Below, piece after piece: positions 1 through 64,000 of a DNA stretch of 64,000 bases. This stretch comes from Bradyrhizobium sp. WSM471 (GTDB lineage: Bacteria > Pseudomonadota > Alphaproteobacteria > Rhizobiales > Xanthobacteraceae): positions 1,488,001 to 1,552,000 of the forward strand of contig NZ_CM001442.1 of NCBI RefSeq assembly GCF_000244915.1, written 5' to 3'. Every line of letters begins with the position of its first letter. Within the stretch, counting starts at the first letter, position 1. Made by a program: the position numbers and the translations under genes. The notes beneath the pieces are model-generated. The model was not told where the DNA came from, did no database searches, and saw only the letters and a program-made list of their open reading frames with translations.

Positions 1-3
1 TCG

Positions 4-1353
4 ATGGTCATGCTCGTCTTGCCAATTCGAGGTTCGAACCGGTTGCATCGGCTCGGCCACGCCTTCCAGCAGCTTCGAACAGTGCTCATTGTCTTGTTTT
101 GCGCGCTCGCGACCGGTTGCGCCCACCAGGGTCCGGCCTCGCAGCAGGCCAACCGGCATATACAGAAGGCGCCCCAGAAACATGAGAGCGCGTTCAAGAA
201 ATACGGCTATCGCTATGGCCCCGGGTACTACCACCATGTCCGGCACTATCATGCCTACCGGCCGTGGCGACGGACAACCGGTGAGGCGAGCGAGGAGGCG
301 CCTCCCGACAAACGCAGCACCGGAGCCGCGGTGGTGGTCAATAGATCTGTAATCAAGGGGTTGGTACCCGTCTACTTCGCCACCAATCGCGTGGTGACCG
401 GTGGGTCCGGTCTGGAATGACCCAGATCTCCTATAGTCGTGCGGCCACCAACACATTTGGCTGCGTGACGGTTAGCATTCCCATCGTTCACAAGATGGGA
501 GAAGTCGAAACGCCGAAGACAAGCTGGTTCGGGATGCGCAAGGAGGCGGAGGCCGATGGAAAGCATTTCCGAATTCAGAAGCTCGATCGTCTTTCCCGTG
601 AGGAGTTTGCTTCCGCTATCGCAAATCCGGCCGACAGCCTGATGCTATTTGTGCACGGCTACAACGTTGCTTTTTCGGACGCAGCCTTCAGGGCGGCTCA
701 AATTGCTTTCGACGCAAACTACAAAGGCCGTGTCATGATGTACTCCTGGCCGTCCAAGGGCGGAGTGAAGGACTATGACTACGATCGGGAGAGTGCTTTG
801 TACGCTCCGGATGGCTTGTTCGATCTCCTCCAGCTCATTAAAACGGCGGGCAAAGTCTCACGGATAATCGTGATTGCGCATAGTCTGGGCAGCGAGGTGG
901 TTTTGGGCGCCTTGCAGCAAGCCGTGCTGAGCCAGACGGCGCTCGGGATTACTGAATTGATTGATTTTTGCGGCCCCGGACGTGGATCGCGACGTCTATC
1001 TACAGCGCGCGAGCCAAATCAAGGCAGCGGCGGGCGCGGTGACGCTATACGCGTCCTCGACGGATCTCGCCTTGCTCACCTGCATGAAGAAAGCGCAATC
1101 CACGTCGCGAATGGCATTCGTAACCAAGAGCGGGCCAACTCTCGTGTCCGGTATCGAAATGGTCGATGTTTCTGCTGTGGGAAGCGAAATGTTTGCTCTA
1201 AATCACAGTACGTACTCAACCAGCCGCGCGGTTCTCGATGACATAGGCCGTATCATCTCGTCTTCGACGCATCTTAAACCCCCGCAGCGGACCCCGACCC
1301 TGCGATCGATGCCCGACGATTCGAATACGACTTATTGGATGTATCCATATTAA
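4..1353 (+). pseudogene. DUF900 alpha/beta-hydrolase, two frameshifts
   Basis: Three consecutive plus-strand reading segments (4-420, 417-about 957, 961-1353) read together as one DUF900-type alpha/beta hydrolase. The first has a hydrophobic N-terminus ending in LATGC, resembling a lipoprotein signal, then a His/Tyr-rich linker and the family motif FATNR. The second has the H/G/E-P stretch, the oxyanion-side FVHGYN and the nucleophile elbow AHSLGS. The third starts with AAPDVDRDVY, which directly follows the elbow segment in the family. The frame changes 1-0-1, so two single-base events near 417 and 958 are needed. The family is of poorly defined function and often envelope-associated. It is either a recent pseudogene or affected by sequence errors; family assignment is firm, catalytic activity unlikely. 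Confidence 0.75.
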
Positions 1354-1473
1354 GAATCGCTCTTCGGCTGTTTGCAGAGTTGTGGGCCACAAACCTGGCA
1401 GATGTGTGCGCGTTCAACGCGAAAATTAAAACGCACGGAGGCGAAAACTGATTGATTGTAGGGCGGATGTGGT

Positions 1474-1516
1474 TTCTCAATCAGCGGGTCCCAGGTTCGA
1501 GTCTGGTGCGTCCATC
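1474..1516 (+). pseudogene. tRNA-Lys 3'-half remnant (integration scar)
   Basis: The stretch TCTCAATCAGCGGGTC followed by CCAGGTTCGAGTCTGG matches the 3' half of an alphaproteobacterial tRNA-Lys(CUU): anticodon-stem 3' side, variable loop and T-arm. One C is missing from the T-stem 3' strand and the end reads GTCCATCA instead of a CCA-type end. No 5' half lies upstream. A free 3' tRNA half is what integrases leave at the far end of an island, so this is probably an old attachment-site duplicate. Confidence 0.6.
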
Positions 1517-1633
1517 AAAATAACGGGCGGCAGTTACTGGCGCGCCATTGGCTCGAGTCCGTCTGAGTTCGGCGTGTCGATAATTTGCCTTGCGGAAAGC
1601 GGCAAGCAAATTCGTAAGTCTCTTTTCCGATAT

Positions 1634-2080
1634 GTGCCAAAACTGGATCGGCTGCTCCAGCTAGAGATCTTCGCCAAGACCGCCGAGCTCGGCAGCCTGT
1701 CCAAGGGCTGCGGACATTCGGTGGATGTCGAACGCGGCCGCGAGCCGACACCTGAGCGGATGGGAGGAGCGGCTCGCGGTGCGGCTGATCGAGCGCAACA
1801 TGCGCCGGCAATGGCTGACCGAGGCAGGGCAGGATCTGTTGCAGCGTTGCAGGCCGCTCCTGAACGACGCCAAAGCCGACGATGGCGTCAGGGACCGCAC
1901 GTTGTCGCCCAAGCGCATGCTGCGCGTTACGAGTTCGCTGTCGTTTGCGATGATCTACATGGCGCCGATCCTGCCGGCATTTCGCAAGCTCTACCCCAAG
2001 CTCGACGTCCAGATCATCGCGGCCAACCGCTATCCCGATTTCATCGAGGCCGAGTCTCCCTCCGGCGAGGGCCGCCTTGT
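1634..2080 (+). pseudogene. LysR-family regulator, 5' part, frameshifted
   Basis: From a GTG at 1634 the frame reads LDRLLQLEIFAKTAELGSLS, a typical LysR winged-HTH start. Near 1715 the frame shifts and continues as SNAAASRHLSGWEERL (recognition helix region), then RLIERNMRRQWLTEAGQ and the start of the effector domain up to about codon 140. Homology stops near 2080, where unrelated sequence begins, so about half of the effector-binding domain is missing. This is a dead regulator with no recognisable target beside it. Confidence 0.7.
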
Positions 2081-2084
2081 TGGA

Positions 2085-2552
2085 TTAGTCCAATTGGCGC
2101 GTAGCAGTCCTTATGGACAGCCAAAAGCCAGTACTCAGCTCGGGAAGCTCGATGTTCTCAAGGACATTCAAAGTGTTAGCTGCAAAACCAGCGCCAATTC
2201 GCCCCAATCCCATCAATACCTTACGCAGTGCTCGCAAAAACCGAGCGCTGATCGTCCAGCGCGACGGCGGAATTCTCCAGATCGGGGTGAGCGATGGCGC
2301 CCTCGGTCCGTTCGACACGCGTAGCTTCGCTGAAGCTGGAATGGAGGCGCCGCATGCCGCCTCCTGAAATGCGAAGGGCCGCTCGGCAAAGGCAGCCCCC
2401 AATCGCAAATTCAACTTCAGCACCGACACAAATAGCACCCCCGCGCAGGCCCTACGAGCGTTGCAGGCGCGTCGCCTGAGGGCGGACTTCCATTTGCCGC
2501 CAGCGACTGCGGCAGCCGTTGCGGAACTCGCCTTTGGCCGGGCGGTGCCGCA
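2085..2552. other. no recognisable gene
   Basis: Open frames exist on both strands but none shows a family motif, a convincing ribosome-binding site or continuity with its neighbours. It looks like rearranged junction sequence between the LysR remnant and the next fragment. Confidence 0.4.
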
Positions 2553-2745
2553 ATGACGGTTGCGGAGGAGATCGCGCCCGGCGCGACGCTGCAGACCGCG
2601 GCGGCGGTGAAGCCGTATGCCGACATTGCGCGCTGCGAATCGCCGGACCATCTCGACGCGATCTGCAAGCTGGTATGGGCTGTCCATTTCGCCAACGAAC
2701 TTCCGGAACAAGAGGCTACGTTCCTCGCGGCCTGCATCCCGCTTT
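2553..2745 (+). pseudogene. accessory-region hypothetical gene, N-terminal fragment
   Basis: An ATG at 2553 opens a frame starting MTVAEEIAPGATLQTAAAV with the segment DIARCESPDHLDAICKLVW and ELPEQEATFLAACI. This acidic helical pattern resembles small hypothetical proteins linked to plasmid or island HTH replication genes in rhizobia (recalled similarity, not searched). After about residue 62 the frame runs into the antisense of the SEC-C gene, so the gene is truncated at a junction near 2745. No function can be assigned. Confidence 0.35.
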
Positions 2746-2894
2746 GGCAGCCCTTGTTGAGCCTGCCTATCCCGCATCTCTGCCTCGCGCCGGCGGCGGA
2801 GGACTTCATTTCGCTCGTCTGTCCCCTGGCACCCGTGACAATGCTTAAATTTCTTGCCAGAGCCGCATGTGCAAGGCGCGTTTCTCTTCGTCAT
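2745..2894 (-). pseudogene. SEC-C motif protein, N-terminal fragment
   Basis: The ATG at 2894 (minus) starts a protein with the zinc-binding SEC-C motif APCTCGSGKKFKHCHG at residues 6-21, followed by a charged helix NEVLRRRREAEMRDRQAQQG. Intact relatives continue about 60 residues further; here the sequence switches to unrelated DNA near 2745. The start lies 3 bp beyond the stop of the YkgJ-type gene, suggesting the two were an operon. The SEC-C motif normally binds one Zn and mediates protein contacts, as at the end of SecA. Confidence 0.65.
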
Positions 2895-2897
2895 CCG

Positions 2898-3835
2898 CTA
2901 TTTGAAGACCATCTCATAAAGCATGGTATGGCCGGGCGATTCTTCGAAGGGGACGGCGTCCTCTTGAGTGAGTGCTGCCGCAAAGATGTCCTCCCCGGAT
3001 AGCCAAGCTCTCTCTGCGTCTGGCGTATTTAACGCGATGTGGAGTGCGCTGTTGAGCTCGTAGCAGATGTGCGAAAGGCCTGCTCCCTTTAATGCGACAG
3101 AAAGTGCAGTTGAGTAAGCATCGCGCCCGACGATGTACATCATCGCGGTGGGAATGTTCTCGTCGGTGACGTTGGTGTACGAGCGCCGACAAATCTCTGC
3201 GTCGGCAGACGAAGCCAGCCTGCAAAACAGGGGTCGGTCCTGGTAGACGGAGAACTCATCAGCTTCGAGGAGAGGACACGGTGAGGATTGTAGGGGCGTT
3301 GCTCGTGCGAGAACGACTTGGTGATTTCATGCGCCTCCCGTACGCGAGCGCCGGCCTGCGACGATAGACGCTTTGCAAGAAAAAGGACTTCAGGTGCTGT
3401 GGCGCTCACCCAAATGTTGCAGCAGTGGGAGCATCCGCGACCGCAAGCGATAGGAATGTCGGCCATACCCTTCACCGTCAAATCGGTCTTCGAGAACAAA
3501 TACTCCAGCGTTTCATCGACGCTGAAGCTCTGCTTGGCGCGACCGAGATGGCCATGAATCTGTCGCGCCAACTCCGCGATAATAAACTCGTTGAGCGCGG
3601 ATGGGTCGATCCCGCGCGCGACGGCTTTTGGCGCTTGCTTCTTCGCTAGGCGACGTTGATTTCGATCCATACCCTCATCCGACTCATTCGCTATCCGCTT
3701 CAACTTGCGAATGGCGTCATCGAGCGCGCTTTGCGCTTCGTCAGTCTCCTTACTCTCGATGTGGTTTTGAACGTCTGCGAGCTCTCGACGAATCACCCGC
3801 ATGATTGCTTCTGTCGCGTCGGCCGCTACTGACAT
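2898..3835 (-). pseudogene. YkgJ-type Cys-cluster protein, one frameshift
   Basis: The frame starting at 3835 encodes a helical N-terminal region, then ACGRGCSHCCN at about residues 127-137, the Cys cluster of the YkgJ/UPF0153 (zinc- or iron-chelating) family. Near 3285 the frame shifts by one base; the continuation reads CPLLEADEFSVYQDRPLFCR, the second half of the family motif, and then runs to 2898. Only one base change separates this from an intact gene of about 312 codons. It sits directly upstream of the SEC-C fragment. These proteins are thought to bind Zn or Fe-S; the exact role is unknown. Confidence 0.65.
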
Positions 3836-3913
3836 GAAATCCTCCGGCGCAAAATGCCATATCTAGAAAGCAGGCATCAGATCGCAACCAAAGCGCGAGC
3901 GCAAGACTACGCG

Positions 3914-4568
3914 CTAAATACGCCGAATAATCCGCGCCGGGGTAACAGCGATGACTTCACGGAACGCTGCAGTCGCGTTGTCGTCAATCCGGTGCAGAGG
4001 AAGCATTTGCCCCGACCAATGGTCACGGACCCGGTTGCGGTCGACCAAAGGCGTTTGTGGTTGGAGATTTCGCCAGTCAGCAAAGTGCTTCGGGGCTTGG
4101 GCGTCGAGCAGCTCAATCTCATAGGGCAGCATCGTGGCCTGTCGGGCATCCGAAGTGGCGTAAAAGCGTGCCTCATATTCGTCGTCAAAGAAAAAGAGCG
4201 AGTCGAGGCGCGATGGCTTTTGTGCGAACTCTTGGTCCCTGACGTACTCAAAAACCGCCTCCCGGAACGCCTGGTTGTAAGGCCAGCCGGTTAGGCGAAC
4301 AATGCGCCCCCAGTTGCCGGGGAGTATGACAGCGCCGGGTTCGAGCATCGTCGAGGAGCAGTGGAAATAGGGCACGGAATGTCCAATCGAGCGAAAGACA
4401 GACCCTAGCTCCGAAACGATTCGGCGCAAGCAGCACAGCCCGTTCGTACCCTGGGAAAAAGTACGGGTGCACAGACGCGCCGAAGCGCCCCTCAAAAGGG
4501 GTGATTTGGTTAGCGGGGTAGGGTGTCCGGGGGGCGTCGAAACCCGGACCAGAGCTATAGCCGCACAT
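3914..4568 (-). pseudogene. DUF2441-like hypothetical protein, frameshifted
   Basis: Read from 4568 on the minus strand, the first about 50 residues (MCGYSSGPGFDAPRTPYPAN) are in one frame. Near 4415 the frame changes and continues SELGSVFRSIGHSVPYFHCS, LEPGAVILPGNWGRIVRL, SRLDSLFFFDDEYEARFY and so on to 3914. The pattern PGxVILPGNWGRIVR with a downstream RLDSxFxF and LYEVE-like segment resembles DUF2441 proteins, which have a distant ADP-ribosyltransferase-like look (recalled, unverified). No signal peptide or membrane segment is visible. Confidence 0.45.
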
Positions 4569-4824
4569 CTTTGGTCAGGATGCTCCCGATCGGCGTCGGG
4601 GGTGACGGCTGAATGCAGACATCCCGTCGGGACGTTTGCGACGGATGCACTTGGCGGTGCGGCTCCGAACCCTGCCTTTATGGCCGGGGTCGGGCGTGCT
4701 GCCCAGAGGCGCAACCCTTAAAAGCGCTCGGCTCGTCGCTTTGGCGAGTTTCGCCCCCCCGGCTGCAGCGGCTGTCCCGCTGCGTAGAAGGGGCGTCGAA
4801 AGCCCTGAGCCACAGAGCACCATC

Positions 4825-5355
4825 ATGATCAGCAAACGACCGTACAGCGCCCCAGGCGCCGCCAGATTGTCATCCCCTCCGCTGATTCCGACCAGCTATC
4901 CAGACGCATCCCTGCCCGCCCGCGAGCGCACCGAACCGGGTGCCGGGTCCGCGGCTTCGTTGATCGGGACTGGATCACCAACTTTGAGTCGGAGGCTCCT
5001 TATGAAGATGTTCGTCTCGTCTGCGGCAGCGGCGGGCGCGCCAGCCGTCGCCATGAACTTGGCTCCCCATGAGCCTGTCGTCGACCACCAGGGCATTTTG
5101 GCCCGGGTTGAGCAAATCGTCGACGTGCTGCGGACCCGCTATATTTGCGAAGGCTGGCAAATGGACGAGGACGGGGCAGCGCGCGCTTTGAACTATTTCC
5201 GTCGGCATGTGGAGGGGCCCGGTTTCAAGAACGAAGACGAGGACACGCTTGAATACACTCACGTGCTGGAATTCTTCAGATCGCATGGTCAATCTCTCGA
5301 TTGGGCGCACGACGGCGATCTCGCTGGAATGATTTCTAATTTTCGCACAATATGA
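4825..5355 (+). CDS. hypothetical protein, 176 aa
   Basis: I chose the ATG at 4825 because the frame upstream is low-complexity GC-rich sequence unlike protein. The protein has a Pro/Ser-rich N-terminal 60 residues, a short hydrophobic patch (FVSSAAAAGAPAVAMNL) and a conserved-looking acidic C-terminal half (WQMDEDGAARALNYFRRHVE, DTLEYTHVLEFFRSHGQS). The N-terminus resembles a Tat-linked or flexible leader (LSRRLLMKMFVSSAAAAGAP), but I would not call it a signal peptide with certainty. It is followed by about 180 bp without a gene and then the IS5 element. No family recognised. Confidence 0.5.
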   Translation: MISKRPYSAPGAARLSSPPLIPTSYPDASLPARERTEPGAGSAASLIGTGSPTLSRRLLMKMFVSSAAAAGAPAVAMNLAPHEPVVDHQGILARVEQIVDVLRTRYICEGWQMDEDGAARALNYFRRHVEGPGFKNEDEDTLEYTHVLEFFRSHGQSLDWAHDGDLAGMISNFRTI

Positions 5356-5537
5356 CAACGCGACCGCCGTTGTCCGCTGCCCTGGCAGCGTCACAGTAAT
5401 GATGGCCGTACTCATAGTGGTCGTTTGCTGTCAGCGCTCACAGAGCGCGTTGACTCCACGGCCCCCAGCGGCTGACATTGATGAAACCTCAAAGCGCTGC
5501 AACAGATGCTACTCTGCAATAAAAACACCCATTGGTA

Positions 5538-7060
5538 GTCGTCCGTTAAGAAGCCGAATTGAGCGGGAGCGGACAGGCAAGCGTATGCGATAGCTGGATC
5601 AGGAAGAGGCACAAGAGTTCTCTGAGCCAGGCGAGGATACGGCGGAAGTTGTGGCCGACTGCTGAGAGCACGACGTTGGCGGCGTCGCCGGCGCGGCCTT
5701 TGAGATAGCAGCGGCCAAGGTGACCTTCGGCCTTCAGATGTCCGATGATGGGCTCGATGGCGGAGCGGCGCCGGAGCTCGCGCTTGATGGCGCCGAACAC
5801 GCCGCGCTTCTGGCCCGAAATGAAGACGCGACGGGGATTTTGCGTGTCGTGGCCGCGATATCCCTTGTCGACATAGGCCCGCTCGATCGGACAGCCAGTG
5901 AGCGCCTCGGTGCGGTCGATGACGTCCCGCAGGGTATGACCGTCGTAGGGATTATCGGGCAGCGACCTGGCGTGCAGTACGAACAGGCCACCGGGCGCCC
6001 GGCGGTTGTTGGTGACGATGGAGGCCTTCACGCCGAACTCGTAAGGCGCGGCGGCCTTGCCTTTGCCGATGCATTCCACCTCCGGGGCATGGAAGGAATA
6101 AAGCTTCCAGCCGCGCTGGCGCTGCTGCTGCGAGCGGATTTGCACGGCCCGGCCAAGCGGGAGGGCGAATGCCTCCTCCAATGCCGGCTGGCCCTCGATC
6201 TTGCGGCGGATGTCGCGGATGATGCGGCCGAGCCGGCTGCGCAGAATGCGCAACTGCCGCTGATGCCGGCTGAACTGTTTGGCATGGGCGTAGCGGCCCG
6301 CCATCATCGCGGCGGCCTTGGCCACACGAGAATAGGATTGCCGCAGCCTGACGGCGTGCCTTCTCGCCAGGCGGTTGAGCCCCTTGATAGCCGCATGGAG
6401 CAGCTTGGCATCGGTCGGAAAGGTGATGGCCTTCGGCTGCACCGTGGTGTCGACGGTGACGCGCTTGAGGTCCTGGCCGCGTAACGCGCCGGCCTCGTGC
6501 GCCACCCGCAGGCTCTCCGCCAGCAGCAGCTCCAACTTGTCGCCGAGCCGCTTGCGCCAATGGCTCAGGTCCGAGCGCTCGTGCGGGAAGGCATGCTGAA
6601 AGAACTCTTGCCCGGTGAAGAACTGGAAATACGGGTCGTGAACCCAGCGCTCGCAAACACCCTCATCGGACAGCCCGTAAGTGTGCTTGAGCAACAGCAG
6701 CCCGATCATGAACCGGGTCTCGATCCCGGGCCGGCCATTCTCGCTGTAGAGCGGCGCGACCTCGCCGTCGATCCAGTCCCAATCGATCTTGCCGGCGAGC
6801 TGAACCAGCTCGTGCTTCATGTTGATGATCTGGTCCAGCCGCGCCCGGAACAGATCGTTCGATCCCGTCGTCCTGTGCTTCTTCGGTCGCATCGGCCCCT
6901 CCGATGCACCACAGAATCATGGTCCGCAGCGAAAGGGAATCCACAAACGACAATTGCAAGATTTGGGGGCCTCAAGCCCCCAATCCCTGCAATCTCAAAT
7001 GCCGCCGCAACCGGAAAACTGACTCCTGCTCAATCGCTTAGAGCCTTGTTCACGGACGAC
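5538..7060 (-). mobile_element. IS5-family insertion sequence, intact
   Basis: A 1.5-kb element bounded by imperfect inverted repeats: GTCGTCCGTTAAGAAGCC at 5538-5555 and, on the opposite strand at 7041-7060, GTCGTCCGTGAACAAGGCTC. The same hexamer TTGGTA lies immediately outside both ends (5532-5537 and 7061-7066), as expected for a target duplication, although IS5 groups usually give shorter ones. It carries a single full-length transposase gene on the minus strand. The intact ends and reading frame indicate a recent insertion. Confidence 0.75.
5546..6892 (-). CDS. IS5-family transposase
   Basis: A 448-aa DDE transposase that catalyses cut-and-paste movement of the surrounding element. Visible features are the N-terminal DUF772-type domain (ENGRPGIETRFMIGLLLLKH, about residues 50-70), the first catalytic Asp in TVDTTVQPKAITFPTDAKLL, a basic middle region, a second Asp in AYVDKGYRGHD, and the C-terminal SAIEPIIGHLKAEGHLGRCYLKG, which supplies the Glu. 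The length is typical for the ISBj2-like branch of IS5 annotated in Bradyrhizobium (branch from memory). The frame is uninterrupted and spans nearly the whole element. Confidence 0.85.
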   Translation of the reverse strand: MRPKKHRTTGSNDLFRARLDQIINMKHELVQLAGKIDWDWIDGEVAPLYSENGRPGIETRFMIGLLLLKHTYGLSDEGVCERWVHDPYFQFFTGQEFFQHAFPHERSDLSHWRKRLGDKLELLLAESLRVAHEAGALRGQDLKRVTVDTTVQPKAITFPTDAKLLHAAIKGLNRLARRHAVRLRQSYSRVAKAAAMMAGRYAHAKQFSRHQRQLRILRSRLGRIIRDIRRKIEGQPALEEAFALPLGRAVQIRSQQQRQRGWKLYSFHAPEVECIGKGKAAAPYEFGVKASIVTNNRRAPGGLFVLHARSLPDNPYDGHTLRDVIDRTEALTGCPIERAYVDKGYRGHDTQNPRRVFISGQKRGVFGAIKRELRRRSAIEPIIGHLKAEGHLGRCYLKGRAGDAANVVLSAVGHNFRRILAWLRELLCLFLIQLSHTLACPLPLNSAS

Positions 7061-7163
7061 TTGGTAGTCGCACGATCATCGTTATAGGATAGGCGTGGCT
7101 TTTGGGCCGTGGATTTTCCTAGCTTCAGTTGTTGTCGATCCAATTTGTCGAGAAGATCAAAAA

Positions 7164-7766
7164 ATGCTTCGAGGGCATACTGTCGCTAAGCCGTTTTCCA
7201 TAGCAACCTTACTCTCGCTAATCGCACTTGGCTGCTGGCCGGTTCTCGCCGAGCAACCTCGCCGGTCGGCGGACGCGCCCAAATTGCTTGAACGGCAAAG
7301 ATATTTTTTCGGGATTACCCTCTTAAGGCACGAGCCGAAAAATGTGTCTGTGGAGCAAATGAGCCATGATGGGACACGGATTCCTTGGGCGGGCACCGCA
7401 AAGACCAATCGAGTAGTTCTGCGAGCAGGTGGCGATCCAGATCCTTCGCCCAATATTTGCCCGCCGAGGGGGATCGTCGAATTCGAAATCAGAGAAGGGC
7501 ACGAACAGTTTACGTATCAACCCAATATACCGTCTCCGGTAGCAGGATGTCTTCCAAACGATTGCTCTCGACTTGTAGGGGCAACAGCCGTGACGCTGCA
7601 GCCCAAGACAGCGTACAAATGGCAAGCTCGTCTCGTGGCTATCTATGACTGGATGGAGTGCACAAACTTCGGTTGCCGCTGCACCGGCGAGGCGAATAGG
7701 TGGCCAGGATTTTGGGAAGAGATTGGCCTCCCCGTGCCCGGCTATTTCTCATTCTTTACGCCGTAG
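7164..7766 (+). CDS. secreted Cys-containing hypothetical protein
   Basis: The frame opens upstream, but the ATG at 7164 gives a textbook Sec signal peptide: basic start MLRGHTVAKP, hydrophobic core FSIATLLSLIALGCWPVL and an AEQ cleavage region near residue 30. The mature protein of about 170 residues has Cys pairs (NICPP, GCLPNDCS, ECTNFGCRC) that could form periplasmic disulfides, and ends in the hydrophobic GYFSFF. No enzyme motif is visible. It starts about 100 bp from the IS5 right end, so its native promoter may have been displaced. Function unknown. Confidence 0.6.
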   Translation: MLRGHTVAKPFSIATLLSLIALGCWPVLAEQPRRSADAPKLLERQRYFFGITLLRHEPKNVSVEQMSHDGTRIPWAGTAKTNRVVLRAGGDPDPSPNICPPRGIVEFEIREGHEQFTYQPNIPSPVAGCLPNDCSRLVGATAVTLQPKTAYKWQARLVAIYDWMECTNFGCRCTGEANRWPGFWEEIGLPVPGYFSFFTP

Positions 7767-8348
7767 GCCCGCCATCTTGTATCGCTCGCCGTTGTGTGCC
7801 TTTGGTTCACTTACACTTTCGTTACAGGGACGAGCGCGATCCGCTGCCCCCGCTGTTTCCCAATGCGCGAAATGTGCGGGCTGCGTCGTCGCAACAGGAG
7901 CGCCATGTATGCGTTTAGGATTAACTGCAGAGCGCGCGCTTTCGTTTTCGGTACAGGCACGACGGCCCTGATGCCGGCGGCACCCGTCACCGATCTTTCG
8001 CCCGGCCAGGTCACGCCTGATCATTCCGTCCTGTGGCAAGTCGAGTTGGAGAAGGTCCTCGCCGGCGCGCCAGCGGCTACCGAGCGGTCGCTGGTTGGGT
8101 GCCTCCCGCTATGCCGGCCGGCGCGCGGCCGCAAAGGTGGACGTTGAGGGAAGCGGCTGGGCGCCGTCCTGGATAGGCGTGCTGCTAATGGCGTTGGGTA
8201 TCGTCTCCGTCTTAAGCTCGAGCCGCGTGCTTCGGAAAGTTGTGCTGTTGCGCTGTTGAGGGGAAGGTAGACTCGGGGCTGTACCAGGCAGAGAAAGGCC
8301 CCAGCCCGGGCCGCGCATGAGCTGATGCGGATCAATGCTCGGGTGCAT
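7767..8348 (+). other. decayed coding remnant, unidentified
   Basis: The plus strand carries protein-like pieces in changing frames (for example SPGQVTPDHSVLWQVELEKV near 8005-8060, and a hydrophobic end GVLLMALGIVSVLSSSRVLR near 8180-8240). They look like one broken gene, possibly for a membrane protein, but no family was recognised. Confidence 0.25.
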
Positions 8349-8610
8349 CTAACATCGTCTCCAAACGGCTGTTGCTCTGCTGCCCGCTCCGGCCCGCCGT
8401 CTTCTGCCGATTGTTCTCGCCTCTACGATTCGAAGCCTATTTCGAAGCTTCTCCACCTCTCTAAGCTCGGCGATGAGCGTTTGGAGGCGTGCGTGCACAA
8501 CAGCACAGCTATAGCCCTCGCGAATATTGGTCATTACCTGCCCCGAAATATGATTTGAATTAAGCAGCTTCGATAGAACAGAACAATTGCGCAATCGCTA
8601 CTTCGTGCGC

Positions 8611-8748
8611 TTAGTGGGCTAGAGCTGTAGCCGCCAGATGCTCCCAGTACTCTGCCTCTGCGAGCAGCTTCCAGCTTCTCTCGGGATCACGCACAGCGGC
8701 CTGTCGGCATAGCAACGCCATCGCGCGAAAGCGGCGCATAGCTTCCAT
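8611..8748 (-). CDS. 45-aa small hypothetical protein
   Basis: On the minus strand, AGGGAG followed 7 bp later by ATG (8748) starts MEAMRRFRAMALLCRQAAVR, continuing DPERSWKLLAEAEYWEHLAA to a TAA at 8611. The amphipathic pattern and the W-KLLAEAE-WE-L core match, from memory, a family of tiny uncharacterised proteins common in Bradyrhizobium. The clean ribosome-binding site and the family pattern support it being real. It stands alone between gene-poor stretches. Function unknown. Confidence 0.6.
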   Translation of the reverse strand: MEAMRRFRAMALLCRQAAVRDPERSWKLLAEAEYWEHLAATALAH

Positions 8749-9240
8749 CGCAAAACTCCCTGCTTCTGTTTTCCCCAACCTTATTTTTTATTATTGCGGT
8801 AGAGTCATCATGATTATTGCGCATAACTAAATTTCTCGTTCAGCGGCAGCGAGTTAAGTTCCGCCGGTGGGTCAAAGCGGAACTATTTTCGCTTTATGCT
8901 TCACGTTGGTTTCGAATCCGAGTTGGTGCGGGATAATCGCGCGCGCATTGCGTAGCTCGGCGCAATCGACCGCAGCGCCATGGAATATGCTGCGGCAGCA
9001 ACATGCATGCGAAGCGGCCTGAGTAGGCATGCAATGTCGGAAGCCGAACCGACCGACCGCGGAGGGTCTTTTCTAGTTGGCCGGTTGCTGAGCACCTGAA
9101 CCTTACTGGCGATCAGCCCGGCGCAAATGCCGGGCTCATTCGTCAGGCTCATTCCGCGGGACCAGCTTGAACGAACGACCAAGTGCCGAGGCGACCAAGT
9201 CTTAGCGATGCCTGGGATTTACTAGCGGCCTCGCTCGGGA
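8749..9240. other. gene-poor, AT-rich intergenic stretch
   Basis: The part at 8770-8850 is notably AT-rich (TTATTTTTTATTATTG) for this genome and probably holds the promoter of the 45-aa gene. The rest shows no ORF with family features or a ribosome-binding site. Confidence 0.4.
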
Positions 9241-9873
9241 TTACTCCTCGAGAACGCTATCGTTTCCCTTCGGTCCCGCGATGGTCTGACGCTCTGGGAC
9301 CTGCTGCGGGCGATAGCGCGACTCGCGCTCGCGGGAAATTGGGCGTTCGGACAGATTCCGGCCGATCTTAGCTTGGAGCTCGATAACATCGGTGAACACG
9401 TCGGCTTGGCGGCGCAGCTCGTCGGCGATCATCGGCGGCTGGCTCGCGATCGTGGAAATGACGGTGACCCGAACGCCGTGGCGCTGCACCGCCTCAACTA
9501 GGGACCGGAAGTCGCCGTCACCGGAGAATAGCACCATCTCGTCGATATGCGCGGCGAGCTCCATGGCATTGACAGCGAGCTCAATGTCCATGTTGCCCTT
9601 GACCTTGCGTCGACCGCCAGCGTCAATGAACTCCTTGGTCGGCTTGGTGACGACCGTGTACCCGTTATAATCAAGCCAATCGATCAGCGGACGGATCGAG
9701 GAGAACTCCTTGTCCTCGATAGTGGCGGTGTAGTAGAACGCGCGCAGAAGCGTACCGCGGCTCTGAAATTCGGTCAGCAGGCGTTTGTAATCGATATCGA
9801 AGCCGAGCGTCTTCGCTGTCGCATAGAGATTGGCTCCATCAATGAAGAGCGCAATCTTGCTTGGAGACGACAT
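9241..9873 (-). CDS. NYN-domain (LabA/DUF88-like) PIN-fold protein
   Basis: A 210-aa protein of the LabA/DUF88 NYN family, predicted single-strand RNA nucleases with a PIN-like fold. The acidic active-site motifs are in place: FIDGANLY (Asp12, Asn15) at the N-terminus, KGNMDIELAVNAM near residue 95 and LFSGDGDF near 118. The C-terminal 40 residues (SERPISRERESRYRPQQVPE) are charged and probably flexible. The ATG at 9873 is the only sensible start. It stands as a single gene facing away from the next unit; it appears intact and is probably part of the ancestral chromosome. Confidence 0.85.
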   Translation of the reverse strand: MSSPSKIALFIDGANLYATAKTLGFDIDYKRLLTEFQSRGTLLRAFYYTATIEDKEFSSIRPLIDWLDYNGYTVVTKPTKEFIDAGGRRKVKGNMDIELAVNAMELAAHIDEMVLFSGDGDFRSLVEAVQRHGVRVTVISTIASQPPMIADELRRQADVFTDVIELQAKIGRNLSERPISRERESRYRPQQVPERQTIAGPKGNDSVLEE

Positions 9874-10142
9874 GTTGTGATCTCGGAAGGACGAAGTACC
9901 ATGCTGCGGGAATATGAACCCGCCAATGAGGCGGCACTTCCAAAGCTTTCATCAAAGCCGGGTTTGCCGATGCTATACCGGGGTCCTTTAACCTTCAAAC
10001 AGTTTTCCTCGACCACTCCAACTCGTACCCCTCAAAGACGAGCAAATTCCGGCTGGGGGCGTTGAGGGGCATGTTAGTCACTTGTGGATTGGGTCAGCGC
10101 TTTCGACTATTCTAGACCTGCCCGGAATTGTTGTGCACCGCA

Positions 10143-10412
10143 ATGCCTGACCAATTCGAAGTCTTTGATATCGCCTTTGAACGGCGAGGCCGAAGGTGGA
10201 CTTGGCGCGTGTGCACCCGCGAAGAGACGACCGTGATGTCAGGACGGGAGACCAGCAGAGCCGCCGCCAGATACAAAGCAGCCAGGGCGCTTTTCCTGAT
10301 GCTGCTCTCGGCTCCCTATCGATCGGCGAGATCGAAGGTTTCCACCGGAGGAGCGGCTGAACGAGCAAAACAGTCGTCCGACCAATCCCAGCGACGAAGG
10401 CTGGCCTCCTAG
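10143..10412 (+). CDS. hypothetical protein, 89 aa
   Basis: From the ATG at 10143 the frame encodes MPDQFEVFDIAFERRGRRWT followed by WRVCTREETTVMSGRETSRA and a basic, Ala-rich C-terminus. The N-terminal 30 residues look like a small beta-sheet domain (alternating hydrophobic and charged, WxWRV). The ribosome-binding site is weak. No family recognised; the overlapping minus-strand frame looks less protein-like. Confidence 0.4.
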   Translation: MPDQFEVFDIAFERRGRRWTWRVCTREETTVMSGRETSRAAARYKAARALFLMLLSAPYRSARSKVSTGGAAERAKQSSDQSQRRRLAS

Positions 10413-10467
10413 CAACGAACTCAAAACGCCGCATACGCTGTAGACGAACGCACGATCCGCGCGGCAT

Positions 10468-10838
10468 TCATGGCGTCGTGATCAATCCGCTATCCGTCGC
10501 CACTATCCAGCGGTTGCCCCAACGCACGATAGAGTCGATGCGCCCAATGCCGAGGACTGTGTCGCCGCGCATTCCGATCCGAACGCCAGCAGGCCCAGCG
10601 AGAACCGCCGTCCCACCTCGAACATCTAGAATGGTCCACCCCTCAATCGTCGTCGGCGTTGTGTCCGGCGAGGGTGTGAGAGGCGCTCTGGGCTCTATCG
10701 AGCCGGTCACAGTCACATCTGCTTGGATGGTCGGAGAACGCCTGCTTGAAAACTCCGCGGACTGGGCCCCGTCCGACCATCTGGCCAGAGGCTTCGGAGC
10801 AACGCTCGCGACGACTGTCGAGGGTTGCCCCAAAGCAG
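10468..10838 (-). pseudogene. C-terminal fragment of a hypothetical protein cut by IS110
   Basis: The minus-strand frame ends in a well-formed domain: EGWTILDVRGGTAVLAGPAG, VRIGMRGDTVLGIGRIDSIV and RWGNRWIVATDSGLITTP, preceded by a Pro/Thr-rich linker. This resembles the end of multi-domain envelope proteins whose last about 60 residues form a beta domain. Everything upstream of about 10838 is replaced by the IS110 transposase gene, so the gene lost its N-terminus to that element. Confidence 0.5.
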
Positions 10839-12091
10839 GTCCGCGCCCGGATCCTTGTAGCTCATCCCGTGCCGAAGGGTGTTGTAAAATAGGACCGCGA
10901 TCTTGCGAGCGGTCGCCGTCACGGCCTTCGCCTTGCCCGCACGTGAGGACAGCCGACGATAGAATGCCCCGAGCGCCGTATCGCTTCGCCCAACCGTAGT
11001 GGCTGCCAGCCGCAACAGCGCGGCTGCTCGACTGGAGGACCTCCGTGTACGCGAGGACAGTACCTTACCACCAGAGACCTTGTTGCCAGGTGCGAGGCAG
11101 AGCCAGGAGGTGAAGTGCTTAGCGCTTGGCCATGCCTTCAGGTCCGTCCCGCACTCGCCGATGAGCTTCAATGCGAGTGACGGACCCAACCCATGGATCT
11201 CAGTCAAATCAACGCCGACCACGCCGTACAGCGCGGCTCTGACATCGAAGGTGGGCGCGTTGACCTGCTTGGTCTTGATGCGTGCTCTGGATAGCTTTGC
11301 GACAGGTTTTTCCGTTTTGGGGCTCAGCCCTGCGATTAGGACTTCGAGTTCGCGGTCGCAATCCAACATCTTTGCCTGATAGGTGTCGTAAAGTTCCAAC
11401 GATTGAGTCAGGGCGAAGACATGTTCCTCCCGGTCGTTGCCAACCAATGCTGCGCGGATTGTCTCAGTCGAAGAATGGCACCGGACGTCCCGGTAGGTTG
11501 CCAACACGTCGGGATTGCGCTCGCCTCCAACAATGGCGCGAATGATCCGCATGCCCGTCGCACCGGTGATATCCGAGACGACATGATGGAGTTGGAGGTT
11601 CATCTCCATCAGGGCCTTCTGCATATGCTGGATGTGGGCGGCAGCATATTCCACAAGCCGCTCCCGCTGGCGCAGATAGGCCGCAGGGTCGCAATCTCGG
11701 TATCAGGTCGGAAGCTGACACGTAACAGGCCGTAGGCATGAAGCTGGCGCAACCACGCGGCATCACTCACATCGGTTTTGCGTCCGGGCACGTTCTTGGC
11801 GTACCGCGCATTGACCAGAATGACATCAAAGCCGCGCTGCTCTAGGATCTCGTAGACCGGGATCCAGTAGACCCCAGTCGATTCCATCGCAACACTGGTC
11901 ACGCCGCAAGCCTTAAACCAGTCCGCCAGATCATGCAGGTCTGAAGTGAACGTCCCGAACGTGCGCACCGGGATGTCCACGCTGGCCGGGTTCACCGCGG
12001 CCATGTGCATCTTCGAACCAATGTCGATGGCTGCGGCACCAGAGTTGACCGGCTTCAACTCCGGGCGGTTATCAGTCGTCGTCTTGGGCAT
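10839..12091 (-). pseudogene. IS110-family transposase, frameshifted and truncated
   Basis: The ATG at 12091 starts MPKTTTDNRPELKPVNSGAA followed by AIDIGSKMHMAAV, the first acidic site of the RuvC-like DEDD domain, and AMESTGVYWIPVYEIL. Near 11690 the frame shifts; the second segment continues through AAHIQHMQKALMEMNLQLHH, then EIHGLGPSLALKLIGECGTD (transposase_20 domain) and SSRAAALLRLAATTVGRSDT. The last intact word is YKDPGAD near 10840, about 45 residues before the usual end. Both the frameshift and the lost 3' end point to an inactive IS. Confidence 0.8.
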
Positions 12092-12304
12092 AGCATCCTC
12101 CCTTCAATCGTGAGCAGGAGGGTCTGGGTTATGCCAATCGTCATCTTCCTAATCGGGATCGTCGCCGGAGCGGCGTCACCACTCTCAAGCCCGCATGAAC
12201 CCATGGACCACGTTTTTTAACGGGGATTGCGCCTCCAATAAGCTGACGGCCGCTACCCTCCCTGCCGCAGAGAATAGCACAAGGTCGTTTCTACCCCGCG
12301 CAGG

Positions 12305-12640
12305 CGTGCAACGGCTCTGGACAGTTTTTTAGAATGTCGCGCTCCATACGCAGCCGCTCGTTCTCCTGGCGCAGGCGGGAGATCTCCGAAGCCTGGTCCG
12401 CCGACATCGGCGTCGCCTGCGTGGTGGAGTGCCACGCCGCCGATGCCGGCTCCTGCCGGAGCTTATCTACCCAGCGTCGCAATACCGAGTCGCGCAGACC
12501 GAGCTCCTTGGCAACCGCCCCGATCGAGCGACCGCTCGACACCACCAGTTCGGCGGCCTGGCGCTTGTACTCCTCAGTAAACGACCGACGTTGACGTTCC
12601 ATTCGACACCTCCGGGCTCAACGAGCCTACTACAGGTGTC
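12305..12640 (-). pseudogene. IS3-family orfA remnant with one terminal repeat
   Basis: The ATG at 12602 (minus) starts MERQRRSFTEEYKRQAAELV, an IS3 OrfA helix-turn-helix protein, continuing VSSGRSIGAVAKELGLRDSV and a leucine-zipper segment EISRLRQENERLRMERDILK. The frame degenerates right after this, exactly where orfB would begin, and no orfB follows. Upstream, GTGGACACCTG at about 12632-12642 (minus) resembles the inverted repeat of the complete IS3 copy at 58395-61115. A 5' fragment of a related element. Confidence 0.75.
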
Positions 12641-13618
12641 CACCCATTCGGAGGAGGTTCAGTTTCTTGAGTGCCGCAGTCTCCTGAGTGATCTGCTCCT
12701 TCAGCTTTTAAGCTCGTTATCTATCGATGTTTTTTCAGCGACGAGTTCAGTTATGCGCTTTAGCCTGTCCACTATAGTTCTCCTATGTGCAGGGTTTTTC
12801 CACCGCATTGGTACCAAGGCTGTTCGAAGGCCCAGCCTTTATCGAAGGGCTGCAGTGTGTTGCCCGTGATCGTTGGAAACGTTTCGAATGCAAAGTGGTT
12901 GAGAAAGCGCGGCGCGATCGACGCCAGCAGCTCCATCATGCTTTCGCAGAGAAGCAAGCTGGAGTATGCAGATTGGCGCCGAGCGCCGCAAAAAACCGAG
13001 CTCAAGTCGGAATGAAGCTGAGGTGGACGCGCAGCTGAGCCCAAGCGAAGCTCCGCGGACCAGAAAGATAGCGGTTCAAGTTTCAGACAGCATTTTGCTG
13101 ACCGCCCGGGGATGCGCGAGAGCGTCGTCGCCCAGGCGGCTCTTGAGCGCTTCCTGGATCGGGCCGCCTATGGATGCTTTTGTTTACGCGGCCATCGATC
13201 GGAATGAGCAGGTGCTCAACTTCTGCATTTCGGGTGGGCTTTCCTCGTCCGGTACGGGACGGGGTGAATTCTCGAGCAATGGCCGGAAGGAAGGACACTA
13301 TCCCTCAATCCCCCTTGGCTCAAAAAGTTATATTAGAAATATCAGATCGCACGCAAGCGCAAGTCGACGGGCCAAAGCAGGTCAGTTCACGTCGTGATCC
13401 CGAGCGCCGAAATGGTCATCCTGGAAGCCGATCAGGACGTGGACTGGTGAACTCGACCTTGTGCTGGCTGACTTCCCGCCTCGTCGGTCAACAGGCGCGT
13501 CAAGAACCTCCAACCGACTGATTGCCTGAGAAGCTCCAAGCAGCTGGTCGGATATGCGACATGCGTCGCGAGCTCGACAGGAACGATACAAAAATGCGTA
13601 ATTTCAATGAGCGCTGGC
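12641..13618. other. about 1 kb without a confident gene
   Basis: A minus-strand frame at 12772-13044 contains a plausible protein stretch (MMELLASIAPRFLNHFAFET, then NTLQPFDKGWAFEQPWYQCG), but the plus strand is also open there and neither has family support. The region 13050-13560 shows only short frames. Probably decayed sequence. Confidence 0.3.
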
Positions 13619-13634
13619 TGGCATGCGACTTGCT
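13619..13634 (+). promoter_or_regulatory. sigma-54 (-24/-12) promoter candidate
   Basis: TGGCAT-GCGAC-TTGCT fits the RpoN consensus TGGCAC-N5-TTGCW with one change (C to T at the sixth base). It lies 38 bp upstream of the thioredoxin-fold gene start. I found no exact TGT-N10-ACA site within 150 bp upstream, so NifA control is less certain here than at 29402 or 49436. Confidence 0.5.
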
Positions 13635-13671
13635 ATTTTCTCCGCAGAGCCAGGTAAAGCGAGCTTGAGCA

Positions 13672-14898
13672 ATGACCAGTCTGACTGAGAGCGCAAGTCA
13701 AGTCGGTGCGGCGAACCTGCTGAGCGTCGGTTCGCGGGCCCCCTCGATCAAAATCGAGAACTGGCTACGCGGCCAGCCCGTTAGAAAGTTCGAACGTGGG
13801 AAAGTATATATCCTCGAATTTTGGGCGACGTGGTGCGGACCATGTATCGCCTCGATGCCAAATCTGGTGGTCCTGCAAGACAAATACAGGAACAACGGAG
13901 TTGAGGTGGTGGGCATCGCGGCTCACGAACAAGCTTCGACGGAAAATGAAGCGCGAGCCAGCTTGGACGCCTGGTTGACAAAAAGCTTGTCAAATCTGAA
14001 CTACGCGATCGCATTCGACTACGCCGGCGAAATGAACAAGCTTTGGCTGGATCCAAGCTTTTCTGTCGGGATTCCCACGTCATTCGTCGTTGACCGTGAC
14101 GGCCACATCGCCTTCATTGGCCATCCGACGCAGCTCGATCATGCCTTGCCCAAAATTCTGAACGGATCCTGGGCAATGAGCGATGACGCCAAAGCGCTGG
14201 ATGCGGAAAGGATAAACACGGGCCGACGCCGAAAGCGTGAACTATCGCAGAAGAGAGCTCTGGTGGAGCCGATCTTTGCCAGACTTGAGCCCGCCATGAA
14301 GAGAAAGGATTGGCCGACAGCCCTTTCAGCTATCGAGGAGGCCCTCGCGGCGATGCCGGACGAGGTCACCTTCCGTGGGCTTCACGCGGAATTGTTGCTT
14401 CACAAGATACACGACCTGGGGGCTGGCCTGCCGGTGTTGCGCGAATTAGTTCGCGACGCGATCGAGAAGAAGTCCGTGGTTTGGATGAGCGTCGCGATCC
14501 GCCAACTGTTCGACCCCGCGAAAGACTACTCCGATTTTCCACATGCGGAGCGCTTTGCCATGGGCAAGGAGCTCTCCGAACACATCCTGACGGCGAATCC
14601 GCCCCGAGGCAGCGACGGCGCGAAGTTCCTGTCGTACGGGGCGGTCGCTCAGTACTATTACGAGACCGGTAAGAGGGACCGCGCGATCGAATTGGTCGAG
14701 GTGGCGCTGAAGTGGCTGGATGCAGCGCCTGCCTCGGATCTAGCGAAACGGGACGTCGTGCAGTGCTATCTCCAGGCTTTGGCGAGCTACAGGAGTGAGA
14801 AGCTCTCTTACGAGGAGTGCTGTTCAGCCCCGCAAAACACGGCTCTCGAAAAAACCGGAACCGAGATCGCCAAGGGAGGCGGCGTGAGCAATGCTTGA
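13672..14898 (+). CDS. TlpA/ResA-like thioredoxin-fold protein with helical C-domain
   Basis: A 408-aa protein. Residues 18-160 form an AhpC/TSA-TlpA type thioredoxin domain with the redox motif WATWCGPC (Cys55, Cys58) and the cis-Pro region VGIPTSFVVDRDG near residue 128. Residues 175-390 are helical and TPR-like (EPAMKRKDWPTALSAIEEAL; YYETGKRDRAIELVEVALKW). There is no signal peptide or membrane anchor, unlike true TlpA/ResA, so a cytoplasmic thiol-disulfide role is inferred. The ATG at 13672 follows GAGCTTGAGCA, a modest ribosome-binding site, and a sigma-54-like element. It may serve redox homeostasis in microaerobic or symbiotic cells. Confidence 0.8.
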   Translation: MTSLTESASQVGAANLLSVGSRAPSIKIENWLRGQPVRKFERGKVYILEFWATWCGPCIASMPNLVVLQDKYRNNGVEVVGIAAHEQASTENEARASLDAWLTKSLSNLNYAIAFDYAGEMNKLWLDPSFSVGIPTSFVVDRDGHIAFIGHPTQLDHALPKILNGSWAMSDDAKALDAERINTGRRRKRELSQKRALVEPIFARLEPAMKRKDWPTALSAIEEALAAMPDEVTFRGLHAELLLHKIHDLGAGLPVLRELVRDAIEKKSVVWMSVAIRQLFDPAKDYSDFPHAERFAMGKELSEHILTANPPRGSDGAKFLSYGAVAQYYYETGKRDRAIELVEVALKWLDAAPASDLAKRDVVQCYLQALASYRSEKLSYEECCSAPQNTALEKTGTEIAKGGGVSNA

Positions 14899-15133
14899 CA
14901 TGTCTTTTCGGCCTCGTGGTTTTTGCGATCGAAATCGAAGCCTCTTGGGAATGTCGGGGCATTCACATGAAGTGAGGACAGGAGGCGCGAGCCGGTGAAC
15001 GCAGGCGAGGCCGCACCACCATAAGTTCTTTATGGCGAATGTTTCCTAAAGGTTGGTCGCGCTCCGACGCGATAGCGGTGAGAGTGCCTGCTGAAGTGAA
15101 GAGTGGTCGGCGGCTGCTAAGATTGGCGTCCTA

Positions 15134-15155
15134 GAAGATGCTGGATGGCATCTTC
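15134..15155 (+). terminator. hairpin between the thioredoxin-fold gene and dctA
   Basis: GAAGATGC and GCATCTTC form a perfect 8-bp stem with a 6-nt loop (TGGATG). No T-run follows, so it may be a weak terminator or a processing site. It lies about 240 bp after the thioredoxin-fold gene stop. Confidence 0.3.
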
Positions 15156-15424
15156 GAACAACTAAAAAGATAGAAATGGGTGGTGACGCTGATGCTTTCC
15201 AGCTCTCAAGGAAGCTTTCTCAACTTTCTATCGCTGCTCTCGGAAGCGGTTCAGAACTTCGTTCTGCTTGGAGGGCAAGCCGATTCGGGAGAGGCGCCAG
15301 TCCGTGGCTCTGGACTGTGCTGTTCGGAGCCGTCAGATTCCCCTGCGCCCGCCAGTGAAGGAACACTGAGCGAAGCTGTACCTTCATTGAGCGGCCTCTT
15401 TGCGAGCACGGCGCCGGGTCGAGC

Positions 15425-16723
15425 ATGATGTACAATCAGCGCCAGCGCCGCTCTGTCAAAGCCGCCGCCCTGTTCCGGAAATCTGGGCCCTGGTACAAAG
15501 TGCTTTACGTCCAGGTACTCATAGCGATCCTGATTGGCATTCTCGTTGGCTGGCTATGGCCCGTTGTGGGGACGAGTAGCTGGGTCAAAGCGCTTGGTGA
15601 TGGGTTCATCAAGCTGATCAAGATGGTGATCGCACCGATCATCTTCTGCACTGTTGTCTCCGGAATTGCGCATGTTCAGGATGCACGAAAGGTCGGCCGA
15701 GTCGGCGTCAAGGCGCTACTTTACTTCGAGATCGTATCAACCTTCGCGCTCGTCCTGGGTCTTTTGATGGGCAATCTCGCTCAGGTCGGTCATGGGCTCG
15801 CTCCCAAGGGGGATGCCGCGGCCGTAGCCAACTACGTTAAGACGGCGGAAGCGCAGAAGACGGTCGATTTCCTCCTCAATATCATTCCGGATAGTGTAGT
15901 TGGCGCCTTGGCCCGAGGTGACGTGCTCCAGGTGCTACTGTTTGCCATCCTATTCGGGTTCTCGCTGATGGCGCTTGGGGAGGGGGGTGAGCGGATGCGC
16001 GGTCTGGTTGACGATGCTGCACAAGCGGTGTTTGGAGTCATTAGGATCGTAATGAAGGCAGCGCCAATCGGGGCGTTCGGCGCCATGGCCTACACTATCG
16101 GCGAATTCGGACCGTCCGCGCTCGGTAAACTCCTCGGATTGGTTGCCCTGTTTTATGTGACAGCCGGGCTCTTCGTGATCATTGTGCTTGGCCTGATCGC
16201 GCGGTTGGTAGGCTTTTCTATTCTAAAGTTCATCAGGTACATCAAGGATGAGCTGCTGATCGTGCTCGGAACATCGTCGTCCGAAAGCGCGCTGCCGCAG
16301 TTGATGGAAAAACTGGAACGGCTCGGCTGTTCGAAGGCGGTCGTTGGCCTGGTGGTGCCGACAGGATACTCTTTCAATTTGGATGGCACCAACATTTACA
16401 TGACGTTGGCGACGTTGTTCATCGCGCAGGCGCTCGGGGTCGATCTCAACTTCGGCCAGCAGCTCACGATACTCATTGTGGCAATGCTCACCTCGAAGGG
16501 CGCAAGCGGTGTTACCGGTGCTGGCTTCGTCACCCTGGCCGCAACGTTGACGGTGGTCAGTCCTGAGCTTGTCCCAGGCATTGCGATCGTATTCTCGATC
16601 GACAAGTTTATGAGCGAGGTGCGCGCGCTTACGAACATTATCGGGAACGGTATTGCCGCGGTATTTGTGTCTTGGTGGGAAGGCGAACTCGACCATGTTT
16701 CGCTACACGCGCAACTCAAGTAG
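15425..16723 (+). CDS. dctA: C4-dicarboxylate/proton symporter DctA
   Basis: A 432-aa member of the DAACS (SLC1-like) family that imports succinate, malate and fumarate across the inner membrane, the carbon source of bacteroids. Visible are a basic cytoplasmic N-terminus, first membrane helix [18 protein letters not shown], the re-entrant serine-rich loop [20 protein letters not shown], the substrate/cation motif [20 protein letters not shown] and the final [20 protein letters not shown]. Length is normal (420-450). The start at 15425 or the next codon ATG at 15428 are equally possible. The typical DctD/sigma-54 promoter was not found upstream. Intact; probably functional. Confidence 0.9.
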
Positions 16724-17301
16724 ATGCGCGAGCTCAGCTCGGCCCTGCGACGGCCAATGCCGTCGCCTACAGAATGCTTCGGGCCAGAAGAGTCGCTGTT
16801 CAATCCGGTCCGGGAAAGCTAGCAAAAGCCGTTGAGATTTTCCGAGCTTATTGCAATTGCGGACCAGAAACTCACTATTTGAACTCCTGCATATTGCGTT
16901 GACAATTTCGTGCAGTAGTGGGCCTGCCTGATTCTGGGGAAATGGTGCAGGTGTTACTACGCTTGCGGTGGTGTACCAGACCAGCCTTTCGACGTGGGTG
17001 TTTGCGGGCTAAGCTTCCTCAAAAGATTGCGGGTGGGATCTCAATCGATGCCCACGTGGGCGAACGACAGTGGTTCAGGAGAAGCAACAAGCCTGAGCAA
17101 AGGTCGTTACCGCGAGAGGCGTAAAAATCGTAAAAGCGGGTCATCAGTCATTGCTGATTTCTCGCCTCGCCGTCGGCGGGTCGGCGTGTCAAGCCAGCTC
17201 TTTTCAAATACGTCTTCTTCTACGCTAGGCTACGAACGGCACATTCCCTTTGTTGCGGTAATCTAAGACCTAGCTTTTATTGCCTCGGCGTGGGGGCAAT
17301 C
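16724..17301. other. no recognisable gene between dctA and the trb remnant
   Basis: Short frames only. No tRNA, repeat or IS motif seen. In intact conjugation operons the sequence just before trbB would hold a ribbon-helix-helix gene or traG; nothing like that is recognisable. Confidence 0.4.
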
Positions 17302-18227
17302 GTGGCGATCCATTCTTTTGATTCAGAAGCGAACTTGCGCGCAGCGCGTATGCTGCGTACCGCGCTGGGGCGTGCGATCGCAGGATATTTGGAAGATCCG
17401 GCAACCGTCGAGGTGATGCTCAATCACGATGGCCGATAGTGGATCGACCGACTGTCGAGCGTGCTTACGGATACTGGCGAGAATATATCCCCTCTGATGG
17501 AGAGCGAATTATCCGCGTGGTGGGTCACTACGTGTGTGCCGAGGTTCATCCGGGGAGCCCAAGGATTTCTGCCGAGCTGCCCGAGACGGGAGAGCGATTC
17601 GAGGGGCTGCTGCCGCCGGTCGTTGCCGCGCGCGATCCGAAAGCCGGCGGTTGCCGTGTTCAGCCTCGAGGATTACGTCGCGGTCGGCATCATACCGCCG
17701 GATTAGCCCGGTGCATTGAGGGATGCAGTTCGCGCGCGCGACAACATTCTGGTCGCCGGCGGCACCCAGACCGGCAAGACGACACTGACCAATGCCCTTC
17801 TCGCCAAGGTCGCTAAAACGACTGATCGGGTCGGTCTCATCGAAGCTACGCGTGAGCTTCAGTGCTTGGCGCCAAACCTCTGGCGCTCCGCACGAAGGAC
17901 GGCTTGATCTCGCTCTCCGACCTGGTCCGTTCGTCGCTCCGTCTGAGCCCCGATCGAATTCCCATCGGTGACGTGCGCGGAGCCGAAGCGCCCAATTTGC
18001 TCGAGGCTTGGGGCACAGGACATCCTGGCGGAATCGGTACGATCCATGCCAGAACGGCGCTCGGGGCGTTGCGTCGTCTTGAGCAGCTCGTCCAAGAAGC
18101 TGTTGTCACAGTCCCGCGTCCGCTTATCGCCGAAAAAATCAACGTGATCGCGGTGCTCAGCGGCCGCGGCGCCGAGCGCCGCTTGAGCGAGCTCGCCCTC
18201 GTTAACAGGCTTAGGAGCATCAGGTGA
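17302..18227 (+). pseudogene. trbB: trbB, conjugal transfer ATPase, multiply broken
   Basis: Pieces in several frames give TrbB in order: RMLRTALGRAIAGYLEDPAT, WIDRLSS (after an in-frame TAG near 17440), AELPETGERFEGLLPPVVAA, IRKPAVAVFSLEDYVAVGII, the Walker A AGGTQTGKTTLTNALLAKVA near 17757, DLVRSSLRLSPDRIPIGDVR, GAEAPNLLEAWGTGHPGGIG and TIHARTALGALRRLEQLVQE. TrbB is the VirB11-type ATPase of a type IV secretion system. At least four frameshifts or stops make it non-functional. Confidence 0.85.
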
Positions 18228-18573
18228 TTACAGCCTTTCTGCAATTGGAGACCGGTCATGACGATGCCTTCATTTCTCCGCCGCGCCAGCATTCCGGCCA
18301 CGGCCATGTGGCCCTTTGGCTGAGCAGTCTCCCGGTTTGGGCCGCTGGCTCAAACATGCCGTGGGAGCAGCCGCTCAATCAGATTTTGCAGTCGGTCGAG
18401 GGTCCCGCCGCCAAGATTATCGCCGTCATCATTGTCATCGTATCGCTCGCTTTGGCGACACGTCTCGTAGCATTCGTCGCCTGGTTCAGATCGTTTTCGG
18501 TCTGTCCATTGCCTTTGCGGCATCAAGCTTCTTTCTGTCCTTCTTCTCCTTCGGCGGCTGCGTGGTGATCTGA
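18228..18573 (+). pseudogene. trbC: trbC, pilin, frameshifted
   Basis: In changing frames: PWEQPLNQILQSVEGPAAKI, a hydrophobic run IAVIIVIVSLAL, then RRLVQIVFGLSIAFAASSFF and LSFFSFGG. This is the two-helix TrbC (VirB2-like) pilin in its usual place between trbB and trbD. Two or more frameshifts separate the halves. Confidence 0.75.
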
Positions 18574-18830
18574 TGGAGGAGCCTACCGCAGGCTTTGTCG
18601 CGCCCGTGCAACGTGCGCTCACCGAACCGATCCTGATGGCGGTGCGCCGCGCGCGGTGGCGACACGATAGCGGCTGCACTCGGTTTTGGGCTGCGCCTGT
18701 GGGTTTCCGGCCTTCTTTTCTGGCTCATCGGCCACGTGGCCGACGTCTGGGCCGCAAAACGCGATCCTGATTTCGTGGAAGTCGTGCGCCGGCACGTTCG
18801 CATTCCAAGCCACCTCAGCTCCTAGAGACG
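18573..18830 (+). pseudogene. trbD: trbD, frameshifted
   Basis: Starts MEEPTAGFVAPVQRALTEPI at 18573, then, after frame changes, FGLRLWVSGLLFWLIGHVAD and VWAAKRDPDFVEVVRRHVRI. This is TrbD (VirB3-like) of a conjugative type IV system. Order and spacing with trbC and trbE are ancestral. Confidence 0.7.
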
Positions 18831-18833
18831 CCT

Positions 18834-19790
18834 ATGAATCTTGCCGAATATCGCCGTTCAAACTCACGTCTTCCCGACTTCCTGCCTTGGGCGGCCCCGG
18901 TGGATGAGGGCATCATTCTCAACAAGGATGGCTCGTTTCGCCGGACGGCAAGGTTCCTGGACCAGATCTAGATAGTGCTGTTCCGGCTGAACTCGTCGCC
19001 GTCGCCGGGCGACTCCACAATGCGCTCCGGCGGCTAGGCTCTGGCTGGGCCATTTTCGTCCAGGCGCAGCGTCATTCGGCCAGGCTTTATCCTGCGAGTA
19101 CTGTTCCGAATGCGGCGTCAAGCCCGGTCGACGCTGAGCGGAAAGCGCAATTTGAAGAGGCGGGTGCTCATTTTGAATGAAGCGCTACCTGACTTTTCTT
19201 TATTTACCGCCGGCGGAGGGGGGCGCCACGCGGGCAGTTATCGCACGGGCGCCGCGGATGCACGAGAGGTGCTGGGCGGCTTCATCGACCGGACCAACCG
19301 CGTCTCGCAGCTTGTGGAAGTGTTTATGCCGGAATGCAGCTGGCTCGATGATGAGGCAACGCAGACCTACCTGCACTCGACGATCTCGACCCGGCGGCAT
19401 CGGGTTCGTGTCCCTGAGATCCCCATGTATCTCAACGCGCTACTTGCCTAACAGCCGCTCACGGGTGGGCTCGATCCGATGCTGGGCGAGGCGCATCTGC
19501 GCGTTCTGACGATCGTGGGCTTTCCGACCGCGACCACTCCCGGGATTCTCGACGACCTCAATCGGTTGCCTTTTCCATATCGCTGGTCGACCCGGGCCCA
19601 TCATGCTCGACAAAGCGGATGCTTTAAGGCTCCTGACTCGGACCCGACGGCAATGGTTCGCCAAGCGGAAGTCGATCGCCGCGATCCTGAAGGAGGTGAT
19701 GACGAATGAGGCTTCAAGTCTTCTCGATAGTGATGCTCACAACAAGGCGATTGATGCAGATAGCGCGCTCGGATCAGATCGGTGAGGCCT
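18834..19790 (+). pseudogene. trbE: trbE, 5' part, frameshifted and truncated
   Basis: From ATG 18834: MNLAEYRRSNSRLPDFLPWA, APVDEGIILNKDGSFRRTAR, then in other frames LGSGWAIFVQAQRHSA, EVLGGFIDRTNRVSQLVE, ECSWLDDEATQTYLHSTIST, FPTATTPGILDDLNRLPFPY and RRQWFAKRKSIAAILKEVMT. This is the N-terminal third of the TrbE (VirB4-like) ATPase. It breaks off before the Walker motifs, where a deletion joins it to a gene from the far end of the trb operon. Confidence 0.8.
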
Positions 19791-19935
19791 CACGCACAAA
19801 CTGCCGGCGAGCATCCACCGCGATCTCGTAGCCCACGCCGATATCCTCGCAAAAGAGACAGGGCCAACCGGTCGGGGATCGGTTCATGGCAGCCGACAGA
19901 AATTTCCGGAATGCTCGACGGACGCGTCAACCGAG
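19790..19935 (+). pseudogene. DUF2274 gene remnant (end of trb operon)
   Basis: LPASIHRDLVAHADILAKET followed, after a small deletion, by RFMAADRNFRNARR. This matches DUF2274, a small protein gene that follows trbI in ICE-type trb operons. Its presence right after trbE shows that trbJ-trbI were deleted, leaving both operon ends fused. The 160 bp after it hold nothing recognisable. Confidence 0.6.
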
Positions 19936-20096
19936 CGGAGGTGATGGATAGCGGTCGGAGAACAACTTGAGGAACGCGGTCAGGGCAGGAGTTTAACGTT
20001 CGCCAGTATGCCGATTCGCTGCGGCACCCTCACGCAGCTCGCGATAGGCAAGACCGCATGATCGATCTCCATCTCGGATTCGAAAGCGTGATGGCA

Positions 20097-21022
20097 TTAG
20101 CTTCGATACCCTGAGTTTTTGAGATAGTTGGCGCATTCTTCGGGGGTGGAGGCGTCAAGGAGTTCGCCGATGGCAGCGCAAACCGAATGGACGGTTCGTG
20201 CGGCTGCCTTGCGGAAGCAGCTGTTTAAGTTTGGCAAAGACCCGTTCAATCGGTTCAGGTCGGGTGAGTATTTGGGCACAAGAACAGCTTGGCTCCGGCG
20301 GAGCGGATGAGCTGGCGCACCGCTTTGCTTTTGTGGCTGCCGAGATTGTCCAGGACGACGATATCGCCCGGACGAAGGCTCGGCAGGAAAACCGTCTCGA
20401 CATAGATCCGGAAACTCACGCCATCGATTCGTCCGTCGATGAACCATGGCGCATCGATCCGGTCATGGCGCAGGGCCGCCACGCAGGTCATGGTTTTCCA
20501 GCGGCCGTGAGGAACCTTGGCGCTGAGTCTGTGCCCGCGCGGGGCCCATCCCCGCAAGGGCGCCATGTCTGTCCGGGTCCAGGTCTCGTTGATGAAGACC
20601 AGCCGCTCAGCTTTGACGCGACCTTGGTACTTTGCCCACTGGGCTGGCCGCCGTGCCACGTCGGGACGATCGCGCTCGCCAGCCACCAAGCTTTTTTTGA
20701 AGCTGAACTTCTCGGCATGCACGAAGTCCCACACCGAGTGATAGTCGACCTTCAGGCCGCGACCGGCAAGTTCGGCAACAAGCCCGCGGCCGTCCTTGAT
20801 CCGTTGCGACAGCCAGACCGCGTCGTCTCCCGAAACCGCCTTCGGCTTGTGACCGCCCATCTGGCGAGCAACGCTGCCGGTCTCATCGACCCGCTTCATC
20901 CAGCCGATCGCTGTGCTGATCGCTACTCCAAACTGCTTGGCGGCCTTGTTGCGGGACATTCCGCACTCAATCGCCGCCACCACGCGCTCGCGCAGATTGA
21001 GAGAATAAGGCTTGCCATCCAT
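20097..21022 (-). pseudogene. IS630-family transposase, frameshifted
   Basis: The ATG at 21022 (minus) starts MDGKPYSLNLRERVVAAIEC; an in-frame start further upstream is less likely. It continues through the HTH (SRNKAAKQFGVAISTAIGWM), first Asp region VFINETWTRTDMAPLRGWAP and IVVLDNLGSHKSKAVRQLIR. Near 20260 the frame is lost; PKYSPDLNPIERVFAKLKQL-type sequence continues across two frames to 20097, ending LDASTPEECANYLKNSGYRS. Normally Asp occurs where FINETW shows Asn, so the catalytic site is also altered. Inactive copy. Confidence 0.75.
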
Positions 21023-21306
21023 GCTAGCCTCCGCCCAGCCAGCATGGTGATTCAGAAACAGACTGATTGAGAATTTCAAATCGATTCAGCCTAGTTAGCA
21101 GCACTGATTTAGACAGATCTCTGTGTTCATCCTGATAAGGTCGATGATGACCCAGCCGAATCAGAATCTCGGAAGGCGCCGACAGGACGATGAATCGCGA
21201 AGCGAGCTAACTTCGAGCTTCGTGCTGGTGTATCGAAGTGAAGCCCACGGTTCGCTCGGAGATGCTGAGTATGGCTCCTATCTCGCCGGCCGATTTGCCG
21301 CGCTAT

Positions 21307-22479
21307 TTAGGCGCCGATCACGCCGAGCTTGGCGTGACCTCTGAAAAGGTTTCGCGCGATCGTGCGTCGCTGGATCTCGTCAGAACCGTCGTAAATGCGG
21401 TACACACGTAGATTGCGGTACCACCGTTCGATCGGTAGCTCCTTGCTGTAGCCCATCGCGCCGTGGATCTGCATGACACGATCAACGACCTTGTTAGCCG
21501 TAATCGATCCGGTCAGTTTTGCGATCGAGGATGCGTGCCGCGCGTCATGTCCGTTTTCCGCTTGCCATGCCGCGAGGAGCGTCAGGTATTTCACGGCCTC
21601 GATTTCGACGTGTGAATCGGCAATCTGCCATTGGATGGCCTGGTATTCCGCGATAGGGTGTCCCATGGATACGCGGTGCTTGGAGTATTCGATCGCCATC
21701 TCGAGCAGGCGCTCCGATGCGCCCACGGCCACTGACGGGATCTCGTAGCGACTGGCGCCAATCCATTCCATCGCCAGCTTAAAGCCCCATCCCAGTTCGC
21801 CAAGGATGTTCCGATTTGGAACTCGGACGTCCTCGAAAACGAGCGATGCCGCGCTCCATTGGCCCATTGTCGGGATGGGTTGAGAACGCCAACCCATGTT
21901 GCGGTCAACGAGGAAGCAGGTAATGCCGCCCGAGGCGCCCTTGTTCGGATCGGTGACGGCGAACAGTATCACGAAGTCGGCCTCGCTTCCGCCTGAGACG
22001 AACGTCTTCTCGCCGTTGAGGATCCAGTCGTCGCCGTCGCGCACAGCCCGCGTGCGAATTGCCGTGGCGTCCGAGCCGGCATCAGGCTCGGTAATCGCGA
22101 AGCAGCCGACTCGCTCGCCATTGATGGTTGGGAGGAGATATTCCTGCTTCTGGTCCTCCGTGCCGGAGAACAGGATGTTGTCAGCTGATCCGCCGAACCT
22201 GAACGGAACGAAAGTGCGTCCGTTTTCGATATAGACGATGGAGTTCATGATCGCTCCGAGTCCGCTGCCGCCGTACTGCTTCGGGGTGGTGATGCCCCAA
22301 AAACCGGCGCTCTTTCCTTTCAGCTGTAGGTCTCGCAGCTGACCGGGTTCGAGACCACGACCGCCTTGGCGCTCATTGCGGAGAACCTGGGCCTCAAGGG
22401 GAATGATCTCTTTGTCAATGAACGCGCGGATGGAGGTCCGGACCATATGCTGTTCGTCGCTGAGTGAAAAATCGATCAT
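21307..22479 (-). CDS. acyl-CoA dehydrogenase (ACAD10/11-like)
   Basis: A 390-aa FAD-dependent acyl-CoA dehydrogenase that would introduce an alpha-beta double bond into an acyl-CoA. Domain order is normal: helical N-domain (DEQHMVRTSIRAFIDKEIIP), beta-domain with CFAITEPDAGSDATAIRTRA and DWILNGEKTFVSGGSEADFV, and C-terminal helical domain ending GAMGYSKELPIERWYRNLRV then RIYDGSDEIQRRTIARNLF. The usual catalytic YEG is DG here, as in ACAD10/11 and CaiA-like enzymes. The ATG at 22479 follows AGGAACG. It faces the NPD-like gene 1.2 kb away with a decayed CoA-ligase fragment between; the substrate is unknown. Confidence 0.88.
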   Translation of the reverse strand: MIDFSLSDEQHMVRTSIRAFIDKEIIPLEAQVLRNERQGGRGLEPGQLRDLQLKGKSAGFWGITTPKQYGGSGLGAIMNSIVYIENGRTFVPFRFGGSADNILFSGTEDQKQEYLLPTINGERVGCFAITEPDAGSDATAIRTRAVRDGDDWILNGEKTFVSGGSEADFVILFAVTDPNKGASGGITCFLVDRNMGWRSQPIPTMGQWSAASLVFEDVRVPNRNILGELGWGFKLAMEWIGASRYEIPSVAVGASERLLEMAIEYSKHRVSMGHPIAEYQAIQWQIADSHVEIEAVKYLTLLAAWQAENGHDARHASSIAKLTGSITANKVVDRVMQIHGAMGYSKELPIERWYRNLRVYRIYDGSDEIQRRTIARNLFRGHAKLGVIGA

Positions 22480-22979
22480 GATTTTCGTTCCTGTGGACGG
22501 ATTGTCTAAGGTGAATGGTTGTGCCTCGACCGTATGTCACCTTCGGGCGCCGAGCCCCAGGTTGATGATCTGCTGCTGCCGAATTGCGTGTGCTCCTCGG
22601 GATTCTCAGCCGTTGTCAAACCTCAGCACGACAGCGGCAGCGGTTGTGCAGCGTCCTCTTACCCAAGGTCGTTGCACCGAGGACTCCATAGCGACAGCCG
22701 CGAGCTCCGATGTTTGTTTCATTTTATCTCAGCGCACAGCCCAGCGCCCGGCACGGCATCACGCCCCAACTACATTGCTAGTGCGCTTACGTTCGACACG
22801 GGAAGGATGGCGTTCATCAACCCAGCCGTGGTCTGATCGTTACCTAGCGTCACAGGTTCGCCCTTGGATGTACCCGCGGCCATGGCGGGCTGCGTCTGCG
22901 GCTTGATACATCTCTTGCGATAAATTACCGACGTTTGAACTGCGCTCATTCCTTCTGATATACCGAACGGCGGCGTGAT
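22480..22979. other. upstream region of the acyl-CoA dehydrogenase gene
   Basis: No convincing gene. AGGCAC-AACCA-TTCAC at about 22516-22531 (minus) resembles a -24/-12 element but lacks the invariant GC of the -12 half, so I do not call it a promoter. Confidence 0.3.
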
Positions 22980-23470
22980 GCGCCGCCCTATCAGGTCGGT
23001 TGAGTACTCGTCCGGCATTTTCTTGGGCAGCGAGGAAGCGACTGCAACCAGCACTTTGCACATCTTGAGGGCCGACTTGAGTGCGCAAGCGGTCGGTAAC
23101 CGCACGCGGTTTGAGCAGCAGTCCGAACGCGGAAGCTCAAGCGCCAGCATGTCGAATTCGAAGGCACCCGATACAATGATTGGCATGGCCTGCAGCTTCG
23201 AGGAAGCTGGCCGATGGCACAAGGCCTCGCCGGCGCCGCTCGTTGCCCGTATCTTGACCTGCTCAACCATCAGGTGCCGGGTTGATGCTGACCCAAGCGG
23301 CCTCAGGCAAAGCGGGCAGGTCGGCTGCTGAATGGTAGGACTTGCAGTCGGCAACGTCGCCTCTGTTGAGCGGCACCGGCCAATTCTTGCCGGCGGAGCT
23401 CCATTCAGTTGATGCGCGACTGCAACGGCTGCCTGTCGGCCAGCACAAACAGCGTGCAAGTTCGGGCGCG
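22980..23470 (-). pseudogene. NDP-forming acyl-CoA synthetase, decayed fragment
   Basis: On the minus strand, CKSYHSAADLPALPEAAWVS followed by INPAPDG, a stop, and then in other frames ATSGAGEALCH, SFLEAAG and AMPIIV resemble the CoA-binding domain of NDP-forming acyl-CoA synthetases (CYPSL-DLPxAPD-AWVxIN, RGAGGAVCYASGFxEAAG, DMPIIGPN). Similarity fades after this. A degraded CoA-ligase-like gene between two CoA-related enzymes is plausible, but the match is from memory and interrupted. Confidence 0.35.
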
Positions 23471-23652
23471 GAACGCGTTCCACTTTATGCATCGATCAGC
23501 CTCTCAGGGACGCCGCACCGCGTCCAAAAATACCGCGCTGAATCTCCGACCCCGCCTTCCGGAATGCGCTCGACCGAGACATCGCGGCCGACCGCGCAAC
23601 CGCCGTAGGCGGTCGTGAGGTTCCGTTCCCCGCCTGACCGAGATCATCAGGT

Positions 23653-24678
23653 TCACTCGGCTCCCGACCAATTCCGCTGATTGGGAAGTGGTCGTGCTGG
23701 CCGATTGCGAGTGCAAGCGGCGCCCGTTGACACCGCTTCGTATTCTCCTGCGATCTCTTTCACAAGCTCAGCAGCAGCGAGGATGGAGTGCACGCCAGAA
23801 ACGGAGTGGCCGGCGCACCAAATATTGCTCCAGCGCGGCCCCCCTCCGGTAGAGGTCTTACCGGTTTGGGTTGCTCGCGCCTCGGACACTGACTTGTCAA
23901 GTGCTGCGGGGTCGAGACCCGCCGCTACGATTGAGCTGCGCAGCACGTTCGCTGGGAGTCCCCAAAATGAGCTCGTCAAGATAATGTCATCAAAGGTGCT
24001 ATCAAGTAGCATCTGACGATAGGTATCGCTTGCCATGCTTTCTAAGGTGGCTACGAAGCGAGTGCCCATGCAACCGAGATCACACCCAAGCACGCGCGCT
24101 GCCGCTAGCGAAGTTCCGTCTGTAATACCGCCCGCAAGTACAATCGGACCATCGAACATGGCGCGAACGGCGCGAACGAAAGCAAACGAATTGACCCACC
24201 CGGTATGGCCTCCTGCGCCGGCGGCGAGCAAAATCAAACCGTCCGCACCGGCTTCGATGGCTCTTTCCGCGTGGTGCAAGGAGGCGATGTCCGCGAACAC
24301 GAGACAGTCGACTTCGTGCAAGGCATCGATTGCAGCAGCGGGTGATCCCACACTAGTTATGACAATGTCCGGCTTGTGACGTACGAGACAGGCAAGATCA
24401 TCCTTGAATCGTGGGTGGCGGATCATGAGAGTTGGGCAGTGCGGCGCGACAGCCTTATCCAGGTGAGCGAGATCATGCTCAATCCGGCCGAGCCAAGAAT
24501 CAAGCTCCTCAACGGATCGGGCGTTTGCTGTCGGAAACGCGCCGATTGCTCCCGCCCGGCAGACGGTAGTCACAAGGTCCACCCCAGAGACATTGGCCAT
24601 GGGCGCGACGATCAAGGGCACCGCCAGTCGGGAAGAGAGAGCGCCCGGCAGTCTGTCACTCTCGAACAGTGCAGTCAC
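23653..24678 (-). CDS. nitronate monooxygenase-like FMN protein (NPD family)
   Basis: A 341-aa TIM-barrel protein of the 2-nitropropane dioxygenase family. Seen: SSRLAVPLIVAPMANVSGVD at the N-terminus, an FMN-phosphate segment GADGLILLAAGAGGHTGWVN around residue 150, the catalytic-His-containing GGHTG, and GPIVLAGGITDGTSLAAARV followed by LGCDLGCMGTRFVATLES. Family members oxidise nitronates or act as flavin enoyl-reductase-like proteins, so activity on a nitroalkane is possible but not proven. The start is a GTG at 24678 preceded by AAGGAAC 9 bp upstream. Its last about 30 residues look frayed (ARPLPNQRNWSGAE). Confidence 0.85.
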   Translation of the reverse strand: MTALFESDRLPGALSSRLAVPLIVAPMANVSGVDLVTTVCRAGAIGAFPTANARSVEELDSWLGRIEHDLAHLDKAVAPHCPTLMIRHPRFKDDLACLVRHKPDIVITSVGSPAAAIDALHEVDCLVFADIASLHHAERAIEAGADGLILLAAGAGGHTGWVNSFAFVRAVRAMFDGPIVLAGGITDGTSLAAARVLGCDLGCMGTRFVATLESMASDTYRQMLLDSTFDDIILTSSFWGLPANVLRSSIVAAGLDPAALDKSVSEARATQTGKTSTGGGPRWSNIWCAGHSVSGVHSILAAAELVKEIAGEYEAVSTGAACTRNRPARPLPNQRNWSGAE

Positions 24679-24738
24679 GGCATTTAGTTCCTTAGTCTTG
24701 AACGCGCTCGCAGCAAATGTCTTTGGGAATCATAACGC

Positions 24739-24846
24739 TTATCGAGTATGCGCATTCGGCATTTGCGGCGCCCAGAAAGGATCGTCGGTTTGCATCGCGA
24801 ATTCCTCAAAGTCACCCTTGATCAACGACGCGACAATCCGTGACAT
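24739..24846 (-). CDS. small ORF or C-terminal remnant, 35 aa
   Basis: MSRIVASLIKGDFEEFAMQT followed by DDPFWAPQMPNAHTR and a TAA, 60 bp upstream of the NPD-like gene and in the same direction. The composition is protein-like, and it reads like the last residues of a larger enzyme whose upstream part is gone. No family assigned. Confidence 0.3.
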   Translation of the reverse strand: MSRIVASLIKGDFEEFAMQTDDPFWAPQMPNAHTR

Positions 24847-25079
24847 GCTTACGGGATTAATTCCATCACTAACGTTGGTAGTTGACGGGGCCGCATATTG
24901 TAGGGCAATCACCGATCCCTCTGGGCCGGTTGAGCTTGAGCGACCATCGGAACACTGCTTGGTACGGCCTTATGCGCTGCTGGTGACTCCAGGCTCGCCC
25001 GCGGACTAGGAACACCTGGCCCAGTTCGTGGGTTTGGCGCAGACGCCAATGCGTCGTTCAGTACCTCGACGGCCGGAAG

Positions 25080-25680
25080 TAGGAGAGCGTCGGATCCGCC
25101 TACTAAGGGTTTGAACATCCCAACCGCGCGATGGCCGATGCGCTGCTGTTGCGTCGCGGGCGGCTTCACCTTGCGCAACGTGTTCGTCGCATTTGATCAG
25201 GCCCCAACTGGGGGCGCCTACGCCGATCGTCTCGACGTCTTCGTTGGCGGCACCCATCTCGCCACCCGGCCGCTTGGGCGGCTGCATCCCAACAGTAAGC
25301 ATGGCCAGGTCGTCGATTATCGGCACGTGGTCCATACCTTGCGGCCAGCCAATGGCGCTCCTCAATCTCGTCTACCGTGATCGGCTGTTCCCGCGCGTGC
25401 CTATCGCCGAAACTTCGATTGCTCGCGCGAACCGCTGCCGGACAGCAAAGCCTGCCGGGTCATGCTCCGTCTGCTCGCATCAGCTATGACCGCGGCTGTG
25501 AAGGTGAACTCGCGATGAGTTCGCGACCGAGCTTTTGCTGGCCGAGGGCCCGAGCTCAACCGGCTGCTTGCTTGGTTCGCTCCCGATTTGGCGCGTGTGC
25601 CGCAAGTCGCGGTGCAGTTCGCACCGCTCGCCATCTATGAGTGCCTCGTCGGTGCCGGCGAGATCGGAGGTGCCGCATGA
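25080..25680 (+). pseudogene. IS21-family istA, C-terminal remnant
   Basis: In shifting frames: YADRLDVFVGGTHLATRPLG, RLHPNSKHGQVVDYRHVVHT, MALLNLVYRDRLFPR and FATELLLAEGPELNRLLAWF, ending PLAIYECLVGAGEIGGAA. This is the C-terminal half of an IstA transposase followed directly by istB. The earlier two-thirds are missing. Confidence 0.7.
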
Positions 25681-26010
25681 GGACAAACAACACCGTTGAC
25701 ACCGCGCGGCTCGATCTGTTTCTCAACGAATTGCGGCTGCTAGCCATTAATGTGCCGCGGCAGCGACCGAGATCGCCGAACGCGGCCGCCGCCGCGTCCA
25801 GCGCCATCTCGTCGAGGCGCAGCTGCCCCGTGGAAAGATCTTGGACAACTTCGAGTTCGAGGCTGTGTCGATGATCTCCAAAGCGCAGGTGACCGCGATC
25901 TCCGCTGACGATGGTTGGCTCGGCAAGGGCGCCATATGCTCCTGTACGGACAGCCCGGCGGCGGCAAGAGCGTACGATTGGGCCGCGGTTTCGGCTCCAT
26001 TGCTTGTCAC
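25677..26010 (+). pseudogene. IS21-family istB, N-terminal remnant
   Basis: Overlapping the istA end, MRTNNTVDTARLDLFLNELR begins an IstB helper ATPase. After a frame change it continues ERGRRRVQRHLVEAQLPRGK and ILDNFEFEAVSMISKAQVTA. It breaks up at the Walker A region (CSCTDSPAAARA, where GPPGGGKSH is expected). No downstream part remains. Confidence 0.7.
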
Positions 26011-26339
26011 TTAAAACTCTCCCGCATTCACCACTATCTTCCAACTTTAAAGCGCATTTCGATTGGAGGATCCGAAAGCGAAACAAGCTATTATCCACCC
26101 CGCTCGTGCAACTACCGAACCGAATAGGCTAGACGACTGGGTGGAGAACGCGCCACTGATGTTCGAGAGCGTCAGCTGTGTGGCCGCTATAGGGCTGGGC
26201 GTCCAAGCAGTGTTCAACGTCGGCATAGGTCGGCGACTCCAACGGATGAAGGGATCTGCCGCACCCGCTCCTCAGCGCGATTCCAAGAGCGAGCTGCGAG
26301 CTACACGTGTTCTCTCTCGTCTCGTGCAAGGATCGCGTG
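26011..26339. other. no recognisable gene
   Basis: Frames on both strands are open across this stretch, but neither shows a family motif. It forms the upstream region of the sigma-54-like element at 26340; no exact TGT-N10-ACA was found in it. Confidence 0.35.
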
Positions 26340-26355
26340 CGGCACGCGGATTGCT
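26340..26355 (+). promoter_or_regulatory. sigma-54 (-24/-12) promoter candidate
   Basis: CGGCAC-GCGGA-TTGCT has a perfect -12 half and one mismatch in the -24 half. It is nearly the same 16-mer as at 29402 and 33303. The downstream gene starts at 26645, so the leader would be long (about 280 nt) and contains a mini-ORF with its own ribosome-binding site (ATGAAGTGA near 26465). Confidence 0.5.
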
Positions 26356-26644
26356 AGAATGAGGAGCCCGGGCCAGCGCGATGCCCCAGGTGTTCCCAAG
26401 AGATCCAATCGATGGGTACCTGGATGTGCTGAGGCCGCCCTCGATAGCCGAAAGGAGTAAACTCATGAAGTGAAACTTACACCCGATCTGCCTAATTGGC
26501 ACAGATCGAGACTTCAGGGAACGGAAGCAATGAGAACGCTCTCTGACCGTCAATAGCCTGTGCGGTTACGGGAGGAATGCGGTGGAGGATGAGGGGCGCA
26601 AGGGGCCCGCACCCAAAGGCCTATGTCTGAGGAGGAAAATTCTG

Positions 26645-27691
26645 GTGTCTGAGAAAACAATATTAACGTCTGACAGGCGGCCGCGAGCGGTCGGGCTGTT
26701 GGGAGGCGGGATCATTGGCGGCGGGTGGGCCGCACGGTTCATCCTCAACGGAGTCGACGTGCGTCTGTATGGTCCTTCTAATGCTGCCATCGAACGCGTG
26801 CAGAAGGTGCTATGCAGCGCGCGGCGGGTGTACCGGCAGCTGACGCAGGTTTCTTTGCCGGTCGAAGGGACTCTCACAGCGGTAAGCTCGGTCGCGGACG
26901 CCGTTTACGGAGTAGAGCTCGTCCAGGAGTCTGCTCCAGAGAAACTGGAGCTCAAGCAGCAGCTACTGGCGGCCGCCAGTCAAGCAGCGGCACCTGGTGT
27001 CCTAATCTGCTCTTCGACCTCAGGGCTACGGCCGTCCTTACTCGCGGCGGGAGTGAGACACCCCGAACGACTGCTTGTCGCGCACCCGTTCACGCCCGTG
27101 CATCTGCTTCCGCTCGTTGAGCTTTGCGGGGGAGCGAGCACCACGCCCGATTCGCTGGAGCGCGCGGCGGAGATCTTCCGGGCCGTCGGAATGCACCCAC
27201 TCGTGGTGCGCAAGGAGGTGAATGGGTTCATCGCGAACCGGCTCCAGGAGGCGCTGTGGCGCGAAGCACTATGGTTAGTGCACGACGATGTGGCCACCAC
27301 ACAAGAGATCGATGACGCAATCCGCTATTCATTCGGACTACGCCGCGCCGTCTTGGGCCCCTTCAGCGTCGGCGGGGGTGCGACCGGCATGCGCGAGTTG
27401 ATGGAGAAATGGCAACCCGAGCTGAGATCAGCGTGGACGAAGTTCACCGATGTGCCAGAGCACAATGATGCCTTCCTGTGCAAACTCGCCGAACAGTCAG
27501 ATGCACGGACGGACAATTGGACGGTAGCTGAGTTCGAAGATAGGAGGAACGACGCGCTCGTGGCCGTGCTGCGGGCGCTGCGAACACAGCGCTGCGGCGC
27601 GGGTGAGACGATCGCTTACTGGGAACAGAGGTTGCGCGACCGCGCGCCCCAGCTCGACGGTGGCGAGACTTGCCCAACAACCTCAATCTGA
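26645..27691 (+). CDS. 3-hydroxyacyl-CoA/L-carnitine dehydrogenase-like protein (paralog 1)
   Basis: A 348-aa NAD-dependent 3-hydroxyacyl-CoA dehydrogenase of the L-carnitine dehydrogenase branch. I chose the GTG at 26645 because GAGGAGG lies 9 bp upstream and the paralog at 34422 starts at the equivalent point. Rossmann motif RAVGLLGGGIIGGGWAARF (residues 14-32), QESAPEKLELK, catalytic region ICSSTSG, HPFTPVHLLPLVELCGG (His147) and NGFIANRLQEALWREALWLV are all present. It is clearly homologous to the second copy throughout, but reads GPFSVGGGATGM where that copy has GPLLTYRMACGGTGM, so the substrate pocket differs. It probably oxidises a beta-hydroxy acid or reduces a beta-keto acid. Stands alone behind a sigma-54-like element. 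Confidence 0.85.
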   Translation: MSEKTILTSDRRPRAVGLLGGGIIGGGWAARFILNGVDVRLYGPSNAAIERVQKVLCSARRVYRQLTQVSLPVEGTLTAVSSVADAVYGVELVQESAPEKLELKQQLLAAASQAAAPGVLICSSTSGLRPSLLAAGVRHPERLLVAHPFTPVHLLPLVELCGGASTTPDSLERAAEIFRAVGMHPLVVRKEVNGFIANRLQEALWREALWLVHDDVATTQEIDDAIRYSFGLRRAVLGPFSVGGGATGMRELMEKWQPELRSAWTKFTDVPEHNDAFLCKLAEQSDARTDNWTVAEFEDRRNDALVAVLRALRTQRCGAGETIAYWEQRLRDRAPQLDGGETCPTTSI

Positions 27692-27719
27692 ATGCATGTC
27701 TAGGAGCTCACGACCCGGT

Positions 27720-28960
27720 AGGTCAAAAAGGCCGCAGAGGTATCGTCAGAATCAGGTGTAAGAGAGCGCCTCTGGGCACGTCGGGTTAGCGGATTGCGCC
27801 CGCGAGTTAAGTCCGCTGATTCCGCAAAACCCTCGCCAAAGCGATCGCAAGCTGGCTCATCTTGCGCCCGAACGATTCTGCGCCTCGAGGGCATTCGTAG
27901 CGTAGAGCATTTGCGAAATCTTGGAGTGAAGGCGAAGAACGGAACACATTCATATGCCCGGTGCCAAGAACAGCGCCGGCCCCACTCGGCTTTGAAACCT
28001 CGAGCCTGAGCAGAGCGAGTTTCGGCATTCCGGACTTCGTAGATCACCTTTGATCGCGGGCTGGATCCACTTCTTCCGATGATTTCAGGACACATGCCCT
28101 TGCGGGTCAAATGCACGGCAGGCCTGAACCATCGTTTTGTCTGTTGATCGAGTCGGGAAGCGCTTCAAGCCGTTGACCGCGGCGATCAGGATATGGCCGC
28201 CTTTGCTCAGATCACTCATAACCGTGAGCCAGAATTCGGCGCCTCCGATCGACTCGATTCACAGCCGGAACACATGTTTATCGCACGACGGGGTAACACC
28301 CCAACATGACGAGGGCCGCCTCGTTCTTGATCCCGTCTCCCGGATTTTAACCCTGGGGGTGTCGAAGAAGACCAACGGATAAATCGATTCCAGAGGTCAG
28401 TTTTGCATTCGCGGGCGTCATCGAAGATCGAGTGGCTGAGTTTGCCGATCAGATAGGTGGGATCCGTCGTGCCCTAGGGGCTCAGCCGGCCAGAAGGCCT
28501 GGATCTCCAGCCGCTCATGTCCAGCCCATGCAACACTGATGATGTTTTCGTCGAGCGTGTTGGAGCGGTTGGCCCTTGGCAACGATCATCGGTTCGGAGG
28601 TGCCGGCACGGCCGCGCGGCACGCGATCCGGATCTCGCCCTCGTCTGTCAACAATGCTTTAGTGCTCGTGCGGTCGCGGCTTTTCCCCGAGCCACGGACG
28701 TCGGCAGCCCTTCTAGATGCGGGCGTGAGCCCTACGCCCAATGCACGCTCTAGAAACGCCTTCTTCAGCTGTCTGAAAAGATCGCCTTCGCCGGCGAGCT
28801 CTTCCGGCCTGATCCGATACCAGCTCCTTGATCGTTTCAGGACAGCAGCTTGATAGCACGGCTGGTCACGTCCTTCAGCAGTCAGTCTAGGCCTTCACCC
28901 TGGCGTCGGTGCAGGATGGGCAACAGGCTATTGCCAAGCGCCGCAGCCTCCGCCGTCAAG
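27720..28960 (-). pseudogene. IS256-family transposase, heavily decayed
   Basis: Minus-strand pieces in order from 28960: LFRQLKKAFLERALG (N-terminus), KALLTDEGEIRI, LDENIISVAWAGHERLEIQA, then GAEFWLTVMSDLSKGGHILI and AAVNGLKRFP near 28150-28230, MHLTRKGM at 28116, EFEAEWGRR-like, PFFAFTPRFRK and an end region near 27720. This order is that of an IS256/mutator transposase with many frameshifts. Terminal repeats were not recognised. Confidence 0.7.
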
Positions 28961-29293
28961 TCCATCGCTCACCAGCAGCACGATCGCTGCTTTCCAAACC
29001 ACCTTCCGCGGCCTCTTTCGGTCTCAAAGTAGCCGCTCAAATGGTTCGTTATCGACCACGCTGAAAGCATTCGGTCGATTTTTGGCGTAGCCTCAAAGAG
29101 GCGCGCTGATTGTGAATCGTCTGTCAGCCGTGGACAGCTCGCTTATCAGCAGATCGGGACACTCGCGCCTTTGGCCGCAATGCTGGTTTGCGAGGCGAAT
29201 CGCGCGGCGCGAATTGTTGGAGAGCCATCACCGTTGGATACAGCGGCGCAAGCGCGTGCCGGCGCCAAAGCCAGGAGGCGGCCGAGCGGGCGG
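28961..29293. other. no recognisable gene
   Basis: Sequence between the IS256 remnant and the NifA site. Open frames on both strands lack motifs or ribosome-binding sites. Confidence 0.4.
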
Positions 29294-29309
29294 TGTCCAG
29301 TTCAAGACA
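29294..29309 (+). promoter_or_regulatory. NifA upstream activator site
   Basis: TGT-CCAGTTCAAG-ACA is a perfect TGT-N10-ACA site. Its right end lies 92 bp upstream of the -24 element at 29402, the usual spacing for NifA acting through DNA looping (about 80-150 bp). Confidence 0.7.
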
Positions 29310-29401
29310 TCTAAGTTCCGAATCCGACAGACTAGGGCACAAGAGTGCTGCTACGCGGCGCTGGATTTGTCCCCTTAACGCAGGTCAGTCCAATTCCTTG
29401 T

Positions 29402-29417
29402 TGGCACGCCGATTGCT
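29402..29417 (+). promoter_or_regulatory. sigma-54 (-24/-12) promoter
   Basis: TGGCAC-GCCGA-TTGCT matches the RpoN consensus at every conserved base. Transcription would start near 29429, about 40 bp before the condensation-domain gene. Together with the upstream NifA site this is a complete nif-type promoter. Confidence 0.8.
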
Positions 29418-29470
29418 GAGACCCGCTGAAAGTCCGTTACCAGTGTCAATCTCAACGGCCAGAGGTTCAC

Positions 29471-30970
29471 ATGAAAGTGTTCGGGGTGATCCAAATCGAC
29501 GCGGCCGCCGGTATACAGTCAGGTGCGCTTCCGGGAATTTCAGCTGTACCGCGTCGTGCGAGCGTGCCCTTGTCGCTGCGTCAGCAGCAATTTTGGTTTG
29601 TCTCGCGTCTGAAGGGCGGTAGCGAAGATTGTCACGTGCAGACGATGCTTCGGCTTCGCGGCCAGCTGGATAAGGCTGTATTGCAGTCGGCTCTCGATGG
29701 ACTGGTGGCACACCATGAACTGCTGCGCACCACCTTCGCCGCGCAGGACGGCGAGCCATTTCAGAAGGTCGGTCGGGCGCGTACCGGACTTCTGTTGAGA
29801 CGGGATCATCTGACGTGGGCGGTAGACCTGGAGGCCGCGCTCTCCGAGCTCGTGCGCCGCGAGGTGGAGGTGCCATTTGATCTGGAACTTGGTCCGCTGA
29901 TCCGCGCGCGGCTTGTGCGCTTGGCGGTGGATGACCATGCGCTCGCCATTACTATGCACCACATGGTCTCGGACACTTGGTCAAGGAATATCCTCACGCG
30001 GGATCTCAGCGAGTTTTATAATGCGATTAGGGAAAACTGCGCGGTTCGATTCAAGGTGTCGCCGGTGCAGTATGCGGACTATGCGCTTTGGCAGCACCGT
30101 TGGCTCTCGGGCCAGGCGTTGCAGCGTCAGTCGGAATACTCGCACCGGATACTGGTGGGCGCACCAGCAGTGCTGGAGCTGCCCACGGATCGGCCGCGTT
30201 CATCCCGGCCGGACTACTACGGTGGCGATGTCGAGTTTACGCTGCACCCGGTTCTTACAGACCAAATCAAAGCGCTGAGCCGAAATCTTAACACGAGCTT
30301 GTTCGTGATGCTGCTGTCAGCCTCGGTGTTGGTACTAGCGAGGCTGTCGTGTCGCGATGAGTTGGTGATCGGCACGCCGGGTGCGAACCGGGCGTACTCC
30401 GAAATAAGGCTGATCGGCCTATTTATGAATCCTTTGGCGCTGCGCATCGATTTGTCGAGTGATCCAACGCTGGAGATTTTAGTGGAGCGCGGGCAGGCCG
30501 CCGCGGTGGGGGCGAAGGCGCACCAAGATCTACCTTCCGACCAGATGCTGAAGCTCGTCAATTCGTCGCGCACCTTGGCTCACAGCCCTATCTTCCAGGG
30601 AGCGTTTGCATGTGAAAACAATGTTGTCGGGCCGGCGCAGCTAGGGGGGCTGAAACTCGAATGCGTGAACCCTTGCGTCCGCTTCGAGCAGCATGATCTT
30701 GCGCTCGACGTTAATGAGGTCAACGCCGAGTGTCGCGGTCGGCTATTTTACGCGACGGCACTGCTTGAGAGGAGCACAATCGATCGGTTTGCGGATAATT
30801 TCCACCAGGCGGTGAGCCAGATGGACCGAGGCTTTCGGACGCGGAGTTTGGTCGTCGCAGAGATGTCAAGATCTTTGGAATGTGTGGAATGTGAGCGAAG
30901 CCGATCCGCACGATCCATGTATCCAGGAGCCAATCGACGCACAGCGCAACCCGGAGGCAATCATGATTGA
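29471..30970 (+). CDS. stand-alone NRPS condensation domain
   Basis: A 499-aa protein that is a single condensation (C) domain. Such domains form amide (or ester) bonds between an acyl or aminoacyl donor and an amine acceptor. Motifs in order: C1-like LSLRQQQFWFVSRLKGG (35-51), C2 HHELLRTTFAAQDGEP (81-96), the catalytic C3 MHHMVSDTWS with His163, His164 and Asp168 (Thr instead of Gly after it), C4/C5 around YADYALWQHRWLSGQALQRQ, and VIGTPGANRAYSEIRLIGLF (usual RxxxE-GxFxN region). No adenylation, carrier or thioesterase domain is attached or encoded nearby. The first gene of an operon with the aminomutase-like gene, behind the nif-type promoter. Confidence 0.88.
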   Translation: MKVFGVIQIDAAAGIQSGALPGISAVPRRASVPLSLRQQQFWFVSRLKGGSEDCHVQTMLRLRGQLDKAVLQSALDGLVAHHELLRTTFAAQDGEPFQKVGRARTGLLLRRDHLTWAVDLEAALSELVRREVEVPFDLELGPLIRARLVRLAVDDHALAITMHHMVSDTWSRNILTRDLSEFYNAIRENCAVRFKVSPVQYADYALWQHRWLSGQALQRQSEYSHRILVGAPAVLELPTDRPRSSRPDYYGGDVEFTLHPVLTDQIKALSRNLNTSLFVMLLSASVLVLARLSCRDELVIGTPGANRAYSEIRLIGLFMNPLALRIDLSSDPTLEILVERGQAAAVGAKAHQDLPSDQMLKLVNSSRTLAHSPIFQGAFACENNVVGPAQLGGLKLECVNPCVRFEQHDLALDVNEVNAECRGRLFYATALLERSTIDRFADNFHQAVSQMDRGFRTRSLVVAEMSRSLECVECERSRSARSMYPGANRRTAQPGGNHD

Positions 30971-32144
30971 CGACAAGGACCAGAATTCAACCAAGACCGA
31001 TCTGAACGCACGGGTGAACTCGCCGGCAGCTTCCATTCGCCGACCTGAATCATTGCCCGCAGAATTGGAGTCACGCTGCCACACTAAGATCATGAAATTC
31101 ATGGAGGGGACGCGCGCCCTTGGTAAACATGAGTTGCAAGCCAGCAGCATCACGCGCTATCAGGTCACAAAGTTCTATCGCGAACGGATCACCAATAGCC
31201 GTTACTACGAGCAGCTTAAGCATATTGTGGAACCTTCAGCAAAGGAGTTTGAGAGCCATGGCAGTTTGGACACGAGCGGCGAGCACGACAATACGGTCAC
31301 CCCTGGACTACAGCACAAGTACGCGCAGACCGGGTTGTTGCTGGTAACGGACCGTTGCGCGTCATATTGTCGTTTTTGTTTCCGTAAACGCATTGTAGGC
31401 AAAGATTCCGACGAAATCGCACCTGATTTCTCCCTGATTGCGCAGTACATCGGCGCTCACCCTGAGATGACTAACGTGCTGTTATCGGGAGGCGACCCAT
31501 TCGTGCTCAGTAGTGCCAAGCTCGACAGAATACTCGATCATCTGCTGCCGATCCCGCACTTGGAGACAATTCGATTCGGCACAAAAATGTTCGCTTTTGC
31601 GCCCAAGCGGTTCGAAGATCGAGCTCTAGCGGATTTGTTCCGAAGGATACATGAATCCGGTAAGTCCGCAGCAATAGTTACACATTTTGATCACATCGGT
31701 GAAATCTCGGTTGATGCCGAGTGGCGGGTTCGGTCTTTGCGCGCACTGGGCGTGCAGTTCTTCAACCAGTCTGTACTTCTCGCGAAAGTCAATGACGATG
31801 CCGAGATCCTGGCGGCGACCTTCGCAAAATGTCACCAAATGGGTGTCCGCCCATATTACCTCTTTCAGGCTAGGCCTGTAAAAGGTGCATCGCATTTTCA
31901 AGTGCCTCTCCGTCGTGGGCTTGAAATTGCGCGCAGCGTCAATCAACGTCTCAGTGGAATTCAAAAGACATTCAAATACATCATGTCTCACTACACGGGA
32001 AAGATCGAGATCCTCGACTTGGGAGCAGATGGTCGCCTGTATATGCGGTACCACCAAAACAAGACTTCCGAAAAGATAGGAAGAATCTTTTCTCGGCAGC
32101 ACGTCGACGCTGCTTGCTGGTTGGACGACTTGCCCGAAGAGTGA
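30963..32144 (+). CDS. lysine-2,3-aminomutase-like radical SAM enzyme
   Basis: A 393-aa KamA-family protein. The ATG at 30963 follows GGAGGC and overlaps the stop of the condensation-domain gene by 8 bp, implying translational coupling; a start at 30882 would lie inside that gene and is less likely. Radical SAM Cys cluster CASYCRFC (Cys132, Cys136, Cys139), RKRIVG, LLSGGDPFVLSSAKLDRIL and FFNQSVLLAKVNDD are typical. Such enzymes move an alpha-amino group to the beta carbon using SAM, a 4Fe-4S cluster and PLP. The classical PLP-lysine motif PGGGGK is absent; the corresponding region reads YIMSHYTGKIEIL. The substrate may therefore not be lysine. Confidence 0.88.
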   Translation: MIDDKDQNSTKTDLNARVNSPAASIRRPESLPAELESRCHTKIMKFMEGTRALGKHELQASSITRYQVTKFYRERITNSRYYEQLKHIVEPSAKEFESHGSLDTSGEHDNTVTPGLQHKYAQTGLLLVTDRCASYCRFCFRKRIVGKDSDEIAPDFSLIAQYIGAHPEMTNVLLSGGDPFVLSSAKLDRILDHLLPIPHLETIRFGTKMFAFAPKRFEDRALADLFRRIHESGKSAAIVTHFDHIGEISVDAEWRVRSLRALGVQFFNQSVLLAKVNDDAEILAATFAKCHQMGVRPYYLFQARPVKGASHFQVPLRRGLEIARSVNQRLSGIQKTFKYIMSHYTGKIEILDLGADGRLYMRYHQNKTSEKIGRIFSRQHVDAACWLDDLPEE

Positions 32145-33302
32145 GATCGAACCGCACTGCAATGTCGGACCGTGTAGAAGACGGACTTCTGCCCCTCCAC
32201 CCAACGCACGATTAGTGGTGACACTCCGCGCGCCGCTCTGGTTGAAATCCTTTTCGCTTGCGTGATGTAATAGAAGCGGCGCTTGACGTGCACACTCTGG
32301 CTGTTCTGACCCGAGTGCATTAAGCTGGTCCGCGAAGTCGTGTTGCTCGTCCATTTCGCGGATATCGAATGCCGCTTGGCGCGGACCTCAGTGTTGCGAG
32401 CTCGCGGAGGGGCTCCGATTACGAGATCTAAGAATAAGACCTCGATCAAGCGGTAGGTGGCGTGGACTCCAACGAGTGCCTTTCAGCCGCAATCTAATCA
32501 AAGGCTGTTTTGGAGAGGCTATGCTTGTCCGTGATTGATCGGATGGTATCCAGCGACGGGGCGTGGCAGCGGCTGGCACCTATGATGATGGCCCGGCCTG
32601 AGGCCTCGAGAACTGATCTTCCTCGAGGGTGTGCTGTGGATCGTGCACACGGGCGCCCCTGGCAAGATATTCCGCGAGGCTTTTAGGCAGTCGAACATCG
32701 TGTTTCCGCGAAAGATGCAACATCAAGGTTGTTCGATGGCGATAGGATCTCCGAGATTTCGCATATCCGATTGTTGTTTCCACCATCATTGAGCCACCAG
32801 CATGCTGGCGAGGGTAAGACAGAATAGGAGAAGACCAGGTCGCGTATTTGTGGATCCGCCCGTCGTGAGGAGGCGCGACCGGCGCAGTCGACTTGTGGAT
32901 GACCGCTGCAGCGCCCGCGTTCATTGAGGTTGGCGCGCGGCGAGAGCTGTAGCTCCCAATCGCCTACACTTTGCTGCATTTTCGTGAACGCGACGCTTGA
33001 AAGAGCCGGCATGCTCGGTCAGCCGGACGCAGAAGATTGAATCACAATCGGATAAAAGATGATGGAGTCATATTCGCGAGCATCGGCTGTGAGCTCGGGT
33101 ATCTGGTGATTCATCGTCAACAGTTGTGAGCTCGGCGAATAAGGTGGCGACCGTCTCACATGAGCCTACGTGTAGTGCCGACCGTGTCCGGTTGACTCCG
33201 GCGAAGTCGGAAGTCCGACAAGTCGCTTGGTGAGTCTAGGAGCAAGCCGCCAGAAACGTGTCCTCTCTCTCTTCAGACAAGTTGCGCAAGCAATTCCGAG
33301 AG
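32145..33302. other. 1.16 kb without a recognisable gene
   Basis: Several minus-strand frames are open (for example 32683-33012), with protein-like segments such as PQIRDLVFSYSVLPSPACWW and NNLDVASFAETRCSTA, but no family is evident and frames are short. Probably decayed sequence between two regulated units. Confidence 0.35.
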
Positions 33303-33318
33303 CGGCACGCCGATTGCT
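33303..33318 (+). promoter_or_regulatory. sigma-54 (-24/-12) promoter candidate
   Basis: CGGCAC-GCCGA-TTGCT differs by a single base (first T to C) from the promoter at 29402. The next gene starts at 33515, so the leader is about 185 nt. No exact TGT-N10-ACA site was found in the 180 bp upstream. Confidence 0.55.
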
Positions 33319-33514
33319 ACGATGAAGACACCGGAGCGAGTGCGTTCGCAGAGAGGGTGTCGCAGGAGTCCCACGAGAGCGGCTCGATCAATTATAGCCC
33401 ATGCGTGGCCGCGCTCCCCGCATCGAAATGAGTGAACATGATGAGACCAAAGCTATTGCCGACCTGGTCCGGCTCCGGACGGATCGAGCTTTCAGTAGAA
33501 AGGAAAGTAGTAGG

Positions 33515-34408
33515 ATGATTTCTGAGGTATTCATTACGTGTGCCGTTACAGGTAGTGCAGGCACCCTGCGTAGTCCGCTGGTACCAATAACTCCCGAGGA
33601 GATCGCCAGTTCTGCTATCAAGGCGGCGCGCGCTGGGGCAGCTATGGTGCACATTCACGTGCGCAATCCGGAAACCAAGCGGGGGTCGCGCGATATAGCA
33701 CTGTATCGTGAAGTCGTCGAGCGCATCCGTAACTCAGACGTTAATCCGCTTATCAATCTAACTTCAGGGATGGGCGGCGACCTCGTGCTCGGTGGGGCAA
33801 ATGCCCCCCTTCCGCCTAATCCTGCGGGAACGGATATGGCGGGCGCGCTCGAGCGACTCGTGCACGTCGAGGAGCTGCATCCCGAAATTTGTACGCTGGA
33901 CTGCGGAACAATGAACTGGGGCACCGATAGCAATTACGTCTTTGTCAACAGCGCGGCGACGCTGCGCGCGATGGCTGCGCGCTTGAAGGAGCTCGGTGTT
34001 CGCCCTGAGCTTGAGGTCTTTGATGCTGGTCAGCTGGTCATGGTGAACGATCTCATCGGGCAGGGGCTTATCGACGATCCGCCGCTAATCCAGTTGTGCA
34101 TGGGGATTCGCTACGGCGCGCCCGACGATCTGACTACGCTGATGGCGCTCGTGCATCGGCTACCACCTCGCGCCATCTTCTCAGCGTTCTCCATCGGGCG
34201 GATGCAGCTCCCGTACGTGGCGCTGGCGCCATTGGTGGGCGCGAACGTGCGGGTAGGACTGGAGGATAATGTGTACCTTTCCCGTGGGCGTTTGGCGACG
34301 AACGCTGATCTTGTGCAGAGAGCTGTCGAGATACTCGAGCGCATCGATGTCCGCGTGATGAGCCCGGACGAGGTGCGAACGAAGCTCGCGCTTTCAGTTC
34401 GTGCCTGA
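33515..34408 (+). CDS. beta-keto acid cleavage enzyme (BKACE, DUF849)
   Basis: A 297-aa DUF849 protein. These Zn enzymes cleave a beta-keto acid with acetyl-CoA to give acetoacetate and a shorter acyl-CoA (Kce on 3-keto-5-aminohexanoate; another member on dehydrocarnitine). The ATG at 33515 gives the family start EVFITCAVTGSAG and follows AAGGAAAG; the frame is open further upstream. Zn ligands are visible as HIHVRNPET (His47, His49) and VGLEDNVYL (Glu250). LPITPEEIA-type sequence (VPITPEEIASSAIKAARAGA) and INLTSGMGGD are also family hallmarks. It precedes the second carnitine-dehydrogenase-like gene by 13 bp, the same enzyme pairing used in carnitine breakdown. The substrate is inferred to be a beta-keto acid made by that dehydrogenase. 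Confidence 0.9.
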   Translation: MISEVFITCAVTGSAGTLRSPLVPITPEEIASSAIKAARAGAAMVHIHVRNPETKRGSRDIALYREVVERIRNSDVNPLINLTSGMGGDLVLGGANAPLPPNPAGTDMAGALERLVHVEELHPEICTLDCGTMNWGTDSNYVFVNSAATLRAMAARLKELGVRPELEVFDAGQLVMVNDLIGQGLIDDPPLIQLCMGIRYGAPDDLTTLMALVHRLPPRAIFSAFSIGRMQLPYVALAPLVGANVRVGLEDNVYLSRGRLATNADLVQRAVEILERIDVRVMSPDEVRTKLALSVRA

Positions 34409-34421
34409 GAGGTCCAGAATC

Positions 34422-35471
34422 ATGTCTGTGAGGCTACCGCGCGCTGTCGGGCTACTTGGGGGTGGAGTGATCGGCGGCGGCTGGGCCGCGCGATTCCTCC
34501 TAAATGGGGTTGATGTGCGACTGTATGGCCCGTCGGCTATTGCGGTCGAGCGAGTGCAGAAGATGTTGTGTAGCGCGCGGCGGGCCTATCGCCAGCTGAC
34601 GCAAGTCACCCTGCCGGCCGAGGGAGCACTCACAGTTGTGCACTCGGTCGCGGACGCTGTGCACGGCGTTGACCTTGTGCAAGAATCGGCACCCGAGCGG
34701 CTCGATCTCAAGCGCGAGCTGCTAGCGTCCGCCAGTAGGGCGGCGGCATCTGAGATCCTAATCTGCTCCTCGACGTCCTCTATTCGGCCCTCGTTGCTCC
34801 AGGACGGCGCGGATCATCCCGAGCGCCTCTTGGTCGCGCATCCGTTCAACCCCGTATATCTGCTGCCGCTTGTTGAGCTGTGTGCCGGACGGCATACTGC
34901 ACCCGAGGCTCTAGTGCGAGCGGCTGAGATCTATCGAGCAATCGGAATGCATCCGCTTGTGGTGCGCAATGAGGTCGATGGCTTCATTGCGAACCGGCTG
35001 CAGGAGGCGCTGTGGCGCGAGGCGCTATGGCTGGTGCATGACGATCTGGCTACCGTGCAGGAGGTCGATGATGCGGTCTGCTATTCCTTTGGGCTACGCC
35101 GACCGATCATGGGTCCTCTTCTGACCTACCGCATGGCCTGCGGCGGGACGGGCATGCGCGAAGCCATGGAGCGACTTGGACCGTACCTGAAGTGGCCACT
35201 CTCAAAGCTCACTGACGTGCCCGAGCTGACCAATGCCTTCCTGGACAAACTCGCCGGACAGGCGGAAGCGCAGGCGAAGACAAGCAAGTTTACTGAGCAA
35301 GCACGCGACGACTGCCTCGTTGCGTTGCTGCAGGGACTACGGTCACAGCGTCACGGAGCGGGCGAAACGGTCGCGAGCTGGGAGCAGCGGCTGCGCGACA
35401 ACGCTCTACAGCTCGCGGCAGGCGATTCAAACCCGCTTCGGTCTCCCACACTGCAGCTGCCGTCCGATTGA
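34422..35471 (+). CDS. 3-hydroxyacyl-CoA/L-carnitine dehydrogenase-like protein (paralog 2)
   Basis: A 349-aa NAD-dependent dehydrogenase, operonic with the BKACE gene (13-bp gap, GAGAGG before ATG 34422). Rossmann motif RAVGLLGGGVIGGGWAARF near the N-terminus, QESAPERLDLKRELL, ICSSTSSIRPSLL, HPFNPVYLLPLVELCAG and DGFIANRLQEALWREALWLV match L-carnitine dehydrogenase. This copy keeps TYRMACGGTGMREAMERLGP and KWPLSKLTDVPELT, which resemble the carnitine-dehydrogenase C-domain. It would convert a beta-hydroxy acid to the beta-keto acid that the BKACE cleaves. Clearly a duplicate of the gene at 26645. Confidence 0.88.
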   Translation: MSVRLPRAVGLLGGGVIGGGWAARFLLNGVDVRLYGPSAIAVERVQKMLCSARRAYRQLTQVTLPAEGALTVVHSVADAVHGVDLVQESAPERLDLKRELLASASRAAASEILICSSTSSIRPSLLQDGADHPERLLVAHPFNPVYLLPLVELCAGRHTAPEALVRAAEIYRAIGMHPLVVRNEVDGFIANRLQEALWREALWLVHDDLATVQEVDDAVCYSFGLRRPIMGPLLTYRMACGGTGMREAMERLGPYLKWPLSKLTDVPELTNAFLDKLAGQAEAQAKTSKFTEQARDDCLVALLQGLRSQRHGAGETVASWEQRLRDNALQLAAGDSNPLRSPTLQLPSD

Positions 35472-36237
35472 TTGAACTCTAACGTCTCTCAATCCCGACA
35501 TACCTAGTGAAACATTGATGCGATAAATGCTCCGCTTGATTGCATCAGCATCGGCCACGACTATCATCTCAGGCAGTGGCAGTTAGATCGAGATGTACTA
35601 GCACAAACTCCGTGAGCTGTACGCCGGGCTCGCGTTCAAGCACTCGCGCTGACCTGTCGTGTAGACAGGTGCTTTCCATCTGTTCCAAATGATGTGGGAG
35701 GCCTGACGAGAGACCGGTGGCCACGGGCGAGCCGATGCGGCTTCACGCCAAGCTCGCCGCGGACGCCGCGAATTTGGGGAGACAACTTGCGAACTCCTTC
35801 GAGCTCGCAGGACTACACTCGGAACTGCCCCCTGGAACACGATGCAAATGTTTGGTTTTGCGCGCATTGCCGTGCTCGACGCCTCGCCCGATCTCATCAT
35901 GAGAAATCTCGTCAGAGCTGAAGCAAACAAGCCTCTTCCTTCTATGGCGCGATCCGCCGCTTGTTCGGGCGTCACAACATCGCGCGTAAAAAGACGCCCT
36001 GGGCGCTGGAGTTGCTCGTCGTGTAGTGACCCTGCCCAGTCGGGCGGTGCACAAACGAGGCTCCGGCGCGCCTGACGCACGAGATGGGAATCAAAAAGCG
36101 TCTATACGAGCTGTGCCATTTGGCACAATCATCGGCCACCCCCGGAGTGAGAACAGTTCGATCACCGCAGCCGCATAGTAAGCTTCCGAGGAAGGACGTC
36201 TTGCGACGGACTGGCCTGATGGTTGAGAACTGCACGT
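35472..36237. other. no recognisable gene
   Basis: Both strands are open in several frames (longest 35598-36080 minus), but the translations are basic and of low complexity, without motifs. The sequence CGTGCGTCAGGCGCGC near 36065 and the IS66 start at 36238 mark the right side. Confidence 0.35.
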
Positions 36238-37160
36238 ATGGACAGCCATACGATCAGTGCGCTGAATCGACTAGAAGTGGTGGACACGGGCCGGCGACGG
36301 CGTTGGTCTGACGAGGAGAAGGCACGGATCGTTTTGGAGAGCCTGTCCGAGCCGCGCCTGGTGCGGCGACAGCGCGGCGATACGGCTTATCACGTTCTCT
36401 GCTGGTGACTGACGAAAAGCCTTCGCAGCGAACCGGACCAAATCCGAGGCTGGTTTTCTCAGGGCAGTTGTGGCCGAGGGTCCGCCCGTGACGTCGGTGG
36501 CGGCCTCATCGGAGAGCGCGCCAGCACATTCGACGGAGCGTCGGATTGAGATCGAGCTGGCTGGCGGGCGGCGCGTCATTGCCGACGCTGGCGTCGACGT
36601 TGAGGCGCTTCGCCGGATCATCGGGGCTCTGGACCCGCGATCATTCCGATCCCTACGGGAGTTCGGGTGTGGTTGGCGACGGGCCACACCGACATGCGCA
36701 AAGGCTTCGCCTCATTGTCGTTGCAGGTGCAAGAGCTGCTGCGCCGCAATCCGCTGAGTGGTCATTTGTTCTGCTTCCTCGGACGTAGGGGTGATTTGTT
36801 GAAAGTGATCTGGCAGGACGGCCAGGGAGCATGCCTGTTTACGAAGAAACTCGAGAGAGGTCCTTTTGTTTGGCCGTCGCTGGCGGACCGGCGTGGTGTC
36901 GATCTCGCAGGCGCAGATGAGCTACCTTTTGTCCGGCATCGATTGGCGCAATCCTCAATAGGCTTGGCGTCCGACGAGCGTGGGCCGAGAGTTTGTCTTG
37001 AATTTGGCGGTGAATGTGATTCCATCTGGTGATGGAATCTGTTGCTGACGGACTGCCGTCCGATTTCACCGCCGCACATGCAATGATCCTGGCCGAGCGC
37101 GCCGCAAGGCTTGCGACGGAAGCCAAGCTTGCTGAAGCGGCCAATGCCCTAACAATGGTC
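36238..37160 (+). pseudogene. IS66-family remnant (tnpA, tnpB, start of tnpC)
   Basis: tnpA starts MDSHTISALNRLEVVDTGRR at 36238, with RWSDEEKARIVLESLSEPRL and, after a frame change near 36360, IELAGGRRVIADAGVDVEAL. tnpB follows; its expected ATG reads ATC at about 36643, then IPTGVRVWLATGHTDMRKGF, LLRRNPLSGHLFCFLGRRGD and TKKLERG before a frameshift near 36885. tnpC begins MESVADGLPSDFTAAHAMIL at 37032 but ends after about 40 codons where IS256 sequence starts. A truncated IS66 element. Confidence 0.75.
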
Positions 37161-37164
37161 CTGG

Positions 37165-38197
37165 AGCCACGCCCAGTGGCGGTCGACGGTCAGCCCCCGA
37201 CGAGCCGCAGACAGATCTCGACATTGGGCTTCGCACCGCATAGGTCCGTCAGTCCTAGCCGCTCCAGCATGTTGGTCGACTTCATGTGCTGGCGAGATCG
37301 TGACACCTCTGCAACGCAGCGCCGGTCATGCATCCAGCGCTGCTTGAGCGGGCAATTGTCATCGACCTTACGCGGCACATAGTCGAGCGCATTGCGCAGA
37401 AGGTGCAAATAGCAGCGCTGCCTGAATATGCCTGAATATGCCTGAATATGCCTGAATATGCCTGAATATGCCTGAATATGCTTGAATATGCCTGAGAGAA
37501 CCTCTCCCGATTTGAAAGCTCGACGGCGAGACGGGTGCGTTCCCAGCCAACGCCAATGGCGATCAGCAACGCTCGTTTTTCTTCCCGGTCTTTCCACCGT
37601 TCGGCTAGCCAGGCGGCCAGACCGCACCGTACCTCCGCGAGGTCGCGCCGGTCATAGATCTAATAGCGCGCTCATGCCGGGAGTTCAGAATCACGTAGCG
37701 GAGCCGTTCCTTCAGCTTTCAATAAGCGCGGCAGGTTGGTTAGGACTCAGTGCCATGCTGATTGCCGCGGCGGCACCTTCACCGACGCATCCACGCGCTT
37801 TGTTGGTGGCGGTGATCGCGCAGCCGAGAAGGCATGCCCCCCAAGTTCCTTGGTGACCTGCTTCACCTTCTGCGTCGAGACGCCTTGCACGTACATGTCG
37901 GACTACGCCACGACCAGCGCCTTCTCCGAGCGCTGATAGGCCTCGAACAGCTCGGTCGAGGACCGCCCCTGGCAATCCTGGGCACCTTTCAGCTCGAACT
38001 TGGCAGCCCGAGTGATCAGTGAGCGCGTGTAGCTGCGACGATAGCCAAGCCGCGCTTCGGTGCGCTCCCCTTTCTCCGCCTTTCTCCGCGCCAAGCGTCT
38101 CCGTCATCTCAGCTTCAAGCGTCTCCTGCACCGCAGCCTGGATCAGCGGTTTGAGGAGCTCCTTACCCAAAGCGACAGTTGTTGACGGCAGAGACAT
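37165..38197 (-). pseudogene. IS256-family transposase, broken, with repeat expansion
   Basis: From ATG 38197 (minus): MSLPSTTVALGKELLKPLIQ, AAVQETLEAEMTETLGAEKG, then in other frames ERTEARLGYRRSYTRSLITR, FEAYQRSEKALVVA, MYVQGVSTQKVKQVTKELGG and FSAAITATNKALD. The middle is partly deleted. The end part LHLLRNALDYVPRKVDDNCP, HMKSTNMLERL and SRRRQICLRLVGG-type sequence lies at 37190-37410. A 10-bp tandem repeat interrupts the gene at 37421-37490. Inactive. Confidence 0.75.
37421..37490 (+). repeat. 10-bp tandem repeat, seven units
   Basis: Six perfect copies of CCTGAATATG (37421-37480) and a seventh with one change (CTTGAATATG, 37481-37490), followed by a half unit. It sits inside the dead IS256 transposase gene at a position where intact relatives have no repeat. 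Because 10 is not a multiple of 3, all reading frames pass through it. Confidence 0.9.
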
Positions 38198-38903
38198 CCG
38201 TCCTAATATTCGCCGCTGTCATTCCGGTCCCTGCTCACCTCCGAGGGGCGATCTTCGAAACCACCGGACTTACCATGAGCGCTCCCGCCGCTGAATTTGG
38301 CGAAACCTCCCGCACAACACCATCACGGCTTGGGCTTGCCGCGCACCAGTTTGCAGGACGGCCCTGGCTGCGCAACGAAAGTTCCCGACCGTCTGCTTTC
38401 AGCTTCCTGCCGGAGAAAAGCTCGCCAACAGTGCTCGTCGTACAGTGGTTTCCTCCCGGAAGGTGGCCTGCACACATGGACCGCGCTGACGACCGAAAAC
38501 GTTAGCACTCCGAAACAGACTCTTGGCTCATAAACTTGGCCCGATTTGGCTGACTTCGCTACGCGCTTCTTGGCGCGAATCCCCCATTGTGAACAGCCGT
38601 CTCACGCAGGCGCTTTGTTTGGCGGCAGTTCTTCAAAGCAGCTGTCTCGGAGATCAGCCGGGCGGCTTTGTCCATGGTGTCGACCGAGACATTCCGTCGA
38701 GAACGCCGATCTTGATTTCGAACATACCCGCGTCGCTTCTCGGCCCGCAGTCGGGCCGTACGTGCCGTCGCTGTGCTGAGACTCGGGCCTTCTTAGAAAG
38801 GCATCGACACTCGTGTTCTCGTCGATTTAATCGATCCACACTGGACTGGGTTCGGTGGAGGCAAACGTGATGTTCGGCGACTGATCGTCGGTGGAGGCAG
38901 AGC
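38198..38903. other. no recognisable gene
   Basis: Short frames only, on both strands, without motifs or good ribosome-binding sites. Probably inert sequence between the IS256 remnant and the small gene at 38904. Confidence 0.35.
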
Positions 38904-39197
38904 TCAGCCATTCGATTCCGGCAAATTGCCCCGAGGCACCTGGTTGGGAGGTGTTCTGATAGGGGCGTACGTACTGGCGGGAATATCGAGTTCGATTTCG
39001 CGTAAAACCTCCAGTATCGCTTCGGGACGATTACCACTCTCAAACATCGCGTATTTGAACGCTTGAGCGCGGCTCACGAACAGACCGCCAAAAACGCCAT
39101 TTCGTTCGCGCGCGACCCAATTTCCGCGACTGTTCCTTCCAACAAAAATGACGGTTGATGGTGCACGGTAAGCTAAGGGAAGTCTGACAAGACCCAT
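38904..39197 (-). CDS. hypothetical protein, 97 aa
   Basis: The ATG at 39197 (minus) is preceded by a very strong ribosome-binding site, AAGGAGGTTAAAGC. The protein starts MGLVRLPLAYRAPSTVIFVG and contains GNWVARERNGVFGGLFVSRA followed by QAFKYAMFESGNRPEAILEV. The WVARERNGVFGGLF-ALKYA arrangement resembles short rhizobial proteins that repeat a small beta-alpha unit. A polar tail (STYAPIRTPPNQVPRGNLPE) ends it. No catalytic residues stand out. Intact and probably expressed; function unknown. Confidence 0.65.
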   Translation of the reverse strand: MGLVRLPLAYRAPSTVIFVGRNSRGNWVARERNGVFGGLFVSRAQAFKYAMFESGNRPEAILEVLREIELDIPASTYAPIRTPPNQVPRGNLPESNG

Positions 39198-39633
39198 GCT
39201 TTAACCTCCTTCGAACAGCAAAGGTGGAGCACAATCCGGCCGCTTGTCCCGTTGAAGGTCATGCTGCTGCGCGATTGCCGATCGAGCTTTTCGTATTTGC
39301 TCGCAACGCGTGTCCATCCGGCGATGGCAGCACCAGAGAGGCTCCAAACGAGCGGTCTGTAGCGGGCCGATCGCTCAAGCGTATTCTCGTGCTGTCGTCT
39401 CTGCCGGCCATTGCAAGACAGCCACTCCTAAAAGTTACAGGGTCTGCGATCCTCGTCCTCCCAACCTCATACAGGAGGCGCCTTCATGACTGTCAGCCTC
39501 AAGTAATCTCTAACTAGCCTGAGCGCCTGAATCTCCTCCAAGAAATAGTAGAGGTTCATCATGAGTTGATCTGAGGCCGCAAACAGGACTAGCTCTATAC
39601 GACCGATTCCATGAATGATGCGGCCTGATCTTC
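39198..39633. other. no recognisable gene
   Basis: No frame with family features. It contains the putative promoter side of the 97-aa gene; no -24/-12 element was seen. Confidence 0.35.
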
Positions 39634-40185
39634 TCAGACATCATGACGCATCTCCTCCCGTCCCCGAGCGAGGTCGCCGTCGGCGTGACCGAAGATCATG
39701 TGGACCATCAGCTTCGTCAGCGTATGGCGCGTCTCCGCGGGCAACGCCTGCCATTGCGGCGTCTGCGCCGCGGCGGTGGGCGGGTCGCAGAACAGATCGA
39801 ACTGACGTGCATTGCTGTGAGAATGGCGGTGAGCGGTAGGCGGGCGCATGGACATCTCCCCGCTTCGCGTCGTGAGAGCCCTATGCTGCGCTTGAATCCG
39901 CAATTGCGATGGTGGGCCAGAAACCGACGTCACATCCTGCCGCAGCGTTGCCAAGGCGGTGAGGACCGCAATGTCAACATAGGGAGTGGCGCCAACACGC
40001 CATGTCGCGCGAGCCGCCCGATCAAACATCCAGGCCGGAATCTCCAGCCATCGCGCAGATCCCCGACCAGAGAGGCTGCAACGGAAAACCTCTCTGCCAG
40101 CCTTCTCAACCACCTCATGAATATGGACCAGGCATCCGGCCCAAGGATGCCACGGATAAAGAAGCTCGTACTCCGTGATCCCGTG
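39634..40185 (-). pseudogene. DUF5372-like, recombinase-associated gene, 5' truncated
   Basis: The minus-strand frame reads HGITEYELLYPWHPWAGCLV and HIHEVVEKAGREVFRCSLSG, then EIPAWMFDRAARATWRVGA and ends PQWQALPAETRHTLTKLMVH and RGREEMRHDV. From memory this is the DUF5372 type found next to serine-recombinase genes on bradyrhizobial elements. Its natural start has been replaced near 40190 by an IS3 fragment, and the recombinase expected downstream is absent. Confidence 0.45.
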
Positions 40186-40189
40186 GGCG

Positions 40190-40300
40190 TTCCGTCGACG
40201 TGTTGTATAACAGCAGGCGTCTCCATTCGAGTCTTGACGGCACCACGCTGGATCAAGCTTCACCCCGCGGCCACTCCGCATGGCAGCCTAAACCCCGGCA
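40190..40300 (+). pseudogene. IS3-family orfB, extreme C-terminal fragment
   Basis: YNSRRLHSSLDGTTLDQASP matches the end of IS3 OrfB (YNxRRPHSSLDGxTPDQAYF), followed by GGCAGCCTAAACCCCGGCAG, which recurs in similar form at 54496-54515. Only the last about 30 codons and the downstream end remain. Confidence 0.6.
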
Positions 40301-40827
40301 GAGCTCCACCTATCGACGCGAAAATTCTGTTCAGACAAACGGGACCAGCTCAAACATCGTTGGTGCGGGTCCGTTTCCAGGACAGAAGCTGGTGACTCTA
40401 AAGCCGCTGAATATCTCACCCCAGCGAATAAATCTGCAGAGGTTGAATATAAAAGGGCCGGAACGATTCACGAATCCCTTAAGATGCAGGGACGAAAGGT
40501 CGAGACTGCGACGTCATCGAGGCACGACGGCGAGAGACAAACAATTACGCAAAAGTGCGAAGCAGTGGCAAGTTTGGCGCATTGTCGCTTTTCCGTTACT
40601 GACGTTGTCAATAGGACAAGTTGCGACGAAACGAGCAACCTTAACATGATGCAGCGCGGCTGATTGAAGATGATGATGTGTGTTGCGGGCTGCTTCTCGA
40701 GCGCGATCTGATCGTGGCGTTTCCCGAACATGCGGGGTGAGCTCGACACGCCAACCGTACGACAGGTGATCCGTGTCCAACATCCGCCGGAAGGAACGTC
40801 AGATTCAGCTATGCGCGCCGACTCCGT
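40301..40827. other. no recognisable gene; upstream of the TauD promoter
   Basis: Minus-strand frames (40468-40893) are open without motifs. I searched for TGT-N10-ACA in 40620-40790 and found none exact. Confidence 0.35.
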
Positions 40828-40843
40828 TGGCACGATGGTTGCT
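40828..40843 (+). promoter_or_regulatory. sigma-54 (-24/-12) promoter
   Basis: TGGCAC-GATGG-TTGCT fits the RpoN consensus at every conserved base. It lies about 140 bp upstream of the dioxygenase start at 40983. The activator site was not identified. Confidence 0.65.
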
Positions 40844-40982
40844 AACCAGATGCCGCAGCAACGGGTCTGAGTGAGCGCAGACAGGCAGGACAAGCTTGCT
40901 CTCCCTTTTGCTGTCGCAATCCATTCGTTTGCGCCTGAATAGCATTATCCGGCGTACAGACCGAAGTTGGGAGATCACCGCC

Positions 40983-41894
40983 ATGACTAAAACGTCGTTG
41001 ATGAATGATATCGTTGCCTCCGCTGATGTCCTCAAACGTGGAGCCCGAATTGGCGCCGAAATCCGGAACGTCAAGCTTGCGGGTGATTTGCCGGAGCCGA
41101 TGATCACTGCGATCAACAACTTGGTGCTAAAGCACAAAGTGGTCTTCTTCCGCCGCCAGGATCATCTCGATGACGGCGAGCAGGAGAGCTTTGCTCGTCG
41201 TTTCGGAACGCTTGTGCCGCATCCGATCCTAGGTGCCACGAAGGGAACGTCTTCTATCCTTGATGTTGATTCCGCCCGGGCCGGAATGCGGGCAGACTTA
41301 TGGCACGCTGATCATACGTTCGTGGATGCCTATCCCAAGATTACGGTGCTGAGAGCGGTTGTGGTCCCAGAATTCGGCGGCGATACAGTGTGGTCAAACA
41401 CGGTGGCTGCTTATCTTGACCTACCGCAGCCGCTGCAACGGCTTGCTGACGAGCTCTGGGCTGTTCACAGCAACGTAATCGATCATGCCATAATGCCCCG
41501 CGCCAGCGAACTCGACAAGAACCATTTTGACCAAGTTTACACGAAAACGGTCTATGAAACCGAACATCCGGTTGTGCGTGTCCATCCCGAGACTGGCGAG
41601 CGGACGCTTGTACTCGGTGATCGGGTGCGGCGTTTTGTTGGGATTCCGAAATATGACGGCCAGAAGCTGTTCGATTTGCTGCAGGCTCATATCGCCGCGC
41701 CCGAAAACACTGTGCGCTGGAACTGGAAGGCAGGCGATCTCGCGATCTGGGACAATCGGGCTACCCAGCATTATGCAGTAACTGATTACGGCGATCAGCA
41801 TCGCGTCGTTCGCCGCGCCACCGTCCATGGCGACGTGCCAGTCAGCGTCGACGGCCGGCACAGCAGCGTTATGCGGGTCAAGACGACCAAATAG
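40983..41894 (+). CDS. TauD/TfdA-family Fe(II)/2-oxoglutarate dioxygenase
   Basis: A 303-aa enzyme that would hydroxylate or oxidatively cleave a small organic substrate with O2 and 2-oxoglutarate. The ATG at 40983 follows GGGAG; an in-frame upstream start at 40896 is less likely. The iron triad is visible: HxD in WHADHTFVD (His108, Asp110) and the distal His in RATQHYAVTDYGDQ (His263); the 2-oxoglutarate-binding Arg is in RVVRRATVHGD. VVFFRRQDHLDDGEQESFAR is the family N-terminus. The sequence resembles sulfonate/alkylsulfate dioxygenases, but the substrate is unknown. Alone in its transcription unit behind a perfect -24/-12 element. Confidence 0.9.
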   Translation: MTKTSLMNDIVASADVLKRGARIGAEIRNVKLAGDLPEPMITAINNLVLKHKVVFFRRQDHLDDGEQESFARRFGTLVPHPILGATKGTSSILDVDSARAGMRADLWHADHTFVDAYPKITVLRAVVVPEFGGDTVWSNTVAAYLDLPQPLQRLADELWAVHSNVIDHAIMPRASELDKNHFDQVYTKTVYETEHPVVRVHPETGERTLVLGDRVRRFVGIPKYDGQKLFDLLQAHIAAPENTVRWNWKAGDLAIWDNRATQHYAVTDYGDQHRVVRRATVHGDVPVSVDGRHSSVMRVKTTK

Positions 41895-42234
41895 TCGCCC
41901 GCGCACATCGCGTAAATACGCATTCACGAGTTCGTCCTCTGGTCGGCCCCGAGGAAGCTGAGGTGCCCAGGTTCAGTGAACTAACAGAAACAGATGAATG
42001 CAAGAACGCATTTTGGAACCCCAAAGATAAAGAGGCGGTGATCCCTACGGTGCTGGCAAGTAGGGTGAGCAAGGTCGTGCGGTCGACCAGTTCAAGACAC
42101 ACCATGGTTGCCAACACGGGTCAGGCAGTGCCGGGCCGCTTCTCACGTCCAGAACTTCTGGCAGAGACTCGATCGAGACGTTGCGCCGGGGCACCACACA
42201 CCGGCAACCCAGCGTCCCGCCGGGGTGAAGGTCT

Positions 42235-42480
42235 TAGCCGGCCCTAGCAGCGTCTTCGTACGCTGCTGGGACTAAGGTGGATAGGCGATCTGGAGCTATC
42301 CATGCCCGACCGCCGCTGTGAGCCCGAGCCCAGGCGAGATCTTTCACATCGACATAAAAAGATCGGTCGTGTTGAGTGCGCCGGCCGTGCATCATCGGCG
42401 ACCGCACCGGCCAGCGCGCCCAGGAATGATCGCGTTTGGTTTGCGCGCGTTCAGGCGAGAAGTGGCGACCTTGGCCGCCT
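42235..42480 (+). pseudogene. IS481-type transposase fragment
   Basis: Pieces in two frames: DLELSMPDRRCEPEP, then GEIFHIDIKKIGRVECAGRA, recalling the IS481/IS3 rve-domain start (RYEREHPGELIHIDIKKLGR followed by a GHRITGDRTG segment). Only about 80 codons are recognisable. A 10-bp stem (42243-42252/42261-42270) lies at its left edge. Confidence 0.5.
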
Positions 42481-42905
42481 CAAGTTTCGATAAAACTTGG
42501 GGGCAAGGTCAGCCCGATCACAATCCCGTTTTGTCTCCGGTGCACACGGACCTGATCTGCCGAAAGCAGCGAGTAGCCGAGCACGGGGTCGCTGCCACCA
42601 TTTCAGATCGGGCGTCGCTCCGCTCCATGTCTCGACGCGAGCACGACCAAGCGATACAGACCTCATACGCCGCTGCCGCGCTTGTCATAAGTGCAACACC
42701 GTCTACTTCTCTGTAGGCGAAAGCGGTGACACAAGAATGTCCCTGATCCGCTCCAGACGACTGTTTAATCTAGTAGCTGCACAAGCAAGGCGAGCAATGC
42801 TTTACTTCAGTTGGACTAGTGGAGCAATGGAACTGCCTGCACAATTTTACGCATTCTGCTCAGCCGTTGACCGCACTGTGTCACCAAATCACACTGGAGA
42901 ATGAC

Positions 42906-44174
42906 ATGCAATGGCGGACAGTTCACTCCGACCGTAGCCGTCCTGTCACAGACCTTCGGAACAACGCTTACGTAATTGGACAGAGCAAGCCGTCCTTCGA
43001 TGCGTCATACCTAGCTGATTTCATGACGACCACCGAAGATTGCAGGACCGCAATAACCATTCCTTCGGTGAACCGTCCGCCTAAAGATTGTCCGCAGGTG
43101 CTGGATTTTGTGGGATGCTCCTACTTAGGGTTGGACAATCATCCGGTAGTTATCGCTGAAGCGATCGAAGCGCAGCAATCGCTGTATTTATCGTCTGCTC
43201 GAGCGCGCCTCGCTCTCGATCTTCTGCGAGCACTTGAAGAAGATCTCTCCGAACTGTTCTCCGCGCGAGTACTCGTTTTCTCGAGTGGCATGCTCGCCAA
43301 TCTTGGCGCGATGCCCATTCTTGCTTCGGGTCGTTTAACTGGCGGAACAAAGCCCCTGCTTATATTTGATAGCTCTGCACACATTTCGCTCGGCTATCAC
43401 AAGCCCGTGGTCGCTGATGTGACGAGGGTAGAAACGATCCCACACAACGATCTTCGTTCGCTTGAACGGTTGTGCCGCGAGAACGCGGTGGTCGCCTACG
43501 TGTGCGATGACCTCTGCTCGATGGCAGGCTCTTCGCCGCTTGAGGGACTGCGTCAACTCCAGGAACGTTACGGGCTCTTTCTCTATATCGACGATGCTCA
43601 CAGCATATCAATCGTCGGACATCATGGTGAAGGATTTGCTCGCTCTCGGTTTTCACAAGTCCTCGGTGAGAGAACGATCATAGCAGGCTCACTGGCCAAG
43701 GGCTTCGGCGCGTCGGGCGGGCTGTTGATGCTCGGAACAACCCGACAAGAGGCGCTGTTTCGGCAGCACTGCGTTCCGTATGCACTTTCGTCGCCTCTGA
43801 ATCTGGCCGCAGTTGGCGCAGCGCTCGGCTCCTGCAAGATTCACCGCTCGGCAGAGCTTGGCGAACGACAGAGGCGCATAGCGGAAAGAATCAAGGTTTT
43901 TGACCATCGTATCGCAACCGCCGAGCACGGCAGCTTACTTCCGATCAGAATGATCTCCGCCGGATCGGAGACCAATGCGATTGCAATTGCAAGAACTCTT
44001 CTCAATCGTGGGTTTCATACCCAGGCCACATTCCTTCCAAAGACCGCACCAGGAACAGCGAGCATCCGGGTACGCATTACAGCAGAGCACGAGCTTGGGA
44101 ACATAGAGCAACTATGCGACTGTATCTTGGATACAGTCGCCGCGACGACCGGAAAACCTTACCCCTTGAGGTGA
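42906..44174 (+). CDS. alpha-oxoamine synthase (AONS/KBL-type PLP enzyme)
   Basis: A 422-aa PLP fold-type I enzyme of the family that condenses an amino acid with an acyl-CoA to form an alpha-amino ketone with loss of CO2 (as in 8-amino-7-oxononanoate synthase). The ATG at 42906 follows GGAG; the first upstream in-frame start at 42819 has no ribosome-binding site. Visible: DFVGCSYLGLDNHP, FSSGMLANLGAM, FDSSAHISL (stacking His159), LYIDDAHSISIVGHHGEGF (Asp230, His232) and the Schiff-base lysine in AGSLAKGFGASGG (Lys265). GSLAKGFGASGG replaces the usual TLxKAxGxxGG. No biotin genes accompany it, so a secondary-metabolite role is inferred. No -24/-12 element found upstream. Confidence 0.88.
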   Translation: MQWRTVHSDRSRPVTDLRNNAYVIGQSKPSFDASYLADFMTTTEDCRTAITIPSVNRPPKDCPQVLDFVGCSYLGLDNHPVVIAEAIEAQQSLYLSSARARLALDLLRALEEDLSELFSARVLVFSSGMLANLGAMPILASGRLTGGTKPLLIFDSSAHISLGYHKPVVADVTRVETIPHNDLRSLERLCRENAVVAYVCDDLCSMAGSSPLEGLRQLQERYGLFLYIDDAHSISIVGHHGEGFARSRFSQVLGERTIIAGSLAKGFGASGGLLMLGTTRQEALFRQHCVPYALSSPLNLAAVGAALGSCKIHRSAELGERQRRIAERIKVFDHRIATAEHGSLLPIRMISAGSETNAIAIARTLLNRGFHTQATFLPKTAPGTASIRVRITAEHELGNIEQLCDCILDTVAATTGKPYPLR

Positions 44175-44298
44175 CATGACGTCCAGCGCTGGGGCACTCC
44201 ATCTAATGTCCCGAGTCACAAGTTCGCAATCGTAGATTCCCAGTAGATTCGCATCGCTGTGCCAAGGATGGAGGCTGCAGCAGCGACGGAGGATCTGA

Positions 44299-45375
44299 TG
44301 GCGGTCCAGCAACTTGCTTCCCTGACATTGAGCGATGAAGAGCGTGCCGAACTGAGGTCGCTGACGATGCGGCGGAAGACGGCGAAGGCGCTGGCTCAGA
44401 GAGCCCGGATCGTGCTGACCTGCGCGGAAGGCGGTTAGAACAAGGAAGTGGCAGCGAAGCTGGGTCTGGACCGATCGACGGTAGGCAAGTGGCCGCGGCG
44501 TTTTGTGGAGCGGCGCATGGACGGGCTGCACGAGGAGCCGCGCTCCGGGAGCGCCACGTACGGTTGACGATGCTCGCATCGAAGCCGTGATCGCGAGGAC
44601 GTTGGAGAGTTGCCCCGAGAACGCCACCCTTTGGAGTTCCGCGACGCGGCGAAGGCCAGCGGCCTATCGGTGTCGACGGTACAACGCATATGGCGGGCCT
44701 TCGGGCTCCAGCCGCACCGGATGAAGACGTTCAAGCTCTCGACCGATCCAACTTCGTGGCCAAGGAGCGCGACGTTGTGGGCCTCTACGTCTCGCCACCG
44801 GAGCACGCTATCGTCCTATGTGTGGACGAGCTCCCAAATCCAGGCGCTGGACCGCAGTCAGCCCATGCTGCCGATGCGTCCCGGCCAGCCGGCCCGAAGA
44901 AGCCATGACTACACGAGGCACGGCACCACACCGTCGACGTTACGAGCGGCCGGGTCATCAGCAAGTGCTACGGAGGCCACCGTGCTGCTGAGTTCCGCAA
45001 GTTCCTTGACGAGATCGAGGCTGCGGTGCCGCGTGAACTCGACGTCCATCTCATCATGAACAACTATGCCACGCATAAGACCCCCTTGATCCGAAAATGG
45101 CTGGCTACACGGCAGCGTTGGCAGTGCACCTGACCCCGACCAGTTCGTCATGGCTCAACCAGGTCGAGCGCTTCTTCGCGCTCCTCACCGACAAGAAGAT
45201 CAGGCGCGGCATCTATCGCAGCGTCGCCGCTCTCAGGGCTGACATCACTTGTTTATCGACCGACACAATGCCGATCCAAAACCGTTCCGATGGACTAAGT
45301 CCGCCGATGACATCCTTGCTTCCATCGAACGCTTCTGCCAATATAATGCCCCGGCAAACACGACCCAATGTCGCT
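44299..45375 (+). pseudogene. IS630-family transposase, frameshifted
   Basis: Starts MAVQQLASLTLSDEERAELR at 44299; an in-frame TAG follows CAEGG near 44437. Continues KEVAAKLGLDRSTVGKWPRR, ASGLSVSTVQRIWRAFGLQP, then in other frames VVGLYVSPPEHAIVLCVDE, SQIQALDRSQPMLPMRPGQP, ELDVHLIMNNYATHKTPLIR (Asn where catalytic Asp is expected) and HLTPTSSSWLNQVERFFALL. Almost complete in length but with about five frame changes; inactive. Confidence 0.8.
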
Positions 45376-45569
45376 AACTTATGGTTCAGGACACTAGTAC
45401 TGGACCGCTCCCGGTTGATGCGGGACTTGGAGGATGGAAGCGCGCCAAACGTTACGGAGCGGAACCATCTATGTCTCAGGTGGCGTCACCTCCATCGACA
45501 GGCGATCGAGCGGGCTCTGCGCCGCCCGGATCGAATCGACGGCGACCCGCGCGTATCGAGCTGTCGACG

Positions 45570-45800
45570 ACAAATTATTGTGCCTTAGCAAGCCTGGCTG
45601 ATTCGGATGTCGGTTCCGTTCTCGAGAAGCTGTGTCGCGAAGCTGTGACGCAGCGTGTGGATCGTGACGCGCTTGGTCAGGCCTGCAGCCTTCACGGCAA
45701 CCGACAGGCGGCGTGCAACACCGTCTGATCGCATGATTGTCGTCTCGTCCAGGAGCCAGATAAAGCCGCGACCGGGCGAGACACCAGTATCTGGAGGGCG
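45570..45800 (-). pseudogene. tyrosine recombinase C-terminal fragment
   Basis: The minus strand reads [20 protein letters not shown] followed by [15 protein letters not shown] and a stop. HTLRHSFAT is the RxxH box of XerD/IntI-like tyrosine recombinases, and [12 protein letters not shown] follows it in the family. The catalytic Tyr end is lost, and the upstream 80 bp ([15 protein letters not shown]) keep only faint similarity. Probably an IS91-type or integrase remnant. Confidence 0.65.
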
Positions 45801-46065
45801 CGGACGTCTAGCAGCCCTAATCAGTCAGGCGATCGGCCAAATAGCGGCTGAACTGGGCTCAAATCAGTCATCTCGATACTCGTGTCTGAGAGGGCTAACA
45901 CACACATCCTCTCAGCAAGGGGGCGCTCTACGCCACCTCCCCTTACACCGCGGCAGCGGCTTCCTTCAATCCACAAGCATTCATTCAGATGGACTAAAGC
46001 TCTAGGTCTATGTGGCGTATCCATCCGAGCTAGGCCGCGGACAGGGGCTCACCGATTCCACCGCT

Positions 46066-46284
46066 TGAGGAGTTCGGCGTCCTCCTTGTGCATCCTGATG
46101 AGCTCCGTCAGGTTTTGATGTCGAAGTCGGTGAACGCCATGACCTGGTCGTCACCTATGCCGTAAACCCAGATGACGCCATCCTCTGTGTCCATTCCGTT
46201 GGCCACGTCCCAGAGCCATTCCTCGTCTTCGCCGAGGTCTTTTGCGACGCGAACGATGGTGACGACGGCGTAACCTTGTTGACG
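46066..46284 (-). pseudogene. small acidic protein gene, one-base deletion
   Basis: The minus strand encodes ARQQGYAVVTIVRVAKDLGE, DEEWLWDVANGMDTEDGVIW and VYGIGDDQVMAFTDFDIKT then a TGA. Adding one base before that stop continues LTELIRMHKEDAELLKRWNR. From memory, intact proteins of this kind (about 80 aa) occur in Bradyrhizobium. The start codon is unclear because a base also seems lost at the N-terminus (ATGCACGTC). Confidence 0.45.
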
Positions 46285-46329
46285 TGCATGGCTACGCCGC
46301 CTGGGCGGAGGACCTCGACGCAAGAGGCG

Positions 46330-47820
46330 TCCAGTTCCAGGGCAACAACTCGTGCAGGCGCTTCTGCGGCATGTCGGGGCGAAGACGTCGGCAAACCAGG
46401 CTTTCGGGTCGATGTCGTTGAGACGAGCCGTCATGATGAGCGTCGCCATCATGGCGGCTCGCTCGGCCCCGCGGTCGGAGCCGGCGAACAACCATGCCTT
46501 TCTTCCCAGCGCAAAACCGCGCAACGCTCGCTCGGCCGCTTGGTCAGGCAGATCCTTCCGTCATGGACAAAGCGAGCAAGGCCATCCCATCGGTTGAGCA
46601 GATAATCGATCGGCTTTGATCACGTTGGACGAACGCGAGAGCCGGGTGGATTCCGCCCGTAGCCAAACCTCAAAATCGCTCAGCAGCGGCGCGCTTCTGT
46701 CTTGGCGGACCCGCAGCCGCTCCGCAGCACTCAACCCTTGGATCTCGCGCTCGATCTCGAACAGCTGGTCAATTCGACGGACCGCTTCCAGCGCAATGGG
46801 CGAGATCGCCGTCGCCGCCCGCCCGCGCCGCGCGTTCTGGGCGATATCGGCCAGTTCGATGAATGCTCTGCGGCCGTGCGCCCAGCAGAAGGCGGCCGTG
46901 GCGGGCACCGCCTTGTGCCCGGGATCGAAGAGCGCGTTGAACCCGTTATAGGCGTCGGCTTGAAGGATGCCGGCGAAGTTCTGAAGATGCCGCGCTGGAT
47001 GTTCGCCGCGCCGATCGCGCGAGGCGTAAAACAGCGCCCCCGGCGGACCTTGCCCGCCAAATGGCCGATCGTCGCGGACATAGGTCCAAATCCGCCCGGT
47101 GTCCGTCTTTCCGCGGCGGAGAGCACATGGGCTTCGATCAGTTCAAAGATAGGGCTGACCGCGAACGCTCCGGCGGCAACCTGGTCCGCCAGCGTCGAGT
47201 CCGACAGGTCGATCCCCTCGCATTTGAAGCGCTGGCTCTGTCGGTTTAAGTCGGTTTAACGGCTGATGCTGACCAAATTTGTCGAACAGGATCGTCGCCA
47301 CAAGCTGCGGTCCGATATAGCCCCGCGGCGTGGCATAGAACGGTGCCGGTGACTGTGTGATTGCCTCGCAGTCCCGGCAACTGAACTTCTCCCGCTCCGT
47401 GTCGATCACCTTGAACCGGCGTGGGATCTCCTCCAACGTCGAGGTCACGCTTTCGCCGAGCTTCGACAGCCGCGCCGACCCGCAGCAGGGGCATTGCGTC
47501 GGAGCCGGCAGGACCACGCGTTCTCGCACGATGTCGTCGGGGAAGGCCTGGCGGACGGGCCGCCTGCGCTCAACGAGCGCACGTCTGCGTCTTGCCCGCT
47601 GCCTTCTCGGCTGCAAGTTCATCCTCAGTTGCAGCCGCCTCAAGCTCCTGAAGCTCCAGCTCTAGCTGATCGAGCAGCCGCGCCGACCGCTCCGAGCGCG
47701 TGCCATAGAACATCCGCGGCAGCTTCTCGATCTCGAGCTTGAGGTGGGCGATCAGCCCTTCAGTGCGCGATTGCTTCGCCTGCTGAACATGATCCGACCC
47801 GATGATCGACTTTGCTGAAG
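46330..47820 (-). pseudogene. IS66-family tnpC transposase, frameshifted
   Basis: From about 47800 (minus): IGSDHVQQAKQSRTEGLIAH, LEIEKLPRMFYGTRSERSAR, PTQCPCCGSARLSKLGESVT (zinc-finger), FYATPRGYIGPQLVATILFD, then other frames GILQADAYNGFNALFD, AFCWAHGRRAFIELADIAQN and ALRGFALGRKAWLFAGSDRG, ending ARLNDIDPKAWFADVFA and LHELLPWNWTPLAS. All domains of IS66 TnpC are present but in at least four frames. The companion tnpA and tnpB were not found. Confidence 0.8.
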
Positions 47821-47936
47821 CAGATTATCTTCGTCGCATTCGAGGGCAAACTCGGTTGTGCTCATCCGACCCGTGACAAAGAGGAACGTAGCCCTTCCTC
47901 ATTGCTGAACCTGCCGCATGCTTTCGGCAGCGCCGG

Positions 47937-49382
47937 TCAAGTCGCTAAGGCATGCCACGCGATCACTTTGCCCAGGGCTCGAACCGAGACCGCCGTACCT
48001 TGCAAAATCGCTCGACCGGCGAACATGGGCGGGCCTCTATTAATCTCTCTGTCGCGATAGGGTCCGGTCATTTGGGAGACTGGCATAACAATAACTTCCG
48101 GATACTGCGCCATTAGCTGACTAAGAGCGAGGCCAACCGGAGACTCGTCTTCGATGCTCATCGGCAGGTCCTTGCCCCAAATCAGGATGTCGAACTCACC
48201 GCTCTGTCCGAGCAGCCGCATGCAACGGATCAGGATTTCAGTGTCAAAAGCACTCTGAGCACTCAGATCCAGCGGATTGAAGCAGTTCGCAAATCTCGGA
48301 AGAACCTCTGCCAGTTGCATGCGCAATTGGTCGGAGAATGAAGCGAGTTTCAAGCTGCGCGTCGACAAGATCAGGTCGGCCATGATATTGCCCATTCCAC
48401 CTGAAAAACTTGCAAATGCTACGCGATTGCCACGCGGCCTGCGGCACGCGTTGAATGCCACGACGGTTTCGACCAAGTCCTCGGCGGAATCAACCGTGAT
48501 CACGCCTAGGTCGTCCAACAAACGGATGTCACGTTCGTAGGTGTTCGCGGCCTCTGTTGCCGTATGTCGGTTTATTCCCTTTCGCACCTCGGGATGAGCG
48601 CCGACGCGCAACATAATGACGGGCTTTCCTTGTTGCCTTGCGCGCGTGCAGGCAATGGCGAAGTTTTCTGGATCCTTAATGCCCTCGCAGTAGCTAACGA
48701 TAATTTTGGTTTGCACATCGTCAGCGAAAAAATCGATTAGTTCGGCTGTCGTGACGCTGACTTCGTTACCAGTGGTCGCGATCTTGCTGATCCCAATACC
48801 CCTTCCCATTAGCGGATGCATCATCGTGATCATCTGTCCGCTTTGAAAGACACCACTAACGGCTCCTGGCACGATTTCGGGTGTCTTACTGTCTCCTACG
48901 GCAATTATCGGCCGATGCAGATTGATCACTCCTAGAGTATTGGGACCGATGACGACTGGTGTCGTCGAGTCACTTGCCCAGCGCTGAATTTGCTGCTGCC
49001 TTGTGCGGCCTTCCTCAGAGCCGAGTTCCGCGAATCCGCTCGAGATGATTTGTGCGACACCGACAAATTGTTGCTTGCATTCTTCCAGCACAGCAAGAAT
49101 GTTCTCGGCCCGAACACATAGCACGGCAAGGTCGATGTGGAAGGGAACATTTGAGATGGAGCTGTAGCAGTCCACGTCGTCAACCATTGCGTAGTTCGGG
49201 TTAACGGCAGCAATGTTTCCAGCAAAGCCGGAAGACACAATACTGTTAAGAATATTTTTCGCGAGGCTCGGTTTCGGTGAGGCACCGATCACGGCAACTC
49301 CGTCCGGTTCGAAGAGGGATCGAAGATTACGTTTAACATTGGTCGTCTCGTGCTTGTCAGACTCCTGCGCGTGTGAATACAT
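47937..49382 (-). CDS. NDP-forming acyl-CoA synthetase, alpha-type (CoA-binding) subunit
   Basis: A 481-aa protein with the CoA-binding Rossmann domain and succinyl-CoA-ligase-like domains of NDP-forming acyl-CoA synthetases. Seen: LFEPDGVAVIGASPKPSLAK (residues 23-42), AAVNPNYAMVDDVDCYSSIS, GPNTLGVINLHRP, QSGQMITMMHP and TTGNEVSVTTAELIDFFADD. The phospho-acceptor His is in INRHTATEA (His273). There is no ATP-grasp domain, so a separate beta subunit is needed and none is encoded in the window. It may activate a carboxylic acid as its CoA thioester. The ATG at 49382 follows AGGAGAG, behind a full nif-type promoter. Confidence 0.85.
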   Translation of the reverse strand: MYSHAQESDKHETTNVKRNLRSLFEPDGVAVIGASPKPSLAKNILNSIVSSGFAGNIAAVNPNYAMVDDVDCYSSISNVPFHIDLAVLCVRAENILAVLEECKQQFVGVAQIISSGFAELGSEEGRTRQQQIQRWASDSTTPVVIGPNTLGVINLHRPIIAVGDSKTPEIVPGAVSGVFQSGQMITMMHPLMGRGIGISKIATTGNEVSVTTAELIDFFADDVQTKIIVSYCEGIKDPENFAIACTRARQQGKPVIMLRVGAHPEVRKGINRHTATEAANTYERDIRLLDDLGVITVDSAEDLVETVVAFNACRRPRGNRVAFASFSGGMGNIMADLILSTRSLKLASFSDQLRMQLAEVLPRFANCFNPLDLSAQSAFDTEILIRCMRLLGQSGEFDILIWGKDLPMSIEDESPVGLALSQLMAQYPEVIVMPVSQMTGPYRDREINRGPPMFAGRAILQGTAVSVRALGKVIAWHALAT

Positions 49383-49420
49383 CCCGCTCTCCTGTCACTG
49401 CATGTTTCCGCATTTCACAT

Positions 49421-49436
49421 GGCAACTAATGTGCCA
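49421..49436 (-). promoter_or_regulatory. sigma-54 (-24/-12) promoter
   Basis: On the minus strand TGGCAC-ATTAG-TTGCC matches the RpoN consensus except for the variable last base. The start codon at 49382 is 38 bp downstream of the -12 half, giving a leader of about 27 nt. Confidence 0.75.
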
Positions 49437-49522
49437 ACGGAGCTATTAAGCTTCTGAGCCGTTTTTTTGAGAGAGGTTCGCGCCACAGGGGTGCCGATTC
49501 TGCCCTACAGCCGCCCCATCCC

Positions 49523-49538
49523 TGTCAGAAGGTAGACA
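49523..49538 (-). promoter_or_regulatory. NifA upstream activator site
   Basis: TGT-CAGAAGGTAG-ACA (plus-strand reading; the motif is palindromic) is a perfect TGT-N10-ACA. It lies 86 bp upstream of the -24 element of the acyl-CoA synthetase promoter, close to the 92 bp seen at the condensation-domain promoter. Confidence 0.65.
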
Positions 49539-49720
49539 ACGACCAGCGCCAAGTTGCGCGCGATAACGACAAATGCCGCGGCGATGCCTCAGCCGCGCTG
49601 GACAGCATTCTCACTCTCATTGAAGCTTGCAGGAGATCCGCTCAACTTGGTCTGCGAGACAGCTAGATTCTTGATCTATCCTCCGGCAGGGAAATACCTT
49701 CAAGGCTCGGTGGTGGCAGA

Positions 49721-50256
49721 TTAGAGTGTTTCGACCGTCCTGGCTTCGACTTTGCGCAAGCGCGATTTGAATTTAAGCAGATTGTAATCGGGCGAGCAGG
49801 GCGTCGACAGCAGGACGCTGGCGCCGCGGACCTCAATGGCGATCCGGACGGTGGCACTTTTGCGTGCCGTCAGATTGTTCAACACCATGATTCGCCCGCA
49901 GTGAGGGGGTACCAATACCTGTCCGACATAGCGACTAGGGCCAAGGCCGTTCATAGGTCCGACGCGATGCGGTAACGGTAGTGCAGCGTACACCAGCGGA
50001 GAAGGTCGTGGTCAGCCAATGACCATGCGGGACTGGGGCGTGGCGACGTCGGACCGCGTTTCGGCGGCAGTAAAGCCGCGCTTGTGCCGGTCTCGTCGAT
50101 AAAGCCCAGCTTGTCGGAATCAAGCCGCGGCGGGAGTTCGCGCCGATTCTGGCCCGCCGCCGCAACGTCGGCCTTATGCCGCTCGGCTGTGAGCGCCTTT
50201 TTTTGAACGTTACGCCTCATCGCGGCCGAGCAAGCGCCTAATCGAGCTCGGTTCAA
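49721..50256 (-). pseudogene. IS630-family transposase remnant
   Basis: Minus strand: QKKALTAERHKADVAAAGQN, DSDKLGFIDETGTSAALLPP, HGHWLTTTFSAGVRCT, LGPSRYVGQVLVPPHCGRIM, VLNNLTARKSATVRIAIEVR and the truncated end STPCSPDYNLLKFKSRLRKV. Catalytic FIDETG is present, but Asn replaces Asp in VLDNL and frames change twice. The N-terminal HTH is missing. Confidence 0.7.
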
Positions 50257-51091
50257 ACGAGCTCAAATCCCGATTTGAGCATCTCGGCGATCTCAATCAA
50301 GGTCATGTACGACTTGCGTCGATCACACTCATAAGGACATCATGAGTTCCAGATGCACTGCGAGCGATCTTCGCCGCCCTGTCGCTTGAGCTTTGTCGCG
50401 CCACTGTCGCGCCATTCCGGACAAAGCGCGTGATGCCCATGCGGACTCTCTCGCGGTTCAAAGGCGCCGTTGAGAACCCCCACAAGGCGATTTCGCCATC
50501 GCACCCGCAAGACCCTGAGATGGGTCTCTCACGAGCTTGCAGAAAAGCCTTGTCCCAGAGGTCCACCCGATCATACGCATAGGGATCGGCAAACCCGTTG
50601 CCGAAGCCTGGCAAGTTGCGGCCGGCTGCCTGCGCCAGTAACTTCGGAAGTCGCACCGGATTGTAGGCGCTGGCAGCGCGGACAAAGGCCATTCGACGCG
50701 GCTAGGACCACGGCATCGGGTCGCCTCTCTTGTCGCGCGACCGTCTTGATCAAGCCAAATGCCTGCTCGAGCGCTTGGGGATGCGCTTACTTTGGGATAG
50801 CTATCGTGGCGGGTCGTTCGTCCCCTCTCGCAGAGCTGCGCTCGATGGCATCATCGCCGACCTTCTCGGAGCCAATGGATCACCGCAGCGGCCTCTCTGG
50901 AGAGCGGCTCTTCAATAGCTGCTAAAGACGCTTTTGTGGGGATAGTATGCAGGATCAGCAGGTATGCTGTTAGCTCTTCGATAGGTGAAGTCGGAAAGTT
51001 GCACATAAATCGGCAGTGCGGAGATTCCTCTCTCGCGACAACAGCGGACGTCATTCGCCCCACGGCAGCGCATGTGCGACCCTAATGCAAA
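50257..51091. other. unassigned region with one long minus-strand frame
   Basis: A minus-strand frame at 50303-50692 reads as a fairly protein-like stretch (YNPVRLPKLLAQAAGRNLPG, GFADPYAYDRVDLWDKAFLQ) with no start codon support and no family. A plus-strand frame at 50730-50918 (DRLDQAKCLLERLGMRLLWD) is equally unassigned. The rest has nothing recognisable. Confidence 0.25.
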
Positions 51092-51610
51092 TCAGAAGCG
51101 ACGGCGGCGATCAGCTACGGTAATAAGCTTTTCAAAGATCAAAATGTCGGAATACTTCCCGCCATTCGAGAAGATCTCTGGAAAGCAGCCGGCGCGTGAG
51201 AACGCATGTTTCTCTATGAAGGAAACAACGTCGGGCGTATCTTCAAACGTCATTGCCAAAACGCAGTGCAGATCAAGGATTTTTGCTCGATTTAAAAGAG
51301 TACGGACAAGCGCGCAGCCGACCCCCTTACGACGAGCGGAATGCTGAACATAGATCGACATCTCGGCTGTATGCCTAACGTCTTCCCTGACGCGATACGG
51401 CGTGAATGCCGCCCAACCAACCACGGCGCCATTACTTGCGCAAGTATACGCCTCAACTCCTAAATGGGATTCGGTTATGAATTCCTCCATTTCCTTGACG
51501 CTCCAGGGACGCATTCCTTGCGTTGATTCCCTTGCGCGACATGCTGCGTTGTAGATCTCTGTCACGCTTGGAAGGTCACCTGCTCGTAACCGGCGCACTT
51601 GGTACGACAT
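51092..51610 (-). CDS. GNAT N-acetyltransferase (PAT/Bar-like)
   Basis: A 172-aa GNAT protein of the phosphinothricin-acetyltransferase-like branch, which transfers acetyl from acetyl-CoA to a small-molecule amine. Start MSYQVRRLRAGDLPSVTEIY is typical, as are VVGWAAFTPYR (beta4) and the acetyl-CoA loop AEMSIYVQHSARRKGVGCAL. IEKHAFSRAGCFPEIFSNGG is the usual C-terminal beta strand region. GAGGACC precedes the ATG at 51610. It is divergent from the second GNAT gene. Nearby NifA-type promoters make it a candidate tailoring or self-protection enzyme. A GNAT-like NifA-regulated gene, nrgA, is known from Bradyrhizobium japonicum, but I cannot prove identity. Confidence 0.85.
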   Translation of the reverse strand: MSYQVRRLRAGDLPSVTEIYNAACRARESTQGMRPWSVKEMEEFITESHLGVEAYTCASNGAVVGWAAFTPYRVREDVRHTAEMSIYVQHSARRKGVGCALVRTLLNRAKILDLHCVLAMTFEDTPDVVSFIEKHAFSRAGCFPEIFSNGGKYSDILIFEKLITVADRRRRF

Positions 51611-51877
51611 CAGAGGTCCTCCAGTCTCATTACGCTGTATGGATAGTTATCTGAGTGCCGGTCTGCGAGCAACGCGGCAACCTACGAGATTCCGTAGCTT
51701 GTGCGGACACATGCGATTGTGGCTTGTTCCGCGTTTGAGCACACAGGCGAGTCTTCGCATGTAAACGACTGTTTTGATGCAGAGGACGAGAAAAGCAGCG
51801 GCGTCTGGACTCTTGGAGCGCATGGCACGTTGCGACGCCCAGGACGCACGCACAGACAAGAACGGACGGTCAGGCGA

Positions 51878-52366
51878 ATGTTCCGACGCGCTACTTTTGC
51901 TGATGCCCACGATATCGCAAGGATCTACAATCAGGCGATCAAGCCGGGCATCTTTGCTATAAATCCAATCGCTCCAGACACTCACAACGAAAGGATCATC
52001 TGGCTGAAGGAACATCAAGATCCCTATCCAGTGTTCGTCTATGAGAACGAAAATCATAGAGTGATTGGCTGGTGCTCCTTGAGTAGATTTTCTCTGCGCC
52101 CCGAATATACAGGCGTCGCCGAGATATCCCGCTACATTGATGAGAATCATCGAGGGAAAGGACTCGGCGGACTGATGCTTGCACATTTGATTGAAACGGC
52201 TGCCAATGTGGGACTGCGACTACTAGTCTCAAACGCATATGAAAGGAATATCGGAAGTATAAAAAGTATTGCTCCTGTCTTTCAGCGCGTCGCAGTGTTA
52301 CATGAAGTGGCACGCGTGCACGGTGAATGGCAGAACGTTGCATGGTTCTGGAATAAATTACGTTGA
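51878..52366 (+). CDS. GNAT N-acetyltransferase (PAT/Bar-like)
   Basis: A 162-aa GNAT protein. The ATG at 51878 gives the family start MFRRATFADAHDIARIYNQA; the open frame extends to 51701 but that part (SHVNDCFDAEDEKSS) does not resemble the family. VIGWCSLSRFSLRPEYTGVA and the acetyl-CoA-binding EISRYIDENHRGKGLGGLML are canonical, followed by GLRLLVSNAYERNIGSIKSI. In these proteins the residues after that normally read HExLGF; here they differ (RVAVLHEVARVHGEW). Diverges from the GNAT gene at 51092-51610; the two are related but clearly not recent duplicates. Confidence 0.85.
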   Translation: MFRRATFADAHDIARIYNQAIKPGIFAINPIAPDTHNERIIWLKEHQDPYPVFVYENENHRVIGWCSLSRFSLRPEYTGVAEISRYIDENHRGKGLGGLMLAHLIETAANVGLRLLVSNAYERNIGSIKSIAPVFQRVAVLHEVARVHGEWQNVAWFWNKLR

Positions 52367-52603
52367 GCCCTGATCTGCAAAGGGCCTGCGGAAATTTGAC
52401 GTCAGATTGCGGCGTGGATAGCGCAGCTCAAGCTTGAGTTCCGGAGAGTTTCGACCTGTCAGCGCTATCGATAAGAGATCGTTGGACACCAGAGAGCTGA
52501 AGCTGCGAAGCGGCTCCGAAGGATTGGCGCGCCGATGGACATGATCGATCACCTGTGACCGATACACGTTATGCAGAAGGAAGTGCGGATCGAAGTACTC
52601 CAT
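52358..52603 (-). CDS. hypothetical protein, about 81 aa
   Basis: From ATG 52603 (minus): MEYFDPHFLLHNVYRSQVID, HVHRRANPSEPLRSFSSLVS, then DLLSIALTGRNSPELKLELR. It overlaps the 3' end of the second GNAT gene tail to tail by 9 bp. Composition is protein-like, but the ribosome-binding site is poor and the IS256 remnant begins within its upstream part. Possibly a C-terminal remnant. No family. Confidence 0.3.
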   Translation of the reverse strand: MEYFDPHFLLHNVYRSQVIDHVHRRANPSEPLRSFSSLVSNDLLSIALTGRNSPELKLELRYPRRNLTSNFRRPFADQGST

Positions 52604-52629
52604 TTCGGGACCGCACGGCTTTGTCACTG

Positions 52630-53340
52630 CCTTGGCCTCTCTCACGGCCAGCTATCGCGGCGCGAGGTGTCGACCGGTATCGTCCGGTCGCCGTCTACCG
52701 GTCGCGTGCACGCAATCGCCAGGCCGCCGCATCGGTTTTCGCCGCCGATTCTGCCGTCCTAAATGCGCCGCTCGAGGTAATGCTGCCGGGTTGTCGGCCT
52801 CCGGCATCGGCGGCCTGAGGAACGGCTGGCTCGACGAGTTATGCCGCCTGGCAGAAGCGCGATGCGTTGGCCAAGCGTTACGTCTATACGGCTATATTTG
52901 GGTTGATGGCTTCCATCTCAAAGCTCGCCTGGAAGATGAAAAGCAATGCAGCTCGTGCTGATCGGCTACGCCGGCGACCGCAAGAAACAGGTCGGCTTCA
53001 CCGGTGGTGCCCCGGAGAACGCGCTCCATTGGCGCGATCTGCTGCTCGATATGAAGCGGCGCGGGCTCGAGGTGGTCCCGCAGCTCGTCATCGCCGATGG
53101 CGCACTCGGGTTCTGGAAGGCGGCCGGTGAGGTCTGGCTGCAAACGCGCGAGCAGCGCTGCTGGGTGCACAAAACCGCCAACGTTCTTGCCAACCTGCCG
53201 AAGAGCCACCACCCGAGGCAAACGAATGAACGCGTGTTGCATTAGATCCGGATGCCAAAGCCGAGCGGCGTTCGTCGCGTTCATCGAGAGCTACACGCTG
53301 AATAAGAGAAGGCGACGTCGGAAAACGTTGCCGAAATGAA
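52630..53340 (+). pseudogene. IS256-family transposase remnant
   Basis: Plus strand, several frames: GVSTGIVRSPSTG, GIGGLRNGWLDE, KRDALAKRYVYTAIFGLMAS/YIWVDGFHLKARLEDEKQCS, MQLVLIGYAGDRKKQVGFTG, ENALHWRDLLLDMKRRGLEV, LVIADGALGFWKAAGEVWLQ and WVHKTANVLANLPKSHHPRQ. The order is that of an IS256 transposase from its central region; the C-terminal third is missing and the sequence joins another IS256 end at 53345. Confidence 0.75.
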
Positions 53341-53354
53341 TGTTAGGCGGCCGT

Positions 53355-54335
53355 CGTGAGGTGGATAAGGGGTTTGATCGTCATGCGATCGTGGTGAGCT
53401 TGAAGGGCCGCACGCAGAACTGACAATTGCTTATGTGCCGTCAATCGCCGGAAGCCCTTCGTTGGCCTCGATCATGCCAGCTGCGATCCATCGCAAGGCC
53501 ATACCGGCATCCGCCAGCGTTTGACGTTGCGCGTGACGCGGCGAAATGGTGGCCAGTCGAGGCCTTCGAGGATGCTGGCCGCTACGCCGGGCCAATGCTG
53601 GTCGAGTCGACGTGCGAGATTGCGGATAAAGTCTTCAGCCTTGTCGGCGTCATCGAGCTCCCAGGCGTGCCCGACCGGTGGCCGCATGATGCTCTTTCGG
53701 CAGGCGTTCCATGATGTTGCGCGCCTTGTGGATCTTGCAGCGCTGGATCGCAGCGACCGAAACCGAAGGCGCGGCGGATCGCCTTCGACAAGGCTTTCGC
53801 GCAATCGGCTATGTCTTGGGACGTTGGGTCATGGCCGCGCGAGATCAGGTTGTCCAGCAGTGCCTGAACCGTTGCGGCATCTCGGTTTCCCCTTCCAGAG
53901 CCAGCGGATGCTTGTTGCCTTCGGCGTCAACCCCGATCGCGGCTACCAGCATGAGATCGTCGCCGAGATACAGCCCGTCGATTTCGACCACCAGAGGGGC
54001 GAGCGCGGACAAATCGGCAGCCATGACGTCGGCCAGCCGCCCGGCCGATAGCGCCACGAACCTCGGCGAGGCCGCCGACTTCGCAACCTCCGATCCGGGC
54101 GGTGCCGGCACGTCACCTTCGGGCTGCCGGACAGCGCGGCCGAACCGGCGCGCGCGGCCGTTTCCCAGCTCGGGATCGTGACCTCGCGGCCGTCCACGCC
54201 CCGGGCCCGCGGGCGCTCGAGCTCGATCTTGCCGCCGCCGCCCCGTTCCCGCGTCGGCGCCAAACGGTGCGCCCCCACGCCGCGTCACGACCGTGGCGCG
54301 GCCCGGAGGCTGCCGTGACATCCACCTCCATCATC
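53355..54335 (-). pseudogene. IS256-family transposase, second type, decayed
   Basis: Minus strand pieces from 54330: the middle domain SAGRLADVMAADLSALAPLV and VEIDGLYLGDDLMLVAAIGV, DAEGNKHPLALEGETEMPQR, then AIRRAFGFGRCDPALQDPQG, HAWELDDADKAEDFIRNLAR, LDQHWPGVAASILEGLDWP and RVTRNVKRWRMP. The end LKAHKQLSVLRAALQAHHD-type sequence lies near 53380. Direction is opposite to the IS256 remnant at 52630; the two 3' ends meet. Confidence 0.75.
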
Positions 54336-54794
54336 GTGCCGATCGCTCAGGCCCGGCGTGATATTTATCGTCATGGCGTTGCTCTCCTTCGTGGAATCAG
54401 CACCCAGAGCCTATTGGCTCAAGGTGGGCAACGCCGGCCTCTTGAGAAATTCAACAGAACCCGGGACATCGCCAAATGAAGCTACCGCTCCGTATGGCAG
54501 CCTAAGCCCGGCAGAGCTACGCAGCTATTGGGCGGTGCGCTCGCAATGAGAAGCGGAATAGCGCAGCCGCCCTGCGACCGTCCATTCCACCATGAACCAC
54601 CCCGGTTCGACCCGCACCTAATCGTCGACAACTATTCATGCGACGTCTGCCACAAGGGCGTCGTCTCAAGGCGTATGCCCGCTTCCAGTTGCACCACGCG
54701 CGTAGCCGAGCTCAAGAGCGCTCTTATGGATACCTGGAGAACTACAATCCGCAGGCGCAATCCTCGAAAATAGTCGCCCGCTAGGGAATGAGCA
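54336..54794. other. IS debris
   Basis: Contains CGTATGGCAGCCTAAGCCCG near 54492, almost the same as the IS3 end at 40276-40300, and a weak IS630-like stretch (HLIVDNYS) near 54625. No gene survives. Confidence 0.35.
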
Positions 54795-55523
54795 TTACAA
54801 CGGGGACACCAAGCCTCCTCTCGATATCATCTTTGGAGCTCCAATATTATATCGGCTCATTAGGAGATTCGCATTGGTGACGGCATCATACACCGGCAGC
54901 TGCATCTGCTCGCGCAGATGTTGCGTCACTATTGGAAAACCTGCGCACTCAAATAAGATGACCTCGACGTCATGATATCGCCTACACATAAGTGCGATTG
55001 CGGCCTGCAGATCATAGGATACCTGCAGAGTCGTGTAGTTATTTTCGGGCCCCGACATGGCTTTCCATGTCTCGGAATGTTCGATGCCGCCGATTGCTAT
55101 TCGATCGTATGACTCAACACCGGCGCATTTTAGCAGATCGAACGTCAATGCTCTTGAGTCGAATGTCAATATGCCGACACGTCCCTTCACAGTCGCCATG
55201 AGATAGGGCAGGAGCAGCAAGCAGGAGGTCGAAACTGGCACTGGTACGGCCTGCATCATTGCGTTCTGATACTTGATCGTGAAACCGCAATTGCTCGTGA
55301 TCGCGACTGCTCCATCACCCACCAACTCTTTTGCTGCCCCTATGAACGCCTCTTTCAATGTGTCGTCCTCACCACCAAAAACCACGTTCCTGGTCCAAGC
55401 ACCTGGAACCTGCCGATAAATTGTGGGAAATGGAAAAGTATTAGGATTGCTGAGCGACCCGGCCATCGTCTGTGGCGTATTCTGTAGCTGCAGTATACCA
55501 AGTGCGCCGCTGGTATGGGTCAT
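54795..55523 (-). CDS. Asp/Glu racemase-superfamily protein
   Basis: A 242-aa protein of the aspartate/glutamate racemase superfamily (also maleate isomerase and hydantoin racemase). Two catalytic cysteines are in place: ITSNCGF (Cys79) and VILFECAGFP (Cys193). Start MTHTSGALGILQLQNTPQTM; I prefer ATG 55523 (GGGAG 11 bp upstream) over the TTG at 55553. It would racemise an amino acid or isomerise a diacid without cofactor. Last gene of a minus-strand group with a SET-domain gene and small ORFs. The partner substrate is unknown. Intact. Confidence 0.8.
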   Translation of the reverse strand: MTHTSGALGILQLQNTPQTMAGSLSNPNTFPFPTIYRQVPGAWTRNVVFGGEDDTLKEAFIGAAKELVGDGAVAITSNCGFTIKYQNAMMQAVPVPVSTSCLLLLPYLMATVKGRVGILTFDSRALTFDLLKCAGVESYDRIAIGGIEHSETWKAMSGPENNYTTLQVSYDLQAAIALMCRRYHDVEVILFECAGFPIVTQHLREQMQLPVYDAVTNANLLMSRYNIGAPKMISRGGLVSPL

Positions 55524-55554
55524 TTCAAATCCGGCTCCCGCAAAAAATCCCAAC

Positions 55555-55668
55555 TCATTCTAGCTCCGGCCTGCGACCAAGATCGCAGCGCCACACCAGT
55601 TCTGGCGCGTCATCCGCCAGCTGGAGATCTTGCTCCAAATTCTCTTGCGGCGCCGCTGAGACGTTCAT
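55555..55668 (-). CDS. small ORF, 37 aa (possibly longer)
   Basis: ATG 55668 starts MNVSAAPQENLEQDLQLADD, then APELVWRCDLGRRPELE and a TGA 32 bp before the racemase start. The frame is open upstream to ATG 55767 inside the SET gene (segment TVSTDWTPAWIAVREEPYIP), which would give 70 aa. Neither start has a clear ribosome-binding site. An acidic leader with one Cys is suggestive of a peptide, but this is speculation. Confidence 0.3.
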   Translation of the reverse strand: MNVSAAPQENLEQDLQLADDAPELVWRCDLGRRPELE

Positions 55669-55744
55669 TTCGTTCCGAGGGATGTAAGGTTCTTCGCGGA
55701 CAGCTATCCATGCCGGGGTCCAATCAGTCGATACTGTCCAGTAC

Positions 55745-56191
55745 TTAGTCGACGAATCTAGTAGCATGCGGATAATCGGACACATTCGCATACCGATGCG
55801 TTATTTCGTCATCTACTGCTATGTCGTCTATCGCCACAATGCTCGCCCACACTCCAGACGCTGTATCGGCCCACAGTATTTGTGCATTCGGGCTGGATGA
55901 GTGATTTACTATCGAGATTAATCCGAAAACAACGTAGCCTGCCAGCGGGTCACATTTGACTTCTCGATCAGGCCGAACGAAGTAGTACTCGAAGAGGCCT
56001 GTGCGATTTAGGAGCTGGGCTTGAGCATGATCAAATCCCCACGTTGGAGCTCGCTCAATTACATCTCCGATCTTGAACGGAATATTTGCAAATACACCGC
56101 GGCCCTTTCGTGGTGCAGTTTTGACATACACAGTACCGCTGCGGTCAAAGACGCTCTCCGCCATCATGTCGTTCTTTTCAGTGCCGGGCAT
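55745..56191 (-). CDS. SET-domain protein (putative protein-lysine methyltransferase)
   Basis: A 148-aa protein that is essentially one SET domain, a SAM-dependent lysine methyltransferase fold. Visible motifs: GRGVFANIPFKIGDVIERAP near residues 30-49, VNHSSSPNAQ (the NHxxxPN SAM/substrate motif) near residue 95-104, and VDDEITHRYANVSD, where the GEELTxDY motif is normally found; its final Asp-Tyr reads Arg-Tyr. AGAGGCGG precedes ATG 56191. It sits 10 bp after the 74-aa ORF in a tightly packed minus-strand group. The target is unknown, perhaps a peptide or protein encoded beside it. Confidence 0.75.
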   Translation of the reverse strand: MPGTEKNDMMAESVFDRSGTVYVKTAPRKGRGVFANIPFKIGDVIERAPTWGFDHAQAQLLNRTGLFEYYFVRPDREVKCDPLAGYVVFGLISIVNHSSSPNAQILWADTASGVWASIVAIDDIAVDDEITHRYANVSDYPHATRFVD

Positions 56192-56201
56192 TAAGCCGCC
56201 T

Positions 56202-56426
56202 CTATTGTTTCACCATTCCTGGAGTACCCATTGATGGTCTGGCGTTCGCAAGCGGAGTTGGCTCTGGAATACTGACCTCAAACGAGCCGAGCGCGCGGGG
56301 TGCCAGGTACCCGACATTGCGTTGGCCCTTGTCTCCGCCAAGAATCGTGGGTACGGAACGCGACCCGCACATTGCTGGATGAACGAGCGGACGCATCTTC
56401 TCCATTGCGAAATTCGAAACGTTCAT
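56202..56426 (-). CDS. small hypothetical protein, 74 aa
   Basis: ATG 56426 overlaps the stop of the preceding ORF (ATGA). Sequence begins MNVSNFAMEKMRPLVHPAMC and continues GSRSVPTILGGDKGQRNVGY, ending Pro-rich PEPTPLANARPSMGTPGMVK. GGAGGC lies 6 bp before the ATG. The tight coupling with its neighbours supports it being expressed. No family recognised; like the 37-aa ORF it begins MNVS and has a Cys in its first half. Confidence 0.5.
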   Translation of the reverse strand: MNVSNFAMEKMRPLVHPAMCGSRSVPTILGGDKGQRNVGYLAPRALGSFEVSIPEPTPLANARPSMGTPGMVKQ

Positions 56427-56626
56427 TCAGTTGCCTCCACTCTCAACAAGAGCATATAGCTGATTCCAGGCGCTTGATAACCACCTACGTAGATGGGCTG
56501 CCAAGATGCGTAGGCAACCTTAGCTGCGGATGACAAAAGTTGAGAAGCCAGATAGAGCAGCCGACCCGCTTCGTTGAGCCGATGCAGATGTGGTCCTCCC
56601 CGCAGCGAGTTCACCAACCACGCCAT
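56423..56626 (-). CDS. hypothetical protein, 67 aa, probably N-truncated
   Basis: ATG 56626 starts MAWLVNSLRGGPHLHRLNEA followed by GRLLYLASQLLSSAAKVAYA and ends GISYMLLLRVEATE, overlapping the next ORF by 4 bp. Sequence just upstream (56645-56835) belongs to an IS3 remnant, so the first codons or the promoter of this operon may have been removed. No family recognised. Confidence 0.4.
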   Translation of the reverse strand: MAWLVNSLRGGPHLHRLNEAGRLLYLASQLLSSAAKVAYASWQPIYVGGYQAPGISYMLLLRVEATE

Positions 56627-56644
56627 CCTGACTTGGGCGACCAG

Positions 56645-56835
56645 AGTCGCGCCCCATGGGAATAAATCGCCCGGGCAAGCCCATGCTAACGCTCATCGAA
56701 AGCTTCAACGAAGGGCTGCGGGATGAATTATTGAACGAGACGCTGTTCACCTCGCTGGCCTGGTATCACACTCGGATATTGGCGGGCCGATTACAACAAC
56801 ACACGACCGCACGCGCAGGCCCGGATGGAAGACCC
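56645..56835 (+). pseudogene. IS3-family orfB fragment
   Basis: GKPMLTLIESFNEGLRDELL and NETLFTSLAWYHTRILAGRL match the IS3 OrfB segment around the catalytic Glu (FIESFNGRLRDELLNETLFTSL). About 60 codons remain, cut by IS21 sequence on the right. Confidence 0.65.
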
Positions 56836-56839
56836 CGTC

Positions 56840-57600
56840 CGTGTTCGCGACCACTTCCCAACCGCGCCGGGATCTGCGCTGCGGTATGCCGAAGGCTCCA
56901 CGCCAGCTCCCGTCACTCCCGGCACGGCCGCGAAACCCGAGGGATAAGCCGAAAGCTGAGGCCTGCGTCGGAATCGTCGAACGCTGGCTGGTAGGGCGGC
57001 TGCGGACCCCAACTTTTTACAGACTGGCCGAACGCAACGATGCGATCGCCGAATGGCTGGGCAAGCTCAATGACGGAGGTGTGCTGCGCCGGTATGGCCG
57101 CACACGGCGTCAGCCGTTCAAGGGATTTAACGCGCCGAATCATAAGCCGCTCCCGGCGAGCCGTGGGTCCGTTCCGAATGCCGGCGATACGAGATCGAAC
57201 GAGACTACCAATCGCTGCCCTATCGCTTCGCCCGTCCGAGATAAAGTGCGGATTTGTGCGTGAAGGTTGAACGCATCCTCGGGGGCGAGTGGATCGCGCG
57301 CGCACATGCGCGGCAGCGGCAACGGGCGGCACACGAGGATCGGCGCCCACGTGCCTCCAGCCAGCGGCGTTATGGCGCGTGGACGCCGAGGCAAGCCGGA
57401 TCGGCCCGATGCTGCGCCCGCTGATCGACCGGATCATTGGGGATCGGCCGCATCCAGAACAGGGCTATCGTACGTGCCTGGGGATCATCCGGCTCGAGAA
57501 GCGCATTGGCGGCGAGCGCCTCGACACGGCCGCGCTGCGCGCGATTGAGATCCAGGCTCGCAATTGTCGAGCGTCAAACCCATCCTCGAGAAGGGCTCGA
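56840..57600 (+). pseudogene. IS21-family istA, C-terminal half, frameshifted
   Basis: LPARPRNPRDKPKAEACVGI, VERWLVGRLRTPTFYRLAER and AIAEWLGKLNDGGVLRRYGR, then other frames HMRGSGNGRHTRIGAHVPPA, DAEASRIGPMLRPLIDRIIG and HPEQGYRTCLGIIRLEKRIG. This is IstA from the integrase-core end to the C-terminus with three or more frame changes. Confidence 0.75.
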
Positions 57601-57649
57601 TAGCGTTTCAATGCGCGCTCCCCCGAGCGCAACCCAATCATACACAGCA

Positions 57650-58330
57650 ACATTAGAGGCTCGGAATACTGCCATCGGCTGACCCGCCCCACACTCCACT
57701 TGCTTACCCGCTCCGCCTTGTCGGCATGGCCGAGGCAACGAGCCTCGCCGACACCGAGGAGGTCCATTGTCTCGCGGCGTTGCTGCTGCACGATGGAGCG
57801 ACTTGGCGTAACAATCGGCGCTTGGCGCTTCGTCTTCGCAAGGCAAAATTGCGTCATCACGCCGTGCCCGAGCAGGTCCACTAAGGGTCGGCACGTGGGC
57901 TCGACCACAAGTTGTTTGACATCCTGCTCAACGGAGACTGGATCAATACCACGAAAACTGAGCCATTGTCGACCAAACCCTCGTCGGGAAAAGTTGGCTT
58001 CGCTGTGCGCTCGATCAGAAGGCGTTTCGGGACAACCACTCTGTACTTTAGATCCGGCTGCAGCGACTGTTCGCAGAACTGGACCCGCGGGGCTACGGCC
58101 GACCCGCGTCGTGGATAAAGAGCATCGCCACGAGCTCCTGATTTTGGACGACGAGGGCCTCCAGGCCATCGACGCCAATGCCGTCATTATCTGCTCGAAA
58201 TCCTTGAAGACCGCTACGGCCGACGATCGTTGATGCCGTGCTTGATCGCCTGCTTCAGAACGCTCACAGGCTCTAACTGAACGGTGACTCCATTCGTTCG
58301 CCCCCCGGTTCCTCCTCGGCCTTGATTACA
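57650..58330 (+). pseudogene. IS21-family istB, frameshifted
   Basis: Follows istA: NRRLALRLRKAKLRHHAVPE near 57810, GLDHKLFDILLNGDWINTTK, the Walker-A area reduced to KPSSGKVGFA, CRPDLRSGCSD-type debris, ELLILDDEGLQAIDANAV (Walker B) and LLEILEDRYGRRSLMP. The gene is recognisable over its whole length but has no continuous frame. The remnant ends close to the IS3 left end at 58395. Confidence 0.7.
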
Positions 58331-58693
58331 TTGTCGGCCGATGAAGTTCGAGACTGCAGCGAAGTTGACCGGCCGCTACGGCACTGTTTGGGGGTGATCT
58401 TCCCCCAAAAAAGTGGACATGGATCAAGCCGATTTTAGCTCCATCTCGACCGGGCTGATATAGCCGATGGCCGAGTGTCTTCGGGTCTGATTGTAGAAGC
58501 CTTCGATGTAAGCGAAGATGTCGCGCTCGGCTTCATTGCGGGTCTCATATTGACGGTGATGGATCAGTTCGGACTTGAGGGTGTGGAAGAAGCTTTCCAT
58601 CGGGGCATTGTCGTAGCAGTCGGCTCTGCGGCTCATTGAAGGCCGGAAGCCGGCGGCTTGCAGTGCTTGGCGGTACTCGGTTGAAGCGTATTG

Positions 58694-60153
58694 GGCGGAT
58701 TCAAACGGTCGTCGCAACACCAGGAGTTTGGAGGTTGCGATGAACGTTGTAAGGCGCAGATCGGCGCGGTCAGGACGAGCCCCATTGCCGTCGCCAGGAC
58801 GGCCCTCTGTTGCCGGGCGCGATGAACAGAATAAATTTTGGCGGGCGATTGCCGCTGGGTTAAGCAGCGAAGATGCTGCACTCGAAGCCGGATTGTCACA
58901 ACCTGTCGGAAGCAGATTATTCCGAAAGGCGGGCGGCATGCCACCAGCGATGTTCAGATCTTCGGCAAAGGCACTGTCCGGGCGGTATCTCTCGTTGAAT
59001 GAGCGCGAGGAGATCGCACTTCTCAAGGTGCAGGGCCATTCCATACAGGAGATTGGACGTCGCCTGGGGCGGGCTGCTTCCACAGTCTCCCGTGAACTGC
59101 GGCGCAACGCGGCCACTCGCGGCGGCGGGTTGGAGTATCGGGCAATAACTGCCCAATGGCATGCGGATCGATCCGCCCGCCGGCCTAAGCCGACCAAGCT
59201 TGCGCTCAATGCAACCTTGCGCACTTATGTGGAGGAAAGACTTGCTGGCGGCGTCGTAGCCCCGACCGGCGCTCCCGTTCCTGGTCCCGCCGTTCCGTGG
59301 AAGGGGCGGCGGCATGGCCAGCGCAAGGATCGGCGATGGGCCAAAGCCTGGAGCCCTGAGCAGATTGCTCGACGCTTGCCGATCGACTTCCCGGACGACA
59401 AGACGATGCGCATCAGCCACGAAGCTATCTATCAAGCCCTCTTCGTTCAGGGCCGTGGCGCGCTACGCCGCGAGCTGACGGCCTGCTTGCGAACAGGGCG
59501 TGTGTTACGGATGCCCAGAGCGCGCGTACGCAGGCGAGGCAAGGGCTTTGTCTCGCCGGAGATCATGATCAGTGAGCGCCCTGCTGAAGCTGCCGATCGA
59601 GCAGTGCCGGGACATTGGGAGGGGGACCTTATCCTCGGTCTTGGCAGCTCGGCAATCGGCACGCTGGTCGAGCGCACGACGCGCTTTACGATGCTCTTGC
59701 ACCTTCCACGGTTGGCGGGGCATGGCGAAGCTCCGCGCGCGAAGAACGGGCCAGCCCTTGCGGGACATGGGGCCGAAGCCGTGCGCGACGCGATCACGCG
59801 CACCATCATCACTTTGCCCGAAGAGCTGCGCCGTTCGCTAACCTGGGATCAGGGAGCCGAAATGGCTCAGCACGATCGTCTCAAGATCGATGCGGGTATC
59901 CAGGTCTACTTCTGCGACCCGCAAAGCCCATGGCAGCGCGGCACTAACGAGAACACCAACGGGCTGCTGCGGCAGTACTTCCCGAAAGGCACGGACCTGA
60001 GCATCCACAGCGCCGAAGAGATATCCGCTGTGGCAGCGGCCCTCAATGCCCGACCGCGGAAGACACTAGGCTGGAAAACGCCGGCGGAGGCGCTTGACGA
60101 TCTTCTGTTATGAGTGAAAGTAACTGGTGTTGCGACGACCGTTTGAACCCGCC
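58694..60153 (+). mobile_element. IS30-family element, intact, nested in IS3
   Basis: A 1460-bp element with 30-bp inverted repeats at 58694-58723 and 60124-60153 that differ at one position (GGCGGA versus GGCGGG). The trinucleotide TTG flanks both sides (58691-58693, 60154-60156), a target duplication of the size known for IS30. It carries one uninterrupted transposase gene, so it is the youngest insertion visible here and may be active. Confidence 0.9.
58740..60113 (+). CDS. IS30-family transposase
   Basis: A 457-aa DDE transposase. ATG 58740 follows GGAGG; an in-frame TTG at 58728 is also possible. N-terminal HTH region (NKFWRAIAAGLSSEDAALEA), second HTH RYLSLNEREEIALLKVQGHS and IGRRLGRAASTVSRELRRNA, the central SPEQIARRLPIDFP and ISHEAIYQALFV, and the catalytic domain GHWEGDLILGLGSSAIGTLV, TWDQGAEMAQHDRL and GTNENTNGLLRQYFPKGTDL. 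All three catalytic acids are present. Length is typical for the long IS30 branch of rhizobia. Confidence 0.92.
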   Translation: MNVVRRRSARSGRAPLPSPGRPSVAGRDEQNKFWRAIAAGLSSEDAALEAGLSQPVGSRLFRKAGGMPPAMFRSSAKALSGRYLSLNEREEIALLKVQGHSIQEIGRRLGRAASTVSRELRRNAATRGGGLEYRAITAQWHADRSARRPKPTKLALNATLRTYVEERLAGGVVAPTGAPVPGPAVPWKGRRHGQRKDRRWAKAWSPEQIARRLPIDFPDDKTMRISHEAIYQALFVQGRGALRRELTACLRTGRVLRMPRARVRRRGKGFVSPEIMISERPAEAADRAVPGHWEGDLILGLGSSAIGTLVERTTRFTMLLHLPRLAGHGEAPRAKNGPALAGHGAEAVRDAITRTIITLPEELRRSLTWDQGAEMAQHDRLKIDAGIQVYFCDPQSPWQRGTNENTNGLLRQYFPKGTDLSIHSAEEISAVAAALNARPRKTLGWKTPAEALDDLLL

Positions 60154-60743
60154 TTGTGTGCCGCGATCGGAATGATGGATCAGCCCGGGACCTGGTCTTT
60201 GCCCCTTGATCGCCATTCGTAATGCGGCGAGCGGCAGTTCTGCGCGCAGATGGTCCTCCATCGCCCAGCCCACGATACGGCGGCTGTACAGATCCATGAC
60301 GGCCGCCAGATACAACCAGCCCTGGCCGGTCCAGACAAAGGTGATGTCGGCGAGCCAGACCTGATTGCGCATGGCGGCCGAGAAGTTCCGGCCGAGCAGG
60401 TTCGGCGCGATCGGCAAGCCATGCCCGCTGTCGGTGGTGCGGCATCGTCGCGGCCCGGCCGAGATGGCTCGAATGCCATGATGGCGCATCTGCCGCTCGA
60501 TCCGGCCACGGCTTGCATGATGTCCCTGGGCTTTGAGTTCGACATGAATGCGCGGGCTGCCATAGCGGCCATGGCTATCGCGATGAACCCGCTGGATGCC
60601 TTCCAGCAGCGCTCGGTTAGCCAAGGCCCGGAGGCTTTCCGGGCGCGACCGCCAGGCATAGTAGCCCGCGGGCGAGACGCCGAGCACACGGCACATGATC
60701 TTAACCGGATAGTCCGTGCGGCGATCCTCGATAAAACGGAACC

Positions 60744-61061
60744 TCATGTCCGGGGTCCAGCAAAGATCGCGATCGACTTTTTTAAAATGTCGCGCTCCAA
60801 GCGCAGCTGTTCGTTTTCCCGCTGCAACCGCGCAATCACGTCAGCTTGGTCCGCCGACGGCACCGCCGCCTGCGATGTGGGCGCCACGGCGCTGCCGCCG
60901 GCTCTCACCGTACCCTGCTCCGCCACCCATCGGCTCAGCACGGAGCCGTCAAGCCCAAGCTCCTTCGATACCGACTTCGCCGAGCGGCCGCTCGACAAAA
61001 CCAGATCAACTGCCTGCCGCTTGTACTCGTCCGAATAAGAACGTCGCTGCCGTTTCGTCAT
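60744..61061 (-). CDS. IS3 orfA
   Basis: I chose ATG 61061 (AGAGGTG upstream) over an in-frame ATG at 61097. The protein starts MTKRQRRSYSDEYKRQAVDL with the HTH VLSSGRSAKSVSKELGLDGS and a coiled-coil zipper DVIARLQRENEQLRLERDIL ending in KKSIAIFAGPRT. OrfA binds the IS ends and forms the OrfAB fusion by -1 frameshifting at AAAAAAG. Intact. It is homologous to the remnant at 12305-12640. Confidence 0.85.
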   Translation of the reverse strand: MTKRQRRSYSDEYKRQAVDLVLSSGRSAKSVSKELGLDGSVLSRWVAEQGTVRAGGSAVAPTSQAAVPSADQADVIARLQRENEQLRLERDILKKSIAIFAGPRT

Positions 61062-61115
61062 CTGACACCTCTTGCTGTGTAAGCTATAGGTGTCCACCGA
61101 TTTAGGGGAGGCTCA

Positions 61116-61447
61116 GGGGCGCCTCCGGTCAGCTTCGCTCCGTCGAACGGCACCATCAAACTAAACGTGGTCTCTTCGGCAGCCGCTTGACCACTGGCAG
61201 CGATAGTGCCAATTGCCTTCATCGGTAGCTTCGCATGGGCGCGATCAGATTGGAACGCTGCGCGGCATCAGATCGGAATAACTGCACGCGATCATTGCAT
61301 GATCCCAAGGTGATCGCAGTAAGCGAACCTCTGGTGTGCGGTGCTAAAGGACAAAACCATCCCAAAGCGCGTAGTCGCAGTGTTGAGCGCCGTCTACGAG
61401 GCCAACTTCGTCGGGTTCTCCTTTTCCGGTCGCAGCGGAGTCCTGGC
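61116..61447. other. no recognisable gene
   Basis: Sequence to the right of the IS3 target site. Short frames only. Confidence 0.4.
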
Positions 61448-61690
61448 CTAAATGACCGACGGCTGGACTGTGAGACATGCATGCCGCATTTCTTTGATGC
61501 GTCTTTCCATCGTGCTCAGTGAAAATGATGCGATCACTTCAGCATCAAAAACGGCAGTGACAGGAACCGTTCCCTCATCATGTCCAGGATCAATGATCGA
61601 ACAAATTGGTAAAGTAGCCGCGATCTTGTACTTCCTACCAGAATCGGCAGGAAGGCTTTCTTTTCTTTTGCTGTACTCTTCAGGGGCCAT
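61448..61690 (-). pseudogene. possible regulator fragment upstream of the CmcJ-like gene
   Basis: The minus-strand frame KIAATLPICSIIDPGHDEGT followed by VPVTAVFDAEVIASFSLSTM and ERRIKEMRHACLTVQPS has the look of an IclR-type effector-domain end (VPVFDAxGRVIASLSLS-x-RRI). The upstream DNA-binding part is absent. The plus strand is also open here, so this is tentative. Confidence 0.2.
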
Positions 61691-61765
61691 CGGTTCTCGA
61701 AGGGCCCCATTTTGTACGTGCCGATAACCCGATAGGCGTGATACCTGCAAGGAAAAAACGCGCCC

Positions 61766-62641
61766 ATGGAAGATCCGAAACGAACCTCATCAACAGCACG
61801 TGTGAACCGTGATCACTTAGACCATGTCCAAAGTCAAATTGTCTTTGCTCGACGCACACCTGACGAAAGAGCTCCCGAAGTTGTTTTGTCGGGACTCGAC
61901 TCGGCTGCCAGTCCAATCAGGCATTGCGTCCTGCCGCCCTTGGTGGGCCACAATGTTACTATTCGCAACGCGCGGTCGATCGTGCGCGAACTATCGCTCG
62001 ACGAGGAAGGCTTCACGCTAATTCAGCGCAAAATATCTTGCGTAAACGAGCGCGATCCAGCTGTTTTACGCGAGAGTTACCAGAAAGAAATGGTTCCTTT
62101 CATCAAAGATTACTTCAACGCGTCGTGGGTTGTGGCTCACCAACAATCGTTTGTTGTTCGTCATGGCAGTGGGAAATCAAGTCCGGAAGGATGCGAACCG
62201 ATTGTATGGGCTCATCTTGATTTCGCGCCGGTCGCTGGTCCTATGTTTGCCGCCCTTGTGGACCAGTCGGAGGGCGTTCCGACAAGGCCGTATTCTCGAT
62301 TGATGATCGCTCAAACTTGGCATGCTCTCTCGCCGCCTCCGCAGGATTTTCCCTTAGCGTTCTGCGACGGCGCCTCCATTCAGGATACCGATAGTGTTGT
62401 CGTAAACTACCGTTTCTTCAATACCACAACTAAGTTGTCGGTCATGCATTTCGATCCAGCGCAGCGCTGGTATTACTTTCCAGAGATGACCGCAGACGAG
62501 TTCATTCTGTTTAAGGGGTATGATTCCGAGGTTTGCTGCAACTCAATGGCGGCTCACGCGGCATTCGACAATCGTCGCGCCTATCCTAATGCAAAGCCTC
62601 GAGTGAGTGTCGAGGGTCGCTTCCTGGTGTACTTCGCTTGA
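61766..62641 (+). CDS. CmcJ/NvfI-like oxygenase
   Basis: A 291-aa protein resembling the CmcJ/NvfI (AsaB-like) non-heme oxygenase family, whose members act on beta-lactams and fungal meroterpenoids. Landmarks: [51 protein letters not shown] (His-x-Asp), [20 protein letters not shown] followed by [34 protein letters not shown] and AAHAAFDN (second His), ending [15 protein letters not shown] 61766 follows AAGGAA by 12 bp. No -24/-12 element of good quality precedes it. It may hydroxylate an intermediate of the nearby pathway. NrgC of B. japonicum is described as hydroxylase-like, but I cannot confirm a relation. Confidence 0.75.
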
Positions 62642-62649
62642 GCGGTTGA

Positions 62650-63631
62650 GGTCTGCTGGAGGGATGCCGTTTCGCGCCGCGCTGCCCGAAGCGCATGTCG
62701 GTCTGCGACGACTATCCCCCGGCGACCGACGTCGGCGACCGTCACGTCCTCAATTGCTGGCTCGTAGCGAAGAAGTAACGATCATGGGGCCAAACGGTCG
62801 CACTGGTCGGAGAATCCGACTGCGGCAAGACCACCATCGCCAAGCTCGTGCTGAAGCTCGAAACGCCAACCTCCGGCGCCGTGAGCTTCGGTGGGAAGAG
62901 TCTCGAGGAGATGTCGCGCAAGGAGATCAAGGATTATCGCCGGCAGGTGCAGGCCGTGTTTCAGGACCTTACGCCTCCCTCAACCCGCGCCTTACGGTGC
63001 GGCGGATCATCGCTGAGCCGATTCTTGCGCACTACAAGCGCGATCGCGCGACACTCAATGCGCGCGTCACCGAGCTCCTGGAGATTGTCGGCCTGCCGCC
63101 GAGGGCGGCCGATCTCTACCCGCATGAATTCTCCGGCGGACAGCGCCAGCGCATCGCGATTGCACGAGCGCTTGCACTCAATCCGCGCATCATCATCCTC
63201 GATGAGCCGATCTCGGCCCTCGACGTGTCGATCCGCGCGCAGGTGTTGAATCTGCTGATGGACATCCAGGAAAAGTTCGGCCTGACATACCTCCTGATCG
63301 CGCATGATCTCGCACTGGTCGAACATCTGTCGTCGCGTGTGGCAGTGCTCTACCTTGGCACCGTGGTCGAATACGGCCAGAGCAGCAAATCTTTACCGCT
63401 CCGAAGCATCCTTACACGCAGGCGCTGCTGGACGCTGTTCCACGTCCCGATCCGGACTACATACCAAAAGCAGCCGATAGCTTCGACGATAGCGGCAGCG
63501 CGCTCGAACCGCCCAGCGGCTGTAAGTTTCACCCGCGCTGTCCACATGCGATGGCGGTCTGCAAGTCGGTGAATCCGGCACTCGTGAAACTCACTGACGG
63601 CCGCGAGGCAGTCTGTGAGCTCACGAACTGA
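62650..63631 (+). pseudogene. DppF/OppF-type ABC transporter ATPase, frameshifted
   Basis: The frames together read [20 protein letters not shown] (Walker A with Asp for Gly), [26 protein letters not shown] then [40 protein letters not shown] (signature), [20 protein letters not shown] (Walker B), [20 protein letters not shown] and the Cys-rich end [20 protein letters not shown]. This is the second ATPase of a di/oligopeptide importer. Frame changes near 62800, 62970 and 63390 and a frayed start inactivate it. The permease genes are not in the window. Confidence 0.8.
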
Positions 63632-63845
63632 GTAGAGGTGCGAAGCTCGCCACGGTGCAACGGATCTGCACGTGCCATCCGCTTGCATTTTCACATTCAT
63701 TCCGATCAGGCATTGGAAGGACCAAGTAAGCTCAAGGCGGATGACAGCCTGATTTCCCGACTGCGGCGCACTCGATTCCGAGTCGATAAACTGCCAAATA
63801 TGACAGGGGCCCGCAAGAATACTTGGTGGTCTTGGTAATATGGAG

Positions 63846-63890
63846 TAAATTCGTTAGCTCAGTTGTTGTACCATGTGTCATCGCCCAGCG
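63846..63890 (+). pseudogene. possible tRNA 5'-half remnant
   Basis: TTAGCTCAGTTG-TTGTACCA at 63852-63872 resembles a D-arm (TTAGCTCAGTTGGTAGAGCA), and TCATCGCCCA follows at 63875. The acceptor strands do not pair and the anticodon arm is missing. Might be the partner of the tRNA scar at 1474, but the match is short. Confidence 0.25.
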
Positions 63891-63932
63891 ACCTTTCCGT
63901 TCTGTTCCGCAAAGTAGAAGTTACGCGACAAC

Positions 63933-64000
63933 ATGGAGCCTACAACGATGGCAGTCGCAAAAGCGCCGCAGGCCTTCCCAAGAACAGAATATCTGCGCAG
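63933..64000 (+). CDS. start of a gene cut by the window end (M24 peptidase-like?)
   Basis: ATG 63933 (or 63948) starts MEPTTMAVAKAPQAFPRTEY and continues LRR to the window edge. FPRTEYLRR resembles the N-terminus of M24/creatinase-type metallopeptidases (FPRxEYxRRLAAVK), which often accompany peptide ABC transporters. Only 22 codons are visible, so this is tentative. Confidence 0.3.
   Translation, partial: MEPTTMAVAKAPQAFPRTEYLR

Follow-up and report, generated by a model that had tools for sequence, protein, structure and literature searches.

The 64-kb window (the whole stretch of DNA analysed here) starts 17 kb from nifH and carries six RpoN-type −24/−12 promoter elements, which lie 53–242 bp from the gene downstream. 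The features are listed below, with DH1 and DH2 denoting two dehydrogenases.

13619–13634, plus strand: RpoN element before the redoxin gene (scan match)
13672–14898, plus strand: redoxin/TlpA-like protein, 408 aa (Pfam)
15425–16723, plus strand: dctA, C4-dicarboxylate transporter (NCBIfam subfamily, 589.9 bits; cut-off 513)
21307–24678, minus strand: acyl-CoA dehydrogenase and nitronate monooxygenase genes, open rather than debris, without an RpoN element
26340–26355, plus strand: RpoN element before DH1 (scan match)
26582–27691, plus strand: DH1, carnitine-dehydrogenase-like 3HCDH protein without a thioesterase domain (Pfam, NCBIfam)
29294–29309: NifA box TGT-N10-ACA, 108 bp upstream of the C-KamA RpoN element, kept in WSM1417 and B. 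cytisi
29402–29417, plus strand: C-KamA operon RpoN element, a perfect consensus match and one of the genome's 23 exact sites
29471–30970, plus strand: free condensation (C) domain, decaying (Pfam, dN/dS)
30882–32144, plus strand: KamA-like radical-SAM aminomutase ORF, KamA core from about 31089 (dN/dS 0.12–0.19)
33303–33318, plus strand: RpoN element of the BKACE-DH2 operon (scan match)
33401–34408, plus strand: BKACE, beta-keto acid cleavage enzyme (family match; dN/dS 0.12–0.23)
34401–35471, plus strand: DH2, DH1 paralogue (Pfam, NCBIfam)
40828–40843, plus strand: RpoN element ahead of the TauD-family gene, a perfect consensus match, kept in WSM1417 despite diverged flanks
40896–41894, plus strand: TauD-family dioxygenase (Pfam; closest solved structure, AtsK alkylsulfatase)
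42819–44174, plus strand: BioF-like (PRK07505) protein (family match; linked to BKACE elsewhere)
47937–49382, minus strand: acyl-CoA synthetase (ADP-forming) alpha-type protein (Pfam, NCBIfam; dN/dS 0.20–0.28)
49421–49436, minus strand: RpoN element before the alpha-type CoA-ligase gene (scan match)
49523–49538: NifA box TGT-N10-ACA, 102 bp upstream of the CoA-ligase element, present in 3/3 genomes

The initial annotation had proposed these six elements, and each matches TGGCACN5TTGCW with zero or one mismatch. A position-weight scan of the whole window with a background model, using a weight matrix modelled on a published compilation, ranked the same six as the top RpoN matches in the 64 kb. 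Six sites scored ≥14, where 1.28 were expected and 60 first-order Markov simulations gave a maximum of 5. At ≥13 there were seven sites; six lay ≤300 bp upstream of a listed gene on the coding strand, and the seventh (2196, minus strand) was inside an ORF. The target zone upstream of the 12 listed genes covers 2.8% of positions, which gives P ~3e-9 for a gene list drawn up post hoc. When two mismatches were allowed, the window showed no enrichment (24 observed vs. 33 expected). Genome-wide, there were 23 exact sites vs. two for the reversed control, and six of the 23 fall inside an 82-kb interval, picked post hoc, that takes in nifH together with the window's first 41 kb.

Each element had been described as standing before an intact gene or operon, with nearly all intervening sequence being IS debris. 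The first description holds for the promoter positions, but the C domain of the C-KamA operon is decaying. The second found no support in the ORFs tested: 13 further ORFs scanned between 20 and 47.3 kb comprise one IS66 gene (36667–37032) and 12 without a Pfam family, in an ORF scan that is insensitive to short debris, and the open acyl-CoA dehydrogenase, nitronate monooxygenase, and BioF-like genes stand between the elements. The IS110, DDE, and rve genes identified were all outside this span. RpoN sites were not equally common in the IS remnants, as the top six are all at promoter positions. No RNA families or tRNA were found in the window.

The genes were compared across 146 genomes, 93 of them nifH-positive, with complete genome tallies. 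Promoter counts at orthologues refer to RpoN sites scoring ≥13.5, with orientation taken into account, and dN/dS values are pairwise NG86 estimates from few changes, with rows below 75% identity dropped. ORF calling in the compared loci was mechanical and missed some genes (e.g., BKACE under an opposite-strand ORF). The enzyme roles given below are predictions from family matches that fall below curated equivalog cut-offs. The redoxin had a match in 52/146 genomes at 1e-60, and an RpoN site lay ≤400 bp upstream in 29 of 30 redoxin loci, 16 of which had a NifA box as well. In the window scan, dctA was without an RpoN element of its own; in B. diazoefficiens nodules, loss of nifA is listed as lowering dctA (bll1718) by log2 4.6, but loss of nifH lowers it too, by log2 2.0 (PMC4926349, Table 3).

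DH1 (dN/dS 0.17) keeps its RpoN element in B. cytisi, and such an element also precedes a dehydrogenase copy with differing flanks in WSM1417, where DH2 is alignable over 136 codons only. An RpoN site was found at 17/19 best BKACE copies and at 0/10 second copies. In carnitine degradation, carnitine 3-dehydrogenase acts together with BKACE, and here the two families share one operon; relatives carry a thioesterase domain and have CaiB- and CaiC-like neighbours. The window copies differ from carnitine 3-dehydrogenase in lacking the thioesterase domain, and all scores are below the equivalog cut-offs: 383 and 398.8 of 592 bits for the dehydrogenases (480–503 bits for full-length relatives) and 220.5 of 382 bits for BKACE against the 3-keto-5-aminohexanoate cleavage enzyme. 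A recent operon duplication with subsequent loss of BKACE next to DH1 was rejected, because the DNA similarity (73–79%) is confined to the dehydrogenase genes and absent upstream. The BKACE-BioF neighbourhood is conserved among the genomes compared (distances computed by hand), and no RpoN element precedes BioF in the window or in any of 30 loci (30/30).

Among solved structures, the TauD-family protein matches AtsK best (1oih; E 2e-99 over 282 residues), and the cut-off of the NCBIfam equivalog for taurine dioxygenase TauD was not reached (227.6 of 313 bits). A role as amino-acid hydroxylase was rejected, AtsK being the better fit. RpoN sites (≥13.5, anywhere in the 1.5 kb taken) were present at 13/30 TauD-family loci and absent from 17/30. 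For the CoA-ligase subunit, the RpoN site reached 13.5 in two of three genomes and 12.7 in the third. The protein fell short of the ADP-forming acetate-CoA ligase alpha equivalog (260.9 of 567 bits), and the window ORFs scanned included no beta (ATP-grasp) subunit.

The C domain is out of frame with KamA, has dN/dS values of 0.54 and 0.83, and is interrupted by a stop in B. cytisi; the two are fused as a single ORF in ten other rhizobial loci. Active NRPS condensation domains carry the motif HHxxxDG. The window copy reads HHMVSDT and has lost the Gly, and the catalytic (second) His is lost in 11/15 aligned sequences. Median dN/dS is 0.37 for the C domain vs. 0.125 for KamA (45 pairs, 10 loci). 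A role of the C domain as an amide-forming partner of KamA, which would fit the ten fused ORFs, was rejected on account of the His loss and the faster evolution. In our reading of the alignment, the first ~70 codons of the KamA ORF look like the opening part of an NRPS adenylation domain.

KamA itself resembles lysine 2,3-aminomutase (KamA/AblA; 2a5h) in its alignable core and its radical-SAM CxxxCxxC motif, in which C159, C163, and C166 are invariant. It differs at Asp293, which binds the lysine side chain: all 65 KamA-like sequences (65/65) have Arg there. The equivalog cut-offs are far off (174.8 of 525.4 bits for lysine 2,3-aminomutase), and the best NCBIfam score was 196.5 vs. a subfamily cut-off of 199.2. 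RpoN sites (≥13.5, within 2 kb) precede 30/53 rhizobial KamA loci and 0/7 loci from other bacteria. At the 23/53 rhizobial loci without such a site, L009 and L023 have weaker matches (12.4 and 9.6) at the expected place; among the loci sampled, L022 offered only 1 kb of upstream sequence, and KamA does not differ among L028–L031, nor between L008 and L010. No member of the MaoC-linked Bradyrhizobium KamA group has an RpoN site of this strength.

The genes had been read as one NifA-controlled pathway, in which KamA would form a beta-amino acid, the dioxygenase would hydroxylate it, a dehydrogenase and BKACE would cleave the chain, and the CoA-ligase and C domain would serve activation and condensation. 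The proposed comparison of co-occurrence bore this out in part. Among the 93 nifH-positive genomes, 14 of the 19 with BKACE have KamA (p 1.7e-6) and 18 of 19 have BioF (p 4.5e-10), with kinship ignored, genome lists compiled by hand, and thresholds that differ between searches. The genes lie within ~50 kb in this genome and in WSM1417, and KamA, BKACE, and both dehydrogenases share one contig in B. cytisi, the others being on other contigs. However, the redoxin co-occurs with the rest as well (p 0.001–0.003, kinship ignored), and part of the signal therefore reflects island type. The TauD family is in 81/93 nifH-positive genomes and the CoA-ligase subunit in only 3/146. KamA and BKACE are neighbours only in this lineage among the matches listed, and are ~80, 122, and 286 kb apart (computed by hand) in three other genomes with both on one contig. 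The complementarity of functions also weakens, since the nearest relative of the dioxygenase acts on sulfate esters, the C domain is decaying, and no CoA-ligase beta subunit was seen in the scanned ORFs. DH2 is only partly alignable in WSM1417. We therefore consider a single pathway improbable, although KamA, BKACE, and BioF, which do co-occur, could belong to a partly shared one.

There is equally little to recommend the view that the promoters and genes are relics of a larger island, being lost and without present function. The split, near-neutral C domain, the partial DH2 of WSM1417, stops in the BioF and redoxin copies of B. cytisi, and the IS genes found both within the window and near it would agree with such decay, but most genes are under purifying selection (dN/dS 0.12–0.28 for KamA, BKACE, DH1, the CoA-ligase subunit, and the acyl-CoA dehydrogenase), and the RpoN sites persist while their flanks diverge.

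The attribution to NifA comes from comparison of loci. The window shows no enrichment of TGT-N10-ACA (10 observed vs. 8.1 expected), and an exact box accompanies two of the six elements (29402 and 49436). Among the collected loci, however, a NifA box lies 70–140 bp upstream at 49 of 85 distinct strong RpoN sites (~1.0 expected), with distances peaking at 80–99 and 110–119 bp, vs. 10 of 543 weak control sites. Four of the six promoters (redoxin, KamA, BKACE, TauD) recur widely before orthologues; those of DH1 and the CoA-ligase subunit are comparable in three genomes only and recur there. Because the promoters are conserved before orthologues, NifA boxes are enriched at strong sites, and nifH is near, NifA-RpoN control of the six genes or operons, as the initial annotation had suggested, is well supported at the level of phylogenetic footprinting. 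Another enhancer-binding protein (e.g., NtrC- or DctD-type) serving these RpoN promoters would suit the four elements without an exact box but is highly improbable, given the box frequency and spacing at strong sites and the closeness to nifH.

Taken together, the region likely belongs to a NifA-RpoN regulon on a Bradyrhizobium symbiosis island, whose targets here would be at least four accessory modules and not one pathway; KamA, the BKACE-dehydrogenase pair, the AtsK-like enzyme, the redoxin, and the CoA-ligase subunit differ in distribution, which argues for several separately inherited modules. At low nodule oxygen, NifA would bind TGT-N10-ACA ~70–130 bp upstream of the −24 element and contact the RpoN polymerase at −24/−12, and each gene or operon would be switched on separately, alongside the nearby nif genes. 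With a promoter of its own, a module could survive and move while IS elements break its surroundings. The first module would be KamA, a predicted aminomutase outside the lysine subfamily that makes a beta-amino acid, with its decaying C-domain partner. In the second, the dehydrogenase may oxidise a carnitine-like 3-hydroxy acid and BKACE may cleave the 3-keto acid to acyl-CoA and acetoacetate, with BioF nearby. The AtsK-like dioxygenase of the third may free sulfate from organosulfates, useful for the Fe-S-rich nitrogenase, and the fourth, the redoxin with dctA downstream, may provide redox protection and C4-dicarboxylate supply. The orphan CoA-ligase alpha subunit would stand besides these four.

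This kind of system is already known from the M. loti R7A symbiosis island, where NifA promoters were tested by lacZ; its NifA-RpoN regulon likewise has many separate −24/−12 promoters, upstream TGT-N10 boxes, and accessory together with nif/fix genes, and many of its accessory-gene mutants are fully effective (PMC3538637). The operons in Table 1 of that paper, however, include no KamA, BKACE, carnitine-dehydrogenase-like, or AtsK-like genes, and a term search of its text found no KamA-type genes (PMC3538637); NifA dependence was measured there, whereas here it is read from DNA sequence. In B. diazoefficiens USDA110, NifA-dependent accessory metabolism on the symbiosis island similarly includes dctA, ahpD, the peptide synthetase blr2108, and the ectoine-synthase-like blr2106, but the available parts of the sources mention neither KamA nor BKACE (PMC4926349, PMC10454721, PMC6515984). 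The window may illustrate how a NifA regulon outlasts IS damage to its island, with one promoter per module. It also points to a radical-SAM aminomutase seemingly under NifA in several rhizobial genera, and it bears on what bacteroids make besides ammonia under NifA.

In pea bacteroids of R. leguminosarum bv. viciae UPM791, a protein named lysine 2,3-aminomutase (RLV_1884) ranks among the top 50 proteins by abundance; it was undetected in vegetative cells and is numbered among the symbiotic-plasmid genes (PMC7950203). It is likened to the window KamA by annotation name, not by sequence, and the literature searched yielded no printed function for it. Near KamA elsewhere, ATP-grasp peptide ligases are common (17 ligase neighbours, of which L036, L046, and L060 have only ~28% identity to the query), and an RpoN element precedes the R. 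etli ligases. A ligase partner in this lineage was rejected: its three genomes yielded no L-amino-acid ligase (search without a positive control) and no close Ddl-like ligase (best 29–33%; positive control G123 at 77%). In R. tropici and three close loci, the ligase and KamA genes are separated by one for glutamate-5-kinase, a gamma-glutamyltransferase adjoins KamA in another clade, and an ectoine-synthase-like cyclase is near KamA on one plasmid.

Tentatively, and with the odds against it, several rhizobial genera might share a NifA-switched KamA pathway that converts an acidic amino acid to a beta-amino acid, which an ATP-grasp ligase then joins to another amino acid; such a pathway would yield a dipeptide or ectoine-like compound specific to nodules, in effect a second rhizopine-like system. 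The substrate, perhaps glutamate, is suggested by the kinase and gamma-glutamyltransferase genes. The window lineage would be losing the pathway while keeping KamA, since its C domain is decaying and no ligase was found. In the rhizopine system (mos/moc), NifA drives synthesis in bacteroids, and catabolic genes lie nearby. No mos or moc genes were identified here; the likeness is one of idea, with synthesis genes on NifA promoters and linked catabolic genes without. The surroundings of KamA on three symbiotic plasmids are a candidate case of this pattern, with genes for DoeA/DoeB-like hydrolases and for transporters, none preceded by an RpoN site, within ~20 kb. If the pathway exists, free-living kin could eat the nodule compound via these hydrolases. 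A diaminobutyrate aminotransferase is within 6 kb of KamA in 9/60 loci; in this genome, a gene of that type lies at 1.62 Mb, and the flanking sequence taken has two weak RpoN sites (13.5 and 12.5), on the opposite strand only.

The window (bases 1,488,001–1,552,000) belongs to a 7.78-Mb, single-contig genome with nifH at 1,469,914–1,470,732, 17 kb ahead of the window start; the nearest relatives found were Bradyrhizobium sp. WSM1417 and B. cytisi. All six −24/−12 elements claimed by the initial annotation were found and received the top six scores in a weight-matrix scan of the window:

13619 (+), before the redoxin gene
26340 (+), before the first carnitine-dehydrogenase-like gene
29402 (+), before the free condensation (C) domain and KamA-like radical SAM genes
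33303 (+), before the BKACE gene and the second carnitine-dehydrogenase-like gene
40828 (+), before the TauD-family gene
49421–49436 (−), before the CoA-ligase alpha subunit gene

Six sites scored at least 14, compared to 1.28 expected and a maximum of 5 across 60 simulations, and of the seven sites scoring at least 13, all but one precede one of 12 listed genes by at most 300 bp. A loose RpoN pattern was not enriched in the window, so the case from this one window alone is only moderate. Genome-wide, the exact RpoN consensus occurs 23 times versus twice for the reversed pattern; two of these 23 sites fall inside the window (P = 0.015), and six fall in an 82-kb interval, picked after the sites were seen, that spans nifH and the window's first 41 kb. 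A seventh RpoN-like site at 2181–2196 (−), with a score of 14.0 and within an ORF carrying a SEC-C motif, is probably due to chance. A second redoxin copy (57% identical; G000:C1:1456457–1457638 of the same genome), about 30 kb ahead of the window, has an exact RpoN site 69 bp ahead of it.

Judged from sequence, the reality of these candidate elements is decided by footprinting across orthologous loci. An RpoN site was present within 400 bp of the redoxin gene in 29 of 30 loci (16 also with a NifA box) and preceded 17 of the 19 best BKACE copies (NifA box in 8), and none of the second BKACE copies from ten genomes (loci L158–L167) had an element in the fetched 1.5 kb. The CoA-ligase subunit had a site scoring at least 13.5 in two of three loci and 12.7 in the third, all with a NifA box; for the TauD family, 13 of 30 loci had one (3 of them with a NifA box), among them those of this genome, WSM1417, and B. 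cytisi. The TauD-family and dehydrogenase elements are retained in WSM1417 although the sequence around these promoters has diverged. For KamA, a site lay within 2 kb in 30 of 53 rhizobial loci (23 with a NifA box), two of the 23 rhizobial loci lacking one showed weaker matches where expected, and none of seven non-rhizobial loci had a site, nor did any of 30 BioF loci. Of the 85 distinct strong sites in the pooled loci (score at least 17), 49 had TGT-N10-ACA 70–140 bp upstream, against 1.0 expected, as did 10 of 543 weak control sites; because the loci partly overlap and the strains are related, the P value of this excess is not to be read literally. Box-to-site distances peaked at 80–99 bp and 110–119 bp. 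Only two of the window's six elements have an exact box (at 29294 and 49523).

This kind of regulon is already known. The M. loti R7A island holds 16 candidate NifA promoters, of which 15, ahead of intact genes, acted as NifA targets in lacZ fusions, and many mutants remained effective (PMC3538637); a NifA/RpoN module of 158 genes is described for B. diazoefficiens (PMC10454721). Neither KamA nor BKACE was found as a NifA-regulon member in the open literature searched.

The genes had also been read as one NifA-controlled pathway; their distributions point to modules instead. nifH exceeded the cut-off in 93 of 146 genomes of the genus, and, with search thresholds that differed between families, KamA was counted in 25, BKACE in 19, BioF in 32, the TauD family in 89, redoxin in 52, and the CoA-ligase subunit in 3. 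The expected co-occurrence held in part: among the nifH-positive genomes, KamA overlaps with BKACE (14/19, p = 1.7e-6) and BioF (16/25, p = 2e-4), BKACE with BioF (18/19, p = 4.5e-10), and redoxin is associated with each of the three (p = 0.001–0.003), but KamA was seen adjoining BKACE in this lineage only (the window's genome and its two relatives). Among the other 11 genomes with both, the two genes share a contig in three, about 80, 122, and 286 kb apart (G117, G034, and G094, respectively), and lie on separate contigs in eight. The differing distributions and this separation therefore favor modules over a single pathway. One module is the conserved BKACE neighborhood: BKACE and BioF lie within 23 kb on one contig in 11 of 18 genomes with both (separate contigs in seven), and CoA-transferase, CaiC-like ligase, hydratase, SDR, and aminotransferase genes occur nearby in several of 17 stretches. 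A 226-aa family without a Pfam match (e.g., L172:9224–9904) recurs by KamA and BKACE in several Bradyrhizobium loci.

The window families are redoxin, DctA, two carnitine-dehydrogenase-like proteins, the C domain, KamA, BKACE, the TauD family, a BioF-like protein, and CoA-ligase alpha; none of the ten proteins reached an NCBIfam equivalog cut-off, and DctA and the BioF-like protein passed subfamily cut-offs. The TauD-family protein matched the alkylsulfatase AtsK at E = 2e-99 and E. coli TauD at 2e-47. Pairwise dN/dS against WSM1417 and B. cytisi (rows below 75% identity left out) was 0.12–0.38 for all genes tested except the C domain (0.54 and 0.83), whose match in WSM1417 is shortened and which carries a stop in B. 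cytisi. Of 15 C-domain sequences compared, 11 lack the second His of HHxxxDG, which the window copy retains. In ten other loci one ORF encodes both the C domain and KamA; in the window they occupy two overlapping frames.

All 65 KamA sequences compared have Arg at the position of Asp293 of the solved lysine enzyme. The start of the window's KamA ORF (30882–31088) resembles the beginning of NRPS adenylation domains, which suggests that KamA may have taken the place of an A domain behind a C domain. Across 60 loci, an ATP-grasp peptide ligase lies within 6 kb of KamA in 29 and a C domain nearby in 14; the ligases comprise 17 of L-amino-acid-ligase type (three distant) and 13 of Ddl type. In Bradyrhizobium sp. 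WSM3983 (L015:8720–11077), an L-amino-acid ligase and KamA form one 785-aa ORF preceded by an RpoN element with a NifA box. Ten loci (L008, L010, L012, L042, L048, L050, L052, L055, L057, and L058) combine KamA with a gamma-glutamyltranspeptidase, a 7TM-transglutaminase-like protein, and a Ddl-like ATP-grasp ligase; their hosts are Acidobacteria, other phyla, and Bradyrhizobium, and in three of the Bradyrhizobium loci a strong RpoN element lies 236–254 bp upstream, without an exact NifA box. The 50 most abundant proteins of pea bacteroids of R. leguminosarum bv. viciae UPM791 include a 'lysine 2,3-aminomutase' and a D-Ala-D-Ala-ligase-like protein, matched to these loci by annotation rather than sequence; neither was detected in vegetative cells (PMC7950203). 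A UPM791 diaminobutyrate aminotransferase produces diaminobutyrate in pea nodules; its authors report no evident NifA site and interpret it as homoserine adaptation (PMC10228743), which argues against straightforward NifA control in the case of this aminotransferase.

At 1e-80, KamA was found on 28 of 72,556 plasmids, with hosts all of rhizobial genera, and three of these loci (L222–L224) were read. On the R. tropici plasmid, a ligase and KamA, separated by a glutamate 5-kinase gene, each follow an RpoN element, that of KamA with a NifA box. On the R. leguminosarum Norway plasmid, RpoN elements precede ligase-KamA-ligase, a second aminomutase-like gene, and an MFS transporter gene (the last with a NifA box). 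On the R. etli NXC12 plasmid, KamA follows an RpoN element, one of two ligases has an RpoN element with a NifA box 141 bp ahead, and an ectoine-synthase-like gene scores 135 bits against a subfamily cut-off of 128. Within about 20 kb, the three plasmids also carry transporter genes and genes for DoeA-/DoeB-like hydrolases that score under equivalog cut-offs; none of these genes has an RpoN site scoring at least 13 within 500 bp. One RpiR-type regulator gene in R. tropici and another in R. etli lie about 360 bp behind an RpoN element that has a NifA box. The placement of KamA and ligase near these hydrolases, regulators, and transporters is possibly an arrangement of synthesis plus catabolism.
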